DNA of 64,000 nucleotides. It comes from Isoetes taiwanensis. Lineage: Eukaryota; Streptophyta; Lycopodiopsida; Isoetales; Isoetaceae. The translations under genes were made by a program, and so were the position numbers. The notes under the pieces were generated by a model. The model saw only the letters and a list, made by a program, of their open reading frames with translations. It did no database searches and was not told where the DNA came from. The number at the start of each line of letters is the position of its first letter. The stretch's first letter is position 1. Of this stretch, positions 1 to 64,000 are shown in pieces. The DNA lies in the NCBI GenBank assembly GCA_021234155.1, contig JAJEKV010000237.1, positions 124,001 through 188,000 on the forward strand, written 5' to 3'.

Positions 1-1215
1 CACTCAATGGCTTGTCAAAAAAATCATCATTCAAATGTGAAAAGATCTCCTATTGTTTGTTTGTTTGTTGCCACAGCCAATGAAATATAGTTAGAAACAT
101 GTAATCAAGCAAGAATGACCAGAAAATAAGAATGACCAGAATTGTCTTGCCAAAAGAGATTACCTTTGTAAATAGATTAATTGAAATCGGAGTCCTTGAT
201 GCATGCTTCACTTTGTCCTGGCACAACCCTGATGTTATCCGTGGCTCCATTGCATGTATTTGCCATATTCAATGTGCTTATTGTTTCTGCAAGAAGCAGG
301 TCTAAGAGACCATTCTGAGTGAGCACGTATGGTACTGTTGCTCCTGTAATTCAAGTGTGTTGATCGATCTTCATGTTTACATCACTGTGTTTGAAGATTC
401 AATGTATCTCATGAACCAATCTGCCCTTTCATTGACTGCATGATTGACTTGAGACATTAGTCTATAAACCATAGGCTGACATTGGCATTACTGTCATTGG
501 CATTTTACTATACTATTTGGACGAAGGATGCAGATTCATCCATGAAAATGCACAGATAAATGCACCGGATTTAGGGTGCCCGGGTTGTGCTACTTCAGGG
601 ACTCCTATGCATTGCGATTCCTCTGCTTCAGTGATACCGCTGCTTTGAAATCTGCTTCAAAATGCTTCTGATGAGGAACCCTCAAAATACAAAATCCGTT
701 TGCTTGCTTTTGCCGCTTGCTTGCTGGCTCTACCTTCCCTACAAACCTAAAAATCGTCTGCTCTCTGCTGCTGCCGGAATGTCAAATGTGGGTAACCAGT
801 TTAAATCTACTTCTTAATCTTCACCGACTCCCCTGCTTCATTGTGATCAGTGGCTCCTTTGCTCCAGCGACCTCTTAATCAAGGCGAACAGAAGATTCAA
901 GCACAGGGTTGGAAATGCCATGCCCACTGTAACGCCATAGACACGGCCCACCCAGCAAAGAGGGAACCCTGCGTTACCCACGGGCACCGCCCACACCCAA
1001 GAGAGAGAAAGTTGATGCCGGAAAATGGAGAGAAGAAAAAAAAAATGTTGGAAGAAGCGTTTTGGCCGGAAAACGCGTTTTTTTGCCGGAAAAAGCGTTA
1101 CATCCGGCGGCCGGAAAGCGCACATCCGGCGTGAGAGAGAAAGGGCAAAAACTTTTTAAGTAAGTATATAGGAATGAGTACTTGTGTTTAATTTTAATTT
1201 GATAACAAATAAGAA
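1..1215. other. Non-coding stretch, no gene recognised
   Basis: No open frame here has recognisable protein similarity or convincing splice structure. The GC-rich part near 1060-1140 repeats the motif gccggaaa several times next to cgcgtt or cacatccggcg, which makes it locally palindromic. It could be the edge of an old repeat. Nothing else is supported. Confidence 0.5.
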
Positions 1216-1216
1216 A

Positions 1217-1287
1217 GTGGATCACACGATGCGAATTTAGTGTGTCCCTTTTGTTTTGCATATGTATTATTCGCTTGGTGTGATCCA
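1217..1287. repeat. Short imperfect inverted repeat
   Basis: The left arm, tggatcacacgatgcgaat, is matched in reverse complement by attcgcttggtgtgatcca about 30 bases later. The AT-rich hairpin may be a tiny MITE remnant. No target-site duplication is obvious. Confidence 0.5.
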
Positions 1288-1940
1288 TCTTGAAAAAAAA
1301 ATAGCTTTCAAGTAAAAGGAAAGAAAGAAATATCTTATTTAAAGTGTAAAGTGTTAGTATATAAAGTGTTGGTTTATTAAAATACTATTTGTTTACGCTA
1401 AGTTGTAAGTTCAATATTTGTGTTTCTATTTACTTTTTTACAAAAGGATCACGGGGCAATTTCTTATATGCAATTACTTACAAGCATGAAGATTTCGCAT
1501 CATATGATCCTCTTTAAACAAGGATGGCTTTGACCTTCAATGTTCATAAATTTTATGAATGTTTGCATATAAGAATGTCACATATCATATTTTCTTAAAA
1601 AATGGTCATCAAATGGATAACTAGTCAAAGAGTTCTTCTACTACTTAAAGAGTTTCAAGACTCATTTTTGCTATAATTTAAATAGCAATAGATTTTTAAA
1701 GGAATCTATTGTTAAAAGTAGTCAAAGACTTCTTGTATTAGAGGTATCTAAACACAAACACCATAACCTTTGTACTTCAAGAATGTATAAACCCTTCGCA
1801 TTGCAAAGTATAGTCATTTATTAGCATCTTCACGGACATTTCCCCTTCCTTCGGGAGGCGGCTCATCTCAAGGGCGTATTCGATTAGAATGCCTTCATCC
1901 TCTCTCAATCTCTCACAATATCCTAGGAGGCCGAGTTAAG

Positions 1941-2315
1941 TCACCACAAAAATCGGACTAAACTTGAAACGTCCTGAAATGACGGTTTCTTGCCACTTAA
2001 CGGATCCAATGGATATAAACTGCCATCCGCCCAGATGTCGACACTTTTTGAGCCTGCAAGACACAACACGTCGAGGTCTAAGTTGTTATTTTTTAGACCT
2101 CCTTTTTTGCGATTGAAGACTGGAGCATATTCGTGAGTCAGTTGGATCCTTATCCACACATCATTTGGAGCTTCCATACTGCGTGGATCGCACGGCGCGA
2201 AATGAAGGTGTACAATTTGTATGCCCCAGCACAAATTCGCTTCGTGTGAGCCGAACGTCCGTAATAACCTCGTTTTTGAAATTTGCAACGTGCATATGGA
2301 AATTGAAAAGTCCAT
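1941..2315 (-). CDS. Unrecognised 124-codon open frame
   Basis: This open frame has fairly balanced composition and no low-complexity bias. I recognise no domain, signal peptide or membrane segment. Part of the DNA (about 2195-2400) resembles a second stretch at 2640-2735: both carry a run like attcaaattt followed by ggcgggaagc and tgtat. The frame may therefore lie inside a repeat rather than be a gene. A real gene is possible but weakly supported. Confidence 0.15.
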   Translation of the reverse strand: MDFSISICTLQISKTRLLRTFGSHEANLCWGIQIVHLHFAPCDPRSMEAPNDVWIRIQLTHEYAPVFNRKKGGLKNNNLDLDVLCLAGSKSVDIWADGSLYPLDPLSGKKPSFQDVSSLVRFLW

Positions 2316-2977
2316 TCTCCTACAATGTACAATCCATGCTTTTATACATTAAGCAAATTCAAATTTCGAATTGTAGGGGGCGGGAAGCCTGTATTGGGAT
2401 GAAGTAAAGATCATTAATCACGCCGGGTTCACATGGACGAACTAGAAGTCTTGGCTTAAAATTTCTTTGAACTTTAATGAGGCAAAAAATTCAGCAGCGT
2501 TTTGGAAAATCAGCCCCTTGCAAGATCCAACTTACGTAGGATGATGCAAATGCTGAATTTTTAATCGATCGACTCGCCCGAGAACTTCACGGGAGGGCCT
2601 AAACTTCTCCATATGAACCACCCATAAAGTAGCGCGTAATGGCGCCTCAAAATGAAAGTCGATACAAAGCTTCAACCTACACATTCAAATTTTGAAATGT
2701 GGAAGGCGGGAAGCTTGTATGGCCATGGCCTCTAAATGAAAAAATAAGCAAGAATCGGTGACACGCACGCTTGGTATCTGACAAACCAAGAGACACCGTC
2801 ATGAGTTGCCGGTATGCTATAATGCAAGTGGCTTTTTAGAAGCGCCACATGTTGCATCAGCCTGTCTGACAACCAACAGAATTAAATACATATGGCGCCA
2901 TGAATGCGCAATCCCCCTTATTCCGGGAGAATATTCCAAGTAAATCTGTAATGATGAGATTTTGGTATCCTAGGTGG

Positions 2978-3055
2978 CATGGGAAAAAAGGAGCGAAAAT
3001 ATGACGTGGAATGGCTGATAGGAGGCCATTTTTAGACCCCAAATCCGCCCTAATG
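2978..3055. mobile_element. One end of a MITE related to the one at 52631-53177
   Basis: This stretch ends in the same terminal motif as the right end of the MITE inside the second copia element (ccaaatccgccctaatg here, ccaaatctgccctaatg there). The inner bases, including aaaatatgac and tggaat, also match. The opposite terminus was not found nearby, so the copy looks truncated or its left end is too diverged to see. Confidence 0.6.
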
Positions 3056-3130
3056 AAAGGTATTCAAAAGAGGGTAAATTCTTAACTAATGTAAGCACAT
3101 GATTTACATTTGAGCATTGTTAATCCTGTT

Positions 3131-3255
3131 TAATGTAATTGTCAAAAATCAATACCATTTAGTTAGTTAGGCACCTGACAGTTAGGTTTTCCCGTTTTTA
3201 TATACCTCTTCAGTCTTTCCTTTTCCTTCATCAGCGCATCTTCATCTCCACGCTT
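3131..3255 (+). repeat. Dispersed repeat with promoter-like sequence (copy 1)
   Basis: This stretch matches 14421-14535 in order: taatgtaattgtcaaaa, then a cagttaggttttc block, a TATA-like ttttatatacc, a pyrimidine-rich run, and atcagcgcatcttcatctcc. Both copies are followed by CCCACC-rich DNA. TATA plus CT-rich leader plus conserved flanks suggests a duplicated promoter/leader or the R-U5 part of an old LTR. No gene is recognisable just downstream. Confidence 0.5.
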
Positions 3256-3609
3256 CTGGCTTTGATTCCCCACATCCCACCCACCCTCACTCTTACTGCT
3301 AGTCTGTTGGATTTTGTGAAAGGCCTTTGTGTCTTGGGCCTGTTTATAAACTTGATTAGTTAATCTAGCACGGGGCCAACATAAGCATGCTCAAGAGAGA
3401 TTGAAATGAGATCTTGGAGGAAATGACATATTTGGTCAAGGAACAAATTAAACCTTTTGCTCCTCAGCTACAAAATGTCATGTTTGAAGTAGCTGCAAAA
3501 GTTCATCTCATATGCAAAAATATGTAGCTTGAAAGATAACCACATTATCTTATATGTTTGTCTTGTAGTTATGTTGTTCTTTCATAATGTTGCCATGCAG
3601 TTGGCAGTC

Positions 3610-4200
3610 TTCGATAGGGAATAAATTACTAATCCCATATTTCATATTAGCCAAAATGGCTTTAGCAAAACTTTCCCGAAACTAATCCCAAACTATCTAT
3701 GATTCAGCTAAACTCTACAAATTTTTTCTCTCATCTGGCATTTAGCTAAACTAGCCTAAAATTCATCCAAAAAAATTCTATAGTATGGGCATGAAAAGTG
3801 TTAAGCTAAAGTCATTATACTTTTTCCCAAGTGTTTTCATTTACTTTAGATTTTCTTTGTGGAAACAGGTAAAGGAACCAGTTAGCTAGATCTCAATTTG
3901 TTCCATAAATGTTGGAAAACAAATTACTACTCATATATTTCTTATAGTCTAGAATTACTTTAGCTAAACTAGCTCAAACCTCATTCCATAATTTTCTATG
4001 GTTTAGCTAAACATTACAAATTTTCACTCTCTTACTTTCTAGTGTTTGGCTAAAGAGCTTGAAGGTTGGTGCCAGTGCAAAAAAAAATTACTAAAATTAA
4101 TATTTTTTCTTTTTTTTCCATTTTATTTTAGCCAACATTCTTAAAAAATGTGCTAAAATTTTGCCAAATAGCTAAATTTAGCTCTTAAATTATTCCATGG
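3610..4200. repeat. Degenerate repeats built on TTTAGCTAAAC
   Basis: Two diverged segments (about 3620-3790 and 3925-4075) share the order tttagctaaac, a cc(t/a)catt-like stretch, tctatggtttagctaaac, acaaatttt and ctctc. The palindromic core tttagctaaa recurs at least six times. This looks like an old duplicated AT-rich transposon remnant; the family is not recognised. Confidence 0.45.
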
Positions 4201-4890
4201 TCTCTGATTAATAATTAGCATGCTTTTTTGAAGTACAAGGGGTCTTTCAACTTTCCATACATTAGGATGTGATTTTATTTGTTTAGATTCTTGTCATTTT
4301 GTGCTTTGGTTTAAAAGATGACATTCTGGTCCTTTCTAAAGTTTTCTTAAGGTGGCACATAGATTGGAAGACACTTTGATTGAGCTCTGCCATGCATTTT
4401 TGAAGCACAGGTTTATGGCTAATGATACAACAATGTTATGGAATACAAAATGTGGCATTTCTATTACGCAAAAAAAGGAACTTTGTAACAACTTCAATGG
4501 TTTTGACTATCAAGATGTTAGCAGAGTGGGCTTTCATTCTTTGATTAGCAATGTTTCTGACTCATCTAGTAAATGGTAGACCAAACAAGTGCATAGTAAC
4601 CTCCAGATGTGAGGTTATCAAAGGTAAATCCACAGGCATCGTGGCAAAGCGAGGAGCTATGTTTATCGCAATTGGAAGGAATATATGCAAGATTAGTTCC
4701 GGAAGATTCATTTTGGAGTTGCGGCATAGGTATTTTCAATGTTTGTATAACAATGAAGTCATGACTCATGCAACACTGTCAATGTCGGAACAAGGCTGTA
4801 TTGGTAGAGCCAAATATTTATAGTTAAACCCACAAATAGTATATAAGGTTCGACCCTCAAATTTATATTTTCCTAGTGCTTATGGAATTT

Positions 4891-5293
4891 TGTAACGTTC
4901 CTTAACCACCCCGGCCTAACCCATTGCCAAAACATTCGGATGTTTATGGAAAATCCATCCCACCCAAGATCTACTCAAGCGGTCTTCCATGGGTCCGTTA
5001 CAATCTCTCTCATTAGAACTATGCTTGTCCTCGAGCATCACAAAACCATAGACCACACCATCCCATGGTACCGAAGACCAAACCAAGACCATACCATCCA
5101 ACAGTATCCAACTCATACATGTTCCCATGGAGACTCGAACTCGAGCCCTGCTCTGATACCAAATGTAACGTTCCTTAACCACCTCGCTCTAACCAACTGG
5201 CCAAAACATCCAGATGTTTATGGGAAATCCATCCCACCTTCTTATGATGGTATTAGGAAATGCATACTAAGAGCTACTCGGGCGGTCTCTCCA
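4891..5293 (-). mobile_element. TRIM-like miniature LTR retroelement
   Basis: Two direct repeats (4891-4989 and 5164-5293) both start tgtaacgttccttaaccacc and share the block atgtttatgg.aaatccatcccacc. The second has about 30 extra bases before gcggtct.tcca. Immediately inside the right repeat, two bases away, lies gctctgatacca (5150-5161), the complement of the initiator-Met primer binding site TGGTATCAGAGC. On the minus strand this gives LTR, 2-nt spacer, PBS, short interior, LTR. The interior is only about 170 bp and has no gag-pol, matching terminal-repeat retrotransposons in miniature. Repeats begin TG and end CA on the minus strand. No clear target-site duplication. Confidence 0.72.
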
Positions 5294-5726
5294 TTACCAA
5301 TTTTGACAAGTGGTGAGTGTTTTAAGAAGGTGTTTAGGCTTAACCCATCTTTTATCTAGAAGTTTGGAAACGTTCAAGCGAAAACAACAGCCCCTTTTGC
5401 AAGATATGAGTGTAGAAACAATAGTTTGAACTGCAGATAAGCTTGTGTGTGAATGGTAAAGTTATTTAAAGTCTGATGATCATCCTAGAGAATTGGAGAC
5501 CGACGAAATGTTATGAACACATTCTAGTGGTTAGCAAGTTATGAAAAGTCCACACTTTTAAAGAACCCATGGCATTAGAATTAGCTATTCTAATTGTTAT
5601 GCCAATCATGTACACCCTAAAATTTAGAACGCTACTCTATCTATTTCTAGTTAACTATGATTGGAGGAGGTTAAGGAATAAGATGATGCTAATTTAATGT
5701 GGTATGTTGCAGGAGCAAGAGGTAAG

Positions 5727-5990
5727 AATGGATGTGAGCCAACAATGGATAACGTCAATAATGGATGAGGAGACGAGAAAGAATGGATGTGAGCCAATAA
5801 TGGATGAAGTCAATAATGGATGAGGAGACGAGAATATATCTGATGATTTAAAAGGACATGGATGTGAGCCAACAATGGATAAAGTCAATAATGGATGAGG
5901 AGACGAGAAAGAATGGATGTGAGCCAATAAGGATGAAGTCAATAATGGATGAGGAGACGAGAATATATCTGATGATTTAAAAGGACATGG
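5727..5990. repeat. Minisatellite, about four units of 55-75 bp
   Basis: The unit consists of aatggatgtgagccaa, then aatggat.aagtcaataat, then ggatgaggagacgaga. It recurs at about 5727, 5783, 5858 and 5913; alternate units carry an insertion containing atctgatgatttaaaaggac. Open frames across it simply translate the repeat. Confidence 0.85.
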
Positions 5991-6438
5991 CTTGGAAGTA
6001 AGGAGGATCATTGGTGGCTTCTCAAAGATTGGCCCTGAGTTAGCATGATTTGTTAGGGGAGGAATTAGGGGCGGAGTCACGAGTCTTCTTCATATTTATT
6101 TCTTATGTAGAAGTGCTCTTCTGTGGTTGGGTGGTTTGAATAAACCTACCTCTTGTTGTGTATTTATTCTTTCAATAACTTTCTTGTCTCGAGTTCAACC
6201 AATTGTTTTTAATAGTGTTGAGATCAATTTGACTTCTGCACGAACGTCATGAGGTATTGCCAATAGCAAGCACAGGGGTATTTCCAACACTCATGATTTG
6301 GTTCAAAGTTACTGGAAAACTATGAGAATAATTTGTAGAAAAATGTCTGCATCAAAAAACAAAGAATTCCCCCGCAGTGGCACTAAGTATTTCAAAAAAG
6401 TCTTTTCAGCATATTAATATGGACTTTGTTGTTCCATG

Positions 6439-6808
6439 GAGCCAAAGATGGCTGCTCAGATAAGCATCAGGAACCTGCCCTGGAAGCAGCCAAGCAGGGT
6501 ATGGTCCTCCTCAAAAAACCGTGCTAATGCCCTGCATTTCACCAAAGGCAAAATAGGCAACATTGCTGTTATTGGTACCCCATGCTAAAGCTACCAGATC
6601 TACGATATGAAACTATGAAGGTAAGCATCCTTTTTTATTGCCTATGTTCCATATTTTGCATTTGCATCATCTGAAACATTCTTGGTGACCTCACTTCAGG
6701 TATCCCATGTAGATATGTATCACCATTTGATGCAGGGCCCTTGACGCATTGCAGAGCTATGCAGCTGCAGTTTATTCTCCAGGTTGCGCAGATGTTGCCT
6801 GTAGTTCA
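6439..6808 (+). pseudogene. GH3 beta-xylosidase-like gene fragment
   Basis: Translated piecewise, 6439-6520 gives the GH3 stretch DKHQEPALEAAKQGMVLLK, and the next reading-frame segment gives NRANAL then GNIAVIG. An intron with good borders (gtaagc at 6621, cttcag ending 6699) separates this from a second exon reading IPCRYVSPFDA and, after a frameshift, SYAAAVYSPGCADVAC, followed by another GT donor. These match in order the central region of plant cell-wall beta-D-xylosidases. At least three frameshifts and in-frame stops are present, and the rest of a roughly 770-residue gene is absent. Retention of the intron argues for a decayed genomic duplicate rather than a retrocopy. Confidence 0.82.
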
Positions 6809-7097
6809 GGTAATCTCATTGGGGGTGCAAAATCACCAGTGATTCTTTGATTCGTCTAAGATGTACATGTGATTTGATTCTAACACTATATTAGAACAGG
6901 AGGCTTATGTTCCATTCTACAATTATTTATAAGAGCACTGCAAAGAAGAGTTCAACCAGAAACTCTCAATCATAAATCCCGATTTAGGAATTGTTGGAAA
7001 TTATTCCATTTGTACCATTAAGAAAATGACAATATAGCCAACCATATTGTAAACCATTAAAAACAACTTAATTCTTCGTAAATTTCTAATGCTACTG

Positions 7098-10000
7098 CTA
7101 AACAAGTAGCTCTTCAGTTGCAATTGCCACAGATTTTGACGCTCCTGGAGAAGACGACAGTACCATCTCATGGCCAATGTTGCAGTGTTTTTTAGCAAGT
7201 TTTTGGAGTTGCTCTCTCATCCCATCAAGATGCGTATCCTCCATTAGATAACTGGCAGCCACTATAGCAACTTCCTCAGGTTCAATTTCACCTATTAATT
7301 CAGGGACCACCTTTTTGCCTGCCCACCTGTAAGAAAAGGATGCATCAGTCAACGCAGGTATGCTAATTTCCAGAGTATAAGTCTTACAACCTATTAGGCC
7401 ATGCAAAGTAATCGATGGAATGAATGACCGATGCATTAACCATGCGTGCAACCATATTTCCAAGCCATCCTGGAAAATTGGTCATCATACCCAAAATGCC
7501 ACCAGCTGCTCCTTTAAACGCCTTAAAAACGATACATTGTTAGAAACGACACACTTCAGTTAATTATGTTTTTACATATTTGCTAGCTCTAAGAATATAC
7601 GATAAAGCATGAGCGTGCCCTAAACCAAGTGGCAAAATACACGTCTCAAGGATCTAATAGTATAAAGCATGAACGTGCTCTAAGTCGAGTGGCAAAATAC
7701 ACGTATCAAGGATCATGGCTGTAGATCATATGGTAGAAGAGTTCAAGTGAAAATATGCAAATAATCGAATATATTTTAATTTTAAAATAGGAGTTGAAAG
7801 GGTTTACATCAAGAGCAAAAGTTGGAACAACTACAATCATAGGTATTGCCAGATTCCCGAGCTCAGCTGTGTTTGCACCCACCTGAAAACAAGAAAAAAC
7901 AACGTGCATGAGTCCTGCACTTTGAACATATCTAGTAGGGTTAGTCTTCAAATTCAGCACATATGCATAAAACATAGGCGCTAGGGATTTTTTTTATATT
8001 GCATCCATTCTGAAATTTGAAATACATGTCATCTTTGATATTGTCCCCATATGTATTGTATCTGTCCATTTTCTCTGTTTAAGAAGCTGCCATTCATATT
8101 GGCAAAAAGGCATAAACTATCAGCACAATACCCTGAAAAAAAACTGCACCTAGCACAAAAGCCTACCACGAAAGCCATACAATACTAGTAGGGATCTTAG
8201 CTACGATCTAACAGCAGCTGGAGAATAGTAGTGCCCTGCTCAGACAGATACTAGGAGGAATTACTCTAAAACTGGAAACTAACCAACAGTATATTAGAAA
8301 TGTGGAATGGCGAAAAGCTCATCAGATACCGTGGTCAAACATAAGGTACACCGCTTATACAGATGATATGGTGGAAATTGTTGAAGTATCTCGATTTGGA
8401 CACCATTATGCGTCACCAACATACCCTTGCATTGCTCCTTGGCTTCCAATTTACCATTAAGAACTTTGGGTTGTTGAACTACTCCACAACCCCAATTAAA
8501 TCGGGAAATAAATGGGTTGCAATTCGAATCAGCAAACTTAGCAAGCATCTCTAAACTGACAGTGGAAGCCATTGGCAGTAAGAACCGGACATTTCCATCC
8601 ATCCTAACTGAGACAATGCACATAATTCCAGAGTTAGTTGAGGAAAATGGAACCATAAACAGGACTATCACTAAAATACAAAGATAAAGCATTGCAAATG
8701 TGAATCCTTTGAAGTCTGCTATTAACAGAGTAGAGTTTTCTCTAGTATTTGGCAAATCATTACAAGCAGCAGCATTTAAGGCATTCTACAAATCCTCAGA
8801 AGACGAATGCATTCAGATAAATTTTCACAGAAAAATAATGTACATCTCCTGCATGCATCATAGGGAGGAAGACATCTTCCTGTTTCTGCCATTTTTGCAG
8901 AAAATGCCCCAATCAATGCCCAAACGTGTAGGGCCACGGCAGAAAGTGTTTATTACTTTACTAATGTGCTGTGCAGGCCTCTAAGCAATCAAATATTTTT
9001 TCTTATATGACATTTAAACACCTCTAATCTAGGGAGAATTTTTACCTTTGAAAGAGATCTTCAGCTACGGAAATAAAATAAGGGACGCCTATGCACAATT
9101 TTGCTGCCTGAAATGATGTAATCAAATAGATCAAGTAAAAAACTACACTAGATAGATGCAGAGTTATACACCATACCTTGGAACCAGGTAGGAGCCCAAC
9201 TAATGGCACCAATGTGCCTTGATTATTTGTGTCTTGTACTGTATTATACACTGAACAGGTGCTGTCTGGACTAGCAATTGCATCCAGAAAGAGGTCACCA
9301 ACAATTTTGCACTTCCTCCGTGCCCATTTAGGCAACCCTTGCAACAAGTAGTTGCTCCGAAGTAAATACATATCCATCAACCTGAAAGAGAAGAAAACTT
9401 AAGCTTGGGTACATCATAAACCAGCACCAACATTAGCCTTTCTAACAAGCTACTTGGTCTGCAAATTATATCAGATGTCTTCTTAATTATTGGCAGCTGA
9501 ATATGTTACAAGTACAATCAATGAATAAAATTGACTGCACAAACAACTGCAGCTCCCCTTGTTTATAACCGATAATATCAGTGCCATCCAATGAAACTTT
9601 AAAGCAAATGGCCATACATTGTCCTTTACATGCTTCATTAGCTAGGCTGTTAATGATCACCTTTTCAGTTCCTCGCATGGAATATTTCTAACTACTGCAT
9701 TACATCAATAAGTGGGGAAGAATATCCTTACCCTGGCCAGCGGACAGAACATTCAGCATATGCAATTGTCTTATAACCAAGCATTTTACCAATAGCCACC
9801 TGTGGCAAAACAATGACAAAGTTGGTAAGATATCCCTATTACTTGAGAAAGTTGAGGAACTTACGGTGTAAAATTGATCCCCACCAAGAAAGATGCATAT
9901 CCCCTTTTTATGCCAATTCCATTCTTTGGTCTTCCCAAAAAGGAGGAATTGCCAAAAACGTTCGGGCTCCTAACAATATTAGGTAGAGAATAAGAACAGA

Positions 10001-10837
10001 AGGCAGATAGGATTGATGCTATAAGCATACACCCCGACAACTCTCACATATTGATTTATTCATATTTCATACAATTGTCTGACTCCAAATTTGATGAATG
10101 TTTCCTTTTATTCGTACAGCATACGAAGGTGTACAGACTCTTTCCAGAGACATTTCCTCATTTAACACTGCCACCATTTAGTTTCTGTTGCTGATCCTGA
10201 GCCTATCCAACTACTATTGTTTCATGCATCAAAGTCATCAACTAACTGTCTAGTCTGCCTAGCTCGGCACTTGGAAATAAATTTCTACATTTGAATGCAT
10301 ACCAGACACCTATCAACTTCTTCAAATCTTTTAACAAGCTCCAGCTCCCCGCCAGAGGCATGAGGACAAGGTGTAAGCACAACCTGCTCAATTTACAAAA
10401 ATGTCATCACAGTCACTGGTCAAACAATGGGAAGAAATCAGAGATTAATATTAACTTACCGAAATACGAATATCGTAAACACTGTCCTGAAAATGTTCCC
10501 GTAAAGACCTAACAACTGGTCTTACCCACGTTGAAACCTCTCCTGGTCCATTTGACAAAATTACTATATCCACAGGCTGTCTGCTAAAACTCTTTTCTAG
10601 ATTTCCGTTTGAAAACAAATGCCATGGTTTACCAGCATGTCTACAAGGCACCAGCTTTCTGCAGCTGCCCTTTTTTTCCCCTTTTTTCCCAATGGAGATA
10701 TATGATGCTTTGAAGTTTTGACGGAATGAAGAGGACAGATGGAATGAGAAAAACCAATTTTTAGGTGTTGATCCAGCATGAAAAACAGAAGAAATTGCAG
10801 ATCGTGTTTGAATAGGGCTCACCGGAGTAGCATCCAT
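7098..10837 (-). CDS. Plastid-targeted LpxB-related glycosyltransferase-like protein
   Basis: Ten exons join cleanly with GT-AG borders and consistent phase: 10837-10460, 10383-10303, 9969-9865, 9799-9732, 9381-9177, 9107-9046, 8603-8330, 7882-7808, 7521-7391, 7326-7098, giving 535 aa. The first 85 or so residues are rich in Ser, Arg and Lys and poor in acids, as in a chloroplast transit peptide. The mature part opens with VDIVILSNGPGEVSTWV (about 89-105). It continues with TPCPHASGGEL (130-140), an LLPGSK turn (274-279), a VGANTAEL substrate-loop-like motif (392-399) and NRWAGKKVVPEL near the C-terminus. This motif order is that of the cyanobacterial lipid-A-disaccharide-synthase-related family, GT-B fold and distantly related to LpxB. 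The true acceptor is unknown, and plastid origin by endosymbiotic transfer is inferred. No frame disruption is seen. Confidence 0.85.
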
Positions 10838-11081
10838 TCCATTAAAATCTAGGGGCTTTTGGGTTGTGTGTTTGGTTTGGCTTGAACCCTAGTTACGTAA
10901 AAAAACACTTAGATGCCCATCCGCCTATCAGACCATGCCACGTTGCAGTTCTCTTTATCAATGTAGAAATTTGTGAACATTTATTGAGTGTTTTCTGCCC
11001 AGCATTCCGTGAATTTTGCGCTTCTACCCAATATTCTCGCTCACACTATCTCCCCGCGATTGGGGTTATTAAATAAATTAA

Positions 11082-11175
11082 TGGAAACCCTTCCGGGGTT
11101 TTGTGTGGAAACCCTTCCGGATTTCCATTGAACCCCGGAAGGGTTTCCATATTAGAACCCCGGAAGGGTTTCCAC
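11082..11175. repeat. GGAAACCCTTCCGG repeat cluster (small)
   Basis: Four copies of the core ggaaacccttccgg, two in each orientation, lie within 95 bases and can fold into hairpins. The same core forms a larger cluster at 13199-13647, so the two clusters bracket the V-ATPase fragment. Confidence 0.85.
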
Positions 11176-11605
11176 TAAAAATAGAATTTTTTTGGGAAGA
11201 TATCCGCCATTCATGATAGAATTAAATTCTCAACACCGCTATTTTTGAGGAAGCTTCCCTATAATGTTCATAAATATCTGTCTAAAAGGTATGAAATCAC
11301 AGGAATCGGCCGAAAATATCCAAGATCCAGCCTTTTCCAGGGTCGAAAAGGGTCTTCCCTCAGATCCCTAAACCCTAGAAGCGAGACGAGCGACTTTGGC
11401 GCCCTGCTCCTCTTCCTGCGATGGCTCCGGCGATGGCTCCGATTTATGCAGCGACTCCATTCTTTCTATTCCCGACTCTGGCTGAGCAGAAAAAGAACAG
11501 AGATCTGCGGTCCTCTCGTTGCCCTGTTAGATCGGCGGGGATTGCAAATCCGGCAGATTATTTCCTCCTCTTGTCGGGCTAGTCTAGTTCAGATCTTGAT
11601 CCAAG

Positions 11606-11863
11606 ATGTCGGATGCTTTCAGCGGAGATGAAACTGCACCTTTTTTTGGCTTCATTGGTGCTGTCGCGGCCCTCGTTTTTTCATGTATGGGAGCCGCCTA
11701 TGGAACTGCTAAAAGTGGTGTTGGGGTAGCTTCAATGGGTGTAATGAGGCCAGAGCTTGTTATGAAGTCCATTGTGCCTGTCGTCATGGCTGGAGTCTTA
11801 GGTATATATGGTTTGATCATTGTTGTCATTATCAGCACAGGCATCAACTCCAAAGCAAAATCT
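11606..11863 (+). pseudogene. VHA-c: Truncated V-ATPase proteolipid subunit c, 5' half only
   Basis: The first 86 codons match the N-terminal half of plant vacuolar H+-ATPase 16-kDa proteolipid. After [19 protein letters not shown] comes TM1 (about 12-34), the [18 protein letters not shown] cytoplasmic loop, and TM2 (about 55-78) with [11 protein letters not shown]. Normally the protein is about 165 aa and continues with TM3 and TM4, the latter carrying the essential proton-binding glutamate. Here similarity stops after GINSKAKS and the frame runs into repeats of ttcccgactctgttc and tgtgcagcgac. No GT donor fits the usual exon end and no second exon is visible in the next 2 kb. The piece cannot make a functional rotor subunit. 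Its 5' leader (about 11390-11605) carries related ttctttctattcccgactctg and atgcagcgactcc motifs. Confidence 0.85.
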
Positions 11864-12090
11864 ATTCTTCCCGACTCTGTTTTTTTTTTGTGCAGCGACA
11901 ATGTTGTTTCTGTTCCCGATTCTGTTCTATTTTGTTGTGCAGCGACTCTGTTCTTTCTGTGCAGCGACTACGGCAATGGCGTAACAAAGCTTTCTTCCTT
12001 TCGAAGCGTTTCTTTCTTTCTTTCTTTCTGAAGCTTTTCTTTCTTTCTTTCTAAAGCTTTTCTTTCTTTTCTTTTCTTTCTTTAAGGTTT
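11864..12090 (+). repeat. Leader-like repeats and TTTC microsatellite after the V-ATPase exon
   Basis: Three imperfect copies of ttcccgactctgttc or tgtgcagcgac occur between 11868 and 11972, echoing motifs in the leader at 11440-11480. They are followed at about 12000-12090 by a (TTTC)n tract broken by aagct. The arrangement suggests replication-slippage or a rearrangement joining leader-type sequence to the exon end. Confidence 0.7.
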
Positions 12091-12836
12091 TCCTGTGTTG
12101 AGCAATGCAAATGATGTACAACCGTGATCCAACTCCTATTTTTCCATGAGGCTAAACAAACGTTCGAGCGCTTTACTGTTTTCCGGTGATGACAAGCGAG
12201 GCTGGCTTGCTGGCCACTCTGAAGTAAATTGAGGCATTTGTCTGAGGAATTTTATATGCACTTAACTTCCTCTGGCCAAGAGCTGAGGCACTGGCAGATA
12301 CACTTGAAAAAATAGTAGAGAAGATGGATCCTTTATGGTTATCCCTGCAGTTGTCTATGTCTGAAAAGCATTAAGGCCAGTTCTTGTTTATTGAATATAG
12401 AATTGTCTTTGAAGAGGCCCTCTCTCCCTTGCATTTTGGCAACTCCATTACAATGTCTGTTTTTGCACTTATTGCAATAGGTTTTGAAGGTCCATTAGGC
12501 AGAACACAATCCAACTTTTCATTTGACAAAGTCTTCCCTTGGCCAACACTTTTTGCTACATTGATATTAACTTGTGTTGCCTAAGAACTAAATGCTAAGA
12601 CACAATAGAAAAACATGGACAGTATTCAAGTGCAAATAGAACCTGCTCTTTAATCATTATCAAAGATTCAAAAAATCAAAGGTTCTGTTGGAGCTTTTTT
12701 TTATTCAAAGTTTTCCTTATGATCAATCAAAGTTCAAATAGTCTTTGGGATTGCCACCTTCTGGCCACATGGGGATCACAATATAGACAGAAAACCATTG
12801 TCTACTCCCGATTTGGAATCGAGCTACTTCCATAGC

Positions 12837-13050
12837 AATCAAATGGATGTGCTAATGTTATAGTCGAATGTGCTAGCAATCAAATGGATGTGCTAATGTT
12901 ATAGTAGAATGTGCTGCATGGAAAACCCTTGGGACTCATATGTATCAAAACACTTGTCACATTTATCAAGTACTTGAGTTTGCTTACATTTATCAAATAC
13001 TTAAGTTTGTTCTTTCATGTTACATTTATCATTTACTTAAGTTTGTTTCT
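12837..13050 (+). repeat. Two short tandem duplications
   Basis: A 38-base unit (atcaaatggatgtgctaatg plus ttatagt.gaatgtgct) occurs twice at 12838-12914. Just downstream acatttatca..tacttaagtttg occurs three times (about 12959-13048). The surrounding 12100-13190 shows no recognisable gene. Confidence 0.7.
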
Positions 13051-13198
13051 TTTTTTCTTTTGGTCTCTCGCATGTATGACGGAAGAATATTTAACAAAGA
13101 CAAAGGTTATGCAATAGAGATTATGTAGAGCATAGTGCCATGATGCAACATAATAGAGTGCAACTTCACACGTACGCACTATCGAGTTTCTAACTGCA

Positions 13199-13647
13199 TG
13201 TGGAAGCCTAACCTATTTTCCTCCTCATATGGAAACCTAACAATGTTTTCCTCCTCCTGTGGAAACCCTTCCTATTTTCCTCCTCCTGTGGAAACCCTTC
13301 CCAATTTCCATCATGCAAGGAAATCGGGAAGGGTTTCCACTCAAAATTTGAATTTTGAGTGACGTGCACTCGATGGACGTGCGCCTTAATGTGGGGCGTC
13401 CGTGTGGAAAGGCGTGAGCCATAAAGGCTCACGTGTGTAAATATTTAAAAAATAATAATTTTGTGGAAACCCTTCCGGGTTTTAATGGAAACCCTTCCGG
13501 CTTTCCAATATGGAAACCCTTCCGGCTTTCCATGGAAACCCTTCCAGGTTTTAGAGGAAACCCTTCCGGGTTTTCAAATTCTGGAAAACCGGAAGGGTTT
13601 CCATGGAAACCCTTCCGGGTTTTATTGAAAACCGGAAGGGTTTCCGT
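13199..13647. repeat. Large cluster of GGAAACCCTTCC repeats in both orientations
   Basis: About a dozen copies of ggaaacccttcc, often followed by gg and a gttt or cttt spacer, lie in 450 bases. Reverse copies (ccggaagggtttcc) occur at about 13327, 13588 and 13633, so the transcript could form extended hairpins. Open frames here merely translate the repeat (recurring GFPLKPGRVS). Confidence 0.88.
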
Positions 13648-13735
13648 GGGAGGCCAACCCAAATCGGGCGTACTTAGAATCATCGCAATATTCTGGCCCT
13701 TTGAATTGCACCTAAATTTCCCAAACGTTGCAAGA

Positions 13736-13796
13736 ATGGTGATTTACTTGTCATCGCTGGGATGTCGCCCAGGAATGGCAAGTAAATCGTCATCAT
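13736..13796. repeat. Short hairpin element related to 27493-27578
   Basis: Arms aatggtgatttacttg and caagtaaatcgtcatcatt flank a loop containing gctgggatg and cccagg, which are themselves complementary. The motif aggaatg.caagtaaat is shared with the palindrome near 27550. Confidence 0.6.
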
Positions 13797-14377
13797 TCCT
13801 GTATAGGGAAAACAAAAACAAAATTAAAACGACAAGTCAATTTTTTGAAAACGAAAAACAAAAATAGCAATAAAATGAAGACGTATACAAAAAATATAGA
13901 ATAATATCATTCTACTAGAAACTGCTTTTAAATTACTCCAAAATGGCATACAATTGTGTTAGAGAACTCATATATTCTCAATAAGGTGAGATGAACTAGC
14001 AGATGCTCAGAAAGCTTTCTCTGCTATTGTGTGACGGGCATGGCCAGTTAACCTCTTGATAACTGGAGATCCCATCAATCCCAACTGTTGGATCTACTTA
14101 AGCCTGGGAACTCAAGAAATTAACACGTGCATACTTAGGTAAAGAATTTAATCTTTGTGTATATTCTAAGGTCCCAAAATATCCTTGGCCATTACTCAAT
14201 CCTTGGCCCTCTTGTTGGACTCCGCTTACCCTCCCCCTCCCCATAGGTGACCCGTGACTCGGCTGCCTCTTTTTTTTCAGCAGTTGTGTATCTTGTTATT
14301 ATTAGTGGAGATGCCCAGATGTGGCTTTCTTTCTCTTGTGCTTTCTTCTACCCTTTACCTCTTCTAGTTAGCTTGCT
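13797..14377. other. Non-coding AT-rich stretch
   Basis: No coding frame, RNA gene or repeat recognised. Confidence 0.4.
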
Positions 14378-14439
14378 GGTTTTGACAATTGAATTTATCT
14401 TCGTATAACGATAAGAAGATAAATGTAATTGTCAAAACC
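14378..14439. repeat. Strong 25-bp inverted repeat
   Basis: The arm at 14378-14402 (ggttttgacaattgaattt then atcttc) is matched by its reverse complement at 14415-14439 with a single difference, around a 12-base loop. The right arm is also the start of the dispersed promoter-like repeat. Confidence 0.85.
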
Positions 14440-14535
14440 ATTGCATGCGGCAGTTTTGGCAGTTAGGATTTTCTATGCCTTTTTATACCCTGCCTTCTCT
14501 CTCCGTCCCCATCAGCTCATCTGCATCTCCTTCCG
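14421..14535 (+). repeat. Dispersed repeat with promoter-like sequence (copy 2)
   Basis: Second copy of the 3131-3255 segment, with aatgtaattgtcaaaa, ggcagttaggattttc, TATA-like ctttttatacc, a CT-rich run, then atctgcatctcc and a (CCCA)n tract. No gene follows within a plausible distance. Confidence 0.5.
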
Positions 14536-14599
14536 TTTAGCGGCCAGTCTTCCCTACAAACCCACCCACCCACCCACCTCATACAACAATTAATGTTCT

Positions 14600-16810
14600 T
14601 AATAATTATAGCCTCGAGCCAATATATAATAATAATAATAATCAAGTTTATTTAACTGACAATCCACACTTCTACTCTCGCCTTCCTGAAGCATCTCGCA
14701 CTTCTGCTTACACCATCAACCACGGGGTTAGTCACACGGACTAAGTGGGGATCGGGGATCTTAGGACATGTCTAGCATCAACAACACAAAGCATTAACTT
14801 AGAAATAATAACTCAGCCTTACCGTAACCTCGCCCCTGCAATCCAAGTTGCTAGTCCAACAAGCATATCCACAATGCATAATTATACCATGAGTATCCAC
14901 TATAAGTACGACCATTGCAACTTAATTCCAACGTTCAAGACCACATATATAATAACTAAGCAATCATAGCATTAAACATTGCAACCACTATTCCTCTGAG
15001 TCTGAGCAAGGTCAACTCGGCTGATTAGGCCAGTGACATAGAGGCGGGGTAACCACGTGTGTACACACCCATCCATGTTGCGTCCAGCATTGGAGGACCA
15101 CTACGTTATACGCTAAGGTACCAACGCCCGATGTTCCAATAACCATTCACATAGCACTGTGCAGTAACCGTGAGTCTAGACCATCGCACCTAGACTCTGG
15201 CCCCAGAGGTCTATATCAAAGAATTATACTATGTATCATACATGCCAATGCAAGTTCAACCTCTAGGAAATTCCGTAATACACATTTCATGCAACTAGGA
15301 AAGTCCAACCATGGTTCGTATAATTATTTTGACCACCATAATGCAAAAGTGCAACCATCACTCCTAAGTTGAAAATAAAAACATTCCTTAACATTCTTGC
15401 AATATCCAACTAAATTAATTATCTTACCCAAAATTGTTATTTAAGACCTTAATGACCTAGTTTAATGGTTTCGACGCCCATTCTCCAACTCGTAATACCT
15501 CTGCCTTGCATAAACCCTAAAATCTTTTCGGTTTTTGGGCTAGCAACGGGTTGAGGACCTTCGGGAGGACATTTTGAGCTTTAGAGGGTAGAAGTAAGTC
15601 TCAGAGCTCGAGTGGAGCTCGCTTATATAAGGCGCTACTCCAACGCCTTAGTATTTGCTGAAGATCACCATGTCAGTCAGTCTTAGTGGCGATTTGGGCG
15701 ATGCATCAGGTTGGTCATAGAGCTTGTCAATCCTAGCTTACCAGTAGGATTTAAGTTTAGTGTTAGATGACTATAGACCACCAACTCTAAAACTTGACTG
15801 ACTAAGGAACACTAACCCTTGTATTCCTTAGGATTAGAGATGATGTAGTAGAACTGTTGTTCTATGAAGATGATTATGGTTTGATACTTTTTTTTTCACC
15901 TCCTGTGAATGGGGGTAATGGGGGTAGAGATTTAGGAGCCATGTGTAGTATGATCCTAGCAATTAGACCTTTGTAATTCCCATTACAATGCAGTCTGTGA
16001 ATAGAGAGCCCGTCTGATCGTGGGCCTAGGACCTTGACTGGCTTAGAATAGGGGACTTGTTTTGATTGCAAAGGGATCGAGGGTGTGCTTGTCTGCCAGG
16101 GATTCGTAGCAAGCTAGACCTAATACCTTGTGGTTGCATGAGAGCAAGGTATGGGTTTGACCCCTCCTAGATATTGCGTCACCTTAGTGAGGTTAGGTTG
16201 AGTACGAGCGGGGGCAACCTCGTCTCTCTAGCTACCTACTATGGCAAGAACCTCTTGGAAGGAGCAGCCTTCCTGCCTCATCGGACCAAGGGAGATGCAA
16301 CCTTGGGGTAGCCTTAGGATTACATCTCCGGCACGTTACAGACGAGACCCGAAGCTTTTCCATTTATCTACAAAGTATGCACAGGGACGGCGGATGGAGT
16401 GGACTACCCTTGCCATTGTTCTATGCCAGCCAACTCTAGTGTTACTACTTCCATCTATTGTTATCTTGTGGCCCAGATCGTCGATCTTACCTCATGGAGT
16501 CTGAGCTTGGGTTAGGACCTCGCGATGTTGTATTATGATGATGATGTTATGTTGTAGATGGTGCCTCACCCTTCATGGTGAGCATTTATATTGATTATGA
16601 TGTATGTTGCTTGTGCTACGTTTATACGTTTCTGCAGTGAGATTGGCCCGGGGAAGAGGGGCAAGACACGTCCTTCTTCCGCATCAACTCTGGAGCACCA
16701 CCAGTAGCTGATGCCGCATAGATGGCCTCTTCTTGATCTGCCGGGTCGGCAGGAGCAGATCTCTAGGACTTATACGATGGGAGCATCGTATAAGATAGGG
16801 GGACGTCACA
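14600..16810 (-). mobile_element. Probable LTR-retrotransposon debris
   Basis: No coding frame is convincing. The right edge read on the minus strand begins TGTGACGTCCCCCTATC, a typical gypsy-type LTR start, closely followed by a near-perfect palindrome (cttatacgat..atcgtataag, 16769-16797). The interior has the even-composition, multi-stop character of an LTR or long untranslated leader, with a TATA-like tatataag at about 15625. The left boundary and any partner LTR were not found, so a solo or truncated LTR is only a suggestion. Confidence 0.35.
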
Positions 16811-16863
16811 AATGGCATCTTTCTCCATAATAATGGAGTTGATGCCATGATTATAATGTCTAC

Positions 16864-18330
16864 AAAGCATCCTTAATGCGTTCCAACTTGTTGCCAAGAG
16901 CTACTCGAAGTTCTTGAACAGCCAAGCAAACATCTTTCACGACCTCCTTAGCGCTTCCATTAATATCTGCAGCAAATCAGCCCATCTTTCTTCTACCACC
17001 CAAACTATCGCTAATGACAATCATCTCATGCTTTCCCTCAGGTTCCACTCTCCTATAATTCTCACCTGCAACAGTAAAAGACAAAAGTAAGAAATATAGA
17101 TACAACACAATCAATTCATCACACAAAAGCAGACTACAGTAAACCACACTCCATCACAACACATTGAAGCTATAATCGTGTATGTCTAGAGGTATATAAG
17201 GGGCATTGACAATCAGCAGGCTCTGGAGGTGATGGTCTAACACCAGTATCTATATAAGCAAACTCGTCGGCACTGCTGCCCCTCTTTGCACTTCTTCCTT
17301 ATCCTCGAACACTCTTACTGCGTCCCAAAACCTCCGCCGTCTCTTCCCTACATGCTCTACAGGCACTACCCCTGGTTGCAGACCAAATAATGTCATTCTA
17401 ACATCTCTATATGCACACCATGCAGGAACCAGCATGATTTGCCATGCCGCTTGCACACGGTCCAAGGAAATATACGCGGAGTTATTTGGCAACACCCAGG
17501 AACTCGACAGTCTGAACTTCCCAGTCTGCAGCATATGTTTCACAATATGTATAAGAGATGTTGTCTTGAATCTGCCAGCATGGAATAACACATAATGGAG
17601 AGCTCTTGACAACTTAATTTCCCCAGCACCATACATGGTGTAGAGCTCCTTCCCCACAGAAATTTATTCTGCAAACATATTGTGGATGTAGACCTTGAAG
17701 TGCACTTTCCCAATATCCGTCAGGCAAAAACTCACAATTCCTTCAAAAAAGCGGAGCCTGCTTCCTCACAAGGCCTTACACATAATAATGGCTCCAGCAG
17801 GTCCGCTACGGTTCCAGCCAGATGATTCCTAATTGTAACATTCACACTTGCTGGACTCTTTGCATCTAGATGCATCACTTCCTGTATGTGTACGTGATTG
17901 AGTGACAAATCTCCTTCCAAGGCAACCACACCAGTCTTGCAATTCTCCTTTAGAAACTAAATAATTCTATCATACAATGGCTCTAGCACATCACAGCTCT
18001 GGAAAACAATAGCGATAAACACATCTAGCAGTGCTGGCAACTCCACATCTTCTTCGCCAGCCCCACCGCCAATATCAGCACCGACATGCTCCTCTATGAT
18101 GCTGGCCAGCCGTCTCCCTCTTCCACAATCTTGCACTCACTTTTCCAGTTGTTGGGAGCAACATTGACATAATCCCTCCATCCTGCATCATGTTAGCATC
18201 TGTAGATTTAGTAATCGAATCTGGCAACCTCACTTTCTTGGCTCTGTACGTCCAGCACTCGCTCATCTTATACCAAAACCACACCTTCCCCTCACACTCT
18301 TGTCAAACCCACGCCCTTCCACGGGCAAAT
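16864..18330 (-). pseudogene. Decayed multi-exon gene, family not recognised
   Basis: Several minus-strand frames read as protein and follow one another, broken by stops and frameshifts. One part at about 18120-17950 contains LASIIEEHVGADIGGG. It continues after one TAG with VALEGDLSLNHVHIQEVMHL (about 17935-17732). Next is a 135-codon frame (17657-17250) with SSSWVLPNNSAYISLDRVQ, and lastly a short exon (about 17067-16864) ending in a helical segment, VKDVCLAVQELRVALGNKLE. Codon usage and helical periodicity suggest a former gene of perhaps 450 residues, but I cannot assign a domain. It lies directly downstream of the Crypton-like gene in the same orientation and could be cargo of that element or an unrelated remnant. 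Confidence 0.45.
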
Positions 18331-18907
18331 CTCGGACCATAGAACCTGCATGGTCTTCAAATACCGTAGGCAAATTCGATGGCACTTAAGGACTTTGCTT
18401 CTCCAACATCAGACCGCTTGGATTCAGATTTATATTGTTCCCAACAACAGTTGCCTCCGAAAATCTACGACTGCCACACACAATAATCTCATCTTCCTGT
18501 AGGGAATGTGTGACGATCTTGTATACCAATAATGCATACTTAGTATGTGTTAAAATTATAAAAATCACATGACGAAGTTCTAACCACCCTGGAATTTCAC
18601 CCCTAAACACCCTTTTTTTACAAACTATAATTTTCTGTTCATTGTCTGGTAATTGTGAGCTGATTTTCATTCAAGATTACATCACAGCAATTTACACAAT
18701 TTTTGATTCACGATTTACACAATTTCTGATACACAATTGATACACAGAGTTTAAACAAAAAGATCAAGTTCTGATCAAGTCAAAAAGATCAAGTTTCTGA
18801 TCAAGTCACAGCCATACAAACAAGTTTCTGATCAAGTAAAAAAGATGAAGTTTCTGATCAAGTCACAGTCAAGTTTCTGATAGAAACAGCTCATACACAG
18901 CCAAAGT

Positions 18908-21104
18908 TCAACCCGAATTCTTGTTCAAATTTAAATTGCTCAGAACATTGGCAGCTTCAGTAGGATTTCCACAACTAAGAAAAACACAACCTGAAAGCGT
19001 TGCGCCCATAAAACTCTGACCACCTGTGTTTGTCAATGTGTTTCCTTTCGTCACGTTGAAATTCCCACCTATTAAAGATCTTTGTGCAATTGGATCTGAT
19101 GCCATCAATTTATCTACAACATCATTGTCAATGAAATCAAGGTATTCTTGGGCTAATGGCGCAATATTTTCCTTATCTGCGCCTCCTAATGTGATTGGCA
19201 TGAAGTGACCTGTGGAAATAGTATTCACCTATGGAAATGCATCAAATGAAAACTTGTAGAAATAGAAAAACCAAAAAATAACTTCAATCTAACTACTAAC
19301 CTGTTCATTTACATCACGTTGATTTGCAGCAATACCACTACCACTTGTAGATGCATTTACGACTAAGCCGCTATCAGCAACTTGCTGTTTCAATAGCAGA
19401 ACATCCATATAGAACATAAACAACAAATACAGCAATGGAATGAAACAATCTTTAATAACTAACCTGTCTGGTGGGACGAAGACAATGCTGCTTTCTATTT
19501 TCCGTAACCCCAAGTTCAGCTTTTCTCTTTTTGTTCATCTGATCATTAAGCACTGATGAATACACACGACATGTTCCATCGTCATTAACAGGCTGCGCAA
19601 GTATGTCCATAGCAGCATCAACCTGCACTTCGGTGCTTCTATCATACCTAAAAATATCATTAAAAAACATCAAGCATTAACCATTAAAACAAATAAAGCA
19701 CATAAATTAAATATAATACTTACTGTTTAAATGCATCAAATGTCTTGTGCCCAGTAATTTTCATCCCAACTTCTGCTAGTACGCCAGCCAAAGATAATCT
19801 CCAAACTAGTGTCACTCGGCCGGATTTATTGCAGATATCAGCATGTACAGTATCTCCCATCACTTTTAGCCACTTAGTTATGGTATTCGTCCCTACTCTC
19901 TGTTTATGGTACCAGACCTGAAACAACTACAGATTAGATCTGATGGAACTAAAGAAACAAAAATTGAAGCACAAAATACATAACTTACATTAGTCGTCCA
20001 ACTGTCAATTGGTGTCAAGAACAAAGCACCGTCGGTCTTATCAGCATCATTAAATTGTCTTGCAGGTAAATGTCTACTATACTGCTTGTATGTAAACACG
20101 AAATCCTCTTCATAACTCCACACTTGAGCTCTAAAGTGATGATCTTCAAAGCGTATAACAGAAGGCTGGTTGTTTTTACTCATTGCTTCATCATATTTAA
20201 CAAATTCACCATGCTCACTAGTTCCTAGTGAAAACTGATACACTTTCAAATCCCATAATTCTTTTCAAGCTCTAATACCAAACCTGGAGCATATGTAAAA
20301 ACACAGCCTCTTTTGTACTCCCCTAGGATGAAAAACTTGGTGATCAACATCTGCTAGAATGTCCTGTTCTACACCAAAAGGAATTGTAGGTGCTTTCTTT
20401 TTCTTCCCTGCTGCTCTAAGAAGTCTGGATCTTCTAACAGCAATGACAAATGCATACGTACTCTTTTTGAATACATCAGCCTTTAAAATGTTGAAAGGAG
20501 GTTCTTCAATTCCACTCTCACATACTCTTTTTTCCTGTTTCTTCCTTAAAATCCTGCCAAATGTTCTATAAAGAACACTGAGACTGCATAAATAAATTAC
20601 ACAAGTTAGAAAAAAAAATGCATGTAAAAACAAAAGAAAGGTAAGATCATACCTTCCCGGCGGATAGACTTGTCCATTCTTCTTCTTGACTTGTAGGATA
20701 AACTTCATTAGCATCACAGCCAGTTCTTTGGGTGGAACATCCTCCAATGGTATTGAGCAGTCATGATTAAAGGCAGCCCTCCATGAATCAAACCGCCGTC
20801 TAGCCCAAATAGTTAGCTTTGCAGATGCATCTCTTCCTCCTCCTTCTGCTTCCTTGACCAGATCAAGATCTAGAGGGATAAATTCGTCCTTATCATTAGA
20901 AACTTGCTGTTCATGGAACCAAGAACTCTCCTCTATTTCTTGAGCGAAGTTCTCAAGTTCTGGACCTTGAAACTCAGTAATCAGCTTATCAAGGTTAGAA
21001 AAACCGTCATCCAAGACATCAACAGCATGCATGCCCAATTCTTGCGTAATATTCAGGCCAAATGATGGCTCTGGAACATGTATTGCGCTTTCTAAGCCGT
21101 CCAT
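18908..21104 (-). pseudogene. Crypton-like tyrosine recombinase, one in-frame TGA
   Basis: Six exons join in phase: 21104-20653, 20577-19989, 19917-19724, 19647-19464, 19384-19301, 19228-18908 (607 codons). The N-terminal part (WARRRFDSW, MLMKFILQVKKKNG, YPPG then YRTFGRILR) matches the DNA-binding region of Crypton and DUF3504-type proteins. The catalytic part follows: FGIRA holds the first Arg (R253), NKSGR the Arg of the HxxR box (R381, with Lys at the His position), ITGHKT the second His (H404), and FKQYDR the nucleophile Tyr (Y413). These proteins cut and rejoin DNA through a 3'-phosphotyrosine. A long polar tail follows. Codon 255 is TGA (20265-20267) exactly where relatives have Gly; both sides remain in one frame, so decay is recent or the stop is a sequencing error. 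The start is the ATG just after a tttag acceptor, implying an upstream leader exon. Confidence 0.75.
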
Positions 21105-21139
21105 GCTAAATAAACAAATAGATAAGAAAAGAAGCAAGT

Positions 21140-22347
21140 TTCAAATGCATTTGGGTCATACTGTACTGCTGCTCCAAACCTTTTGAGTCCTAGCAGTCCT
21201 CCACGAGATCTACAGATAAAAATCACCTAAATCAGCGAAAAACTCAACACAAATCAACAAAAGAAGATAAATATCATAACAAATTAACCTGGAAGCAAGC
21301 TCAGATCGCAAAATACTTCAATGAACTCGCCATATCATTGGAAAAACCATATCAAAACGGCTCCAGAGCAAGAATGTACCAAGAAACTTCAAATAGCTCA
21401 AAAATGCATCCGGCAACGCAGATTTGCGCTGCCGTAAGCGGAAAAGGGAATAATGTCTGAAACAGGGTAATTTTCTTGTTCATGCCACGTGAGCGCCACG
21501 TCAGCTGACACGTCACTCCTGGTCGAAGAAATTCCAGGCTAGTTAGAATTTCGTCGGGAAATTTTGTGGACCCGGAAATTTCTCCCTGAAATTTCCTGGC
21601 GGCCGCCAGCTGACCGATTACCTCTTCCAAAAGCAAAGGGCATAGATTTTTGTGAGCGTTTCTAGAAGGAGGCAGCATTTTTGCTGGCCGGACTATGGAG
21701 CATCATATCTCGACGACCAGAGATCCTTTTCAGGTGATTTTTACGTTTTTGGAAAGATTTTTGAATGAGGTTTCTGGATTGGGTATGATCAGGCTGATTG
21801 CTCGAGCTAGGAGCTGAAAGAAGGATATTTTTAGAAGAACAACAACTATAAGATGCCAAAGAACCATTCTTGAAGCGGTTCTTAGATGGGTGGTTAAATC
21901 TTACACAGGGATTGCTTTTGAATTGCCTGAGTGGTGTTCCTTGGTTTGTATTTTGTTTTTAAAATGATTTTTTATGCTCTGAAAAATGTGGTACGAAACA
22001 CTTCCATATGTGGTGTTTTTGAAAATTATTTTTGAATGTTTTGAAAACGTGGTACGAAACACTTCCATTCCATTTGTAAAAAATGAGCATCTATTGTAAA
22101 AACATGGAAATTTTGGTAATTCTTAGCATAGAAAGGGCTATTGAGAAAATGCGGAAGAATCAAGGGCATTTTGAGAATTTCAAAATACGAAGGGCTTTTC
22201 AAGAATTACCTCAATAATTATGGTTAATTTGGTAAATTTCCCTAGAAATAATCATCCGATCCCAGAGAGTTCTGCAACCATACGATAAGTGCGAACCTAT
22301 CCTGCTAACTCAAGTAATCCCTCATCTTTTTTCTTTTCACCGAATTT
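21140..22347. other. Upstream region of the recombinase gene; no other gene seen
   Basis: Minus-strand leader exons of the recombinase gene probably lie in 21140-21860. At 21535-21612 there is an attagaatttcgtcgggaaatttt motif that recurs, diverged, at 23892-23915. From 21960 to 22100 a short unit containing gaaaacgtggtacgaaacac or gaaaaatgtggtacgaaacac is duplicated about 80 bases apart. Confidence 0.4.
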
Positions 22348-22989
22348 AGGGTGAAATCACACTATGTGCCCTTCCCTCTGCTCAGATGGAGAGTTCGGAT
22401 GGGCATTGGGCAAGCTTGGTATCACACTACAGCATATGTCATCAATCTGTGCATAAAGGACAAATTGTACTACTGTTTTAAATCGTTTTCAACCTGAAAG
22501 CATATCCACGGAACTTCAATACAACCCCAGAAACAGATCTCCAGAAACATATTCTTGGAACAGATTTACGCTTCAAGGATTTGATGTACGCTAGCAGATT
22601 TAGGAGCTTCAAAAGGCTTGAAGGCGAAACATCAGGTTAAGACAAGCAAGCTTTCAAACGGGAGATCACTTCAAGCTTTTGCTCCTTGATTTGTTGGTGA
22701 AAAGCGAACGCAGGATAGAAAAGCGGCTCAATCAAAACATGATTTCAAGCAAATCTAACCCTAAAATGCATTTCTTCGATGAATCAATGCTGAGTCGGAT
22801 GAGTGATGGCCGGAAATCCGGAGGGATAGGCACAATCGCCCCTCCCTCATATTTCCCTCGTAGGTGTGCCATGTCACTCTGGGGCAGCGGTAATGTGATA
22901 GGAACTGCGCATTCCTCGCTTGCATGGAAGAAACATATTGGCTAATATTTTATGAAGTTGGGGAAGGGAAGATAGTGTGATTCCACCCT
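22348..22989. mobile_element. Inverted-repeat-bounded element (MITE-like)
   Basis: The left end, agggtgaaatcacactatgt then gcccttccc, is matched in reverse complement by gggaagggaagatagtgtga then ttccaccct at 22961-22989. About 580 bases lie between and hold no convincing frame. ctcatctttttct occurs just outside both ends, which may be part of a longer terminus. Superfamily not recognised. Confidence 0.55.
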
Positions 22990-23018
22990 TACATGCTAAT
23001 CCTCATCTTTTTCTAAAC

Positions 23019-23910
23019 GAAATTTTAACCACCTTAAAATTTCGCCCTATTTCAGCTAAATTTTAAAAGGTGAAATTTCATGTTGACGTCGTGGCGGCGT
23101 TTTGGGCGGCGCCGCCTTCTCCCTCTGTTTCTGCCGATCTGTTTCTGCCTGCTCCCTGTTTCTTCCCCGCTAAAACCCACAGGCCTCGGCTTCTTGTTCA
23201 TAAGAAAGGGAAGACGAAAGAGGATCCAAGAGAGAATCGATGGGCTTCTTTGGATAAGTTGTGGGGCGATGTTCTTGGGGGCGCCTCAGGCGGGCCTTGG
23301 CGCCTCGAGAAAATCTCGCACCATCGCGACCACGCACCTCGACCTGTTTCTCCTTAGGTAACTAAGCTTAACTACCCAAATCGTTTAAATTTGCAGCCCG
23401 GATCTTCAATATTCTCTAAGCATTTGTTGTTTGCCCCTTGTTTTAAGACATGACAAGGAGGAAAAGTGGTGACTTCTCTGGGAAGAAATAGAACGAGTGA
23501 ACCGGGCGATTAACGTAAAACCCCCTCTGCTAAGGACCGCTTGCTCCCGTTGTGAAGAACCTCGAGCCCATCTGAAGCTCTGAGGCAATGAATGAAGCTT
23601 TGATGCCGATCTTGCCGTTCTTAAGACAAATCCGGTGGCCCTAGACAGAAACGAGCTCCCCTTTTCTCATGATCAAGGTTGGATCATGATTCACGGCTTG
23701 CTTCTCTCATTTTCTTTCTTCAGTGCATGAATCCGGTTGAAGTGGAGGTATTTCTTTCTGTCTTGAATCAGATATCTCAAGAACAGGCTGATTTTCTGAT
23801 TTTTTCTTCTTTCGTGCATGAATTTGGCTGAATCAGAGGTGTTTTTTTCGGGCCTGAACCAGAGATCCTCATGAACGGGCTAAAATTTTAAGGTAGTTAA
23901 AATTTCGTCG
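23019..23910. mobile_element. Second inverted-repeat-bounded element
   Basis: The left terminus, cgaaattttaaccaccttaa then aatttcgccc, is matched in inverse orientation at 23880-23910 (gggctaaaattttaaggtag then ttaaaatttcg). Interior frames (for example 23070-23357) show no domain and overlap each other, so they are not called. The interior includes GC-rich gcggcgttttgggcggcgccgcc. Confidence 0.5.
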
Positions 23911-23913
23911 GAG

Positions 23914-24028
23914 AATTTCAATCGCCATGAAATTTCTTGTGGAAATTTTCAGCTGACCTGGCGGCGCCGCTCGTGGCCCGCCAGGTCTGCTGAAAATTTC
24001 CACAAGAAATTTCAAGGCGATTGAAATT
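23914..24028. repeat. Near-perfect 51-bp hairpin
   Basis: The left arm 23914-23964 and right arm 23977-24028 are reverse complements with about two mismatches, separated by 12 bases of GC-rich loop. The arms include gaaatttcttgtggaaattt and tcagctgacctggcgg. Such a transcript would be an almost perfect double strand. It may be a tiny foldback element or a young small-RNA-type hairpin. Confidence 0.85.
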
Positions 24029-24332
24029 ACTCCTTCCAAAATTCCCTTTCCCCAAGTTTGTATGCTGGAGGCCATGACCCCATATCGGTCTAATCCTCGA
24101 TCTCTCATATTATTTATTATTTTACTTAAGCATGTCATCTGACCTTCTGAGGAATAGGCATCCAGTTGCCTTTTGTGGAAATCCGGTTGGTTATCATGTC
24201 CTAACTATCGTTATACACAAAGAAGGAGCCCATTACTACGTCAGTTTTCTGTGCCAAGAATACTTACTTCATTTTGCATTCTCTTCTTAACAAACAAGTT
24301 AAAACTACCGTTCCAGATATATAATACAAAGT

Positions 24333-27255
24333 CTAGTTAACTATGCCCATTTCCTGCAAGCTCACCACAGTTTCTGTAATTGCCTGCTCAACAGGTGTGT
24401 AAACGAGTCCCAGTTGTTGCAACTTGCTTGATGTCAAACTAGATGGACGCAAAGATCCACTAAGCTCATCAGGGAACCTGTAGCAAATACATAAATATCA
24501 GGCTTACTGAGATAAATTATTTTCCTTTTGAGAACAAACATAGATGGACTACAGATAAATGGACTATTGTTTCTTTCCAGATTGTCAAGGAAGAACAGGA
24601 GCTAAGAAGCAAGATGCTTGAGTTTGTTGTGCACTGGTCCAATAGCTAGCTCTTTATGCGTGAGATTGCTAGCTATATTATAATTTAATCTGCATACATC
24701 TTTACTGAATATCTTTTCCACTCATTTCAAATTGAAAACCCATACATCAATGATATATCAACTTTAGGACGTACTTGTATGGCAAAGTGTACTGTGTAAA
24801 TCGTTCCTTTAAAAAACCAATGATATCTTTCATGTGGATTATTTCTGCACAGCAAGTATAGCGACCAGAAGCTTCAGGCTTTTCATATGCTAGCAAATGA
24901 GCATCAGCTACATCCTTCACATGCACCAATGCTTGGTACATATTTGCATATGTATCAGATGAACCTGCAGCCAGCAAAGAACTTATTTAATAGAACCTAA
25001 CTGCAATTCTAATGGTATTTACAAATTTTTGGACCACAAATATTACCATCTAGGAGCCGTTTGAGAACTCCATTGCTTGCACTAAGCGTCGGTGAAAGAG
25101 AAGGTCCCACCACGAGTGTTGGCAATATTACGACAAGATCCACTTGAAGATCCTTAGAAAGCTTCCAAGCTAATTTTTCTGACACCGTTTTTGCATAAAA
25201 ATAGTAATCCTGGATGTAAAATGATGGTTTTCAGATAGGCTTTAAGTGCAAAACTTCAATATTCCATCCTGGGGTAGTCAATGGGAATGGTTCTCTTTCA
25301 GGTTGCTGGTGTAACCATTTGTGGAATGCAAAGATGAGAAGCTTCTTAGCTATTGCTTTAATGATCCCTATTACATATCCTTGACGTTCATATATTACGT
25401 CGAAATAGGCAATTTTACCATAACCGCAAAGGTCTGCATATTTGACAATTTGAGAATGGGTATAAAAAGGAAATATACAAGGCAACAGCATATAGTATTT
25501 TTTGTAGAGACATTGTTATGAACACAGAACATGCAATGGACGTTTTGAACAACAGTACATCGTTTGTATTAATGATGGGATTACATAAAAATAAATGGAG
25601 CTTACCTTGTTCTGCAAACAATAATCTGCGTCACTCCAGCACTCATCATCTAATCTTGCAATTGGTCTGCTAGGATCTGCAATTACAGCTGCGCTTGACG
25701 ATGTCATGACAACACGCCTGACCTTTGCCTCTGCAGATGCTCTAATTACATTATCTACCCCTTTAAGAGCAGGTTCTACCACCTCCTGTCAGGTACAAAA
25801 AGCACGCTTAAAATCACAATATAGTTCTGCTTGAAGGACCATTTCATGCGTCTATTTCCTATGTAAAATGTGCATGGTCTTTTCGGTACCTGATTGGATA
25901 GCTATAATTTTTTATGAAAATGTTAATTAATCTGCCAACAGCTAGTTGTATATGGGTCTGACATTCATCTAATTCCAGAACTGTTATTATCTCTTCTTTC
26001 TCTTAGTCAATTTTGCTACTAATTGAAAAATTGTCCCCTTTCCTGCCAATTACTAATCACTCGAGTTGCAACAATGACTCTTTCTTCTTTCCCAGCAATT
26101 CAATGCTTTGCTTGAGACAATAAATTTAACATCCTGTTATAAGAATACCCTTCTTCTAGGTGAGATCTTAAGTAAATAATGCTGTCTAAGAAAATGGATC
26201 AAATAAGAACCATTTGTACAGGAGCGTTCACGTAGATCTATCTCACATCCTGACCACTTGATATTTCTTGGTCATTGCCAACCTCAGTCAAAGTCAATAA
26301 GAATAAGTGAACACTTGCAACATCTGTGCACAACTGCACGTTTGTTAAGGATCAGACCTTTTTGTGTCAGCTTGTAACGATAGAACAGCATGAAACAAAG
26401 AAAGGATGGAGGAGGGAGGAAAGAGGGAGAAGGTTTTTCTTTGAAAGATTACTAAAATTTACCCATGAAGTCTATGAAAAAAACCTATGAGAATTACATA
26501 GTTGGATATGAACAAGACTTATGTACAGGTAATATGTTAATCATCAATCATATTGTAGGTTATGATAGTAGAGTTATATTTGTGCTGCTGCTTGATAGTG
26601 TAAATGTGAAACTTAAACTTTTCTAGCATGTTATCTTTCACAATCTCCTTATAAGTAAAAATGGCGCCACACTATACAACCATTCTTTTCCAGCTGATTT
26701 ACTCAGTCAAGGGTTTAGTTTGGCTTTCATATTTAATTCGTGATCGATTAACTTACAGACATTAATTATAACGCGTAAATATGCAAACTACAATCATTCT
26801 ACTGAGCCGAGCTTATTTTATAAGACGGACACATAGCTCAGTTTGAAACAGTTTAAGAAGGTAATTATGCACCTTGGGGTCTTGAAATATGCCGGCAACA
26901 GGGCAAGCAGTATGGAAAACTCCTTCACATCCATCAATGGCAGACTGCACGGCAACGTAATCCATAATATCAGCCTTAACGAGTGTGAGTCTGTCAGAAG
27001 CTCCTTCCAGCTTTTGCAGATGCCCAACCTTCTTCTCATCGGCTAAAGAAGTAGAAGAATTAGAATGTCAAAAAAGAGAGGAACAATGATAAAAATTTTA
27101 ACGTTGAATGGGACCACAAGGGCCATGGGACGAAGCATACTTGGATCTCTGACGGTAGCTCGGACATGGTAGCCACTCTGAAGAAGGCGGCAAACGATCC
27201 ACGAAGCTATAAACCCATTTGCTCCGGTAACACACACAAGCTTGTTAGATGCCAT
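24333..27255 (-). CDS. Cinnamoyl-CoA-reductase-like extended SDR
   Basis: Six exons with GT-AG borders and matching phase: 27255-27141, 27042-26873, 25785-25606, 25209-25047, 24964-24775, 24477-24333, giving 320 aa, the usual family length. The N-terminus [20 protein letters not shown] carries the Rossmann GxxGxxA motif, and RATVRDP follows as the NADPH-selective arm. VMTSSSAAV (about 122-130) contributes the catalytic Ser; DYYFYAK (156-162) gives the YxxxK pair Y158/K162. [15 protein letters not shown] is the conserved SDR108E region. The family reduces acyl-CoA thioesters or flavonoid ketones with NADPH in the cytosol. The classic CCR signature NWYCYGK reads DYYFYAK here, so it is a CCR-like rather than bona fide CCR; related pyrone or carbonyl reductases are possible. 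No disruption is visible. Confidence 0.88.
25800..26860 (-). other. Long second intron of the CCR-like gene
   Basis: About 1.1 kb between exons 2 and 3. It is AT-rich, with no open frame of note and no recognisable element. Confidence 0.6.
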
Positions 27256-27492
27256 AAATACAAGACAAAATTAGCCAAAAGAAGCACTTTTTGTTGAAGA
27301 ATGTAGGATACAATTTAGCAGGTGCAGTTTTACATAAATTAACTTACAACGTATTCGTATTCTGCTCTTTCCTCCAATCGCGTCTCTTTCCTATCTCTTT
27401 CCTACACTCGTCTTTCGCCACATGTCATAATTTTATTTCCATGAATATCGAAGGCAGTTTCTTTGGCAATTTCCATATACATGAATGTCAAA

Positions 27493-27578
27493 ACATTCCT
27501 GGGATGGAAAGCAAGCGACGCGTGGTAGCGCAGAGCCTGGTTGACATCCCAGGAATGTCAAGTAAATTGACATTCCTG
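27493..27578. repeat. Nested palindromes upstream of the CCR-like gene
   Basis: acattcctgggatg (27493-27506) pairs with catcccaggaatgt (27545-27558). The latter also pairs with ttgacattcctg through a perfect 12-bp palindrome with a 5-base loop (27550-27578). The region lies about 240 bases upstream of the CCR-like ATG and shares its motif with 13736-13796, so a dispersed short element is more likely than a gene-specific operator. Confidence 0.7.
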
Positions 27579-28245
27579 TTACGTGGACGACACTTACATG
27601 TCACCCTGCGTGGCCCAAAAATCTCATGGTTCCCCTTTCACTCTTTCTTTCTTTCTTACCTCGTCTGGCCGTGAAGAAGAGGCATTGCCGGATCGTTTGG
27701 TCGAGCGCCAGTGGCGCTTGGGGCATGCAATGTCCGTCTTTGCGATTTTGATTTGGTGCTGGCAATTTTGGGACAATTTTGGAGCAGTTTCAAGGTTCTA
27801 TTTTTTAGGTATCTTTTGGCGACTTTCATCAGTTTCTTGTTGATTCTAGCGAGTTTCTTGTTGATTCTGGCGAGTTTGACTCTTTATTTTTTCGATTTTG
27901 GCAGTTTCAGTGAGATCTTAACTTTTGGAGCATCCTGCCGGCTGCATTCTTCGTCAAGATTGGTTTGAAGTCGATCTTTACTCGATATTCTATCTGTTTA
28001 AGGTTAAGGTTCCTTGTTTTTTACTATAGGCTTTATGTTTAGCGTTTTTTTATAACTGTAGTTCATATCTTAGTCTTAGATTTATGTTTTTTCCATATCT
28101 CAGACTTATTCTCCTTGTGTAGGTTGAAGATTCTTCTGTGGGAGTTCTGGAGGTTGGATCATGGGTTTCACTATGATTATTATCTTGCATGTAATATATT
28201 TCTTGTTTGGAGGTCCTGAAAGTAGTCATTGGAGACTTGCAGGCA

Positions 28246-28459
28246 TGGAATTGACTGATCTGCATATGTCTGAGGTTGATGGCAGTTCTAAAGGTTCAGT
28301 TTTATCTGATATTACTAACATGCAGGATGAAGAGATATCTTTTGAAGAGGAATTTTGTGATGAAACCATTACTAAATATCTGAAAGAAGCAGAATCGAAA
28401 GGGCATTTAAATGTGGTTATTCCATGTATTGCATCTGAGATTGATAAAGAGAATTCAGG
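28246..28459 (+). CDS. Acidic exon of an unrecognised gene
   Basis: An ATG follows a good acceptor (cttgcag then gc) and opens a 71-codon frame ending at a gtaaag donor. The peptide starts MELTDLHMSEVDGSSKG, contains SVLSDITNMQDEEISFEEEF and ends EIDKENSG; it is strongly acidic and Ser-rich. The upstream 27600-28240 looks like a promoter plus T-rich leader with introns, including a duplicated gcgagtttcttgttgattct. Downstream, a foldback element occupies what would be the next intron and no further exon was identified, so the gene is either truncated or has distant exons. No domain recognised. Confidence 0.35.
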
Positions 28460-28530
28460 TAAAGCATGAGTTCTCTTTCTAGAATTGGATCAAGACTTGT
28501 TTGAGGAAGTTCGCGAGGGAGGAATCAGCA

Positions 28531-29084
28531 AACATTAGGGATTTTTTGAGATCATAAAAGGGCCTTCTAAGAACTGCTGACTAAGCTATATGAACTACCA
28601 ATCAGAAAACAGAACTGGTAATCCAGTCAGCAAAACAGTTATAACTAACTCACTGGATCACATTTTCTAGCATAAGTGTTGATAGAAAAGTCCAAATGAG
28701 CTCTTGTTTAGTGCAATAGATAGATCTCATTGAGATCTTTGCAACCTTGGGTGGTTTGCATATCTTTTAGCCCCGTAGGATAGTAAAAAATGGTAAAAAC
28801 TATATTTTTTGGAGTTTTGACAATCATAAGTGGTTAAAATATGTGCAAAGCACCTAAGGTTGGAAAGATCTCAACGAGATCTATCTATTGCACTAAACGA
28901 GAGCTCATTTGGACTTTTCTATCAAGAGTTATGTTAGAAAATGTGATCCAGTGAGTTAGTTATAACAGTTTTGCTGACTGGACCCGTCAGGCTCTGATTT
29001 CTGATTGGTAGTTCATTTATCTTCATTTGGCTTAGTTGGCATGTTTTGAAGGCCCTTTTTTAATCTCAAAAAAACCCTAATGTT
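28531..29084. mobile_element. Large foldback MITE with about 230-bp arms
   Basis: The left arm (28531-28756) is matched by the reverse complement of 28846-29084 at roughly 85 per cent by eye, leaving a loop of about 90 bases. It begins aacattagggattttttgag and ends ctcaaaaaaaccctaatgtt. The arms share attgca..aaacgagagctc-type and gatctcat.gagatct motifs with the MITEs at 32434-32980 and 52631-53177, indicating one superfamily. Confidence 0.85.
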
Positions 29085-29386
29085 CGAGACAAAAATACAG
29101 TGGGCTAGGAGACGTTTTGATAGTTAAAAGGCTCATGTGGAGCATTTTGTTGATAAAAAATAGAGGAACTCGATTTGAAGCAATTTGCAGATATGTTGGA
29201 GATCTTTATGCTTCAGATTGTGAAGTTAGACGGCAGCATGTTCCCTTCTAAAACATAATTATTTCACTACAAGAGAATAGGCAATTCAAGTCATTAGTTT
29301 CATCATTTATATACCTAAAATCATGACTTGAAATTTTTTAGAAACTGATACAATGAGTGACTATACCCATTGACGTAATAGCATCA

Positions 29387-29980
29387 GTGATATCGTCATC
29401 TATAACGTCAATAATAGTATCATTGCTCGTGATATCATCATCTATAACGTCAATAATAGTATCATCGCTCGTGATATCGTCATCTATAACGTCAATAATA
29501 TTATGTCATCCATCTTGACATAATAGTGTCATCTATTGTATCACTTTTATATCACCATTAGCACCACCTGTAGCGTCGACAATAGTATCAATGCTTGTGT
29601 CATCCATGATACAATAGTATCACCTGTGGCATCACTCTTATATCACCATTAATACCACCTATAGTGTTGTAATTAACATCATCTATCATGTCAATATATG
29701 TACCATAGCTAGTATCAACTATATTGTTATCAACAATGCCACATATAGTATCACTTGAAAGGTTATAAATTATAACATTAATAGTGTCAAATATAACACC
29801 ATATATAATCAGAGATAGTATCAAATATAATAGCATCTTTTGTCATTAATAGGACTGCCCATAATGCCATATATAGGGTCACAAATTATATCATTCCTAA
29901 AGCTATACTAGCCTCTAATAGTATCACATTTATAATCATACTAATCTTTGTGTCACATATAATATCATTTAGTTAGGCCA
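29387..29980. repeat. 42-bp subterminal tandem repeats and degenerate continuation
   Basis: Three units of 42 bp (gtgatatcgtcatctataac then gtcaataatagtatcat.gct) begin at 29387, 29429 and 29471. Weaker versions containing atcacc or tatcatc continue to about 29980. They are probably CACTA subterminal binding repeats. The open frames over them are low-complexity artefacts. Confidence 0.8.
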
Positions 29981-30330
29981 AATAATATCATCTCTAATAC
30001 CATTTTAATTACAAATTTTTTTATATATATAATACTCTTATTTTTGTTTTATGATTTTCCATTTTTTATTTCTATTTATTTTTATTGTTTATTCTTTTCT
30101 TTTTATTTTTCAAATTATATTTTTTTTTGTCTTTTTTTTTTTTTTTTTTTTTTATACAGCCCAAGATTTTGAAACCACAATATATTGCCCCAATATCAAA
30201 ACTTTTATTAATGATTTAGAGTTGATGGCAACTTTATATTAACTCAAATTCTCGAAACAAACATATAAAATTGGAAAGCAAGTAGCACAACAAAATTAAA
30301 ACTAAATATGTTCGAGTTATATAGCCGGCT

Positions 30331-32136
30331 CAGATTCTCCACGTCGAGAATAGATCTCCCATGCAATATCATTACATGTTTTCTTTTTCTTTGGTGGTGA
30401 TTGTCTTACACGTGATCCTTCATATTCATCTCCGCTACTTGAGTAGCTTCCAGGTGATGCACTTGACGAACTAGTGTTGCAGTCACTATCAGATGATTCA
30501 CTTGTTTCTTTCTCCTATATATCAACATCAAAAAGTTTTTTACAATAAGATACTATGAATTCAGAAATTTAATTTTGGTAATATATACCTCTTCATCGAC
30601 ACCAATTATGTCCAACTCCTCTTCTGATGCCTCCTTATCTTCTTATTCTTGATTATCAATATTTTTGTCATTATCCTGCATAGAAAGAAGACGACATCAT
30701 TAAAAAGCTATTTAAACCAAGACAAAAGACTACTTCCCTTCCTATCTACTTACCTTCTCAAAAAACTACTTTGGACTTAAAGGTGTATTTTGTGGCACCC
30801 TTGCCCACAAAATCCCTTGCATCATGCAAAAAGCACAACAGTAACAGTGTCAACATAAAAGACAAGACAATGCACATGACAAGAATAACAACATGATTAA
30901 TATTTAAACTTCTTTTTGGCTGCATCAGAAGAACAAAAATGATAATACATTAGCACTTAGAGTTTGTAAGTTGGTCTTATTTAACCTTCTCATATTGTTA
31001 TTATATCTTGGAGTGAATTGGAAGATTCTAACCATTATAATAAAGTGTTTGACATAAGATGATTCAGGCTGGAGCTTCATTAGCAATTAATTACATCTAT
31101 TCTACAAGCAATATCAGATTGGTATAGATATACCTATAATAGGAAGATGAGGTCTGCCATGATAGGATTTGTTTTTTAGTAATCCCTTGCAAAGTTATAT
31201 GCAGCCAAGTCTAAGTTATATTTCCCAGGCAGATGCATTGAAGCATGAGATAGATCAGATCAAAAGCAGGAGTCCAGATCAAAGCCAACATCACTTCCAT
31301 GAGAATAACAGACCTTGTAACAGATCAGATCTGATAAAGCAGATTATGGGGCTCACTACATTGGCACCTATAAGAAAGGGGCAAAGAGTAGGCTAAGGTG
31401 AACGTAAATCTTAATGGATATTAAAGCTAAGAAGAAGGCGCGCTTAGTACTTTTGGCTTTTAGAACTAGATTAGAAATAGAAGTAAAATTGTACCTTCTT
31501 ATCGGAGACTTCTTGATCTTTGATCCATCGCTGAAAACCATCCGCTTTTTTATCCCATCAAGTTGTGCGTCTGTGGGATAACCACTGGAGTGTTTGAACT
31601 GCATGATTATTTAAAACTAGAAAGAGCTAAAATATAAGATGCATATTTAAAGACATCATACAAATTCTGTTTTGATGTAATCGTCTTCACCAGAGCATGT
31701 GCTTTGCTTCCCCTTCCTCGCAGCAGCAGCTCGTATAGAATGAGCATATACCTTTTTACTATCTTCTAAAAACAGGTCTCAAGAATCTTGCCTGACCTCA
31801 TTGGGCTTATCTGTGGTAGGATCTTCTCTTACTTCTTTCCTCAATTTAGTTCTGCAAAAAACACAAGCATGTAAGATCCAAAAGAAAGATTTATAATACA
31901 AATCTTATAATGCGATATGCTATCCTGTAATGGTTCCATCTACGGCCAAGTTTTTTTAAGACATGATGTTTAGAGAACCCAACACCATAATGCACCTTCA
32001 ACTCCGAAATTACGCGCGCCTTATGGCTCTTCTTCACATGATCATGACAATGAGATTTTATATACTCTGCTACTGAAATCAGAAACTTCTTTCCTGCACT
32101 AGCCATATGGATTTGCCTGGCTCCATTTACACACAC
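30331..32136 (-). pseudogene. CACTA accessory protein (Ptta/En/Spm type), partial
   Basis: Minus-strand exons include VLKKLGRRWNHYR with KKFLISVAEYIKSHC (32136-31891), a TKLRKEVREDPTTDKPNEVR stretch (about 31860-31690), HSSGYPTDAQLDGIKKRMVF (about 31600-31500) and a Ser/Lys-rich C-terminus ending GESEPAI stop (about 30520-30331). Order and basic character resemble the plant transposase_24/Ptta family, a DNA-binding partner encoded by CACTA elements. In-frame stops (for example before DLFLEDSKK) show decay. The main TnpD-type transposase is absent from the window. Assignment rests on pattern resemblance. Confidence 0.45.
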
Positions 32137-32433
32137 CTAATAATAAAAAACATTGTAACTTACTAAAGCATATGTATAAGAAGAGCAGCAACATCACAGT
32201 AAAATAGTATAACAACATGTTACAACTTTATAATATGGTATGAGCATGTCCTTGGTTTCCTCAATGACTTGTCCCTTGCGGTGAACAGTTGTAGTACTTG
32301 GATGGCACTTTCATACCATTGGTGTCAAAAGTAATTACATGTACTACCATTGGTGTTGTCCAAAAAACAAAGGTCACAGTAGCAATCCTTGCAAACAAGT
32401 ATTTAAAAGACCAAAGTAAAGATTTTTGGTACC

Positions 32434-32980
32434 AGAGGTAATTTGAGATCTCCTTTTGTCCCCATAAGAATCCTCCAATAGAATGAGTACTCTACATCAA
32501 ACTGCAATTAATGCAGCATTAACAACTTCATTGCTGTCGTTTTTTCCCTATAACTTTTGATCTACTCATGAAAATGCTGCGGCGTTTGTTGCATTAGATG
32601 CAGAATGAAAAGATCTTTCAAGTGATATATGGTTATGATGTATTTCAATACAAGCCATATGTGTTAACCTTAAAAAATATGGTTTTTTGCTCTTTTCTTA
32701 TATATTTACATCCCAAAAGATATAACAATGGATTGTCATTAGAAAGATCTTGAGGAGACGAATCTATTGCCACAAATAGTGTTCGAATCGGAGTTTTTGA
32801 TCAAAAGTTATAGTAGAAAAATGACACTGCAAAAGTTAGTTAGAACTGCATTAATTACTGCTGCCACATAATACTGGAATAAAATACACTGGAGCCCTTC
32901 TCTTATTGGACAGTTTAAAAAGCTGATGTGGCTTTTTAAGCATCCCTTAATGGGACAAAATGAGATCTCAAATTACCTCT
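32434..32980. mobile_element. MITE with 29-bp terminal inverted repeats
   Basis: The termini agaggtaatttgagatctcc then ttttgtccc, and gggacaaaatgagatctcaa then attacctct, are inverted copies with about one or two mismatches. The interior carries cataacttttgat-type and gaaaagatctt motifs shared with the MITE at 52631. It lies exactly at the point where copia coding sequence stops. Confidence 0.85.
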
Positions 32981-35725
32981 AATGCATGGCCTTTTTCCAT
33001 TCTTCTGCATTAACACTTTCTAAGGCCTGTTCAACTGTTTTGGGTATTTCAGTATCTTCGATTATTGCCATAATTTGTTCTATTTCATCCTCTGCTTGAT
33101 TTGGTTCCAACCTTTTGCTGCCACCTAAAAGGTTTCTTCCATAAGCCTCTTTGTCAAAATTAATTTCATCGTGCAACCTTTGTGCTTCTGTTCTCCTTTT
33201 TCGAGACTTTTTCTCTGGTGCTTTATCTGCTTCAGGGGCTTCTGTTTCAACTTCAGATCTCTGAGTTTGAGGTATTTGATGTGCAGCTGATCCATTTATT
33301 TTATCCTCCTCCCCATTTATTTTATTCTCCTCCTCCTCTTCATAATCAATTTGATTGTTAGTCATTTCAGAAGCTTGAGTAGTAGGCAGTTCCTTTTGAA
33401 CTTGATGTCTATGTTTGTACAAAACATCTTCACAGAATATCACATCCCTACTAATCACAATATTTTTATTTTCTGGAATAAAAATTCTATAGCCTTTTGA
33501 GTGGCTATCATAGCCTACAAGAAAACCAATCTCAGCTTTAGCATCAAGCTTTTTCCTGAGCTCATCTGGTTTATGAACATAAGCCAAGCAGCCATAAACC
33601 TTAAATTTTTCATAATTAATTTCTGAACCTTCTCCATACCACATTAAATCAGGAATATTCCCTTGCAAGCTTGAGGAAGGCAACTTATTTTGTATGGTAT
33701 TGGTTGTTAATAAGGCTTCTTCCCATAAATAATTTGGCAATCCACTGTTTTTAATCATTGACCTGACTGCATTCATGAGTGTCCTATTTCTTCTTTCTGC
33801 TACTCCATTTTGTTGGGGACTGTATCTACATGTTAATTGTCTCCTGATGCCATTTGCAACACAAAAGGTTTTAAACTTGGCTGAAAGATACTCTCCCCCT
33901 CTGTCAGATCTTATGCATTTTAATTTCTTACCTGTTTGCCTTTCTGACTCTGCAACAAACTGTTTGAAGGCTATCAAAGCTTGAGATTTGTTGGCTAACA
34001 AATAACATTTGCATTTTCTGGTATAGTCATCAATGAATGTGATAGAATACCTTTTGTTTGTCCTTCCTCTGACATTTAAAGGTCCACATAAGTCAGTATG
34101 AACCAATTCCAGTATCTCCTTACTTTTTTTCTTTGCTCTGAGAAAAGGTAATCTATTAATTTTGCCAAGCATGCACCCTTCACATATATGTCCCTTTTCC
34201 TGATTTTCATATTGAATGAATCCTTTCCTTGCTAAAAGCTTTAGATTGTTTGAATGAGTATGAGCTAGTCGATTATGCCATAGCTCAAATTCAGATATCA
34301 TTAAAACATTGCAAGATGGGCTATTGTTATGATCCAACTGAAAAAGTCTACCAACTCTTTTGGCATGAAACTTAATTTTATTATCAAAACAAATATTACA
34401 ACCATCATCATCAAAGATGACTTTGTAGCCCAAGTCTACTAACTGACTAACTGATATTAGATTTTTAATAATGCCAGGTACACACAAAACATTTTTGATA
34501 TCTACAAGATTTCCATGCAAATCCCATAATTGCAGCAGCCCTCTTCCTTCAATCCTTTGCAAGGCTCCATTTTCTACTTGGACACTCCTAGCTTCTCCTT
34601 GTTCCAAGTTTTTAAGTAGCTCAGCAGAGTGGACTACTGATCTTTCAGCTCCACTATCAACTACAAGAGCATGAGATAACTTATTAGTATTGACTTTATC
34701 TTCAAGAACAGAATTTAACAAGTTTACCTCATCTTCATCTATGATTTTTCCAGTTTCTTCATGCTCTTGTGCAATAAAGGTGCTAGCAGGTTTCTTTGCT
34801 CCTCCTCGACCTCTACCCCTGCTAGAACTACCCCTTCCTCTTTCAAATTCCTTAGGTGTAGGACATTTAGAAGCAAGATGTCCTTGGCCACCACAAGTAT
34901 AGCAGAAAAATTCATTTCTTTTGAGCTTAGGGCAATTATTTTTTGACATGGCGGGCTCATGACAAAAATAACAAATAATCCTATCCGACCTTTTTCTTGT
35001 TTTTGCCAAAGATACAAAATTTCAGTTTCTTCTTCAGTTCCTTTGGTCACTTTTTTCTGCTCCACTTCTGTTCTAATGATAGTTTCAGCTTCTTCTCTGT
35101 TCTTGGCAACATTTCTAATAAACAACCCTAGTTGTTCATTATCTACAATACCCCTTGCAATTGCCAAAACCTGATACCTATCAGTGAGCTCTACTCCAGC
35201 TCCTCCTAGATCAGCCACTATATTGTCAAATTTATTAAAGAAATCTGACACATCATCCTCCTCATGCAATTTAAGATTTCTGAGTTCTTTGTCCAGTAAA
35301 TCAATTTGTGAAGAAGTTTTCTCCTCATAATGCTTAAGCATGAACAACCACATCTCTCTAGGACTCTTATTTCTCAACTTCAGCCTAATTGTAGGACTAA
35401 CCTTTGAGGCAATAATCCCTTGTGCTTCTTTGAGCTTGGCCAAATTTGGACGGCTTCTTGCTCCAGTACTGGCAGTGTCTGCCACACTAGCAGAATATGC
35501 ATCTCCTCCTGAACCTTCTGCAGTGGATGCAGCAGCAACAACTCTTCTGCTTGTAGTTGCACCAGCTACTCCTGCACTACTATCAGCAGCATTAGGGTCA
35601 ACTAAATCCCACAAATCCTCAACTTCAAGTATATGCTTTATAGCATCCTTCCAGATCTGAAAGCCAGGCCCTCCTTTATAGACTTCAACAGTGGCCAAGA
35701 GGCCAGCACCAAATTGGCTAGACAT
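32981..35725 (-). pseudogene. Ty1-copia gag-protease-integrase, 3' truncated
   Basis: Gag opens at 35725 (MSSQFGAGLLATVEVYKG) with the UBN2-type region. After one frameshift near 34990-35010 the second frame gives a zinc knuckle (CYTCGGQGHLASKC) and aspartic protease (VVDSGAERSVV). Integrase follows, with HHCC residues (WHNRLAHTHSN..CEGCMLGK) and a DDE core: D of VHTDLCGPL, D of FIDDYTRK, E of GVAERRNRTL. Translation ends in the linker before reverse transcriptase (VNAEEWKKAMH) at the MITE border, so RT, RNase H and the 3' LTR are lost. Copia elements replicate through RNA in cytoplasmic particles and integrate in the nucleus; this copy cannot. Confidence 0.93.
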
Positions 35726-35747
35726 ATCACCTATGAATGATAAACCT

Positions 35748-35759
35748 GCTCTGATACCA
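35748..35759 (-). promoter_or_regulatory. Copia primer binding site
   Basis: TGGTATCAGAGC on the minus strand, complementary to the 3' end of initiator-Met tRNA, lies two bases inside the LTR and 23 bases before the gag ATG. Confidence 0.9.
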
Positions 35760-35761
35760 GA

Positions 35762-36383
35762 TGAGAATATCTAGCAAAGATATTTATCAATCACAATAAT
35801 CCCAAAGCAAAATCTCAACTAGCTTCAAATAAGCTTCGAACAAATCTTTGTCCAACTACACATTCAACAATGTATTACCCTTGGTCAACAATAAGATATA
35901 CAATAGTTTGTCTTAAGACAATACTTCAAACTTTCAAATAAAGAGTAGGATATCGCGCAAGTAAGAAAAACACTGCAGTAAAACTTGTCCTCCCTTTACA
36001 CGATCGATACAACTGCAATTCCGGCTCAAATCCACTGGTGAATGGATCAATCTCTTCAGTGTATACGTCTCTGTCGTTTGCTTGCTCTTATAGCCCCTGG
36101 AGTCTACCGACAAGGCTACAAATCTGGACTAGATAAACTTACCAGTCCCGGAAGAAAGGCCTTGCGATATATCCCACAGGCATACCACTGAAAATGAGAT
36201 TTTTGACCATTGACTTGTATTATTCAATGGTCGAGCTCTCCTTTGCAATTTAAATATGTAACTTCACCATTTAAATTTAACAACTTAATCTCCATTATTC
36301 AAAGAGTGCATCTGCTTCTGCTTTCACCTGCCTGGCACCAGTGGAATGATCACATTATTATGCAATGATTTTATTTTCTAACA
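35762..36383 (-). mobile_element. 5' LTR of the first copia element
   Basis: On the minus strand it starts TGTTAGAAAATAAAATC and ends GATATTCTCA, giving TG...CA borders and 622 bp. It directly abuts the coding remnant of transposase copy A, so the element inserted into that gene. No partner LTR remains. Confidence 0.85.
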
Positions 36384-37013
36384 CAGTGAAAGGGGTGCAA
36401 TCTCTTCATTGCGTATCATCCATAGATCCAAATGATCCAACAAAGTTAATGTGTAGATCTCTTTCATGTTTTTGTAAGGCATGCATCAATTTTGATTGGC
36501 CTGCTTGTGAGAATGCTGATCATTGTGGCAGGTGGGAGTTGAGAAAACTAGAGCCTACAAACAGGGACAATGTTGAAGAAGATGGGTACGAGGCAGAGGA
36601 CTTGTGGGCAAATGACGTGGACAATGTGGATGAGAGACAGTCAGGTTGGAGATTATTTTGCATCATTCACATCCCCAGACAATTATGAAAGGGTCCCTTA
36701 TTATCTCATCCAGTGCACAGAAGTGAAACATGCCCTCGAAGAAGACACCAAGGATGACTATGGAAATGAATTTTATTGTGGTAATGAAGTTATAGCTGGT
36801 AACTACTTTGAATTGATTCCTGGTTGCCATCAAAAGTACAGGCTTATTCAAGGAAAGAAAGTTCTTGTCCATCCCGAGTCAGTAATTGGGGTGAGATTTC
36901 CATTGGAGCCAGTCAAACATAAGATTAAAGGTACATCTTATGCATATGAACTGACTAACTATTGGCATGAAATGTTGCTGGGAAATTTGCCAGAGATTGT
37001 AGAATCTCTGTAA
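36384..37013 (+). pseudogene. DDE-type transposase copy A, C-terminal part
   Basis: The frame resumes right after the copia LTR with VKGVQSLHCVSSIDPNDP and CRSLSCFCKACINFDWPACE. It matches collinearly the C-terminal part of copy B (VQNWHCVSSISPEDP, PLSCFCSACINFEWQACE). A frameshift near 36640 moves it to a second frame with VGDYFASFTSPDNYERVPYY and a C-terminal block HEMLLGNLPEIVESL. The catalytic N-terminal two thirds are missing; the copia insertion separates it from anything to the left. The Cys and His residues suggest zinc binding. Its neighbours to the right repeat the copy B gene order. Confidence 0.8.
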
Positions 37014-37179
37014 TACGTTAACCTGTTGTTGAAGTAACTTTTCTATGCACTAAGGCATGGACTTGCAAACCGAATGTGTCGAATGTGAACCAGATTAAAA
37101 CACAAACATTAATATATTGTTTATATAGTTCCAAGATGTTATACTTAGTGTAAGTTGTAAAAAACACCATAGCGAAGGT

Positions 37180-37740
37180 CTCAAGATTCAAGACTCAAGA
37201 TTCATCCGGAAAGGTCCTGATTGTGAGATCAACAATGGTCCCATTTCCCAAAAATTGTGAGAAGAGTGTCGGGACATTTGTTTGGAAGTTGGTGAAGTCC
37301 AATGAAGCAAGACATGTGCTTCTCGCTCATTGCCATTTATGATAGAGATTGGTAAAGTATGGTTTGAGGCTATTGAATCTCCAAACCTCACCCTTTTCAA
37401 AGACTTTGTTGATTGCTTTTGCATGCACAACTTCCTGTTTAAGTTGAATGAGAATACTCTCTAGTTACGCTTTAGATAATTGGGATTCCTCATCCCCCTT
37501 GTCATTGCTACTCCCATAGCTTTCGATCCATGCTTCCAACATTGTTAAGTCTCCTCTGTGCATCTGTGTAGAACATCATAAGCAATTGTTAGATTAGGAA
37601 CAAAAGCATGTTTAAGAATAGGAGTACCTCTGAACTCGTGACTGCCTCTCCGTTTGATTTTGTTCAATTGGTTTCCCTGCTCGGTATTGATCTCCTCAAG
37701 AATCGGGTGCGCCAGGTGAGTTTGCATTTGAATTGGGGAT
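37180..37740 (-). pseudogene. Probable C-terminal remnant of copy A protease gene
   Basis: It sits in the same place and orientation as the C-terminal end of the copy B protease gene. Minus-strand frames end TIRTFPDES stop (near 37193) where copy B ends DIVIRPAS stop, and an upstream frame (37545-37740) is coding-like. Sequence similarity is weak, so the assignment rests mainly on position. A microsatellite and a CACTA insertion separate it from the rest of the gene (45548-47701). Confidence 0.35.
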
Positions 37741-37796
37741 ATGGATTGTGATCTTGAACAATACCATCTGCATGAAATGAACACTAAATTGTTAGG

Positions 37797-38350
37797 GTGT
37801 GTATACCACATCAAACCATGCACCATACCATGCCCCACACTATCATATTCACCAGAACGAGCACATCCCACCACACACCACACCATTCACCACACACCCC
37901 ACCCACACCACACCATTCACCACACACCATACACCATAGACCATACACCAACTATCATATTCACAGAACAAGCACATCCCACCACACACCACACCATTCA
38001 CCACACACCCCCCACCACACACCACACCATTCACCACACACCATACACCATAGACCATACACCAACTATCATATTCACGAGCAGAGCACATCCCACCACA
38101 CACCACACTATTCACCACACTCCCCACCACACACCACACCATTCACCACACACCATACACCAAATGATGGAGTGTGGAGCGGTGGTGGAGTGGTGGTGGG
38201 GGTGGTGGTGTGTGGTGGTGGTGGGTGTGGGTGGGGGGGTGGTGGTGGTGTGTGTAGTGGTGTGTGGTGGTATGATGTGGTGTGGTGGAGTGGTGGTAGG
38301 GGTGTGGTGGTGTGGTGTTGTGGATTGTGGTGTGGTGTTGTGGGGTGTGG
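37797..38350. repeat. CCACACACCA / GTGTGGTG microsatellite with switched strands
   Basis: From about 37860 to 38160 the plus strand is an array of accacacaccacaccattc with the interruption accatagaccatacacc repeated. At 38165 it switches to (gtggtgtgg)n until 38350. The two halves are complementary and could fold back. The CACTA insertion splits the GT-rich half, which resumes for about ten bases after 45269. Confidence 0.9.
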
Positions 38351-38827
38351 CACAACAAGAAAAGGGTCATTTAGCGACGTCTATAGCGGCGATGCGGCGG
38401 CGTCTATCGGCGGCGTGCAGTCGGCGTCGCCGCCGAGCGTCGCCCGCGAGCGTCACGCGCGGTGACGCGTCGCATGCGGCGTCGGCGTCGTCGCGAGCGT
38501 CAGACGCGGCGCGTGACTTCGGGCGTGGCTCGGGCGTCGCATGCGGCGTGGCAAGGCGGCGGCGTGGTGTCGAAAAAAAAAAATAAAAAATAAAAAAAAA
38601 AAAATTAAAAAAAAAAAAAAAAAAAAAAGGAAAGAATTTTAATAGTTAGTTACAATATAATATACAAGAGGCAAGAGGCGAGTAGTGGCTATCTTTACGT
38701 GTTCCCTGTTAGGGGAAAACCCTAACAGACCAATATTAGACAATGACATTGACGACCAATATTAGACAATACGACCAATATTAGACAATGACATTGAAAG
38801 TTAACGTGAACTAAGAGTTTATAGCAC

Positions 38828-39170
38828 TTACGAATCTATGTAAAAAGCCTTTTTCGGCCGCGGAACCCAAGTGAGGCGGAATTCGTTTTGCGAGGAAGTT
38901 GCCTTGGCGATCCGCGGAGGCGATGTTTTTCTTGGAATCCTTTGCATCGCGTTCGAAAGTGATCGATTGCAAGGAATACAACATGACAAGTTAAATGTCT
39001 TATTTGAATTGAGCGAATGGCAACAAATAACAAATACCTTGATATCTTCCTTATGGCCGAGATCAAGTGGTTTAGGGACCTTTGACCAATCGCCTCCCAA
39101 TTTTTTGGCATTCGACTTCAATTTTGCAATCACTCTTTGCCTTTTCTATAAATCGATAGATTAACACAAA
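38828..39170 (-). CDS. Short coding-like frame inside the CACTA element
   Basis: A minus-strand frame contains IAKLKSNAKKLGGDWSKVP and KPLDLGHKEDIK before a possible donor, and a further exon-like part with FRLTWVPRPKKAFYIDS. The basic, helical first part could be a remnant of the element's own DNA-binding protein. No firm match. Confidence 0.2.
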
Positions 39171-39354
39171 ACAAAAGAATAAAAATAAGACTATGACTAG
39201 GTCATGTACCTTCTTTTTGGAAGCAGCTCCCCATCATCGAAATGAGCCCCTTCAAAACTGGATTAGTGGGATTAAAAGCTAGAGTTGGCTAACATACGCT
39301 TTAGGGTTATAAGATAGATTTGGCCACCTCTACCTAAGAATTACAAGAAAAGTC

Positions 39355-39632
39355 GACTTGGACCGAAACACAGGTCGTCTCCACTCGTAGTGGAGCCTCA
39401 CAGTGCCCTTGAACAAGCCACTACAATTTTATTTTAAACCTAAAAAATAACAAGTGGCTGTGGACTTGAACCCGGGTACGTGGCCCTCTCCACTCTAGGT
39501 GGAGCCGGCCGTGCCCTTGAACAAGCCACTCCTTAACCTAGGAAAAATATATGATCGTAGTGAAGTGGACTTCGAACCCGGGTACATGGTCCTCCCCACT
39601 CTAGGTGGAGCCGACCCGTGCCCTTGAACAAG
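39355..39632. repeat. Three tandem units containing cttgaacaagccact
   Basis: Three units of about 95 bp share a gaacccgggtac-type stretch, ctccactct.ggtggagcc and gcccttgaacaagccact (near 39410, 39515 and 39625). The inner ctccac..gtggag pairs form small hairpins. The tRNA B-box-like gaacccgggt makes a tRNA-derived origin conceivable, but no cloverleaf fits. Confidence 0.75.
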
Positions 39633-39769
39633 CCACTCCATCAATTTTTTTTAACCTGCTTAAAATTATAAAAATAAAATGCAAGCGCGATCAACTTACC
39701 AAAAGAAGGACGTGTGTAACAAGATCCTGACGGGTCCAAATCGAAATAGAAAGCAACAAAGAGTTAGAA

Positions 39770-40105
39770 GAATAAGAACAACGGAAAAAAAGATCGAAGA
39801 AGAAAAAAAAAAAAAAAAAAAAAAGATGAAGAAATAGTAAAACAAGAAAGAAAAAAAAAAATGAATGAATCAAAGAAGAAGAGAAGGATGGGAGAAAAAA
39901 GAGAAGGGGAAAGAGGAGAAAAAAGAAATTAGGGGAAGAAAGAGAAGAATGGAAGAAATAAGAGAATGAAATGGAAGAAGATAGAAGAATGGAAGAATGG
40001 AAGAGTGAAATAAGGGAAGAATCGAAGAAAGAAATGAGGAAAGAAGGAAAAAGAAGAAGAATGAAGAAACAAGAAGAAGAAAAAGAAATAGAAAAAAAAA
40101 ATTGA
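39770..40105. repeat. Polypurine low-complexity tract
   Basis: More than 300 bases of almost pure A and G on the plus strand, built from gaagaa, ggaaga and A-runs. It could form a triplex or act as a spacer; no coding content. Confidence 0.85.
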
Positions 40106-40319
40106 AATCTACACTAAATCATTCAATCCAAAAAACCATTCAATCCAAAAACCATGATCTACTAACCTTAAAAAGAGTGCTTGCAAGTCGTTCAAGGTAA
40201 ATGAATAGCGAAGATCGCCCAAAATAGTCGATAGAAGGAAGCCTAGGAATGGTCCCGGAAAAGACGGCCCGCGGGACTGTAAAAAACACACGGCGTCGCA
40301 TGCGACGTCGCGACGTCGC

Positions 40320-40440
40320 ATCACGGCGTAATTTGAAATCGTATATACGATTTGAATCGATATATATCGATTTCAAAATCGTATATATGGTTTAACGTCG
40401 CATGCTTAATATCCATGACGATATTTTGTTATAGTGACGT
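40320..40440. repeat. Nested palindromes and a second CACTA-like end
   Basis: aaatcgtatatacgattt and aatcgatatatatcgatt are near-perfect palindromes in a row, flanked by gcatgcgacgtcgcg palindromes. At 40435 the minus strand begins cactataacaaaatatcgtc, which looks like another CACTA terminus, implying that an older element is nested in or duplicated within the larger one. Its mate was not found. Confidence 0.5.
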
Positions 40441-40589
40441 CTAACACTTTTAATTTTTTGGTGCCTTTTTTTTCATCCGATGGTCATGAAAGTTTGTCCT
40501 TATGCTAATTTGGACATTCCCGAGCCATATATGTCATCAAAATCGCATTCGGATTTAACCAATCTTCTATTGCTACTACTTACGAATGT

Positions 40590-43500
40590 TTGAGCCCAGG
40601 GGTGGCATGTTTGAGCCAGGGTGGCGGTTTGATAAGTTCTCCGGGACGGATGTTGGATTTTTTTTGGCCCTTATCGAGCGAGGGCCCTTGAGCGAAGGAT
40701 TCAATGGTGGGATAGGGGGAACCGAGATCCCGGAGTGTGTTCTTTAGCGTCACGGCCCCCGGGAGCCGCCGCCAGAAAGGCTACCTTGGGAAACTTTTTG
40801 GGGCTCGCCTCTTGGGGTTGGACTCTCCCCTCTAATGAGACGGCCTTGCAAGGTCCTCGGCCTTGTTTGACTTGGGCAAGTGTGCCAGCTACTGCCCAAC
40901 AACATTTCGCCCGGACCGTTCTAATGCAAACACTTTGATCTAAACCTTGTCCGAAATTTTGAAAACTGGCTGTATGTTGCCGATGACTTAGGGAAGCCTG
41001 CCGACAAAAATCAGAATTTAATTCCGTACTATATGCATTAATTACTTAATTTATGAATGTCTTTACTCACGCAAAAGTCGCCCTTTACTTCTAATCGCCG
41101 CCACAGAGGGAGTATGGATCCAAACTCCATTCATCGGTTCCCTTGCTTGGCGTTCTCAAGCATCTTATCGGCCAAGTCCCAAGTGCAAAAGACCAAAACC
41201 GGCGGCACCCAAAACGCAAACCCCGCTAGAACACGGCAACTCATGCGGGGGTTTTCGTTTGGAGGCTCTATCCTTGTCGATTCGGGACTAGGACCTTGCG
41301 TGTCTTGACGAGGGGGGTGTTGACACCGGCGGGGACCTAAAAAACCATCCAGGGGCGGCTTGCCCCAAAAGTCCTCTCCAGAAGGCGTCAGCGGGCGACG
41401 GACGGGCAACTTCCCCTCTCCGGAATCATGATTCGGCTCTGCCAATGGACTCGAAACGTCGACATTGCCCTGGGGACCAAGTTTCATGGCCAGAAGACCA
41501 CCCCTTCTCGAGGAAGCGTCAAACTATCTCATGTCCAACACACTCGTAGTCAATTGGCCTAGGAGGTGGCTGTCGAATACTGCAACGTAGGGCGTAAGTG
41601 TTTCTTTCTTTTGCAAAAATGACCGTGCAACTTGGTCTCTAGGGTAATTTCGGCCTCCCGGACGATGTGGCGAAGTCAAATCGCCATTCCGGAGCCTCCG
41701 CAATGTCTGAACGACAAAACACTTTGGTTTCTACACGGCCGCATCGGCGGGACGCCAGCGGTTTGATAAGTTCTCGGGACCGGATGTTGGATTTTTTTGG
41801 ACCTTATCGAGACAGGGCCCTTGAACGAAGGATTCAATGGTCGGATAGGGGAACCGAGATCCGGGAGTGTGGTCTTTAGCGTACGGCCCTCCGGGGGAGC
41901 GCTGCCAGGAAAGGCTGCCTCGGGAAACTTTTTGGGGCTCGCCTCTTGGGGTCCGGACTCTCCCCTCTAATGAGGTGGCCTTGCAAGGTCCTGGCCTTGT
42001 TTGACTTGGGCAAGTGTGCGGCTCTCGGCGCCCAACAACAGGCTGCCCGGACCGTTCTAATGCAAACACTTTGATCTAAACCTCGTCCAGAAATTTTGAA
42101 AACTGGCCTGTATGTTGGCGATGACTTAGGAAGCCTGCTGACAAAAAATCAGAATTTAATTCCGTACTATGCATTAATTACGAATTTATGAATGTCTTGC
42201 CTCTTTTGCAAAAGTCGCCCTTTACTTCTAACCGCCACAACGGGAGGAGTACGTGATCCAAACTCCATTCTCGCCGGTTCCCCTTGCCCAGCGTTCTCAA
42301 GCGCATCTTATCGGCCAAGTCCCAAGTGCAAAGACCAAAACTCGGCACCCAAAATGCAAACCCTGCTAGAACCTGGCAACTCATAGGGTTTACGTTTCGG
42401 AGGCTCTATCCTTGTCAGATTCGACTAGGACCTTGCGCCGTGTCTTGACGTAGAGGGGGTGTTGACACCAGGCAGGGACCCTAAAAAACCATCCGGAAGC
42501 GGCTTGCCCCAAAAGTCCTCTCCGGAAGGCCCTGGCGACGGACGGGCAACTTCCCCTCTCCGGAATCATGATTCGGCTCTGCCAATGGACTCGAAACATC
42601 GACATTGCCCTGGGGACCAAGTTTCATGGCCAGAAGACCACCCCTTCTCAGGGAAGCGTCAAACTATCTCATGTCCAACACACTTCGTAGTCAATTGGCC
42701 TAGGAGGTGGTCAGCCGAATCGCAACATTAAGGGCGTAAGTGTTTTCTTTCTTTTGCAAAATGACCGTGCAACTTGGTCTCTAGGGTAATTCGGCCTCCG
42801 GACGATGTGGCGAAGTCGAATCGCCATTCGGAGCCTCCGCAATGTCCGAACGACAAAACACTTTGGTTTCTACGGTCGGCCGGGCGGCTAGACGCCAGCG
42901 GTTTGATAAGTTCTCGAGGGACGGATGTTGGATTTTTTGGACCTTATCGACGGGGCCCTTGAACGAAGGATTCAGCGGTCGGATAGGGGAACCGAGATCA
43001 GGAGTGTGGTCTTTAGCGCACGGCCCTCCGGGGGGCCGCCAGGAAAGGTGCCTCGGGGAAACTTTTGGGGCTCGCCTCTTGGGGTCCGGACTCTCCCCTC
43101 TAATGAGGTGGCCTTGCAAGGTCCTCGGCCTTGTTTGACTTGGGCAAGTGTGCCCGGCTCGTACGCCCAACAACAGGCTGCCCCGGACCGTTCTAATGCA
43201 AACACTTTGATCTAAACCTCGCCCGAAATTTTGAAAACCGGCCTTGTATGTTTGGCGATGACTTAGGAAGCTCTTGACAAAAAACAAAATTTAATTCCGT
43301 ACTATGCATTAATTACGAATTTATGAATGTCTTGCTCTTTGCAAAAGTCGCCCTTTACTTCTAACCGCCACAACGGGAGGAGTACAGATCCAAACTCCAT
43401 TCGTCGGGTTCCCCTTGCTTCGAGATTCTCATTTGCATCTTATCGGCCAAGTCCCAAGTGCAAAGACCAAAACTCGGCACCCAAAACGCAAAACCCGCTA

Positions 43501-44640
43501 GAACACGGCAACTCATAGGGTTTACATTTCGGAGGCTCTATCCCTGTCGATTCGACTAGGACCTTGCCGTGTCTTGGCGTAGAGGGGTGGTGTTGACGCC
43601 AGAGCACAGACCCTAAAACCACACGAAGCGGCTTGCCCCAAAAGTCCTCTCCGAAGGCCCCAGCGACGGACAGCAACTTCCCCTCTTCGGAATCGTGATT
43701 CGGCTCGCCAATGGACTCCTAATGTCGACATTGTCACGGGGACCAAGTTTCGCGGGCCGAAGACCACCCCTTCTCGAGGAAGCGCCAAACTATCTCATGT
43801 CCAACACACTCGTGAGTCAATTGGCCTAGGAGGTGGTCACGCCGAATCTTTACCGCAACGTAGGGCGTAAGTGTTTCTTTCTTTTGCAAAACCGGACCGC
43901 GGCAACTTGGTCTCTAGGGTAATTTCAGCCTCCGGACGATGTGGCGAAGTCGAATCGCCATTCCCGAGCCTCCGCAATGTCCGAACGACAAAACACTTTG
44001 GTTTCTACATGGTCGACCCATGGGGAGACGCTTCACGGTTTGATAAGTTATCCCGGACGGATGTTGGATTTTTGGACCTTATCGAGCCGGGGCCCTTGAA
44101 CGAAGGGGATTCAACCTGGCCGGATAGGGGAACCGAGATCCCGGAGTGTGGTCTTTAGCGTGCTGACCCTCTCCCGGGAGCCGGGAAAGGTCGCCTCGGG
44201 AAACTTTTTGTGGCTCGCCTCTTGGGGTTCGGACTCTCCCCTCTAATGAGGCGGCCTTGCAAGGTCCCTGGCCTTGTTTGACTTGGGCAAGTGTGCGGCT
44301 CTACCGCCCAACAACAGTCAGCCGGGACCCGTACTAATGCAAACACTTTGATCTAAACCTTGTCCGAAATTTTGAAAACCTGGGTAATGCGTTGGCGATG
44401 ACTTAGGAAGCCCTGCTGACAAAAAATCAGAATTTAATTCCTTACTATGCATTAATTACGAATTTATGAATGTCTTCTTCTTTGCCCAACAACAACAGTC
44501 GCCTAGACTGCTCCAATGCTATCTATTTGATCGGAACTTTATCCCGGAAATTCTAAAAATTTGCCTGTATGCTGGGATGACCTAGGAAGCCAACCGACAA
44601 AAAATCAGAATTTAATTCCATACCATGCATTAATTACGAA
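40590..44640. repeat. Four tandem copies of a 1.14-kb unit
   Basis: The marker gtttgataag occurs at 40627, 41761, 42901 and 44038, giving spacings of 1134, 1140 and 1137. Whole units align, including tgaatgtctt, cggccaagtcccaagtgcaa, cttccccttctccggaatc-like stretches and ggccttgtttgacttgggca. The last unit is incomplete and degenerates by 44640. Many single-base indels distinguish the copies, so apparent frames in each are inconsistent and no protein is called. GC content is above that of the surroundings. Confidence 0.92.
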
Positions 44641-45547
44641 TTTATGAAGCATGAATGCAAAAGAACGCGATAACTAAAAAAAATTCTCGTGATCGAAAAA
44701 GGTGGAATTTTGACAAGCGTTTGCAACGTAACGCTTGGTGGGCGGACATGAGAAAACATTTCACTAGGATATGCGGTGTTGGTGCACGATGAAATAGCTC
44801 CGAAGTCTTCCGAGCTCACATGTCGCCACAAAAGTTCTCTTTACGAAGGCCCCGGCAATGGACGAGCAATTTCCCTCTCCAAAACCATGATTTGGCTCTT
44901 CCAATGGACTCGTAATATCGACATTACCCCCGGGACCAACTTTCATGGCGAAGACCACCCCTTGTTCTCCAAAAGAACAAAGTACACTAGACGCCCGCCA
45001 GACGCCCCGCGGCGATCACGTCGCCGCGACGGCGACGCCACGCCGCGACAAAAGTGACGACGCTGGGATGCGACGCGGGTCGTAGGCGCGGGCGCACTGG
45101 GCGTGATGATCTCGCGTCGCCGATTTGTCGACGTCGCACCACACGCCGCGATAATGACGTGTTCTGCGACGCGGACGCCGCATTGACGCGTCATGGTGAC
45201 GTTATTTGCGACGCCACGCCGCACAAACGCCGCAAGCCCACGCCGCTAAATGTCCATTCTCTTGTTGTGTGGTGTGGTACAAGGTCACAAAATATATCAC
45301 CGAAACAATCAAGTAACCGCTTTGATTGACCAAAAAGGGTACAAGGCTTCTTTAAATCGTAAATCTTTTTCTTAAAAAAAAAAAAAACTTACATAGTCAT
45401 AAAGTATACTATCAAGAGTATACTATTCAAAGATAGTGTCATTTACACATTCCTTATGATAGGAAATGTGAACACAAATGTGAACAAAAGATATATATAA
45501 GCCCTGTTACATAGTTCATCTTGCAAAATCGATACTCGGACTCATGA

Positions 45548-47701
45548 TCACCGAGAAATCGAGGAGGGCCGGGGGCCGACACGTTTTTTCGGATTGGCAT
45601 CACAATGCATGACCAAAGCATCTATTAGAAATTGTCGTCGTGGATGTATGTATTCATGAGAGAACCATTTAGATGTAATCCGGTGACATCCATAAATAAG
45701 GTTAGAAATATTTAAAGGAACATGAGATGCAAGACATACAAGGGAAGGCATACAACTTACTTCCATATCTCTACGAGACAAGAGCTTCAACATATTTGTG
45801 CATAAATCCCATCATATACAACCCACATGATGTTAAATCGGCCGCCGTGGCACCTCTACTTTTTGAATCCGATTAACATTATTTCTCTTCATGAAATCGA
45901 CGCCTCTAGATACTTGACCGATCGATGTGGTTAACATTTGTGTGTGCAGCCTACATATCACTTAAATTTAGCAGACCTAATTAGCGAAGAAAAGCAAAGC
46001 AACAACTTAAAGTATTACATACCCTTTGATTGCTTTCTCGCTCGTCGTGATAACCGTAAGAGGATTCAAGACGGAATTTCGTGCGGTAGGATCTTGAATC
46101 GATGGATGGTGCGAGCGAAAAAAACAGCAAAGACAAAATGGTCATTCTCAAGGATAGGTGCAAGGATATGATGGCATTTAGCTACCACAATCCCCTTCAT
46201 CCCCGATTTCACTATTTCAATGACATTCGGTGATCCTTCAACCGATTCACCCTTTCTTTTTGTCTTTGGTAGCTTCTCTAAACCTTATATAGTTGTAAGC
46301 GGGATAAAAAAGATTTTGCTCTTCCACCGAAAGGCAATGTCTCATACAAGCACCTGGATTAGATTAAGATTAATATTAGAGACAAGGAATAGCAACAAAT
46401 ACGGCTTCGGTTACAACCAGGTTATTACCCCGCCATAAAGATCCACTAAGCGGCTACTCATTTTAGAGTTAGTTGCACATAAAATTGCTATGTCAGATGC
46501 AACCACTTTCATTTCAGCCGGCGGATAGTTCTTGAATGGCGTTGAATTCCATAAGTTTATCCTTGTCATCATTTCTGTTGTCAGATCCAAGATGTTAGTG
46601 TCATATTAACAATTGATCCATGACAATAAAGCATAAATTGATACCTTCCAATCTCTGTTTCAATTGGTTTAGACCGCAAAAGCTAGTAGAATATAATAAG
46701 CTACCAAGTATAAGTAAGTCAATTAGTGTCATATTAACAATTGATCCATGACAATAAAGCATAAATTGATACCTTCCAATCTCTGTTTCCAAATGGTTTA
46801 GACCGCAAAACGAGTAAAATATAATAAGCTACTGAAGTATAAGTAAGTCAATGTAAGCTAGCAATTACCGTTTTGCAGCGGATGTCCCTGCTCTAGTTTT
46901 CACTCTCTTTTTTCCAGCTGTTTTGGCATCAGCTTTGACCATAAATTTAGTCGTTGCCTTGGCTGCAATCTCAAGGCTTCTTCAACATCATCTAGCTCCT
47001 TTGAATCGCCGCAAAGTCTCTCAAGACAAGAAAGTGCTTCATTCTAATGTTTTGAAAGCAAGACAAAAAGAAACACGCACACCGCCAAAGAACAAGCCTT
47101 TTCCTCAACTTGAACTTCAACATCAACTTCGGGATTTGTTTTTCAATGTCGCCACCAATATCTTGATAATTTTATCGTAAACACGCCAACGTAAGTTTCA
47201 AAATACAAAAAAAAAAATAGAAACTCGAAAAGGAGAGAGAATTACTTTTTCGGGCTTTCAGCCTAGTTGCTCCAATAATAGCGGCTTCGGCTTCAGCGGG
47301 TGGGATCTCTTTTTGGAAAACAACCTCTGCTGCAAAATATTGAACATTAGTGAACTCTAACTACAACAGATGCAATCTTAATGTAATCGAGAATGTAATC
47401 ACCCTACCTTCCACATACCCCTCTGTCTCCAAATCCCCAGACCGATTGCTTATGAGTTGTTGCAATTCTCAAAGGTGATGTAGATGTGGATGGACTTCCA
47501 ACATCGATAGCGCGAAATCTTTTGTGCCAGTTCAAAGAATTGGGATGTCCGAGAATGGTAAATGCAACCCCTTCCCAATAACATTCTTCTTTTCACCTAC
47601 AACATGAAATTTGGCTATATTCGAACTTAAGCATAGTGCACGAAACATGAATTGTTTAGTTTACCTGCAGTTTTACTTCTTCCTTTCTTGATACTACCCA
47701 T
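45548..47701 (-). pseudogene. Ulp1-like protease gene, copy A, N-terminal and central part
   Basis: The gene starts MGSIKKGRSKTA at 47701, matching copy B's MGSIKKPEK. A later segment (about 47500) reads GSPSTSTSPL against copy B's STPSTSRSPL. At about 46210-46030, MKGIVVAKCHHILAPILEND then HFVFAVFF aligns with copy B's LQGIVVSKC..MVPVQVEDPAHHVLVIF, retaining the candidate catalytic His. At 45793-45548, TSKWFSHEYIHPRRQFLIDA aligns with copy B's SSTWFDKDFTLGRRNVLIKA. The remainder is interrupted by the CACTA element and microsatellite. Stops and frameshifts abound. Ulp1 proteases remove SUMO-like proteins; activity here is not expected. Confidence 0.65.
46596..46852. repeat. 128-bp tandem duplication
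   Basis: tagtgtcatattaacaattg begins at 46596 and 46724, and the following bases are nearly identical to the end of each unit. The duplicated unit includes a possible small exon (ccaatctctgttt region) and its donor in the copy A protease gene. Confidence 0.9.
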
Positions 47702-48470
47702 GTCTGCATTGACACAATTGGGTGTCAATAAGAAATGTAAACACTTGATTCAGAATCAAGGGGAGATGTAGAGTAGATAGAAGCAAAATTTGAAGAAAAA
47801 ACAATCAGATGCAAATCAAAACAGAACAAATGTTAATTACATGCAAGTAGGTTTTACTACTTGTGCAAACTTTCTCGCGATAATGTAACGACAAAATAGA
47901 AGTACATTAGTGTACATAGCTATCACAATGTAAAGGAAAACCAAATACTAAATTCAAATGCATTTTGAGAACAAAATATTTTATCAATACACCTATCAAA
48001 TACATCATTCAAAGATTGAATGTAAAGGAAAGTCAAATACCAAATTCATATGCATTTACGATCACATGTAAATGCAAAGTCCGATCAATGCAATACACCC
48101 CGTAAAGGAATTCGAGAAAAGCACTTCATGGCACATGTAAATGTAAAGTATGAAGCAAATACATTTCCTCTTTACGGTAAAAGACAAAACCACGCCAAAT
48201 CAAATGTTAATACGATTATGTACATGATGGAAACTAACTACATCTAAGTACACTCAAACTAATTATGTAATCAAAATAGAAATAGATGTACCCTAGGAAG
48301 GGATTCCTAAGCGTGATATCGGAGTCCTCGGACCATGAACAATCATGTACACATGTATTCGTCGTTGAAACCCGAATATAAGACAAAATAGACAATATGT
48401 ATGACCACAAAGTGGAGATATTACCATGGTCGAAGTCAAGGCAATCATTGCAACTGCTGCAAGTATTGCT

Positions 48471-49513
48471 TTATATGTGAGAATGAAGCGCTCCCGCCTT
48501 TTTGTGAGTATGGGAGGCGGGCTGCAGGCCTATCGGGTCTGATCTTTCCAAATGCTTAGTCATCTCCTTTATTCTATTCTCACAGTTGGAATTAACTTCC
48601 AAATCCTTGCTGATTTTTTCAATGGCAGCTTCTAATTCTTGCAAATCAGTCTTTAAACAATCAATGGGAATCATTAGAGCATCTAAGTCGATAACTTGAT
48701 TTCTCCTCCTCTAAATGGGATGCCAAAGCCATTTGCACATCAGTTGGCTTCCCGCTTGCTTTTAAACCTGCCATAATCTTTGAATTGCTCACATATTTTT
48801 GCATCTTTACTCTGCACAAGTCTTGTCAAGAAGCTCTTATCACTCTCATGCTTCAACAGTTCAATTTCCATTGTTTTCCTTTTCTCTTTTAAAGTCTGTA
48901 TTTCATCAAGCATGGAGGCAGAATCTAATGCTCTTGTTTCCCTCCACCTTTTCATCATTTCCAATTGCTACCCCAATTCTACCTGAGGCATACATTTAAT
49001 AGCTTTAACATTGGAAGACTTTACTGTAGCTAATTCTATCATGTCAGATTCTTTTTGAGAGCCTTTTGAATGAAGACTTGCACTTGCTTTCACCTCATCC
49101 CAATCAATGCTTACTCCTTTGTAATGAAGTGCATATGCTCGGGCAAAATACAATGGAATGTGATGATTTGCAATGCCCCTCCTACAAAAAACATGCTCAT
49201 ATACAGAAAAAAAATCTGCCATCCAACCAGGCTTAATCCTGCACTCTTGATAACCCCTAACAGCAGGGGCTTCAGAACCCCAAACATCCTGCACTGTTTG
49301 CACTAGCCCTGGAAACATGCTATCAAAATTGTTGCTCCTAAGCTGCCTGATGCTTACCTTGTCAAACTCGGGCGGCAAGACCTCCCGATCTAAAGAAGAC
49401 CCACTCTTGAGTTTTCGGGCGGCAGTTCTAGTGGGAGACCTTGGCATGGGCTTTAGAGGTTTGTTGCGAGGAGATTTCCTTGGATATGTCTTTGTTCCAA
49501 GCTGCTTCGTCAT
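48471..49513 (-). pseudogene. Coiled-coil protein of the composite unit, copy A
   Basis: An opening basic stretch, MTKQLGTKTYPRKSPRNKPL, is followed by a conserved block with VQDVWGSEAPAVRGYQE and the signature HHIPLYFARAYALHYKGVS then IDWDEVK. Copy B has VWGSKEPTRYGYMDE and YFARAFALHLKGESVDWDDV at the same places. A single in-frame TAG at about 48966 separates this from a long coiled coil (RALDSASMLDEIQTLKEKRK and further heptads). A frameshift precedes another helical segment ending at 48471. Unlike copy B, no cysteine cluster is visible. Function unknown; its constant position beside the other two genes suggests an accessory, perhaps DNA-binding or scaffolding role. Confidence 0.65.
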
Positions 49514-49556
49514 GATCTCTTCCCTGGTGCTTCAGCTCTCTGAAAATGCAAGCTTT

Positions 49557-49668
49557 TGGCTATGGAAGTCCTGATCTTGGCTATGGAGGTTCGAATATAG
49601 ATGTCAAGCTTTCAGCTATGGAGGTTCGAATATGGATGTCAAGCTTTCGGCTATGGAGGTTCGAGCGG
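49557..49668. repeat. 45-bp tandem repeat in the 5' leader
   Basis: Three units of ggctatggaggttcgaatat then .gatgtcaagcttt occur just upstream of the copy A coiled-coil ATG (on the minus strand). Confidence 0.88.
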
Positions 49669-49839
49669 GAGGAAGGTTGAACAGAGCACGGGAGGAGAGT
49701 TCAAAATTATTTGCCCTATTAATGATTCATTCCAAGAATAATAATTTCTGGGGGGGAGGGATTTCCTTACATTTTGAATTTGTAAATGTAAAATACAGGC
49801 ACTTTTTTTGCCCACCCTTTCATGCTTCTACCCTGCTCC

Positions 49840-52800
49840 TGCCAAATATATCAGGCAACCAATCAGTCTTCTGTATGGTACATTCTTTATATAATCTACT
49901 TCTTCTTTTGTTGCAGGTGACATCTTCTCACTGATCTTATGTCCAGGCACTAATGGTGTACTTGCAGCATTACAGTTCTCCATCTTAAATCTTTCCAATA
50001 CTCCCTGAATATAACTTCATTGTGTCAAATTCAAAATTTTGTTACTTTTGTCTCGATCAACTTTTATTCCCAAAATTTTTCCCAATTCACCTAAATCAAA
50101 CATTCTGAACCTTTGCTTCAACAGCCTTTTGCATGTCTCAAGATAGTCCATATCATTTTGAGCTTCTTAAAACCTTGTCCAGCAAGTATTTGTCTATGCA
50201 AGTGTACCATGCACGAGGGGATTGTTTAAGACCATACACTGCACGTTTAAGCCTCCAAATTTTTCCTTCTTCATTTTCATAACCAGCTGGTGGTCTCATA
50301 TAAATTTCCTCCTCAAGTTCAGCATTTAAAAAAGCTGTACTTACATCCATGTGGTGTATTTCATAACCTAACGAATTAGCCAATGCTAATAACATTCTTA
50401 TGCTTGCCATTTTTACAATAGGTGAGTATGTATCATTATAGTCAACTCCTTTTTGTTGCGAGAGTCCTTGTGCAACCAACCTAGCCTTAAACTTCTTCTC
50501 TCTATCTGACAATTCTTTGCCTTTGAAGATTCATCTATTTCCTACAATGTTTTTCAGACTCGGTTTATTCACTATTTCATATGTTTCAGTTTTCTGGAAA
50601 GCTTTTCGTCCATAGCAGATTTTCAATGCTTTCTATTTTCAGTGCTCATTGCTTCTTCATATGTTTGAGGTACATGAAGCTCCACTACTGACATTAATGC
50701 AGGTATGTTTGTTTCCTCTTCTCGTTCTAATCTTCTACTCCTTCCATCTATTTCTCTTCGATGGTTTTCCATGACAATACCTTTATCTTCTAATTCTCGT
50801 TTCAATCTCTGAGCTTTGGCCATTCTTCTTCTTTGCCATCATGTTCAATCTCAGGTCTGTCTTCACTCCTATGTTCTTTTATATCAGCAAAAACAGGTGG
50901 CTTTATAGCTAACTCATCGTCATCATCATTTGTATATGCACTCTCCTGATCCTTTGCAATAATTTTATTTCCCTTTTTTTGATTCTTATGGCTGCAATTT
51001 TCGATGTCTTTGTACAACTTATTTTCTACAAACACTACATCTCTACTTACTAATATCTTTCTGCAATGATGATCAAACAATTTGTAATCCTTTGCCTCTT
51101 CATCATATCCAATTAGATATGCTATTATAGCCCTGTCATCAAGCTTTTGTCTCATTTCCTGAGGTACATGTACATAAGCTAGACAGGCATAGGCTTTAAA
51201 TTTTTCATATTCTGGTATTCGTTTAGACCACAAAGTTTCAGGAATATCTCCATTTATGCTTATACTTGGCAGTCTATTCTGTATGTATATGGCAACCTTT
51301 AATGCTTCTTCCCAAAACTTATTTGGTAACCCAGAATATTTAAGCATAGCTCTTAGAGCATTCAAACAAGTTCTGTTCTTTCTCTCTGCAACTCCATTCT
51401 ACTGAGATGTAAATCTACAAGTTAATTGTCTTTTGATTCCATTTTCTACACAAAAGTCTTAAATTTTCTAGAGATGTACTCTCCACCACGATCTGATCTT
51501 AAGCACTTTATTTTGTTTCCAGTTTCTCTTTCTACTTCTGCTACAAATTCTTTGAATGCTTTTAATGCTTCACTTTTTCTTTCCAAACAATATACTTTTG
51601 CTTTTCTAGTGTAATCATCAACGAAAGTAATGAAGTACCTCTTTTTTATATAGCTCCTAACATTGAGTGGTCCACAGATATCTGTGTGCATAAGTTCCAA
51701 TGGTGCTTCAGCCCGTTTGGTTCGTTTTTGAAATGGCAGCCTTGTGCTTTTTCCAAGCATGCATCCCCTGCAAATGAAATTCTCGTATTCTGTTTTATCA
51801 CTTGTATTATATCCAAGCTTGCTCAATGTTCTTATATTATTAATATTTGTGTGATCAAGACATTCATGCCAGGTTCTTAAATTTGAAACTGTCACATTGT
51901 TAATTATTGGCATATGTTCTGTCACATCCAATTCAAACAAGTCTACTCTTTTTGCCCAGAAACAAATTGTATTATCCTTTTCAACAGTACAAAAGAGTTT
52001 AAACCTAGGTCCACTAACTGGCTCATTGAAATCAAATTTTTAACTATTCCAGGAACACATAGCAATTTTTCCAACTCTACTGGCTCTCCTTGTAGATTGT
52101 ACAATTTCAGCACTTCTTTGATTCTTCCATCTCCAAGTCTGATCCGTCTTAAAAATTGCTTCTCATCCTTCTTTGTAAGCAAATTTGAATCCCCTAGGAT
52201 TGTTCTTTCAGCTCCTGAATCTAAAACAAATGATGATTTAGAATCTTTATCTTTACTTGAAATACTAGAAACAGCATTGATTACCTCTTCTTCTGAGTCA
52301 CTTCTTCATTTTCTTTCACAACAATATTTGTACTTGCTGCCCTGATACCTTTGCCTTTCCTTTCTCAACAACCCTCCAATTACCTTTGCATCTACCTCTT
52401 CCTCAGCCTCTTCCAAGATCCCTTGGGCTGGGACACTTTGTAGACAAGTATCCTATTCCACCACAAGTATAGGTTTGCTTCCATTTCGGACAATTAAATT
52501 TCAAGTGTCCTACCTCTCCACAGCCATAGCATGGCCCAACCTGTCTATTTCTACCTTCAACAGAACTCTTCCCCTTTCTTACCATCAGCACCTCGGCTGT
52601 ATCCTCATCTTCTTCATCAACCTCCTCCATCATTAGGGCGGATTTGGGGTCTCAAAATGGCCTCGAAAGAAAAATTCCATGTCATATTTTCTCTTGCTTA
52701 TTAATTGTACTTTCCTTCTCTTTAATCGCAATAAATACTCAAAAAGTAACTTCATCAATTAGTTTTTGGGCCATAACTTTTGATTCATAGCTTCAAATCG

Positions 52801-53822
52801 CAAGATTTTTGTTTCATTGGATGCGGAATCAAAAGATCTATCCAACAATATATGGGTTGAATGTATTTTAATCTAATTTAGATGACCAAAAGTTAAAAAA
52901 CGAGAAAAAACCTGGTTTTTTGCATTTTTTTTAGTCTTTCCTTTTATCAAAAGCATATCAAGGCTATACTCATTGGAAAGATCTCGCCATGAGCTATCCA
53001 ACGCAACAAACGGCGTGCAATTTGGATATCACAATCACAAGTTATAGCCAAGAAACGATGCATTTGAGTTAAAAAGTGCAATTATTACAGTACTATTTAT
53101 TGGCTTGAAGGTACTATGACGTGGATATTAGAAATTAAAGTTAAGGGCCATTTTGAGACCCCAAATCTGCCCTAATGAACATACTTCTGCTCAATTTCTG
53201 TTTGGGCTATATGTGCAGCCTCCTCTCTTGTTTTAGCAATAGTACGTACAAGTTTAGCCAAATGTTCAAACTTAGAAAACATTCTAGAGATGGCTAAAAT
53301 CTGATGATTTACTGACATGGTTACACCAACAGCCTCCAAGTCTGCACATAGTGAATCAAACCTTTGAACATATTTATTAACGACATCTTCTCATCAAATT
53401 TAACTTTTCTGATCTTCTTTTCTAATACATCTATCTGAGATGAGCTTTTATCTTGATATGTCTTTATTAAGTATTTCCACCTTGCTTTTATTAAGTATCA
53501 AGATATGCTTTTATCTCAATTTCAGCGTTATACTTGGTGCCACCTTGCACATAATAATTGCTTTGGCCTGTCCTACTTTCAGCTCTTCACTGAGCAAATC
53601 ACTGCTATGACTTCCTTCCTTTGATTTAGCAGTAGACTCACCTGTTGGAGTTGTTGCAGGACTGCTTGCTTCTTCTGCTATAGTAGCATTTGGCTCAATG
53701 ATGTATCATAGTCCTTCAAATTGTAGCACTTCTTTCACTTTCTCTTTCCATATTTGAAAGCCTCCAACACCCTGAAACACTTCAACTGATGCCAATAGAG
53801 TTGCTCCAAACCTTGTGGACAT
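49840..53822 (-). pseudogene. Second Ty1-copia element, decayed and 3' truncated
   Basis: Gag starts at 53822 with MSTRFGATLLASVEVFQG and is split by a MITE. A zinc knuckle (CYGCGEVGHLKFNC) resumes near 52540, followed by protease (LDSGAERTIL-like, about 52230-52200). Integrase follows, with LRTWHECLDHTN and CRGCMLGK plus DDE residues in HTDICGPL and FVDDYTRK. A linker (LAYVHVPQEMRQKL) precedes reverse transcriptase with MDVSTAFLNAELEEE and YGLKQSPRAWY (50512-50153). Similarity fades near 49840 in VPYRRLIGCLIYL, so RNase H and the 3' LTR are gone. Numerous stops show greater age than the first copia element, whose protein is only moderately similar. Confidence 0.9.
52631..53177. mobile_element. 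MITE inserted in copia gag
   Basis: Termini cattagggcggatttggggt and ccccaaatctgccctaatg form inverted repeats of about 30 bp. Gag coding sequence ends at one side (EIEQKY) and resumes at the other (MMEEVDEEDED). The interior motifs ccataacttttgat, catt.gatgcggaatcaaaag and ggaaagatctcgc recur in the MITE at 32434-32980. Confidence 0.88.
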
Positions 53823-53833
53823 TGTTAGATAGA

Positions 53834-54268
53834 GCTCTGATACCAATGAAAGATAATGATCAATCTAACTAGAGTTTACTCTTATGCAAACAACTTCACA
53901 TAATATTTATTCATATGAACCAGCAACAATGTCACACAAAGGAGTATATATATCACGAAGTATTTAACATGGAAAGCAAAGTTATTCAATGAACTCAGAC
54001 TCAACTTTGCACAGCTGTATCTGCCGACCTGCTTACCCATTGGAGCCGATTCTGCTTGTATATATTGTAGAGGACCACCGCTTTCTAGTGATCCTCCAAT
54101 CTTCTTCATTGATAAATCTAGCAAGTAGCTAGATCTTTGTTTTCGCAAGCACTGGTCTAGTGCTACTGTTCATCGTCCCATATATTGCTATATCTGTATA
54201 TAACCAATGGTTCAATAATGTAACTTCAAAACTTATTCACAATACCATATAGAATATTCAATGACACA
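53834..54268 (-). mobile_element. PBS and 5' LTR of the second copia element
   Basis: gctctgatacca at 53834-53845 is the initiator-Met PBS on the minus strand. The LTR begins one base further and would run about 420 bp to TGTGTCATTGAATATTC near 54268, keeping TG...CA borders. The outer border is by inspection only. Confidence 0.7.
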
Positions 54269-54843
54269 TCAACCTAGGTTGGGTAAAAGCACGTTAGGGT
54301 GTCATACATTAGGGGGCAATTCATGTAAACTTTTGAACGGGTTGCTGAATTTTAAATGTACTTATTTCATGTATAAATCTTGTCTTATATATTTAAAAAG
54401 GGGCAAAATTCCCGTTTGTTTGTAATTATGACGAGTAGAGGCCGGCGGTTGATGCGAAACTCCTAGAGGAAATTCCTCCCTCCAATTTCCTCCAGGAAAA
54501 TTCCCTCCAGAAAAATTTCCTTCCAAGAAAATTCCCAAATCGAACCAAGAAAGTAGAACACAATTTGAATTTTTTCGGGAGAGGGAAAACATGCAACTGG
54601 GTGATTTTGAAACCGAATGTGGCGATCGTGAAAACATGCAATCCGGTGATTTTGAAACCGAATGTGGCAAACATCGATGGCATCCGGTGAATTCAAAATT
54701 GTGAAGAGTAAACAAGGGTGGCATGCATTAATTTCGAAAAGTGGGAGAGATGAGAAAGGGAAAAAGAAGATGGCGAGCATGATAGCGAAATTGAAAAGGG
54801 TAGTACATCCTCAAGGTATGTTACCAAAAAAATAAGGACCGGT

Positions 54844-57797
54844 GTGCAAAAATGTTACATTGTTATGAGAAAAGAGAAATTTGAATCTCTCGGCCCTAAT
54901 CAAAGGTACTTATTTGCTTCTAGATTCTTGCAAGATCACAGGCTATTGGAGCTTTTTGAACCTGTGATTGGCTTGCCTTCACAAGCAGTGGTCAAGCATG
55001 CAATTTTAGAAAACCTTAAAGATGGATTGGAAGAGGTAAAATGCTCTAATAGTGGTGATAAATTGGTTGCCAAGCATTCAGTTTTATCAATGGTTGTGGG
55101 GAAAAATGGTGATTTGAAGCAAAAGGGAATTGCTTGCAAGATGCTCAAATGCCATCCCCGAAATCTTTCATATGCTGCTAGCAGAAGAAAGAGAATGGAA
55201 ATTGCTGGTTCAAGCATTTGGGTATTAGCAGGCAGGAAGGCTAGATCTGATTGTTTGGATGAAGAAACCAAGCTAAAAGTCATCCAGTTCTGGCTTAACA
55301 ACACCAAGGTTTCACCAAAGTACAGGGATGTGAGGAAAAAAAGAAGCGAGGCAATCCAGTATCTTGACATTCCTCAGATATTAAAGCTTTTGTCAAAGAA
55401 ACTATTACATTTCAGTTTCTTTTTAGTTTTCATGTACATTTTTATGCACATATGTGAATTCCTCTACCAATCTTAGTTTACTTGCTTTGATGTAGCCTTT
55501 TTGGTCTGTTTTGCTTACTGTATTATACATGTAAATGAGGTTTATAGGATCAACTACTTGCTCTTAGAAGTATTTCATGTATATTATGTGATATATATGT
55601 ACATAGTGTAAGGACGTAAGATTAAATGTGCAGAAGTGAACTCCTTTGCCTTAGTTTACTTGCTTTGATGTAGCCTTTTCGGTCTGTTTTGCTTACTGTA
55701 TTATACATGTAAATGAGGTTTATGGGGTCATCTACTTGCTCTTGGAAGTATTTCATGTATATTATGTGATATATATGTACATAGTGTAAGGATGTATGAG
55801 TAAATGTGCTATAAATTGATACTATACATAATCTACTGTACATATGTATTGAATATGTATAGATTCAATCAAATCTTTTTACATGTACAACTGATATGTA
55901 CTGGTATACATAGTATTTCTTACTTATGTACTGGATATGTAAGGTATTCAATGCAATCTTCTCCAACTTACCTATTTTCTTTTTGCAATGTGCAAATTTT
56001 GTATGAGCACTTTGTGGAGGAGAATCCAGATCTGAGATGTTGGTATTAGAATGTTCGAATACCTGAAACCAAGTTGCATAAGGAAATTGAAGGAGAGAAA
56101 CACTTGCTGTTGTGTCAAGCATGAACAAGCAGAGAATTTCAGAAAAGCTTTCAACTCTATGAGACTGAAGTTTCACATAAATTGCAGTTGCAATTGTGAT
56201 GTATGTGCTGTTGGTACACATGATGGGGTTTGTCAGGCATAAAAGCGTACATTTTGTAATGTTAGCACTCTTTGGAGAGAAATGGTTTGCCAAAAAGAGG
56301 AAAGGGAAGAGTGGCACAATCTGAAGTGCATAAGGGGGGATTGTGAAAAATGTGGTAAACAAAAGATTCCCTTATATCCAAAAGAGACTGATCAGAATAA
56401 TGAAGATGATGCTAAATGGCAGGCTTACTGTTATATGGACGAGAAGTCAAGGAAGGGCACTTCTAGAGGTCTAAGATTGGTGGAGAAGCAAATATATGCT
56501 CCTTTCATGTTATCTGCCATGTTTGATCACATGAAAAAGTTTGTGCATCACAACTTTGCAGCTCATTGGCAGAGCAAGGAATTTAGGAGAAGCATTCAGA
56601 GTCTAAGAGATGATTCTGTGATATCAGTAGTAGACTTTGCAGAAAATTACACATTGCAGCCCTTCAAAGAAGTGCAGTCTGAACATTGGAATGCCACTAT
56701 TTTGGTACACATCACTCTCTTCAAGGTAAATGGTAAGTTGCAGAAGACTGTTCACTTATATGTTTCTGATGATAGAAGTCATGACACACATTTTGTACAG
56801 CATGCATTTCAACTTCATCTTCAGTGGTTGAAAGGGAATGGAGGATCTCACATGCGGTATTATCTCGTGTGGTCAGATGGTTGTGCTGCTCAGTTCAAAT
56901 CCAGAAGATCATTCTACTTCAGATGCAGGTACCATTGTCAGCATGGCATTCGTGTACAATGGAATTTCTTCGGATCAGGACATGGGAAGGGGGAACATGA
57001 TGGAGAAGCTGCCAAGGCCAAGCAACTCTTGGCCAGTGAGCAAAGAAGAGAGCATGGAATTAAAATAAAGGGTGCTCATGATGCCTGTGTTGTTTTGAGA
57101 AACAAGAAATCTCAAGTTCGTAGAGTGTGTTGGGAAGTGAAGGAGGCTGAGATTGACAGGACAAAGCCATTTGATGTGCAACCCCTTCCTGGTGTCCAAA
57201 ACTGGCACTGTGTATCTTCCATAAGTCCGGAGGACCCAACCTTACTGATGGTTAGACCACTATCTTGTTTTTGCAGTGCCTGCATAAACTTTGAATGGCA
57301 GGCATGTGAGTCTATTCAACACTGTGGAAAGTGGACATTGAAGAAGCTAGTCCCATGTGCACATGCTGAAGGTACAGAATTGGAATCAGAAACTGCAATG
57401 TTTGCAAATGAGGTAGAGGAGTTACATGATGTGATACAGTTTGGTGATAATTTTGCTTCTTTTGCTCTTCCTGGTAATGAGGAAGATGTGCCATATTATG
57501 TTCTTGCTTGCACTAGAGAAAAGCATGGTCATTGATGCTTACAAGAATGAGCATCATGCAGGTGACACAGTCATATCAGCTTACTATTATCTGAAATTGC
57601 CAAGTTGCCATAACAAATATAAGCTGTTGGATGATAGAGAAGTATTGGTACCAGTAGAGTCTATTATTGGAGCTAAATTTCCCATGAAGAAGATAAATCA
57701 CAGGGTTAAAGGTGCTAGTGCAGCTTTTGCATTGTCTGATGATGTGCATGAGATGTTGCTAGGACGTCTTTCCGAAATGGTGGATGCCTTGGATTAG
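54844..57797 (+). pseudogene. DDE/RNase-H-like transposase-type protein, copy B
   Basis: The 5' exon (54844 to about 55390) encodes a basic helical domain (LGPNQRYLFASRFLQDHRLL, RKARSDCLDEETKLKVIQFW). After a repeat-filled intron the frame continues from about 55990 with a Cys-rich region (NTCCCVKHEQ, CSCNCDVC, CIRGDCEKCGKQ). The RNase-H core follows: D in VVDFAENYTLQP, then VSDDRSHDTHFV, D in WSDGCAAQFKSRRSF, and acidic residues in HGKGEHDGEAAKAK. This is the DFAENY..SDG..HGKG family seen in uncharacterised, probably transposon-derived eukaryotic proteins (from memory). A C-terminal Cys/His segment follows. Defects: a TAA at 56240-56242 and a frameshift near 57527. Transposase activity is inferred from the D-D-E-like spacing. 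Confidence 0.72.
55474..55815. repeat. Two 175-bp tandem copies in the transposase intron
   Basis: tagtttacttgctttgatgt then agccttttt/cggtctgttt begins at about 55475 and again at 55652. The units stay over 90 per cent alike through tatatatgtacatagtgtaagga. Confidence 0.9.
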
Positions 57798-58009
57798 GTG
57801 AAGGCTTTGAATTTGCAGTGGTTTGTATTGTGTTACTTTTTATATTTATGTAATGGATGTATGAAAATAAATTTCCATTCACTGTGTGAACTACCTGGTT
57901 TTTGTAACTTATAGCATGGAACATATTGAAGTTCAAATTGTAGACAAGTGCAAAGGGTACACATAATTATATTTCTGAAGCAAATAGTACAGTGTACACA
58001 CTTAATAAC

Positions 58010-61000
58010 TTAAGAAGCAGGCCTAATCACTATGTCATTTGGAACATAATATCTCAGTACTATTGCATCATGCAAGCCTTTCTTCCAACGGTTTTGAGGA
58101 TTTACATCTGCTACAACAGTAGCACTTGCTGTTGGACATTCTCTGGCTATTGGAAGGCCGGTCCACCCTATTGGCTGATCATCTACTTCTGCAAAGGATG
58201 GTCTCCCCCAAGGATTATGTAGTAAACCTTGGACTGCAAGTAGATTTAGCAAATTGCTTCGAGTATCTGAATCACTGATTCTCTCAACCATTTCCCAAAG
58301 CTCAGGAAGCATGGTATTCGACCTTGGATTAGTCCCCCGGCCAGCATATTGGGAACTTAGATTTGTTTCTTCTATATCAGTTGGTTGAAGATCTACTTCA
58401 GCTGGTTGAAGACTTTGACATTTGTTTTGTAGATCATTACAATGCATACAAAATTATTAGCATATCATGTGAAGGCTTAACTGTATTACCTAAGTTATGT
58501 ACATACAGCCTGTATTGCAAAAGCTCTACAACATACAACATCTAAGCATAATTGTATTACCTAAGTTAGATACATACACGAAGATGTGCCCATGTCCTCG
58601 ACTTGTTTACTATCTGATGTACCAGCACACTCATCTTGTACCCGACCTTCTACAAACTTCGAATGTTTACTATCAGATGTACCAGCACAATCATCATCTT
58701 CACTAGATTCTTCTATTACTGTGAATCTCTTCACTGTGATGCTAGACTTCTTATTTAGCAAGCAACCTCTATTGCAAAAACTCCATAAACTATCAATGTC
58801 TTCACCATATTGAGATTTTATGCATTGAACTACTGTGTCATTGTATGCACGAGAAGTATCAAATTGATGCTCTTGGACATAAGTGGTAAAGTCATTTGCA
58901 TTCTTCAAGCCTACAAACCAGTCAAATAGCCAACACAAATCTTTGTCTTCGCCAGTTAGCCTGGGATGTCATACTGGTATGCAGCAAGAGCAACCCTCAT
59001 TGAAGATACATTTGAAAGGAAGGTCAGTAATCATAACACATTTATTTCCGTATTTTGGATACTTGAGGAGAGGAATATCCAAAGGGAAAAGAAATATGTA
59101 TGTCCCATCATTGACCTCTAAGAAGAGGGTCCAACATCTATTGCCACCATAAATGAATTTAAATCTTGGTATGCCTTGCTCATACAACTTGTCTACAATG
59201 ACTGTCAGAACATCCAAGGGAAAATCTGACCAAACAGCCAAATCCCAATGGTTGGAACACCAGTACAACAATGATTTCGACAATGGACGACAAAAGAAGA
59301 CTCCATCAGGTAATTGGATTGGCACTTGAGTGCCATTATAGTCACTGGGTGCTGATTGATAATAGTAACCCAAAATGCCTTGGCACTCTTCTGCCCAGTG
59401 ACAACTTGTTTTGTCTCATCTCTTCTTCTCAAACCATGTTCAATCATGGCTTTTATTAATACATTTCTTCTGCCAAGTGTAAAATCCTTGTCGAACCAGG
59501 TTGATGAAAACTGCAACAAACACAAGAATTAAGATCCGCTACATTAAAACATCCCAAAGGATTTATGTGAAATATAAGAACAACTCACCATGCTTTTAGA
59601 ATTCACTTGGGCATCCACAAAAGCTTGCATAAAGGCCATCACATAAAGACCACAGCTTACACTATCTGGTTGTTGTGGAACCTCTGGAATAGTTTCCTTC
59701 TTCACTGCATTCTTCACATATAATTCAACTCTACGTGAGCTAGAGTTGGTTAGATATGTGATGACATCCTTATGAAGCCTGCACATACAAATGAGAACAT
59801 GCAACTAAGATTTAAGCAAGCACGAGTACATATACTGAAAGAACATGCTCACATATTTAGGAGTTTGCTGTCCACTGTTATACCAGTCATGGAGTTCAAC
59901 ACAATAATTGCAAGAGAAGCCATTGAGGTGGTACTGCAATTTTTTGCAGACTCTAAAACAAAAATCACCAAAACATGATGGGCAGGGTCCTCAACTTGAA
60001 CTGGAACCATAATATACTAGCATTTACTAACAACAATGCCTTGTAGCCCTTTCTCAATCGCACTCTGCCGACCGTCCCCATCTTGTTAGCATCCGGGGCT
60101 AATCTTTTTAAATCTTTGCCCGACAAGTCAAAAGTTTTTTCTGAAGGAAGAAAAGAAGACATCTCGCCATTTGGATGTCAATGTGCTGCTCACATACCTT
60201 CCGATGTCTAAATGTCTGTTAGACATGTGCCTATCTTTAAACAATGTCTCCACACAATATTTCGTGATCTTAATCAGAGGTTCAGCTTGGAACGGATAGA
60301 ATAGAACCATTGTATGAAGGTTATCCATGTCACTGCAAACCAAGCATCAATGGTAACTAGCATAAAACACATATTTACTAATCCAATTACACTTACAGTT
60401 GCTCAACTGATGTCTGGCTTCTAGTTCTCTTAGCTGGCCGCGACACATTTGTATCTTTTCTTTTTCTTGACTCTTTCACGTTCACACCACTATCTGTATC
60501 TGTTCTATCCTCAGATTCCTCCTTCTCTTGCTTCACCACAACCACCTGCTTCATATCTGTAGCCACATTCTCCACTAAAATTTCTTCAGTACTAGTTGTA
60601 TATGTTCCTGTCTTATGTGATCGATTGTAGTTCCAACTAAGGCCATAGATCCACTAGTTTCCTCTGTTTCTGCGAATAATAAAATGTATGAACATGCAAT
60701 AAATAAATGCAATAAGTAGTTTTTGACTTACCATTTGAAAACTTGACATTTCAAGTTGACTTGATGATGTGGCATTGGCTTTAGAATTGGTATCTTACGC
60801 ACCTTGTCTACAATCGCTTTTTTTTCTTGAGTGTCGAAGACCTCTACAATAATATCTTTTTTCTTTAGAGTGTCAGAGACGGCTTCATTGTTCTCCTCGC
60901 TCGCTGGTTCCAGTACTACAAGATAATTCATTGTCAACAGCAGCATAAACATCAAGAAAATGTAGAAATTAAACTAATATGGACACATACCTGTGTTGCC

Positions 61001-61409
61001 ACATTCAGCCCTTTGCTTCAGGAGCTCAATTTGTTGTGCATATGAAGCTACAATTGTAGCTTTGCTTGTGACAACTGTATTTATTATTAAAATAATGAGC
61101 TCAATTTGCTTCCTTATAAAATCCAGCAAATTCATTTAAAACTAATTACTTACTTGATGTTCCTTTTCCTCCTCTCTCATGCTCTGCTACAAATGTGTTC
61201 AATGTGTTCAGAGGTGACCTAGATGTGGACGGGGTTGACTTATCATGCTTCCCTCCATAATAATCATCTACACAACTTGAAAAATCAAGTGTCTTTGGGA
61301 GGATCTACTCGTTTCTTGCGGCATCGCATACAAGGTGAAATTGAAATACATATGAAGAGACCATAACCACATATCACATACCTTTCTCTGGCTTCTTTAT
61401 ACTACCCAT
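58010..61409 (-). pseudogene. Ulp1-like protease joined to FCP1/NIF-like domain, copy B
   Basis: It begins MGSIKKPEK (61409) and continues through short exons with acidic and Ser/Thr-rich linkers, including KRKDTNVSRPAKRTRSQT, a likely nuclear signal. The protease part holds candidate catalytic His (EDPAHHVLVIF, about 59980), an Asn where Asp is usual (IIVLNSMTG), and the Gln/Cys motif QQPDSVSCGLYVMAFMQAF (about 59640). After LGRRNVLIKAMIEHG the frame goes on as an FCP1/NIF phosphatase-like domain: GVFFCRPLSKSLLYWCSNHW, DLAVWSDFPLD, IYGGNRC and VMITDLPFKCIFNEG. A TGA (58969-58971) follows, then LCWLFDWFVGL and a tail to 58010. The DxDx nucleophile motif of HAD enzymes is not visible. Further stops occur around 60130-60010. 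Confidence 0.68.
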
Positions 61410-62073
61410 GTCACCTGCAAGAATGAAAGCATTACCAATAGTAACTAGATGACTGAAAGAATATTAGTGCCCACTATAAACCAAAACCAGAAAAGCAATG
61501 TACAATCCAATTCCAAATGTACTCCATGTATCTCAGATTGCGTAACTATGTACGCTTTTATGTACCCACATCCAAATGTAGAAAGCTTCCTAGAAAAAAA
61601 AAGAATTCATAAATGCATTCCATGTAGTTGTATTAGATATATTAGATATATGTATTTGGAGCCAAGTGTAGAAAAGCTTCTGGAAAATTGTAATTGCATT
61701 AAAATGTATCATAGAGTACAGCAGGTATCAAAATGTCCCCCCAGTAGAAGACCACATGTTATACAAATGTACACACAGGCAGTTACCTACTTATCCTATT
61801 TTCTTAGTACATAAAAGTAACTCCTCAATAATATTTGGCAACACTGTACATCATGCACATTAATAATATGCATGTATTAACATGATGTTTACACCAGCCT
61901 AGAAAAGCAAAACGATCCAACCCTACAAATCTTCACTTCAACCTACATTTTAAAACCCAAATGTAATTAATATACTACAGAACAATTAATGCACAACCAA
62001 CGCACAACTTCTAACTAATATCCATCTACCAATCTTACACCTGAACTAATCAAGAAAGACATCAGTGTTGTCC

Positions 62074-62414
62074 CGTACGCGTACCGTACCGTACGTACTG
62101 TACGTATTTTTTAAAAAATACGTTTTTTTCAGCCATACGTACCTTACGTACGTTTGGAGTATTTTTTAAAAATAAAAAAACAATGGTTAAATAAAACAAA
62201 ACAGTGAAATAAAACATAAAACTGATGTAGGGGAAGTTGGTTAGCATGTTAGTTTGCTATCTAGGAGGCTCAGGTTCAATTCCTGGTAAGTGCAAGTTTA
62301 TTGTTTTGTGAAAAACAAGTAGTATTTAAAAAAAAAAACGTCAGGAGTATTTTTTAAAAATACATACGTACGTACAAGTACGGTACGGAATGGATCCTTT
62401 TCAAAAAATACGCG
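62074..62414. mobile_element. MITE rich in GTAC motifs with tRNA-like interior
   Basis: The ends consist of cgtaccgtaccgtacgtac..tattttttaaaaaatacg and an inverted counterpart (agtattttttaaaaatacat then acgtacgtac..gtacggtacgg). It lies between the protease and coiled-coil genes. Confidence 0.7.
62225..62305 (+). other. tRNA-derived (SINE-like) segment inside the MITE
   Basis: gaagttggttagcatgttag resembles a pol III A box and D-arm; caggttcaattcctg is a perfect T-arm with a B-box match (GGTTCAATTCC). The acceptor stem does not close, so this is a tRNA pseudogene or SINE head rather than a working tRNA. Confidence 0.6.
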
Positions 62415-62426
62415 TAAAGAAATTGA

Positions 62427-63806
62427 TTATGCATGCTTACCTTTTCCAATCAGCCCCAATGCACGAGGTTGATTCACATCCCATGTGCAGCCTGGTACCG
62501 CGCAGTTGTTCCTTGTGCTAGCAAGATAGGAGATATATGATAGGCAGTAAGGATATCTGCAAGATGCCAATACCACTGGGGAGGAACCAAAACACTGCTC
62601 GCAATTTGTGCAGGACTGAAAATCAGCATTTGGTTGCTCTGCAACTGAAACCAAAGAAAGAGGAGGAGGCTGCAAGCTAAGGACCGACGAGTGATCTAAG
62701 AACTTCCTCAACTCCAAAATCTTTGTGTCCCCCTCCTCAATTGCTTTCTTTTTTGAAGACCTTAAATTAAGTTCAGAATCTAGCTACCTCAACTCAGATG
62801 CTTTTGCTTCCACTTCCTTGCTAAGCTCAGCTAGATCCCGCCCCCGTTTGCTCTTCTGTGCAATTGCATCCTCCACCTTCCATTTTATGTGCTCAAACTT
62901 CATAGCACTACCGTCACTTTCATCCATCTGCTGTTGAAATTCCTGCAACTCTGACATTAGATTCAAGTAATTAGTCTCGGCCTCATGGACTAGCTTAGAA
63001 TATACTGCCCTTTCCCCTTCCCTACGCTTCAAAGTCTCATATAGCTGCAGTCTTGTCTCCTGTAAATTCTGCATCTCCTTACATATGCTTTCCTTTAAAG
63101 AGGATCTGCTCTCAAGAAATACATTCAAACTGTCCAGATCTTCTTTTTTGTAGAAATTATCATCGGACTTGTGGCCCTTGGCATTGCTCGACTTAACTGT
63201 TACAACTTCAGTCAAAACCTCGGATTCTTTGACCTTGCTTTTAGCTGTGGCTGTTTTTTTCACATCATCCCAATCAACTGATTCACCTTTTAAGTGTAAG
63301 GCAAATGCTCGAGCAAAATACAATGAAACATAGTGATTCTGTACATCTTTCCTACCGAATGCAAACTCGTACTACTTGAAAAATTATGCCTGATCTTCCA
63401 ACTTCACCAGCTCATCCATGTACCCGTACCTGGTAGGTTCCTTAGAGCCCCAAACTTCTGTCACTAAAGAGTTGTATTCTGCAAATTTTTCCTTGAATTT
63501 CATATTTGCCAGATCCCTTGCAGAAAATACTGTGTCCTCATTTCGGTTCTCCTTGCTACAGCCAGGACTTCCAGACTTCAAATGTGTCCCTGCTTTGGAA
63601 GCCCTGGGAGATTTTCGGACTGATGCAGAGTGTCTTTGCCATTGTCTATACCTGCAATGCAACAACAAATATCTTTTAATTGTCCTAAAGGTGCAACAAT
63701 CTGAGCTTGCACATGTAAGCAAAAACCTAAAGTAATAAATTAAAAGCAGAAAGAAGAAAACTAGGGAAGAAAACGATTGTACCTTTGATTTGTTGAGAAT
63801 GACCAA
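62427..63806 (-). pseudogene. Coiled-coil protein with C-terminal cysteine cluster, copy B
   Basis: Basic N-terminus (SVRKSPRASKAGTHLKSG), a conserved block with VWGSKEPTRYGYMDE, then the signature SLYFARAFALHLKGESVDWD. A long coiled coil follows (about 63130-62790: ESICKEMQNLQETRLQLYET and more). The C-terminus carries closely spaced cysteines, SCTNCEQCFGSSPVVLASC, then CAVPGCTWDVNQP, resembling a RING or treble-clef zinc site. In-frame stops lie at 63384-63386 (TAA), about 63374 (TAG) and 62784-62786 (TAG), yet one frame holds throughout. The true start is uncertain because the 5' exon beyond 63660 is short. Function unknown; paired with the protease and transposase genes as in copy A. Confidence 0.65.
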
Positions 63807-63829
63807 GCGACTTCGGAAGAGCGTGCTTT

Positions 63830-64000
63830 AGTCGCTTGTAAGAGATCAAGGTGCTGGATCGTAGGGTAAAAGCAAAGGGATCAAAGGACCAAAGAAACAA
63901 GAACGGGGAAGAAAGAATTGGAGGGAATTTTCCACTGCCTATTTTCGGTCGAAAAAAAAACTAAAAGTCACATGTATTAAAATGACCCAATATTTTATCA
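63830..64000. other. Window edge, possible outer end of copy B
   Basis: Contains ggagggaattttccac (63921 onward), which is roughly the inverse of ggaaaattccctccag at 54496-54511 on the other side of copy B. The two could be parts of terminal inverted repeats, or merely similar leader sequences. Confidence 0.25.

Follow-up and report, generated by a model that had tools for sequence, protein, structure and literature searches.

Two sets of the same genes, lying in the same order within one 64-kb window (the whole stretch of Isoetes taiwanensis DNA that was analysed), raise the question of whether a mobile element inserted twice or an ordinary chromosomal block was copied. The gene families share order and orientation at 36.39-49.77 kb (unit 1) and 54.50-63.93 kb (unit 2): a transposase-like gene on the plus strand, followed by an Ulp1-like protease and a coiled-coil protein on the minus strand. 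This collinearity of three gene families, claimed in an earlier sequence-only reading, is confirmed by window-wide protein matches between the units (E-values computed for the 64-kb window alone). None of the six gene copies is free of stops or apparent frameshifts. A search of Rfam at gathering scores gave no match in the window. The units are best explained, with reasonable though far from complete confidence, as old insertions, both now inactivated, of a single family of DNA transposons that are large (about 9.5 kb) and have protease and RING-like cargo.

The transposase-like gene of unit 2 comprises an N-terminal exon (54754..55395, plus strand; an open frame with an approximate end and no Pfam match above cut-off), a main exon (56036..57532, plus strand) with a TAA at 56240 and apparent frameshifts near 56040 and 57530, and a frameshifted C-terminus (57533..57797, plus strand) with 45% identity to 36753-37010. 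Unit 1 retains a C-terminal remnant only (36392..37010, plus strand; frameshift near 36640), amounting to about 200 residues without the putative catalytic core, which matches 57191-57791 on the plus strand in three pieces (52%, E 8e-29; 60% over 30 aa; 45%, E 1e-24). The main exon of unit 2 displays DFAENY (within 56627-56650), EVQSEHWN (56669-56692), WSDG (from 56870), HGKGEHDGE (56981-57007) and a Cys cluster (57260-57334), and it is plausible, judging from the residues, that the acidic motifs supply the catalytic positions. These motifs presumably resemble those of Sola2 transposases. Matches of the presumed transposase above cut-off were found in neither Pfam nor NCBIfam, the weak ones being unrelated (for example, PF09286 at E 0.15). 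The Mutator (MULE) transposase domain was absent from the Pfam listing for the conceptual core up to E 10, a range in which filtering removes the majority of matches beyond about 0.1, and an integrase domain was absent from the Pfam matches listed for the unit proteins. AlphaFold2 models of the exon and of its core were unusable (mean pLDDT 32.7 and 34.9), and a PDB sequence search with the transposase returned three ankyrin-repeat chains at E 1.1-1.2, which are not meaningful. Relatives were sought in viral and prokaryotic contigs with the main exon as a protein query and with four DNA motif patterns, and none was found; 13 loci matching the DNA patterns are attributed to chance (best tblastn E 0.46).

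The Ulp1-like protease gene of unit 2, or the 3' half of a larger gene, extends on the minus strand over 58010..61414, from the MGSIKK exon to a stop at 58010, and is frameshifted. Its counterpart in unit 1 is a remnant (45551..47703, minus strand) with several frameshifts. Between this remnant and that of the transposase lie about 7 kb of tandem repeats and low-complexity sequence; the repeat block (37812..44963, without strand) holds CACCACA-type tandem repeats, a purine-rich stretch and a tandem array (40624-44963) with a period of roughly 1135 bp. In unit 1, no match to the C-terminal third of the protease was found. The MGSIKK exon is common to both, with its ATG at 61409 (unit 2) and 47701 (unit 1) on the minus strand. 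As conceptual translations, both Ulp1 domains pass Peptidase_C48 (PF02902; curated cut-off 20.7 bits) with 40.8 bits in unit 2 and 26.0 bits in unit 1, and an accessory gene with an Ulp1 domain, as in MULE and VANDAL elements, is thus present in each unit. Across the units, the protease pieces match only weakly (two pieces, E 3e-7). In unit 2, the His motif lies at 59960-59980, the Cys motif at 59649-59675 and, at 59888-59902, an Asn where SENP has Asp. The His-Asp-Cys triad is incomplete in both copies, since His and Cys are present and the Asp position is occupied by Asn (VLNSM, VLNPLT), as called by aligning unit 2 to the LDSL of SENP7 (a match by sequence only, E 0.02) and by reading unit 1 by eye; parallel decay is a possible origin of this Asn. 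Those exons of the protease N-terminus that were scanned, each separately, gave no listed match to DUF1985.

The coiled-coil protein occupies 62430..63642 on the minus strand in unit 2, with stops at 63384, 63372 and 62784 and an apparent frameshift near its start, and 48292..49513 on the minus strand in unit 1, with its ATG at 49513, a nonsense codon just below 48971 and frameshifts. It carries YFARAFALH (63294-63320) in unit 2 and YFARAYALH (49124-49150) in unit 1, and no match of the YFARA domain reaches the cut-off in Pfam or NCBIfam. The coiled-coil part described earlier is seen, and a C-terminal RING-like motif (62487-62612 in unit 2, 48339-48461 in unit 1) is to be added to that description. 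The spacing is RING-like in unit 1, and the RING-like parts of the two units share 25% identity (E 2e-5). The RING profiles stay below cut-off in the frameshifted reading of unit 1 (zf-RING_UBOX, E 0.064, 13.7 bits against 25.2; zf-C3HC4, E 1.7), and no RING match is among the Pfam matches listed for the protein of unit 2. The top Pfam match of the unit 1 query, GAUT_1 (E 0.0013, below cut-off), falls on the coiled-coil part.

The 'three-gene' description stands as regards three coding parts, but a single spliced gene may encode both the protease and the coiled-coil protein. There is an even chance that the coiled-coil-RING and Ulp1 parts are exons of a single gene for one coiled-coil/RING/Ulp1 protein, an arrangement compatible with a transposon. 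The RING-like frame of unit 2 runs up to a donor (after base 62441) within the top 0.15% of the 6458 GT sites in the window, as scored with a generic matrix, and joining this donor to the acceptor that precedes the MGSIKK exon leaves the reading frame intact (phase 1, giving G-D-M-G-S). Such an acceptor lies just before the MGSIKK ATG in both units, and five further donors in the genes of the units rank between the top 0.05% and 6.2%. Against this, the donor of unit 1 is weak (top 7.6%) and, as read, out of phase; furthermore, the coiled-coil ATG also sits right behind an acceptor-like site, and thus the intron before MGSIKK may belong to a 5'-UTR.

The considerable divergence described between the copies is borne out: the coiled-coil stretch at 48971-49531 matches 63168-63617 (both minus strand) at 41% identity over 163 columns (E 9e-28), with an additional match to 62787-63371 on the minus strand (34%, E 5e-24). 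Between units, identity in the transposase and coiled-coil genes amounts to 59-73% at first and second codon positions and 35-45% at third positions; an ungapped 145-bp transposase match is 80%, 79% and 46% identical at the three codon positions. Silent similarity has largely been lost and non-synonymous change constrained; therefore, the copies diverged while working, which excludes a recent duplication. These sequence comparisons support the view that purifying selection kept the genes together in two lineages that had parted long before, and that both copies decayed later.

The unit ends provide a further line of evidence. At the left of unit 2, the (sub)terminal motif GGAAAATTCCCTCCA (54495..54509, plus strand) is a 15-bp exact inverted match to the right copy, GGAAAATTCCCTCCA (63919..63933, minus strand), and at the right end of unit 1 the pattern recurs as GGAAATCCCTCC (49755..49766, minus strand) with a spacer 2 bases shorter. 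The pattern GGAAA-N(0-3)-TCCCTCC, chosen after the alignments had been seen, has three matches in 64 kb, at three of the four expected unit ends and all pointing inward, against a Markov-model average of 0.05 matches per window and a maximum of 1 match in any of 40 simulated windows. Among 1836 random stretch pairs, 15 common bases as at the unit 2 ends were found in 3 and the alignment score was reached in 17; the pairwise scores of the unit 1 right end against the unit 2 ends are unremarkable (equalled by 245/1836 and 1809/1836 control pairs), and two or more 15-mer matches at up to 2 mismatches occurred in 2/100 shuffles. Shared terminal inverted repeats had been proposed as a check; the 15-bp inverted motif was found, but the three ends show no significant similarity outward of it (control fractions 0.70, 0.09 and 0.74), so that no terminal repeat is established. 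The motif could be a shared promoter element, since it lies upstream of gene starts. By eye, no target-site duplication was recognised around the units, the left end of unit 1 being lost. The right side of unit 1 stops near 49.83 kb, where, also by eye, a copia reverse-transcriptase reading breaks off, which is compatible with insertion of the unit there.

If a block of host genes plus a copia element had undergone tandem (segmental) duplication long ago and both copies had died later, this would account for the copia element found to the left of each unit in equal orientation and for a copia pair about as diverged as the unit pair. Nevertheless, this is improbable, because the divergence of the copia and unit genes alike is of the selected kind, with silent sites largely lost, as a dead passenger copia would not show; moreover, the copia adjoins the transposase C-terminus in unit 1 but lies upstream of the transposase start in unit 2. 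The two hits that connect the units, out of 60 nucleotide hits viewed, both fall in coding sequence. Co-retention, coding-limited matches, later decay and the shared inward motif therefore fit a mobile unit and speak against the simple segmental duplication that had been named as the refuting alternative. A host gene cluster, perhaps domesticated from a transposon, anciently duplicated and pseudogenised here, would equally be expected to show purifying selection and kept order and gains from the unproved transposase family of the plus-strand protein, but is unlikely as both copies are broken within one repeat-rich 64-kb window and unit 2 is flanked by the end motif in inverted orientation.

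The units are thus probably Ulp1-carrying DNA transposons, inserted independently. The earlier proposal of a DNA transposon whose accessory genes are maintained together holds as regards co-retention, purifying selection and the inward motif at three ends, but the plus-strand protein lacks a DDE profile match above cut-off in Pfam and NCBIfam. The plus-strand gene would encode the transposase, with the RING-like coiled-coil protein and the Ulp1-type protease, as neighbours or as one spliced gene, convergent on it from the opposite strand. The transposase would cut at ends that carry the GGAAAA-TCCCTCC motif or lie close to it, and would reinsert the element, while the protease and RING-like protein may act on SUMO/ubiquitin conjugates of host silencing or repair factors, or of the transposase itself. 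By analogy with the VANC proteins of Arabidopsis VANDAL elements, such conjugate editing might let the element escape silencing. It is a rather doubtful extension that the units form an undescribed non-MULE family in which a single accessory protein unites a coiled coil, a RING-type ubiquitin/SUMO ligase and an Ulp1-type protease with an unusual His-Asn-Cys triad for anti-silencing or transposase control. Tandem repeats as VANC-like targets were rejected, as repeats occur throughout the window and four tested stretches lack a common 9-12 base word. One such repeat is located within the intron of the unit 2 transposase gene, and two others fall in non-coding DNA of unit 1.

Other plant transposons are known to carry related cargo, and this gene combination was not found described, as judged on titles and abstract openings, in keeping with the earlier statement that no described element is known also to carry the YFARA coiled-coil partner. 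Kolobok, KolobokP and relatives are DDD/E transposons with lineage-specific accessory proteins and resemble the units by description only; their accessories are given as nucleases, a helicase or KolX, with Ulp1 not among them (PMC9587614). Sola2, likewise compared by description only, combines a long transposase and cargo capacity (Fanzor1) with short TIRs and AT-rich 4-bp target-site duplications (PMC3627910), whereas such duplications and the ends of the units were not found; whole-word matching of the literature gave no plant DNA transposon with Sola and Ulp1 together. Ulp1 genes ride on different DNA transposons, MULEs and Ginger1 (PMC2836005). Ginger1 shares with the units an Ulp1 (or OTU) domain, which forms the C-terminus of its integrase-like transposase, whereas the Ulp1 of the units lies on the strand opposite the transposase. 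Plant DNA transposons with Ulp1 genes, and elements of three genes that include an anti-silencing protein, have precedents in PMC2836005, PMC13317346, PMC5735166 and PMC10398659; there, VANDAL21 carries VANA, VANB and VANC, the last being a sequence-specific anti-silencing protein (PMC5735166, PMC10398659, PMC13317346), and what Ulp1 does in plant MULEs is stated not to be known (PMC13317346). If the present explanation is true, this is a second kind of plant transposon in which selection kept an Ulp1 protease together with a RING-like protein; it would argue that SUMO/ubiquitin conjugate editing is a recurring survival route for elements in plants, and the family would offer an independent system for testing conjugate editing by transposons. 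The VANDAL and Kaonashi (KIU) elements of Arabidopsis and other angiosperms are likewise large plant DNA transposons with a transposase and further genes, including an Ulp1 domain in KIU members; the units differ in having no MULE domain or DUF1985 match listed and in adding a RING-like coiled-coil protein.

From the sequence alone, two units, at 36.4-49.5 kb and at 54.8-63.8 kb, had been read as carrying one series of genes: a transposase-like gene on the plus strand and, following it on the minus strand, the gene of an Ulp1-like protease and that of a coiled-coil protein. Reading frames, self-comparison of the proteins and tblastn searches inside the window bear this arrangement out (unit 1, 36.39-49.77 kb; unit 2, 54.50-63.93 kb). 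By tblastn, three pieces (52%, 60% over 30 residues, and 45%) connect the C-terminus of the transposase-like protein at 36392-37010 (+) with 57191-57791 (+), the coiled-coil proteins match at 41% over 163 columns in a comparison within the window, and the proteases are joined by a weak cross-match of pieces alone (E 3e-7, two pieces). The MGSIKK exon, counted with the protease gene, holds an equivalent position in both units (ATG at 47701 in unit 1 and 61409 in unit 2).

In the transposase and coiled-coil stretches compared, codon positions 1 and 2 are 59-73% identical and position 3 is 35-45% identical, with dN of 0.37-0.61 and synonymous divergence of about 2 or saturated. An ungapped 145-bp transposase match, selected without protein alignment, gives 80%, 79% and 46% for positions 1, 2 and 3, respectively; a 40-codon protease stretch has 20% identity at third positions, a less reliable figure that crosses a frameshift. 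Among the 60 best nucleotide matches, only 2 join the units, both in coding sequence. From this codon-position pattern and the placing of these two matches in coding sequence, the copies split in ancient times, remained functional and died later, and a recent segmental duplication is therefore excluded.

No gene of either unit is intact. The transposase-like gene of unit 2 contains a stop (56240) and two apparent frameshifts, at ~56040 and ~57530. The coiled-coil gene of this unit is interrupted by three stops (63384, 63372 and 62784) and, close to its start, by an apparent frameshift; the protease gene is frameshifted. Unit 1 is a remnant only: its frameshifted transposase has lost the larger N-terminal part, including the stretch expected to hold the catalytic core, its coiled-coil frame meets a stop shortly below 48971, and its protease gene is frameshifted at several places, with no match to the protease C-terminal third by tblastn within the window. 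The transposase and protease parts of unit 1 are separated by CACCACA-type repeats, a purine-rich stretch and a tandem array at 40624-44963 (period ~1135 bp, neighbouring copies ~88% alike; G+C ~0.5, above the rest of the window).

To the left of units 1 and 2 stand decayed minus-strand copia retrotransposons, at 32979-35770 and 49831-53864, with TGGTATCAGAGC words at 35748 and 53834 that we take to be primer sites; by eye, both are apparently truncated on their 3' sides. The two resemble each other at ~51-56% in two stretches of pol and at 44% in gag, and their silent-site similarity is largely lost, in the codon pattern seen in the unit genes; hence, each descends from an active lineage of its own and was not duplicated as an inert passenger. 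On its right side, unit 1 runs into a copia reverse-transcriptase reading that is interrupted, by eye, at ~49.83 kb; this is compatible with insertion of unit 1 into copia at that point, and the second half of the interrupted element was not found. An 81-aa frame at 31894-32136 (-), with a weak Cullin match below cut-off (E 0.008), adjoins the first copia at its broken end.

Elsewhere in the window, an ATP-synt_C fragment at 11600-12028 (+) (PF00137, 52.4 bits) reads like a V-ATPase proteolipid subunit and is likely a host gene. The host has GT-AG introns and copia elements and is a eukaryote, probably a land plant. Exons at 18911-21140 (-), by eye presumably of a RAD21/REC8-type cohesin subunit, gave no Pfam match above cut-off in two pieces. 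A long imperfect inverted repeat at 28531-29084 aligns with its reverse complement at 82% identity over 574 columns and is possibly a foldback or small inverted-repeat element.

At the ends of unit 2, a 15-bp perfect inverted match, GGAAAATTCCCTCCA (54495-54509+ and 63919-63933-), lies upstream of both starts of its convergent transcription units. Among 1836 random stretch pairs, 3 shared at least 15 bases and 17 reached the alignment score, and in 2 of 100 window shuffles the 15-mer was matched at least twice with no more than 2 mismatches. A looser pattern, GGAAA-N(0-3)-TCCCTCC, drawn up after the alignments were seen, matches three times in the window, both strands counted together: at these two sites and at 49755-49766 (-), the right end of unit 1, in the expected orientation (Markov expectation: mean 0.05, at most 1 in 40 simulated windows). 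Against this stands the plain alignment score, by which the unit 1 right end is no closer to the two unit 2 ends than chance pairs are to each other (245 and 1809 of 1836 pairs score at least as high). Beyond the motif, on its outer side, no two ends are significantly similar, and no recognisable target-site duplication was seen at the unit ends. Possibly the motif is subterminal, or else it is a promoter element that the genes share.

The plus-strand protein has no match above cut-off in NCBIfam or Pfam (best weak Pfam matches E 0.13 or worse, except for PF13759 with a short C-terminal frame, E 0.029, below cut-off), nothing meaningful by sequence in PDB and no relative in viral or prokaryotic contig collections. 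Two single-sequence AlphaFold2 models have mean pLDDT of 32.7 and 34.9; the first shows a strand/helix order compatible with an RNase H fold, which the second fails to repeat, and neither is therefore given weight. Judged by motif, three acidic residues could come from VVDFAENY, WSDG and HGKGEHDGE, and similar motifs presumably occur in large animal transposase-like proteins, possibly of the Sola2 kind. The conceptual Ulp1 domains pass Peptidase_C48 in Pfam (40.8 and 26.0 bits; cut-off 20.7), and the unit 2 protease retains His (HHVLVIF) and Cys (QQPDSVSCG). Both copies have Asn in place of the triad Asp (VLNSM, VLNPLT), which reflects either an ancestral, papain-like Cys-His-Asn set or parallel G-to-A decay.

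The coiled-coil protein has a basic Ser/Pro-rich N-terminus, a conserved domain with YFARA(F/Y)ALH, a charged stretch reading as coiled coil (no program score) and a Cys/His-rich C-terminus (unit 1, CSSC ... CGHTYCLFC ... CVHDC over two frame changes; unit 2, CTNCEQC ... CRYPYC ... CAVPGC in a single frame). The Cys/His spacing is RING-like; against Pfam, the unit 1 C-terminus reaches E 0.064 with zf-RING_UBOX, below cut-off, and unit 2 matches no RING profile, so that the end appears RING-like and the name RING is withheld. In unit 2, this frame leads to a donor AAG|GTAAGC (last exon base 62441; top 0.15% by score among the window's 6458 GT sites), and splicing to the acceptor before the MGSIKK exon (first base 61414) keeps the frame. 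Unit 1 has a weaker donor (top 7.6%) that, in the frames as read, is out of phase; an acceptor-like site also precedes the coiled-coil ATG, and these genes may therefore have 5'-UTR introns. Of the three-gene unit proposed earlier, all three parts are present in both units, and the chances are about even that the RING-like part and protease are joined in a two-gene unit. In unit 2, the stretch between the RING-like and MGSIKK exons, at 61950-62380, rich by eye in GTACGT and AAAAAATAC words, is perhaps a small nested insertion.

The units are probably a variant of an Ulp1-bearing DNA transposon, known here as two dead copies only. For the proposed mobile element, there is good support for the association of the genes, for its age and for the selection on it; mobility is inferred. 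VANA is described as the transposase of Arabidopsis VANDAL21, and VANC as binding short motifs in non-coding regions of the family to which it belongs and stripping silencing marks (PMC5735166, PMC10398659); Kaonashi-type relatives have a VANC with an Ulp1 domain, whose role is given as unknown (PMC13317346). In Ginger1, the transposase itself bears Ulp1 or OTU, and a tie to the ubiquitin pathway and post-transposition repair is proposed by the authors (PMC2836005). By analogy with these elements, the protease and the RING-like protein of the units would act as editors of SUMO or ubiquitin on silencing or repair factors. The units resemble VANDAL elements in architecture, but Pfam listed no Mutator transposase domain for their plus-strand protein, and for this reason they are kept out of the VANDAL class.
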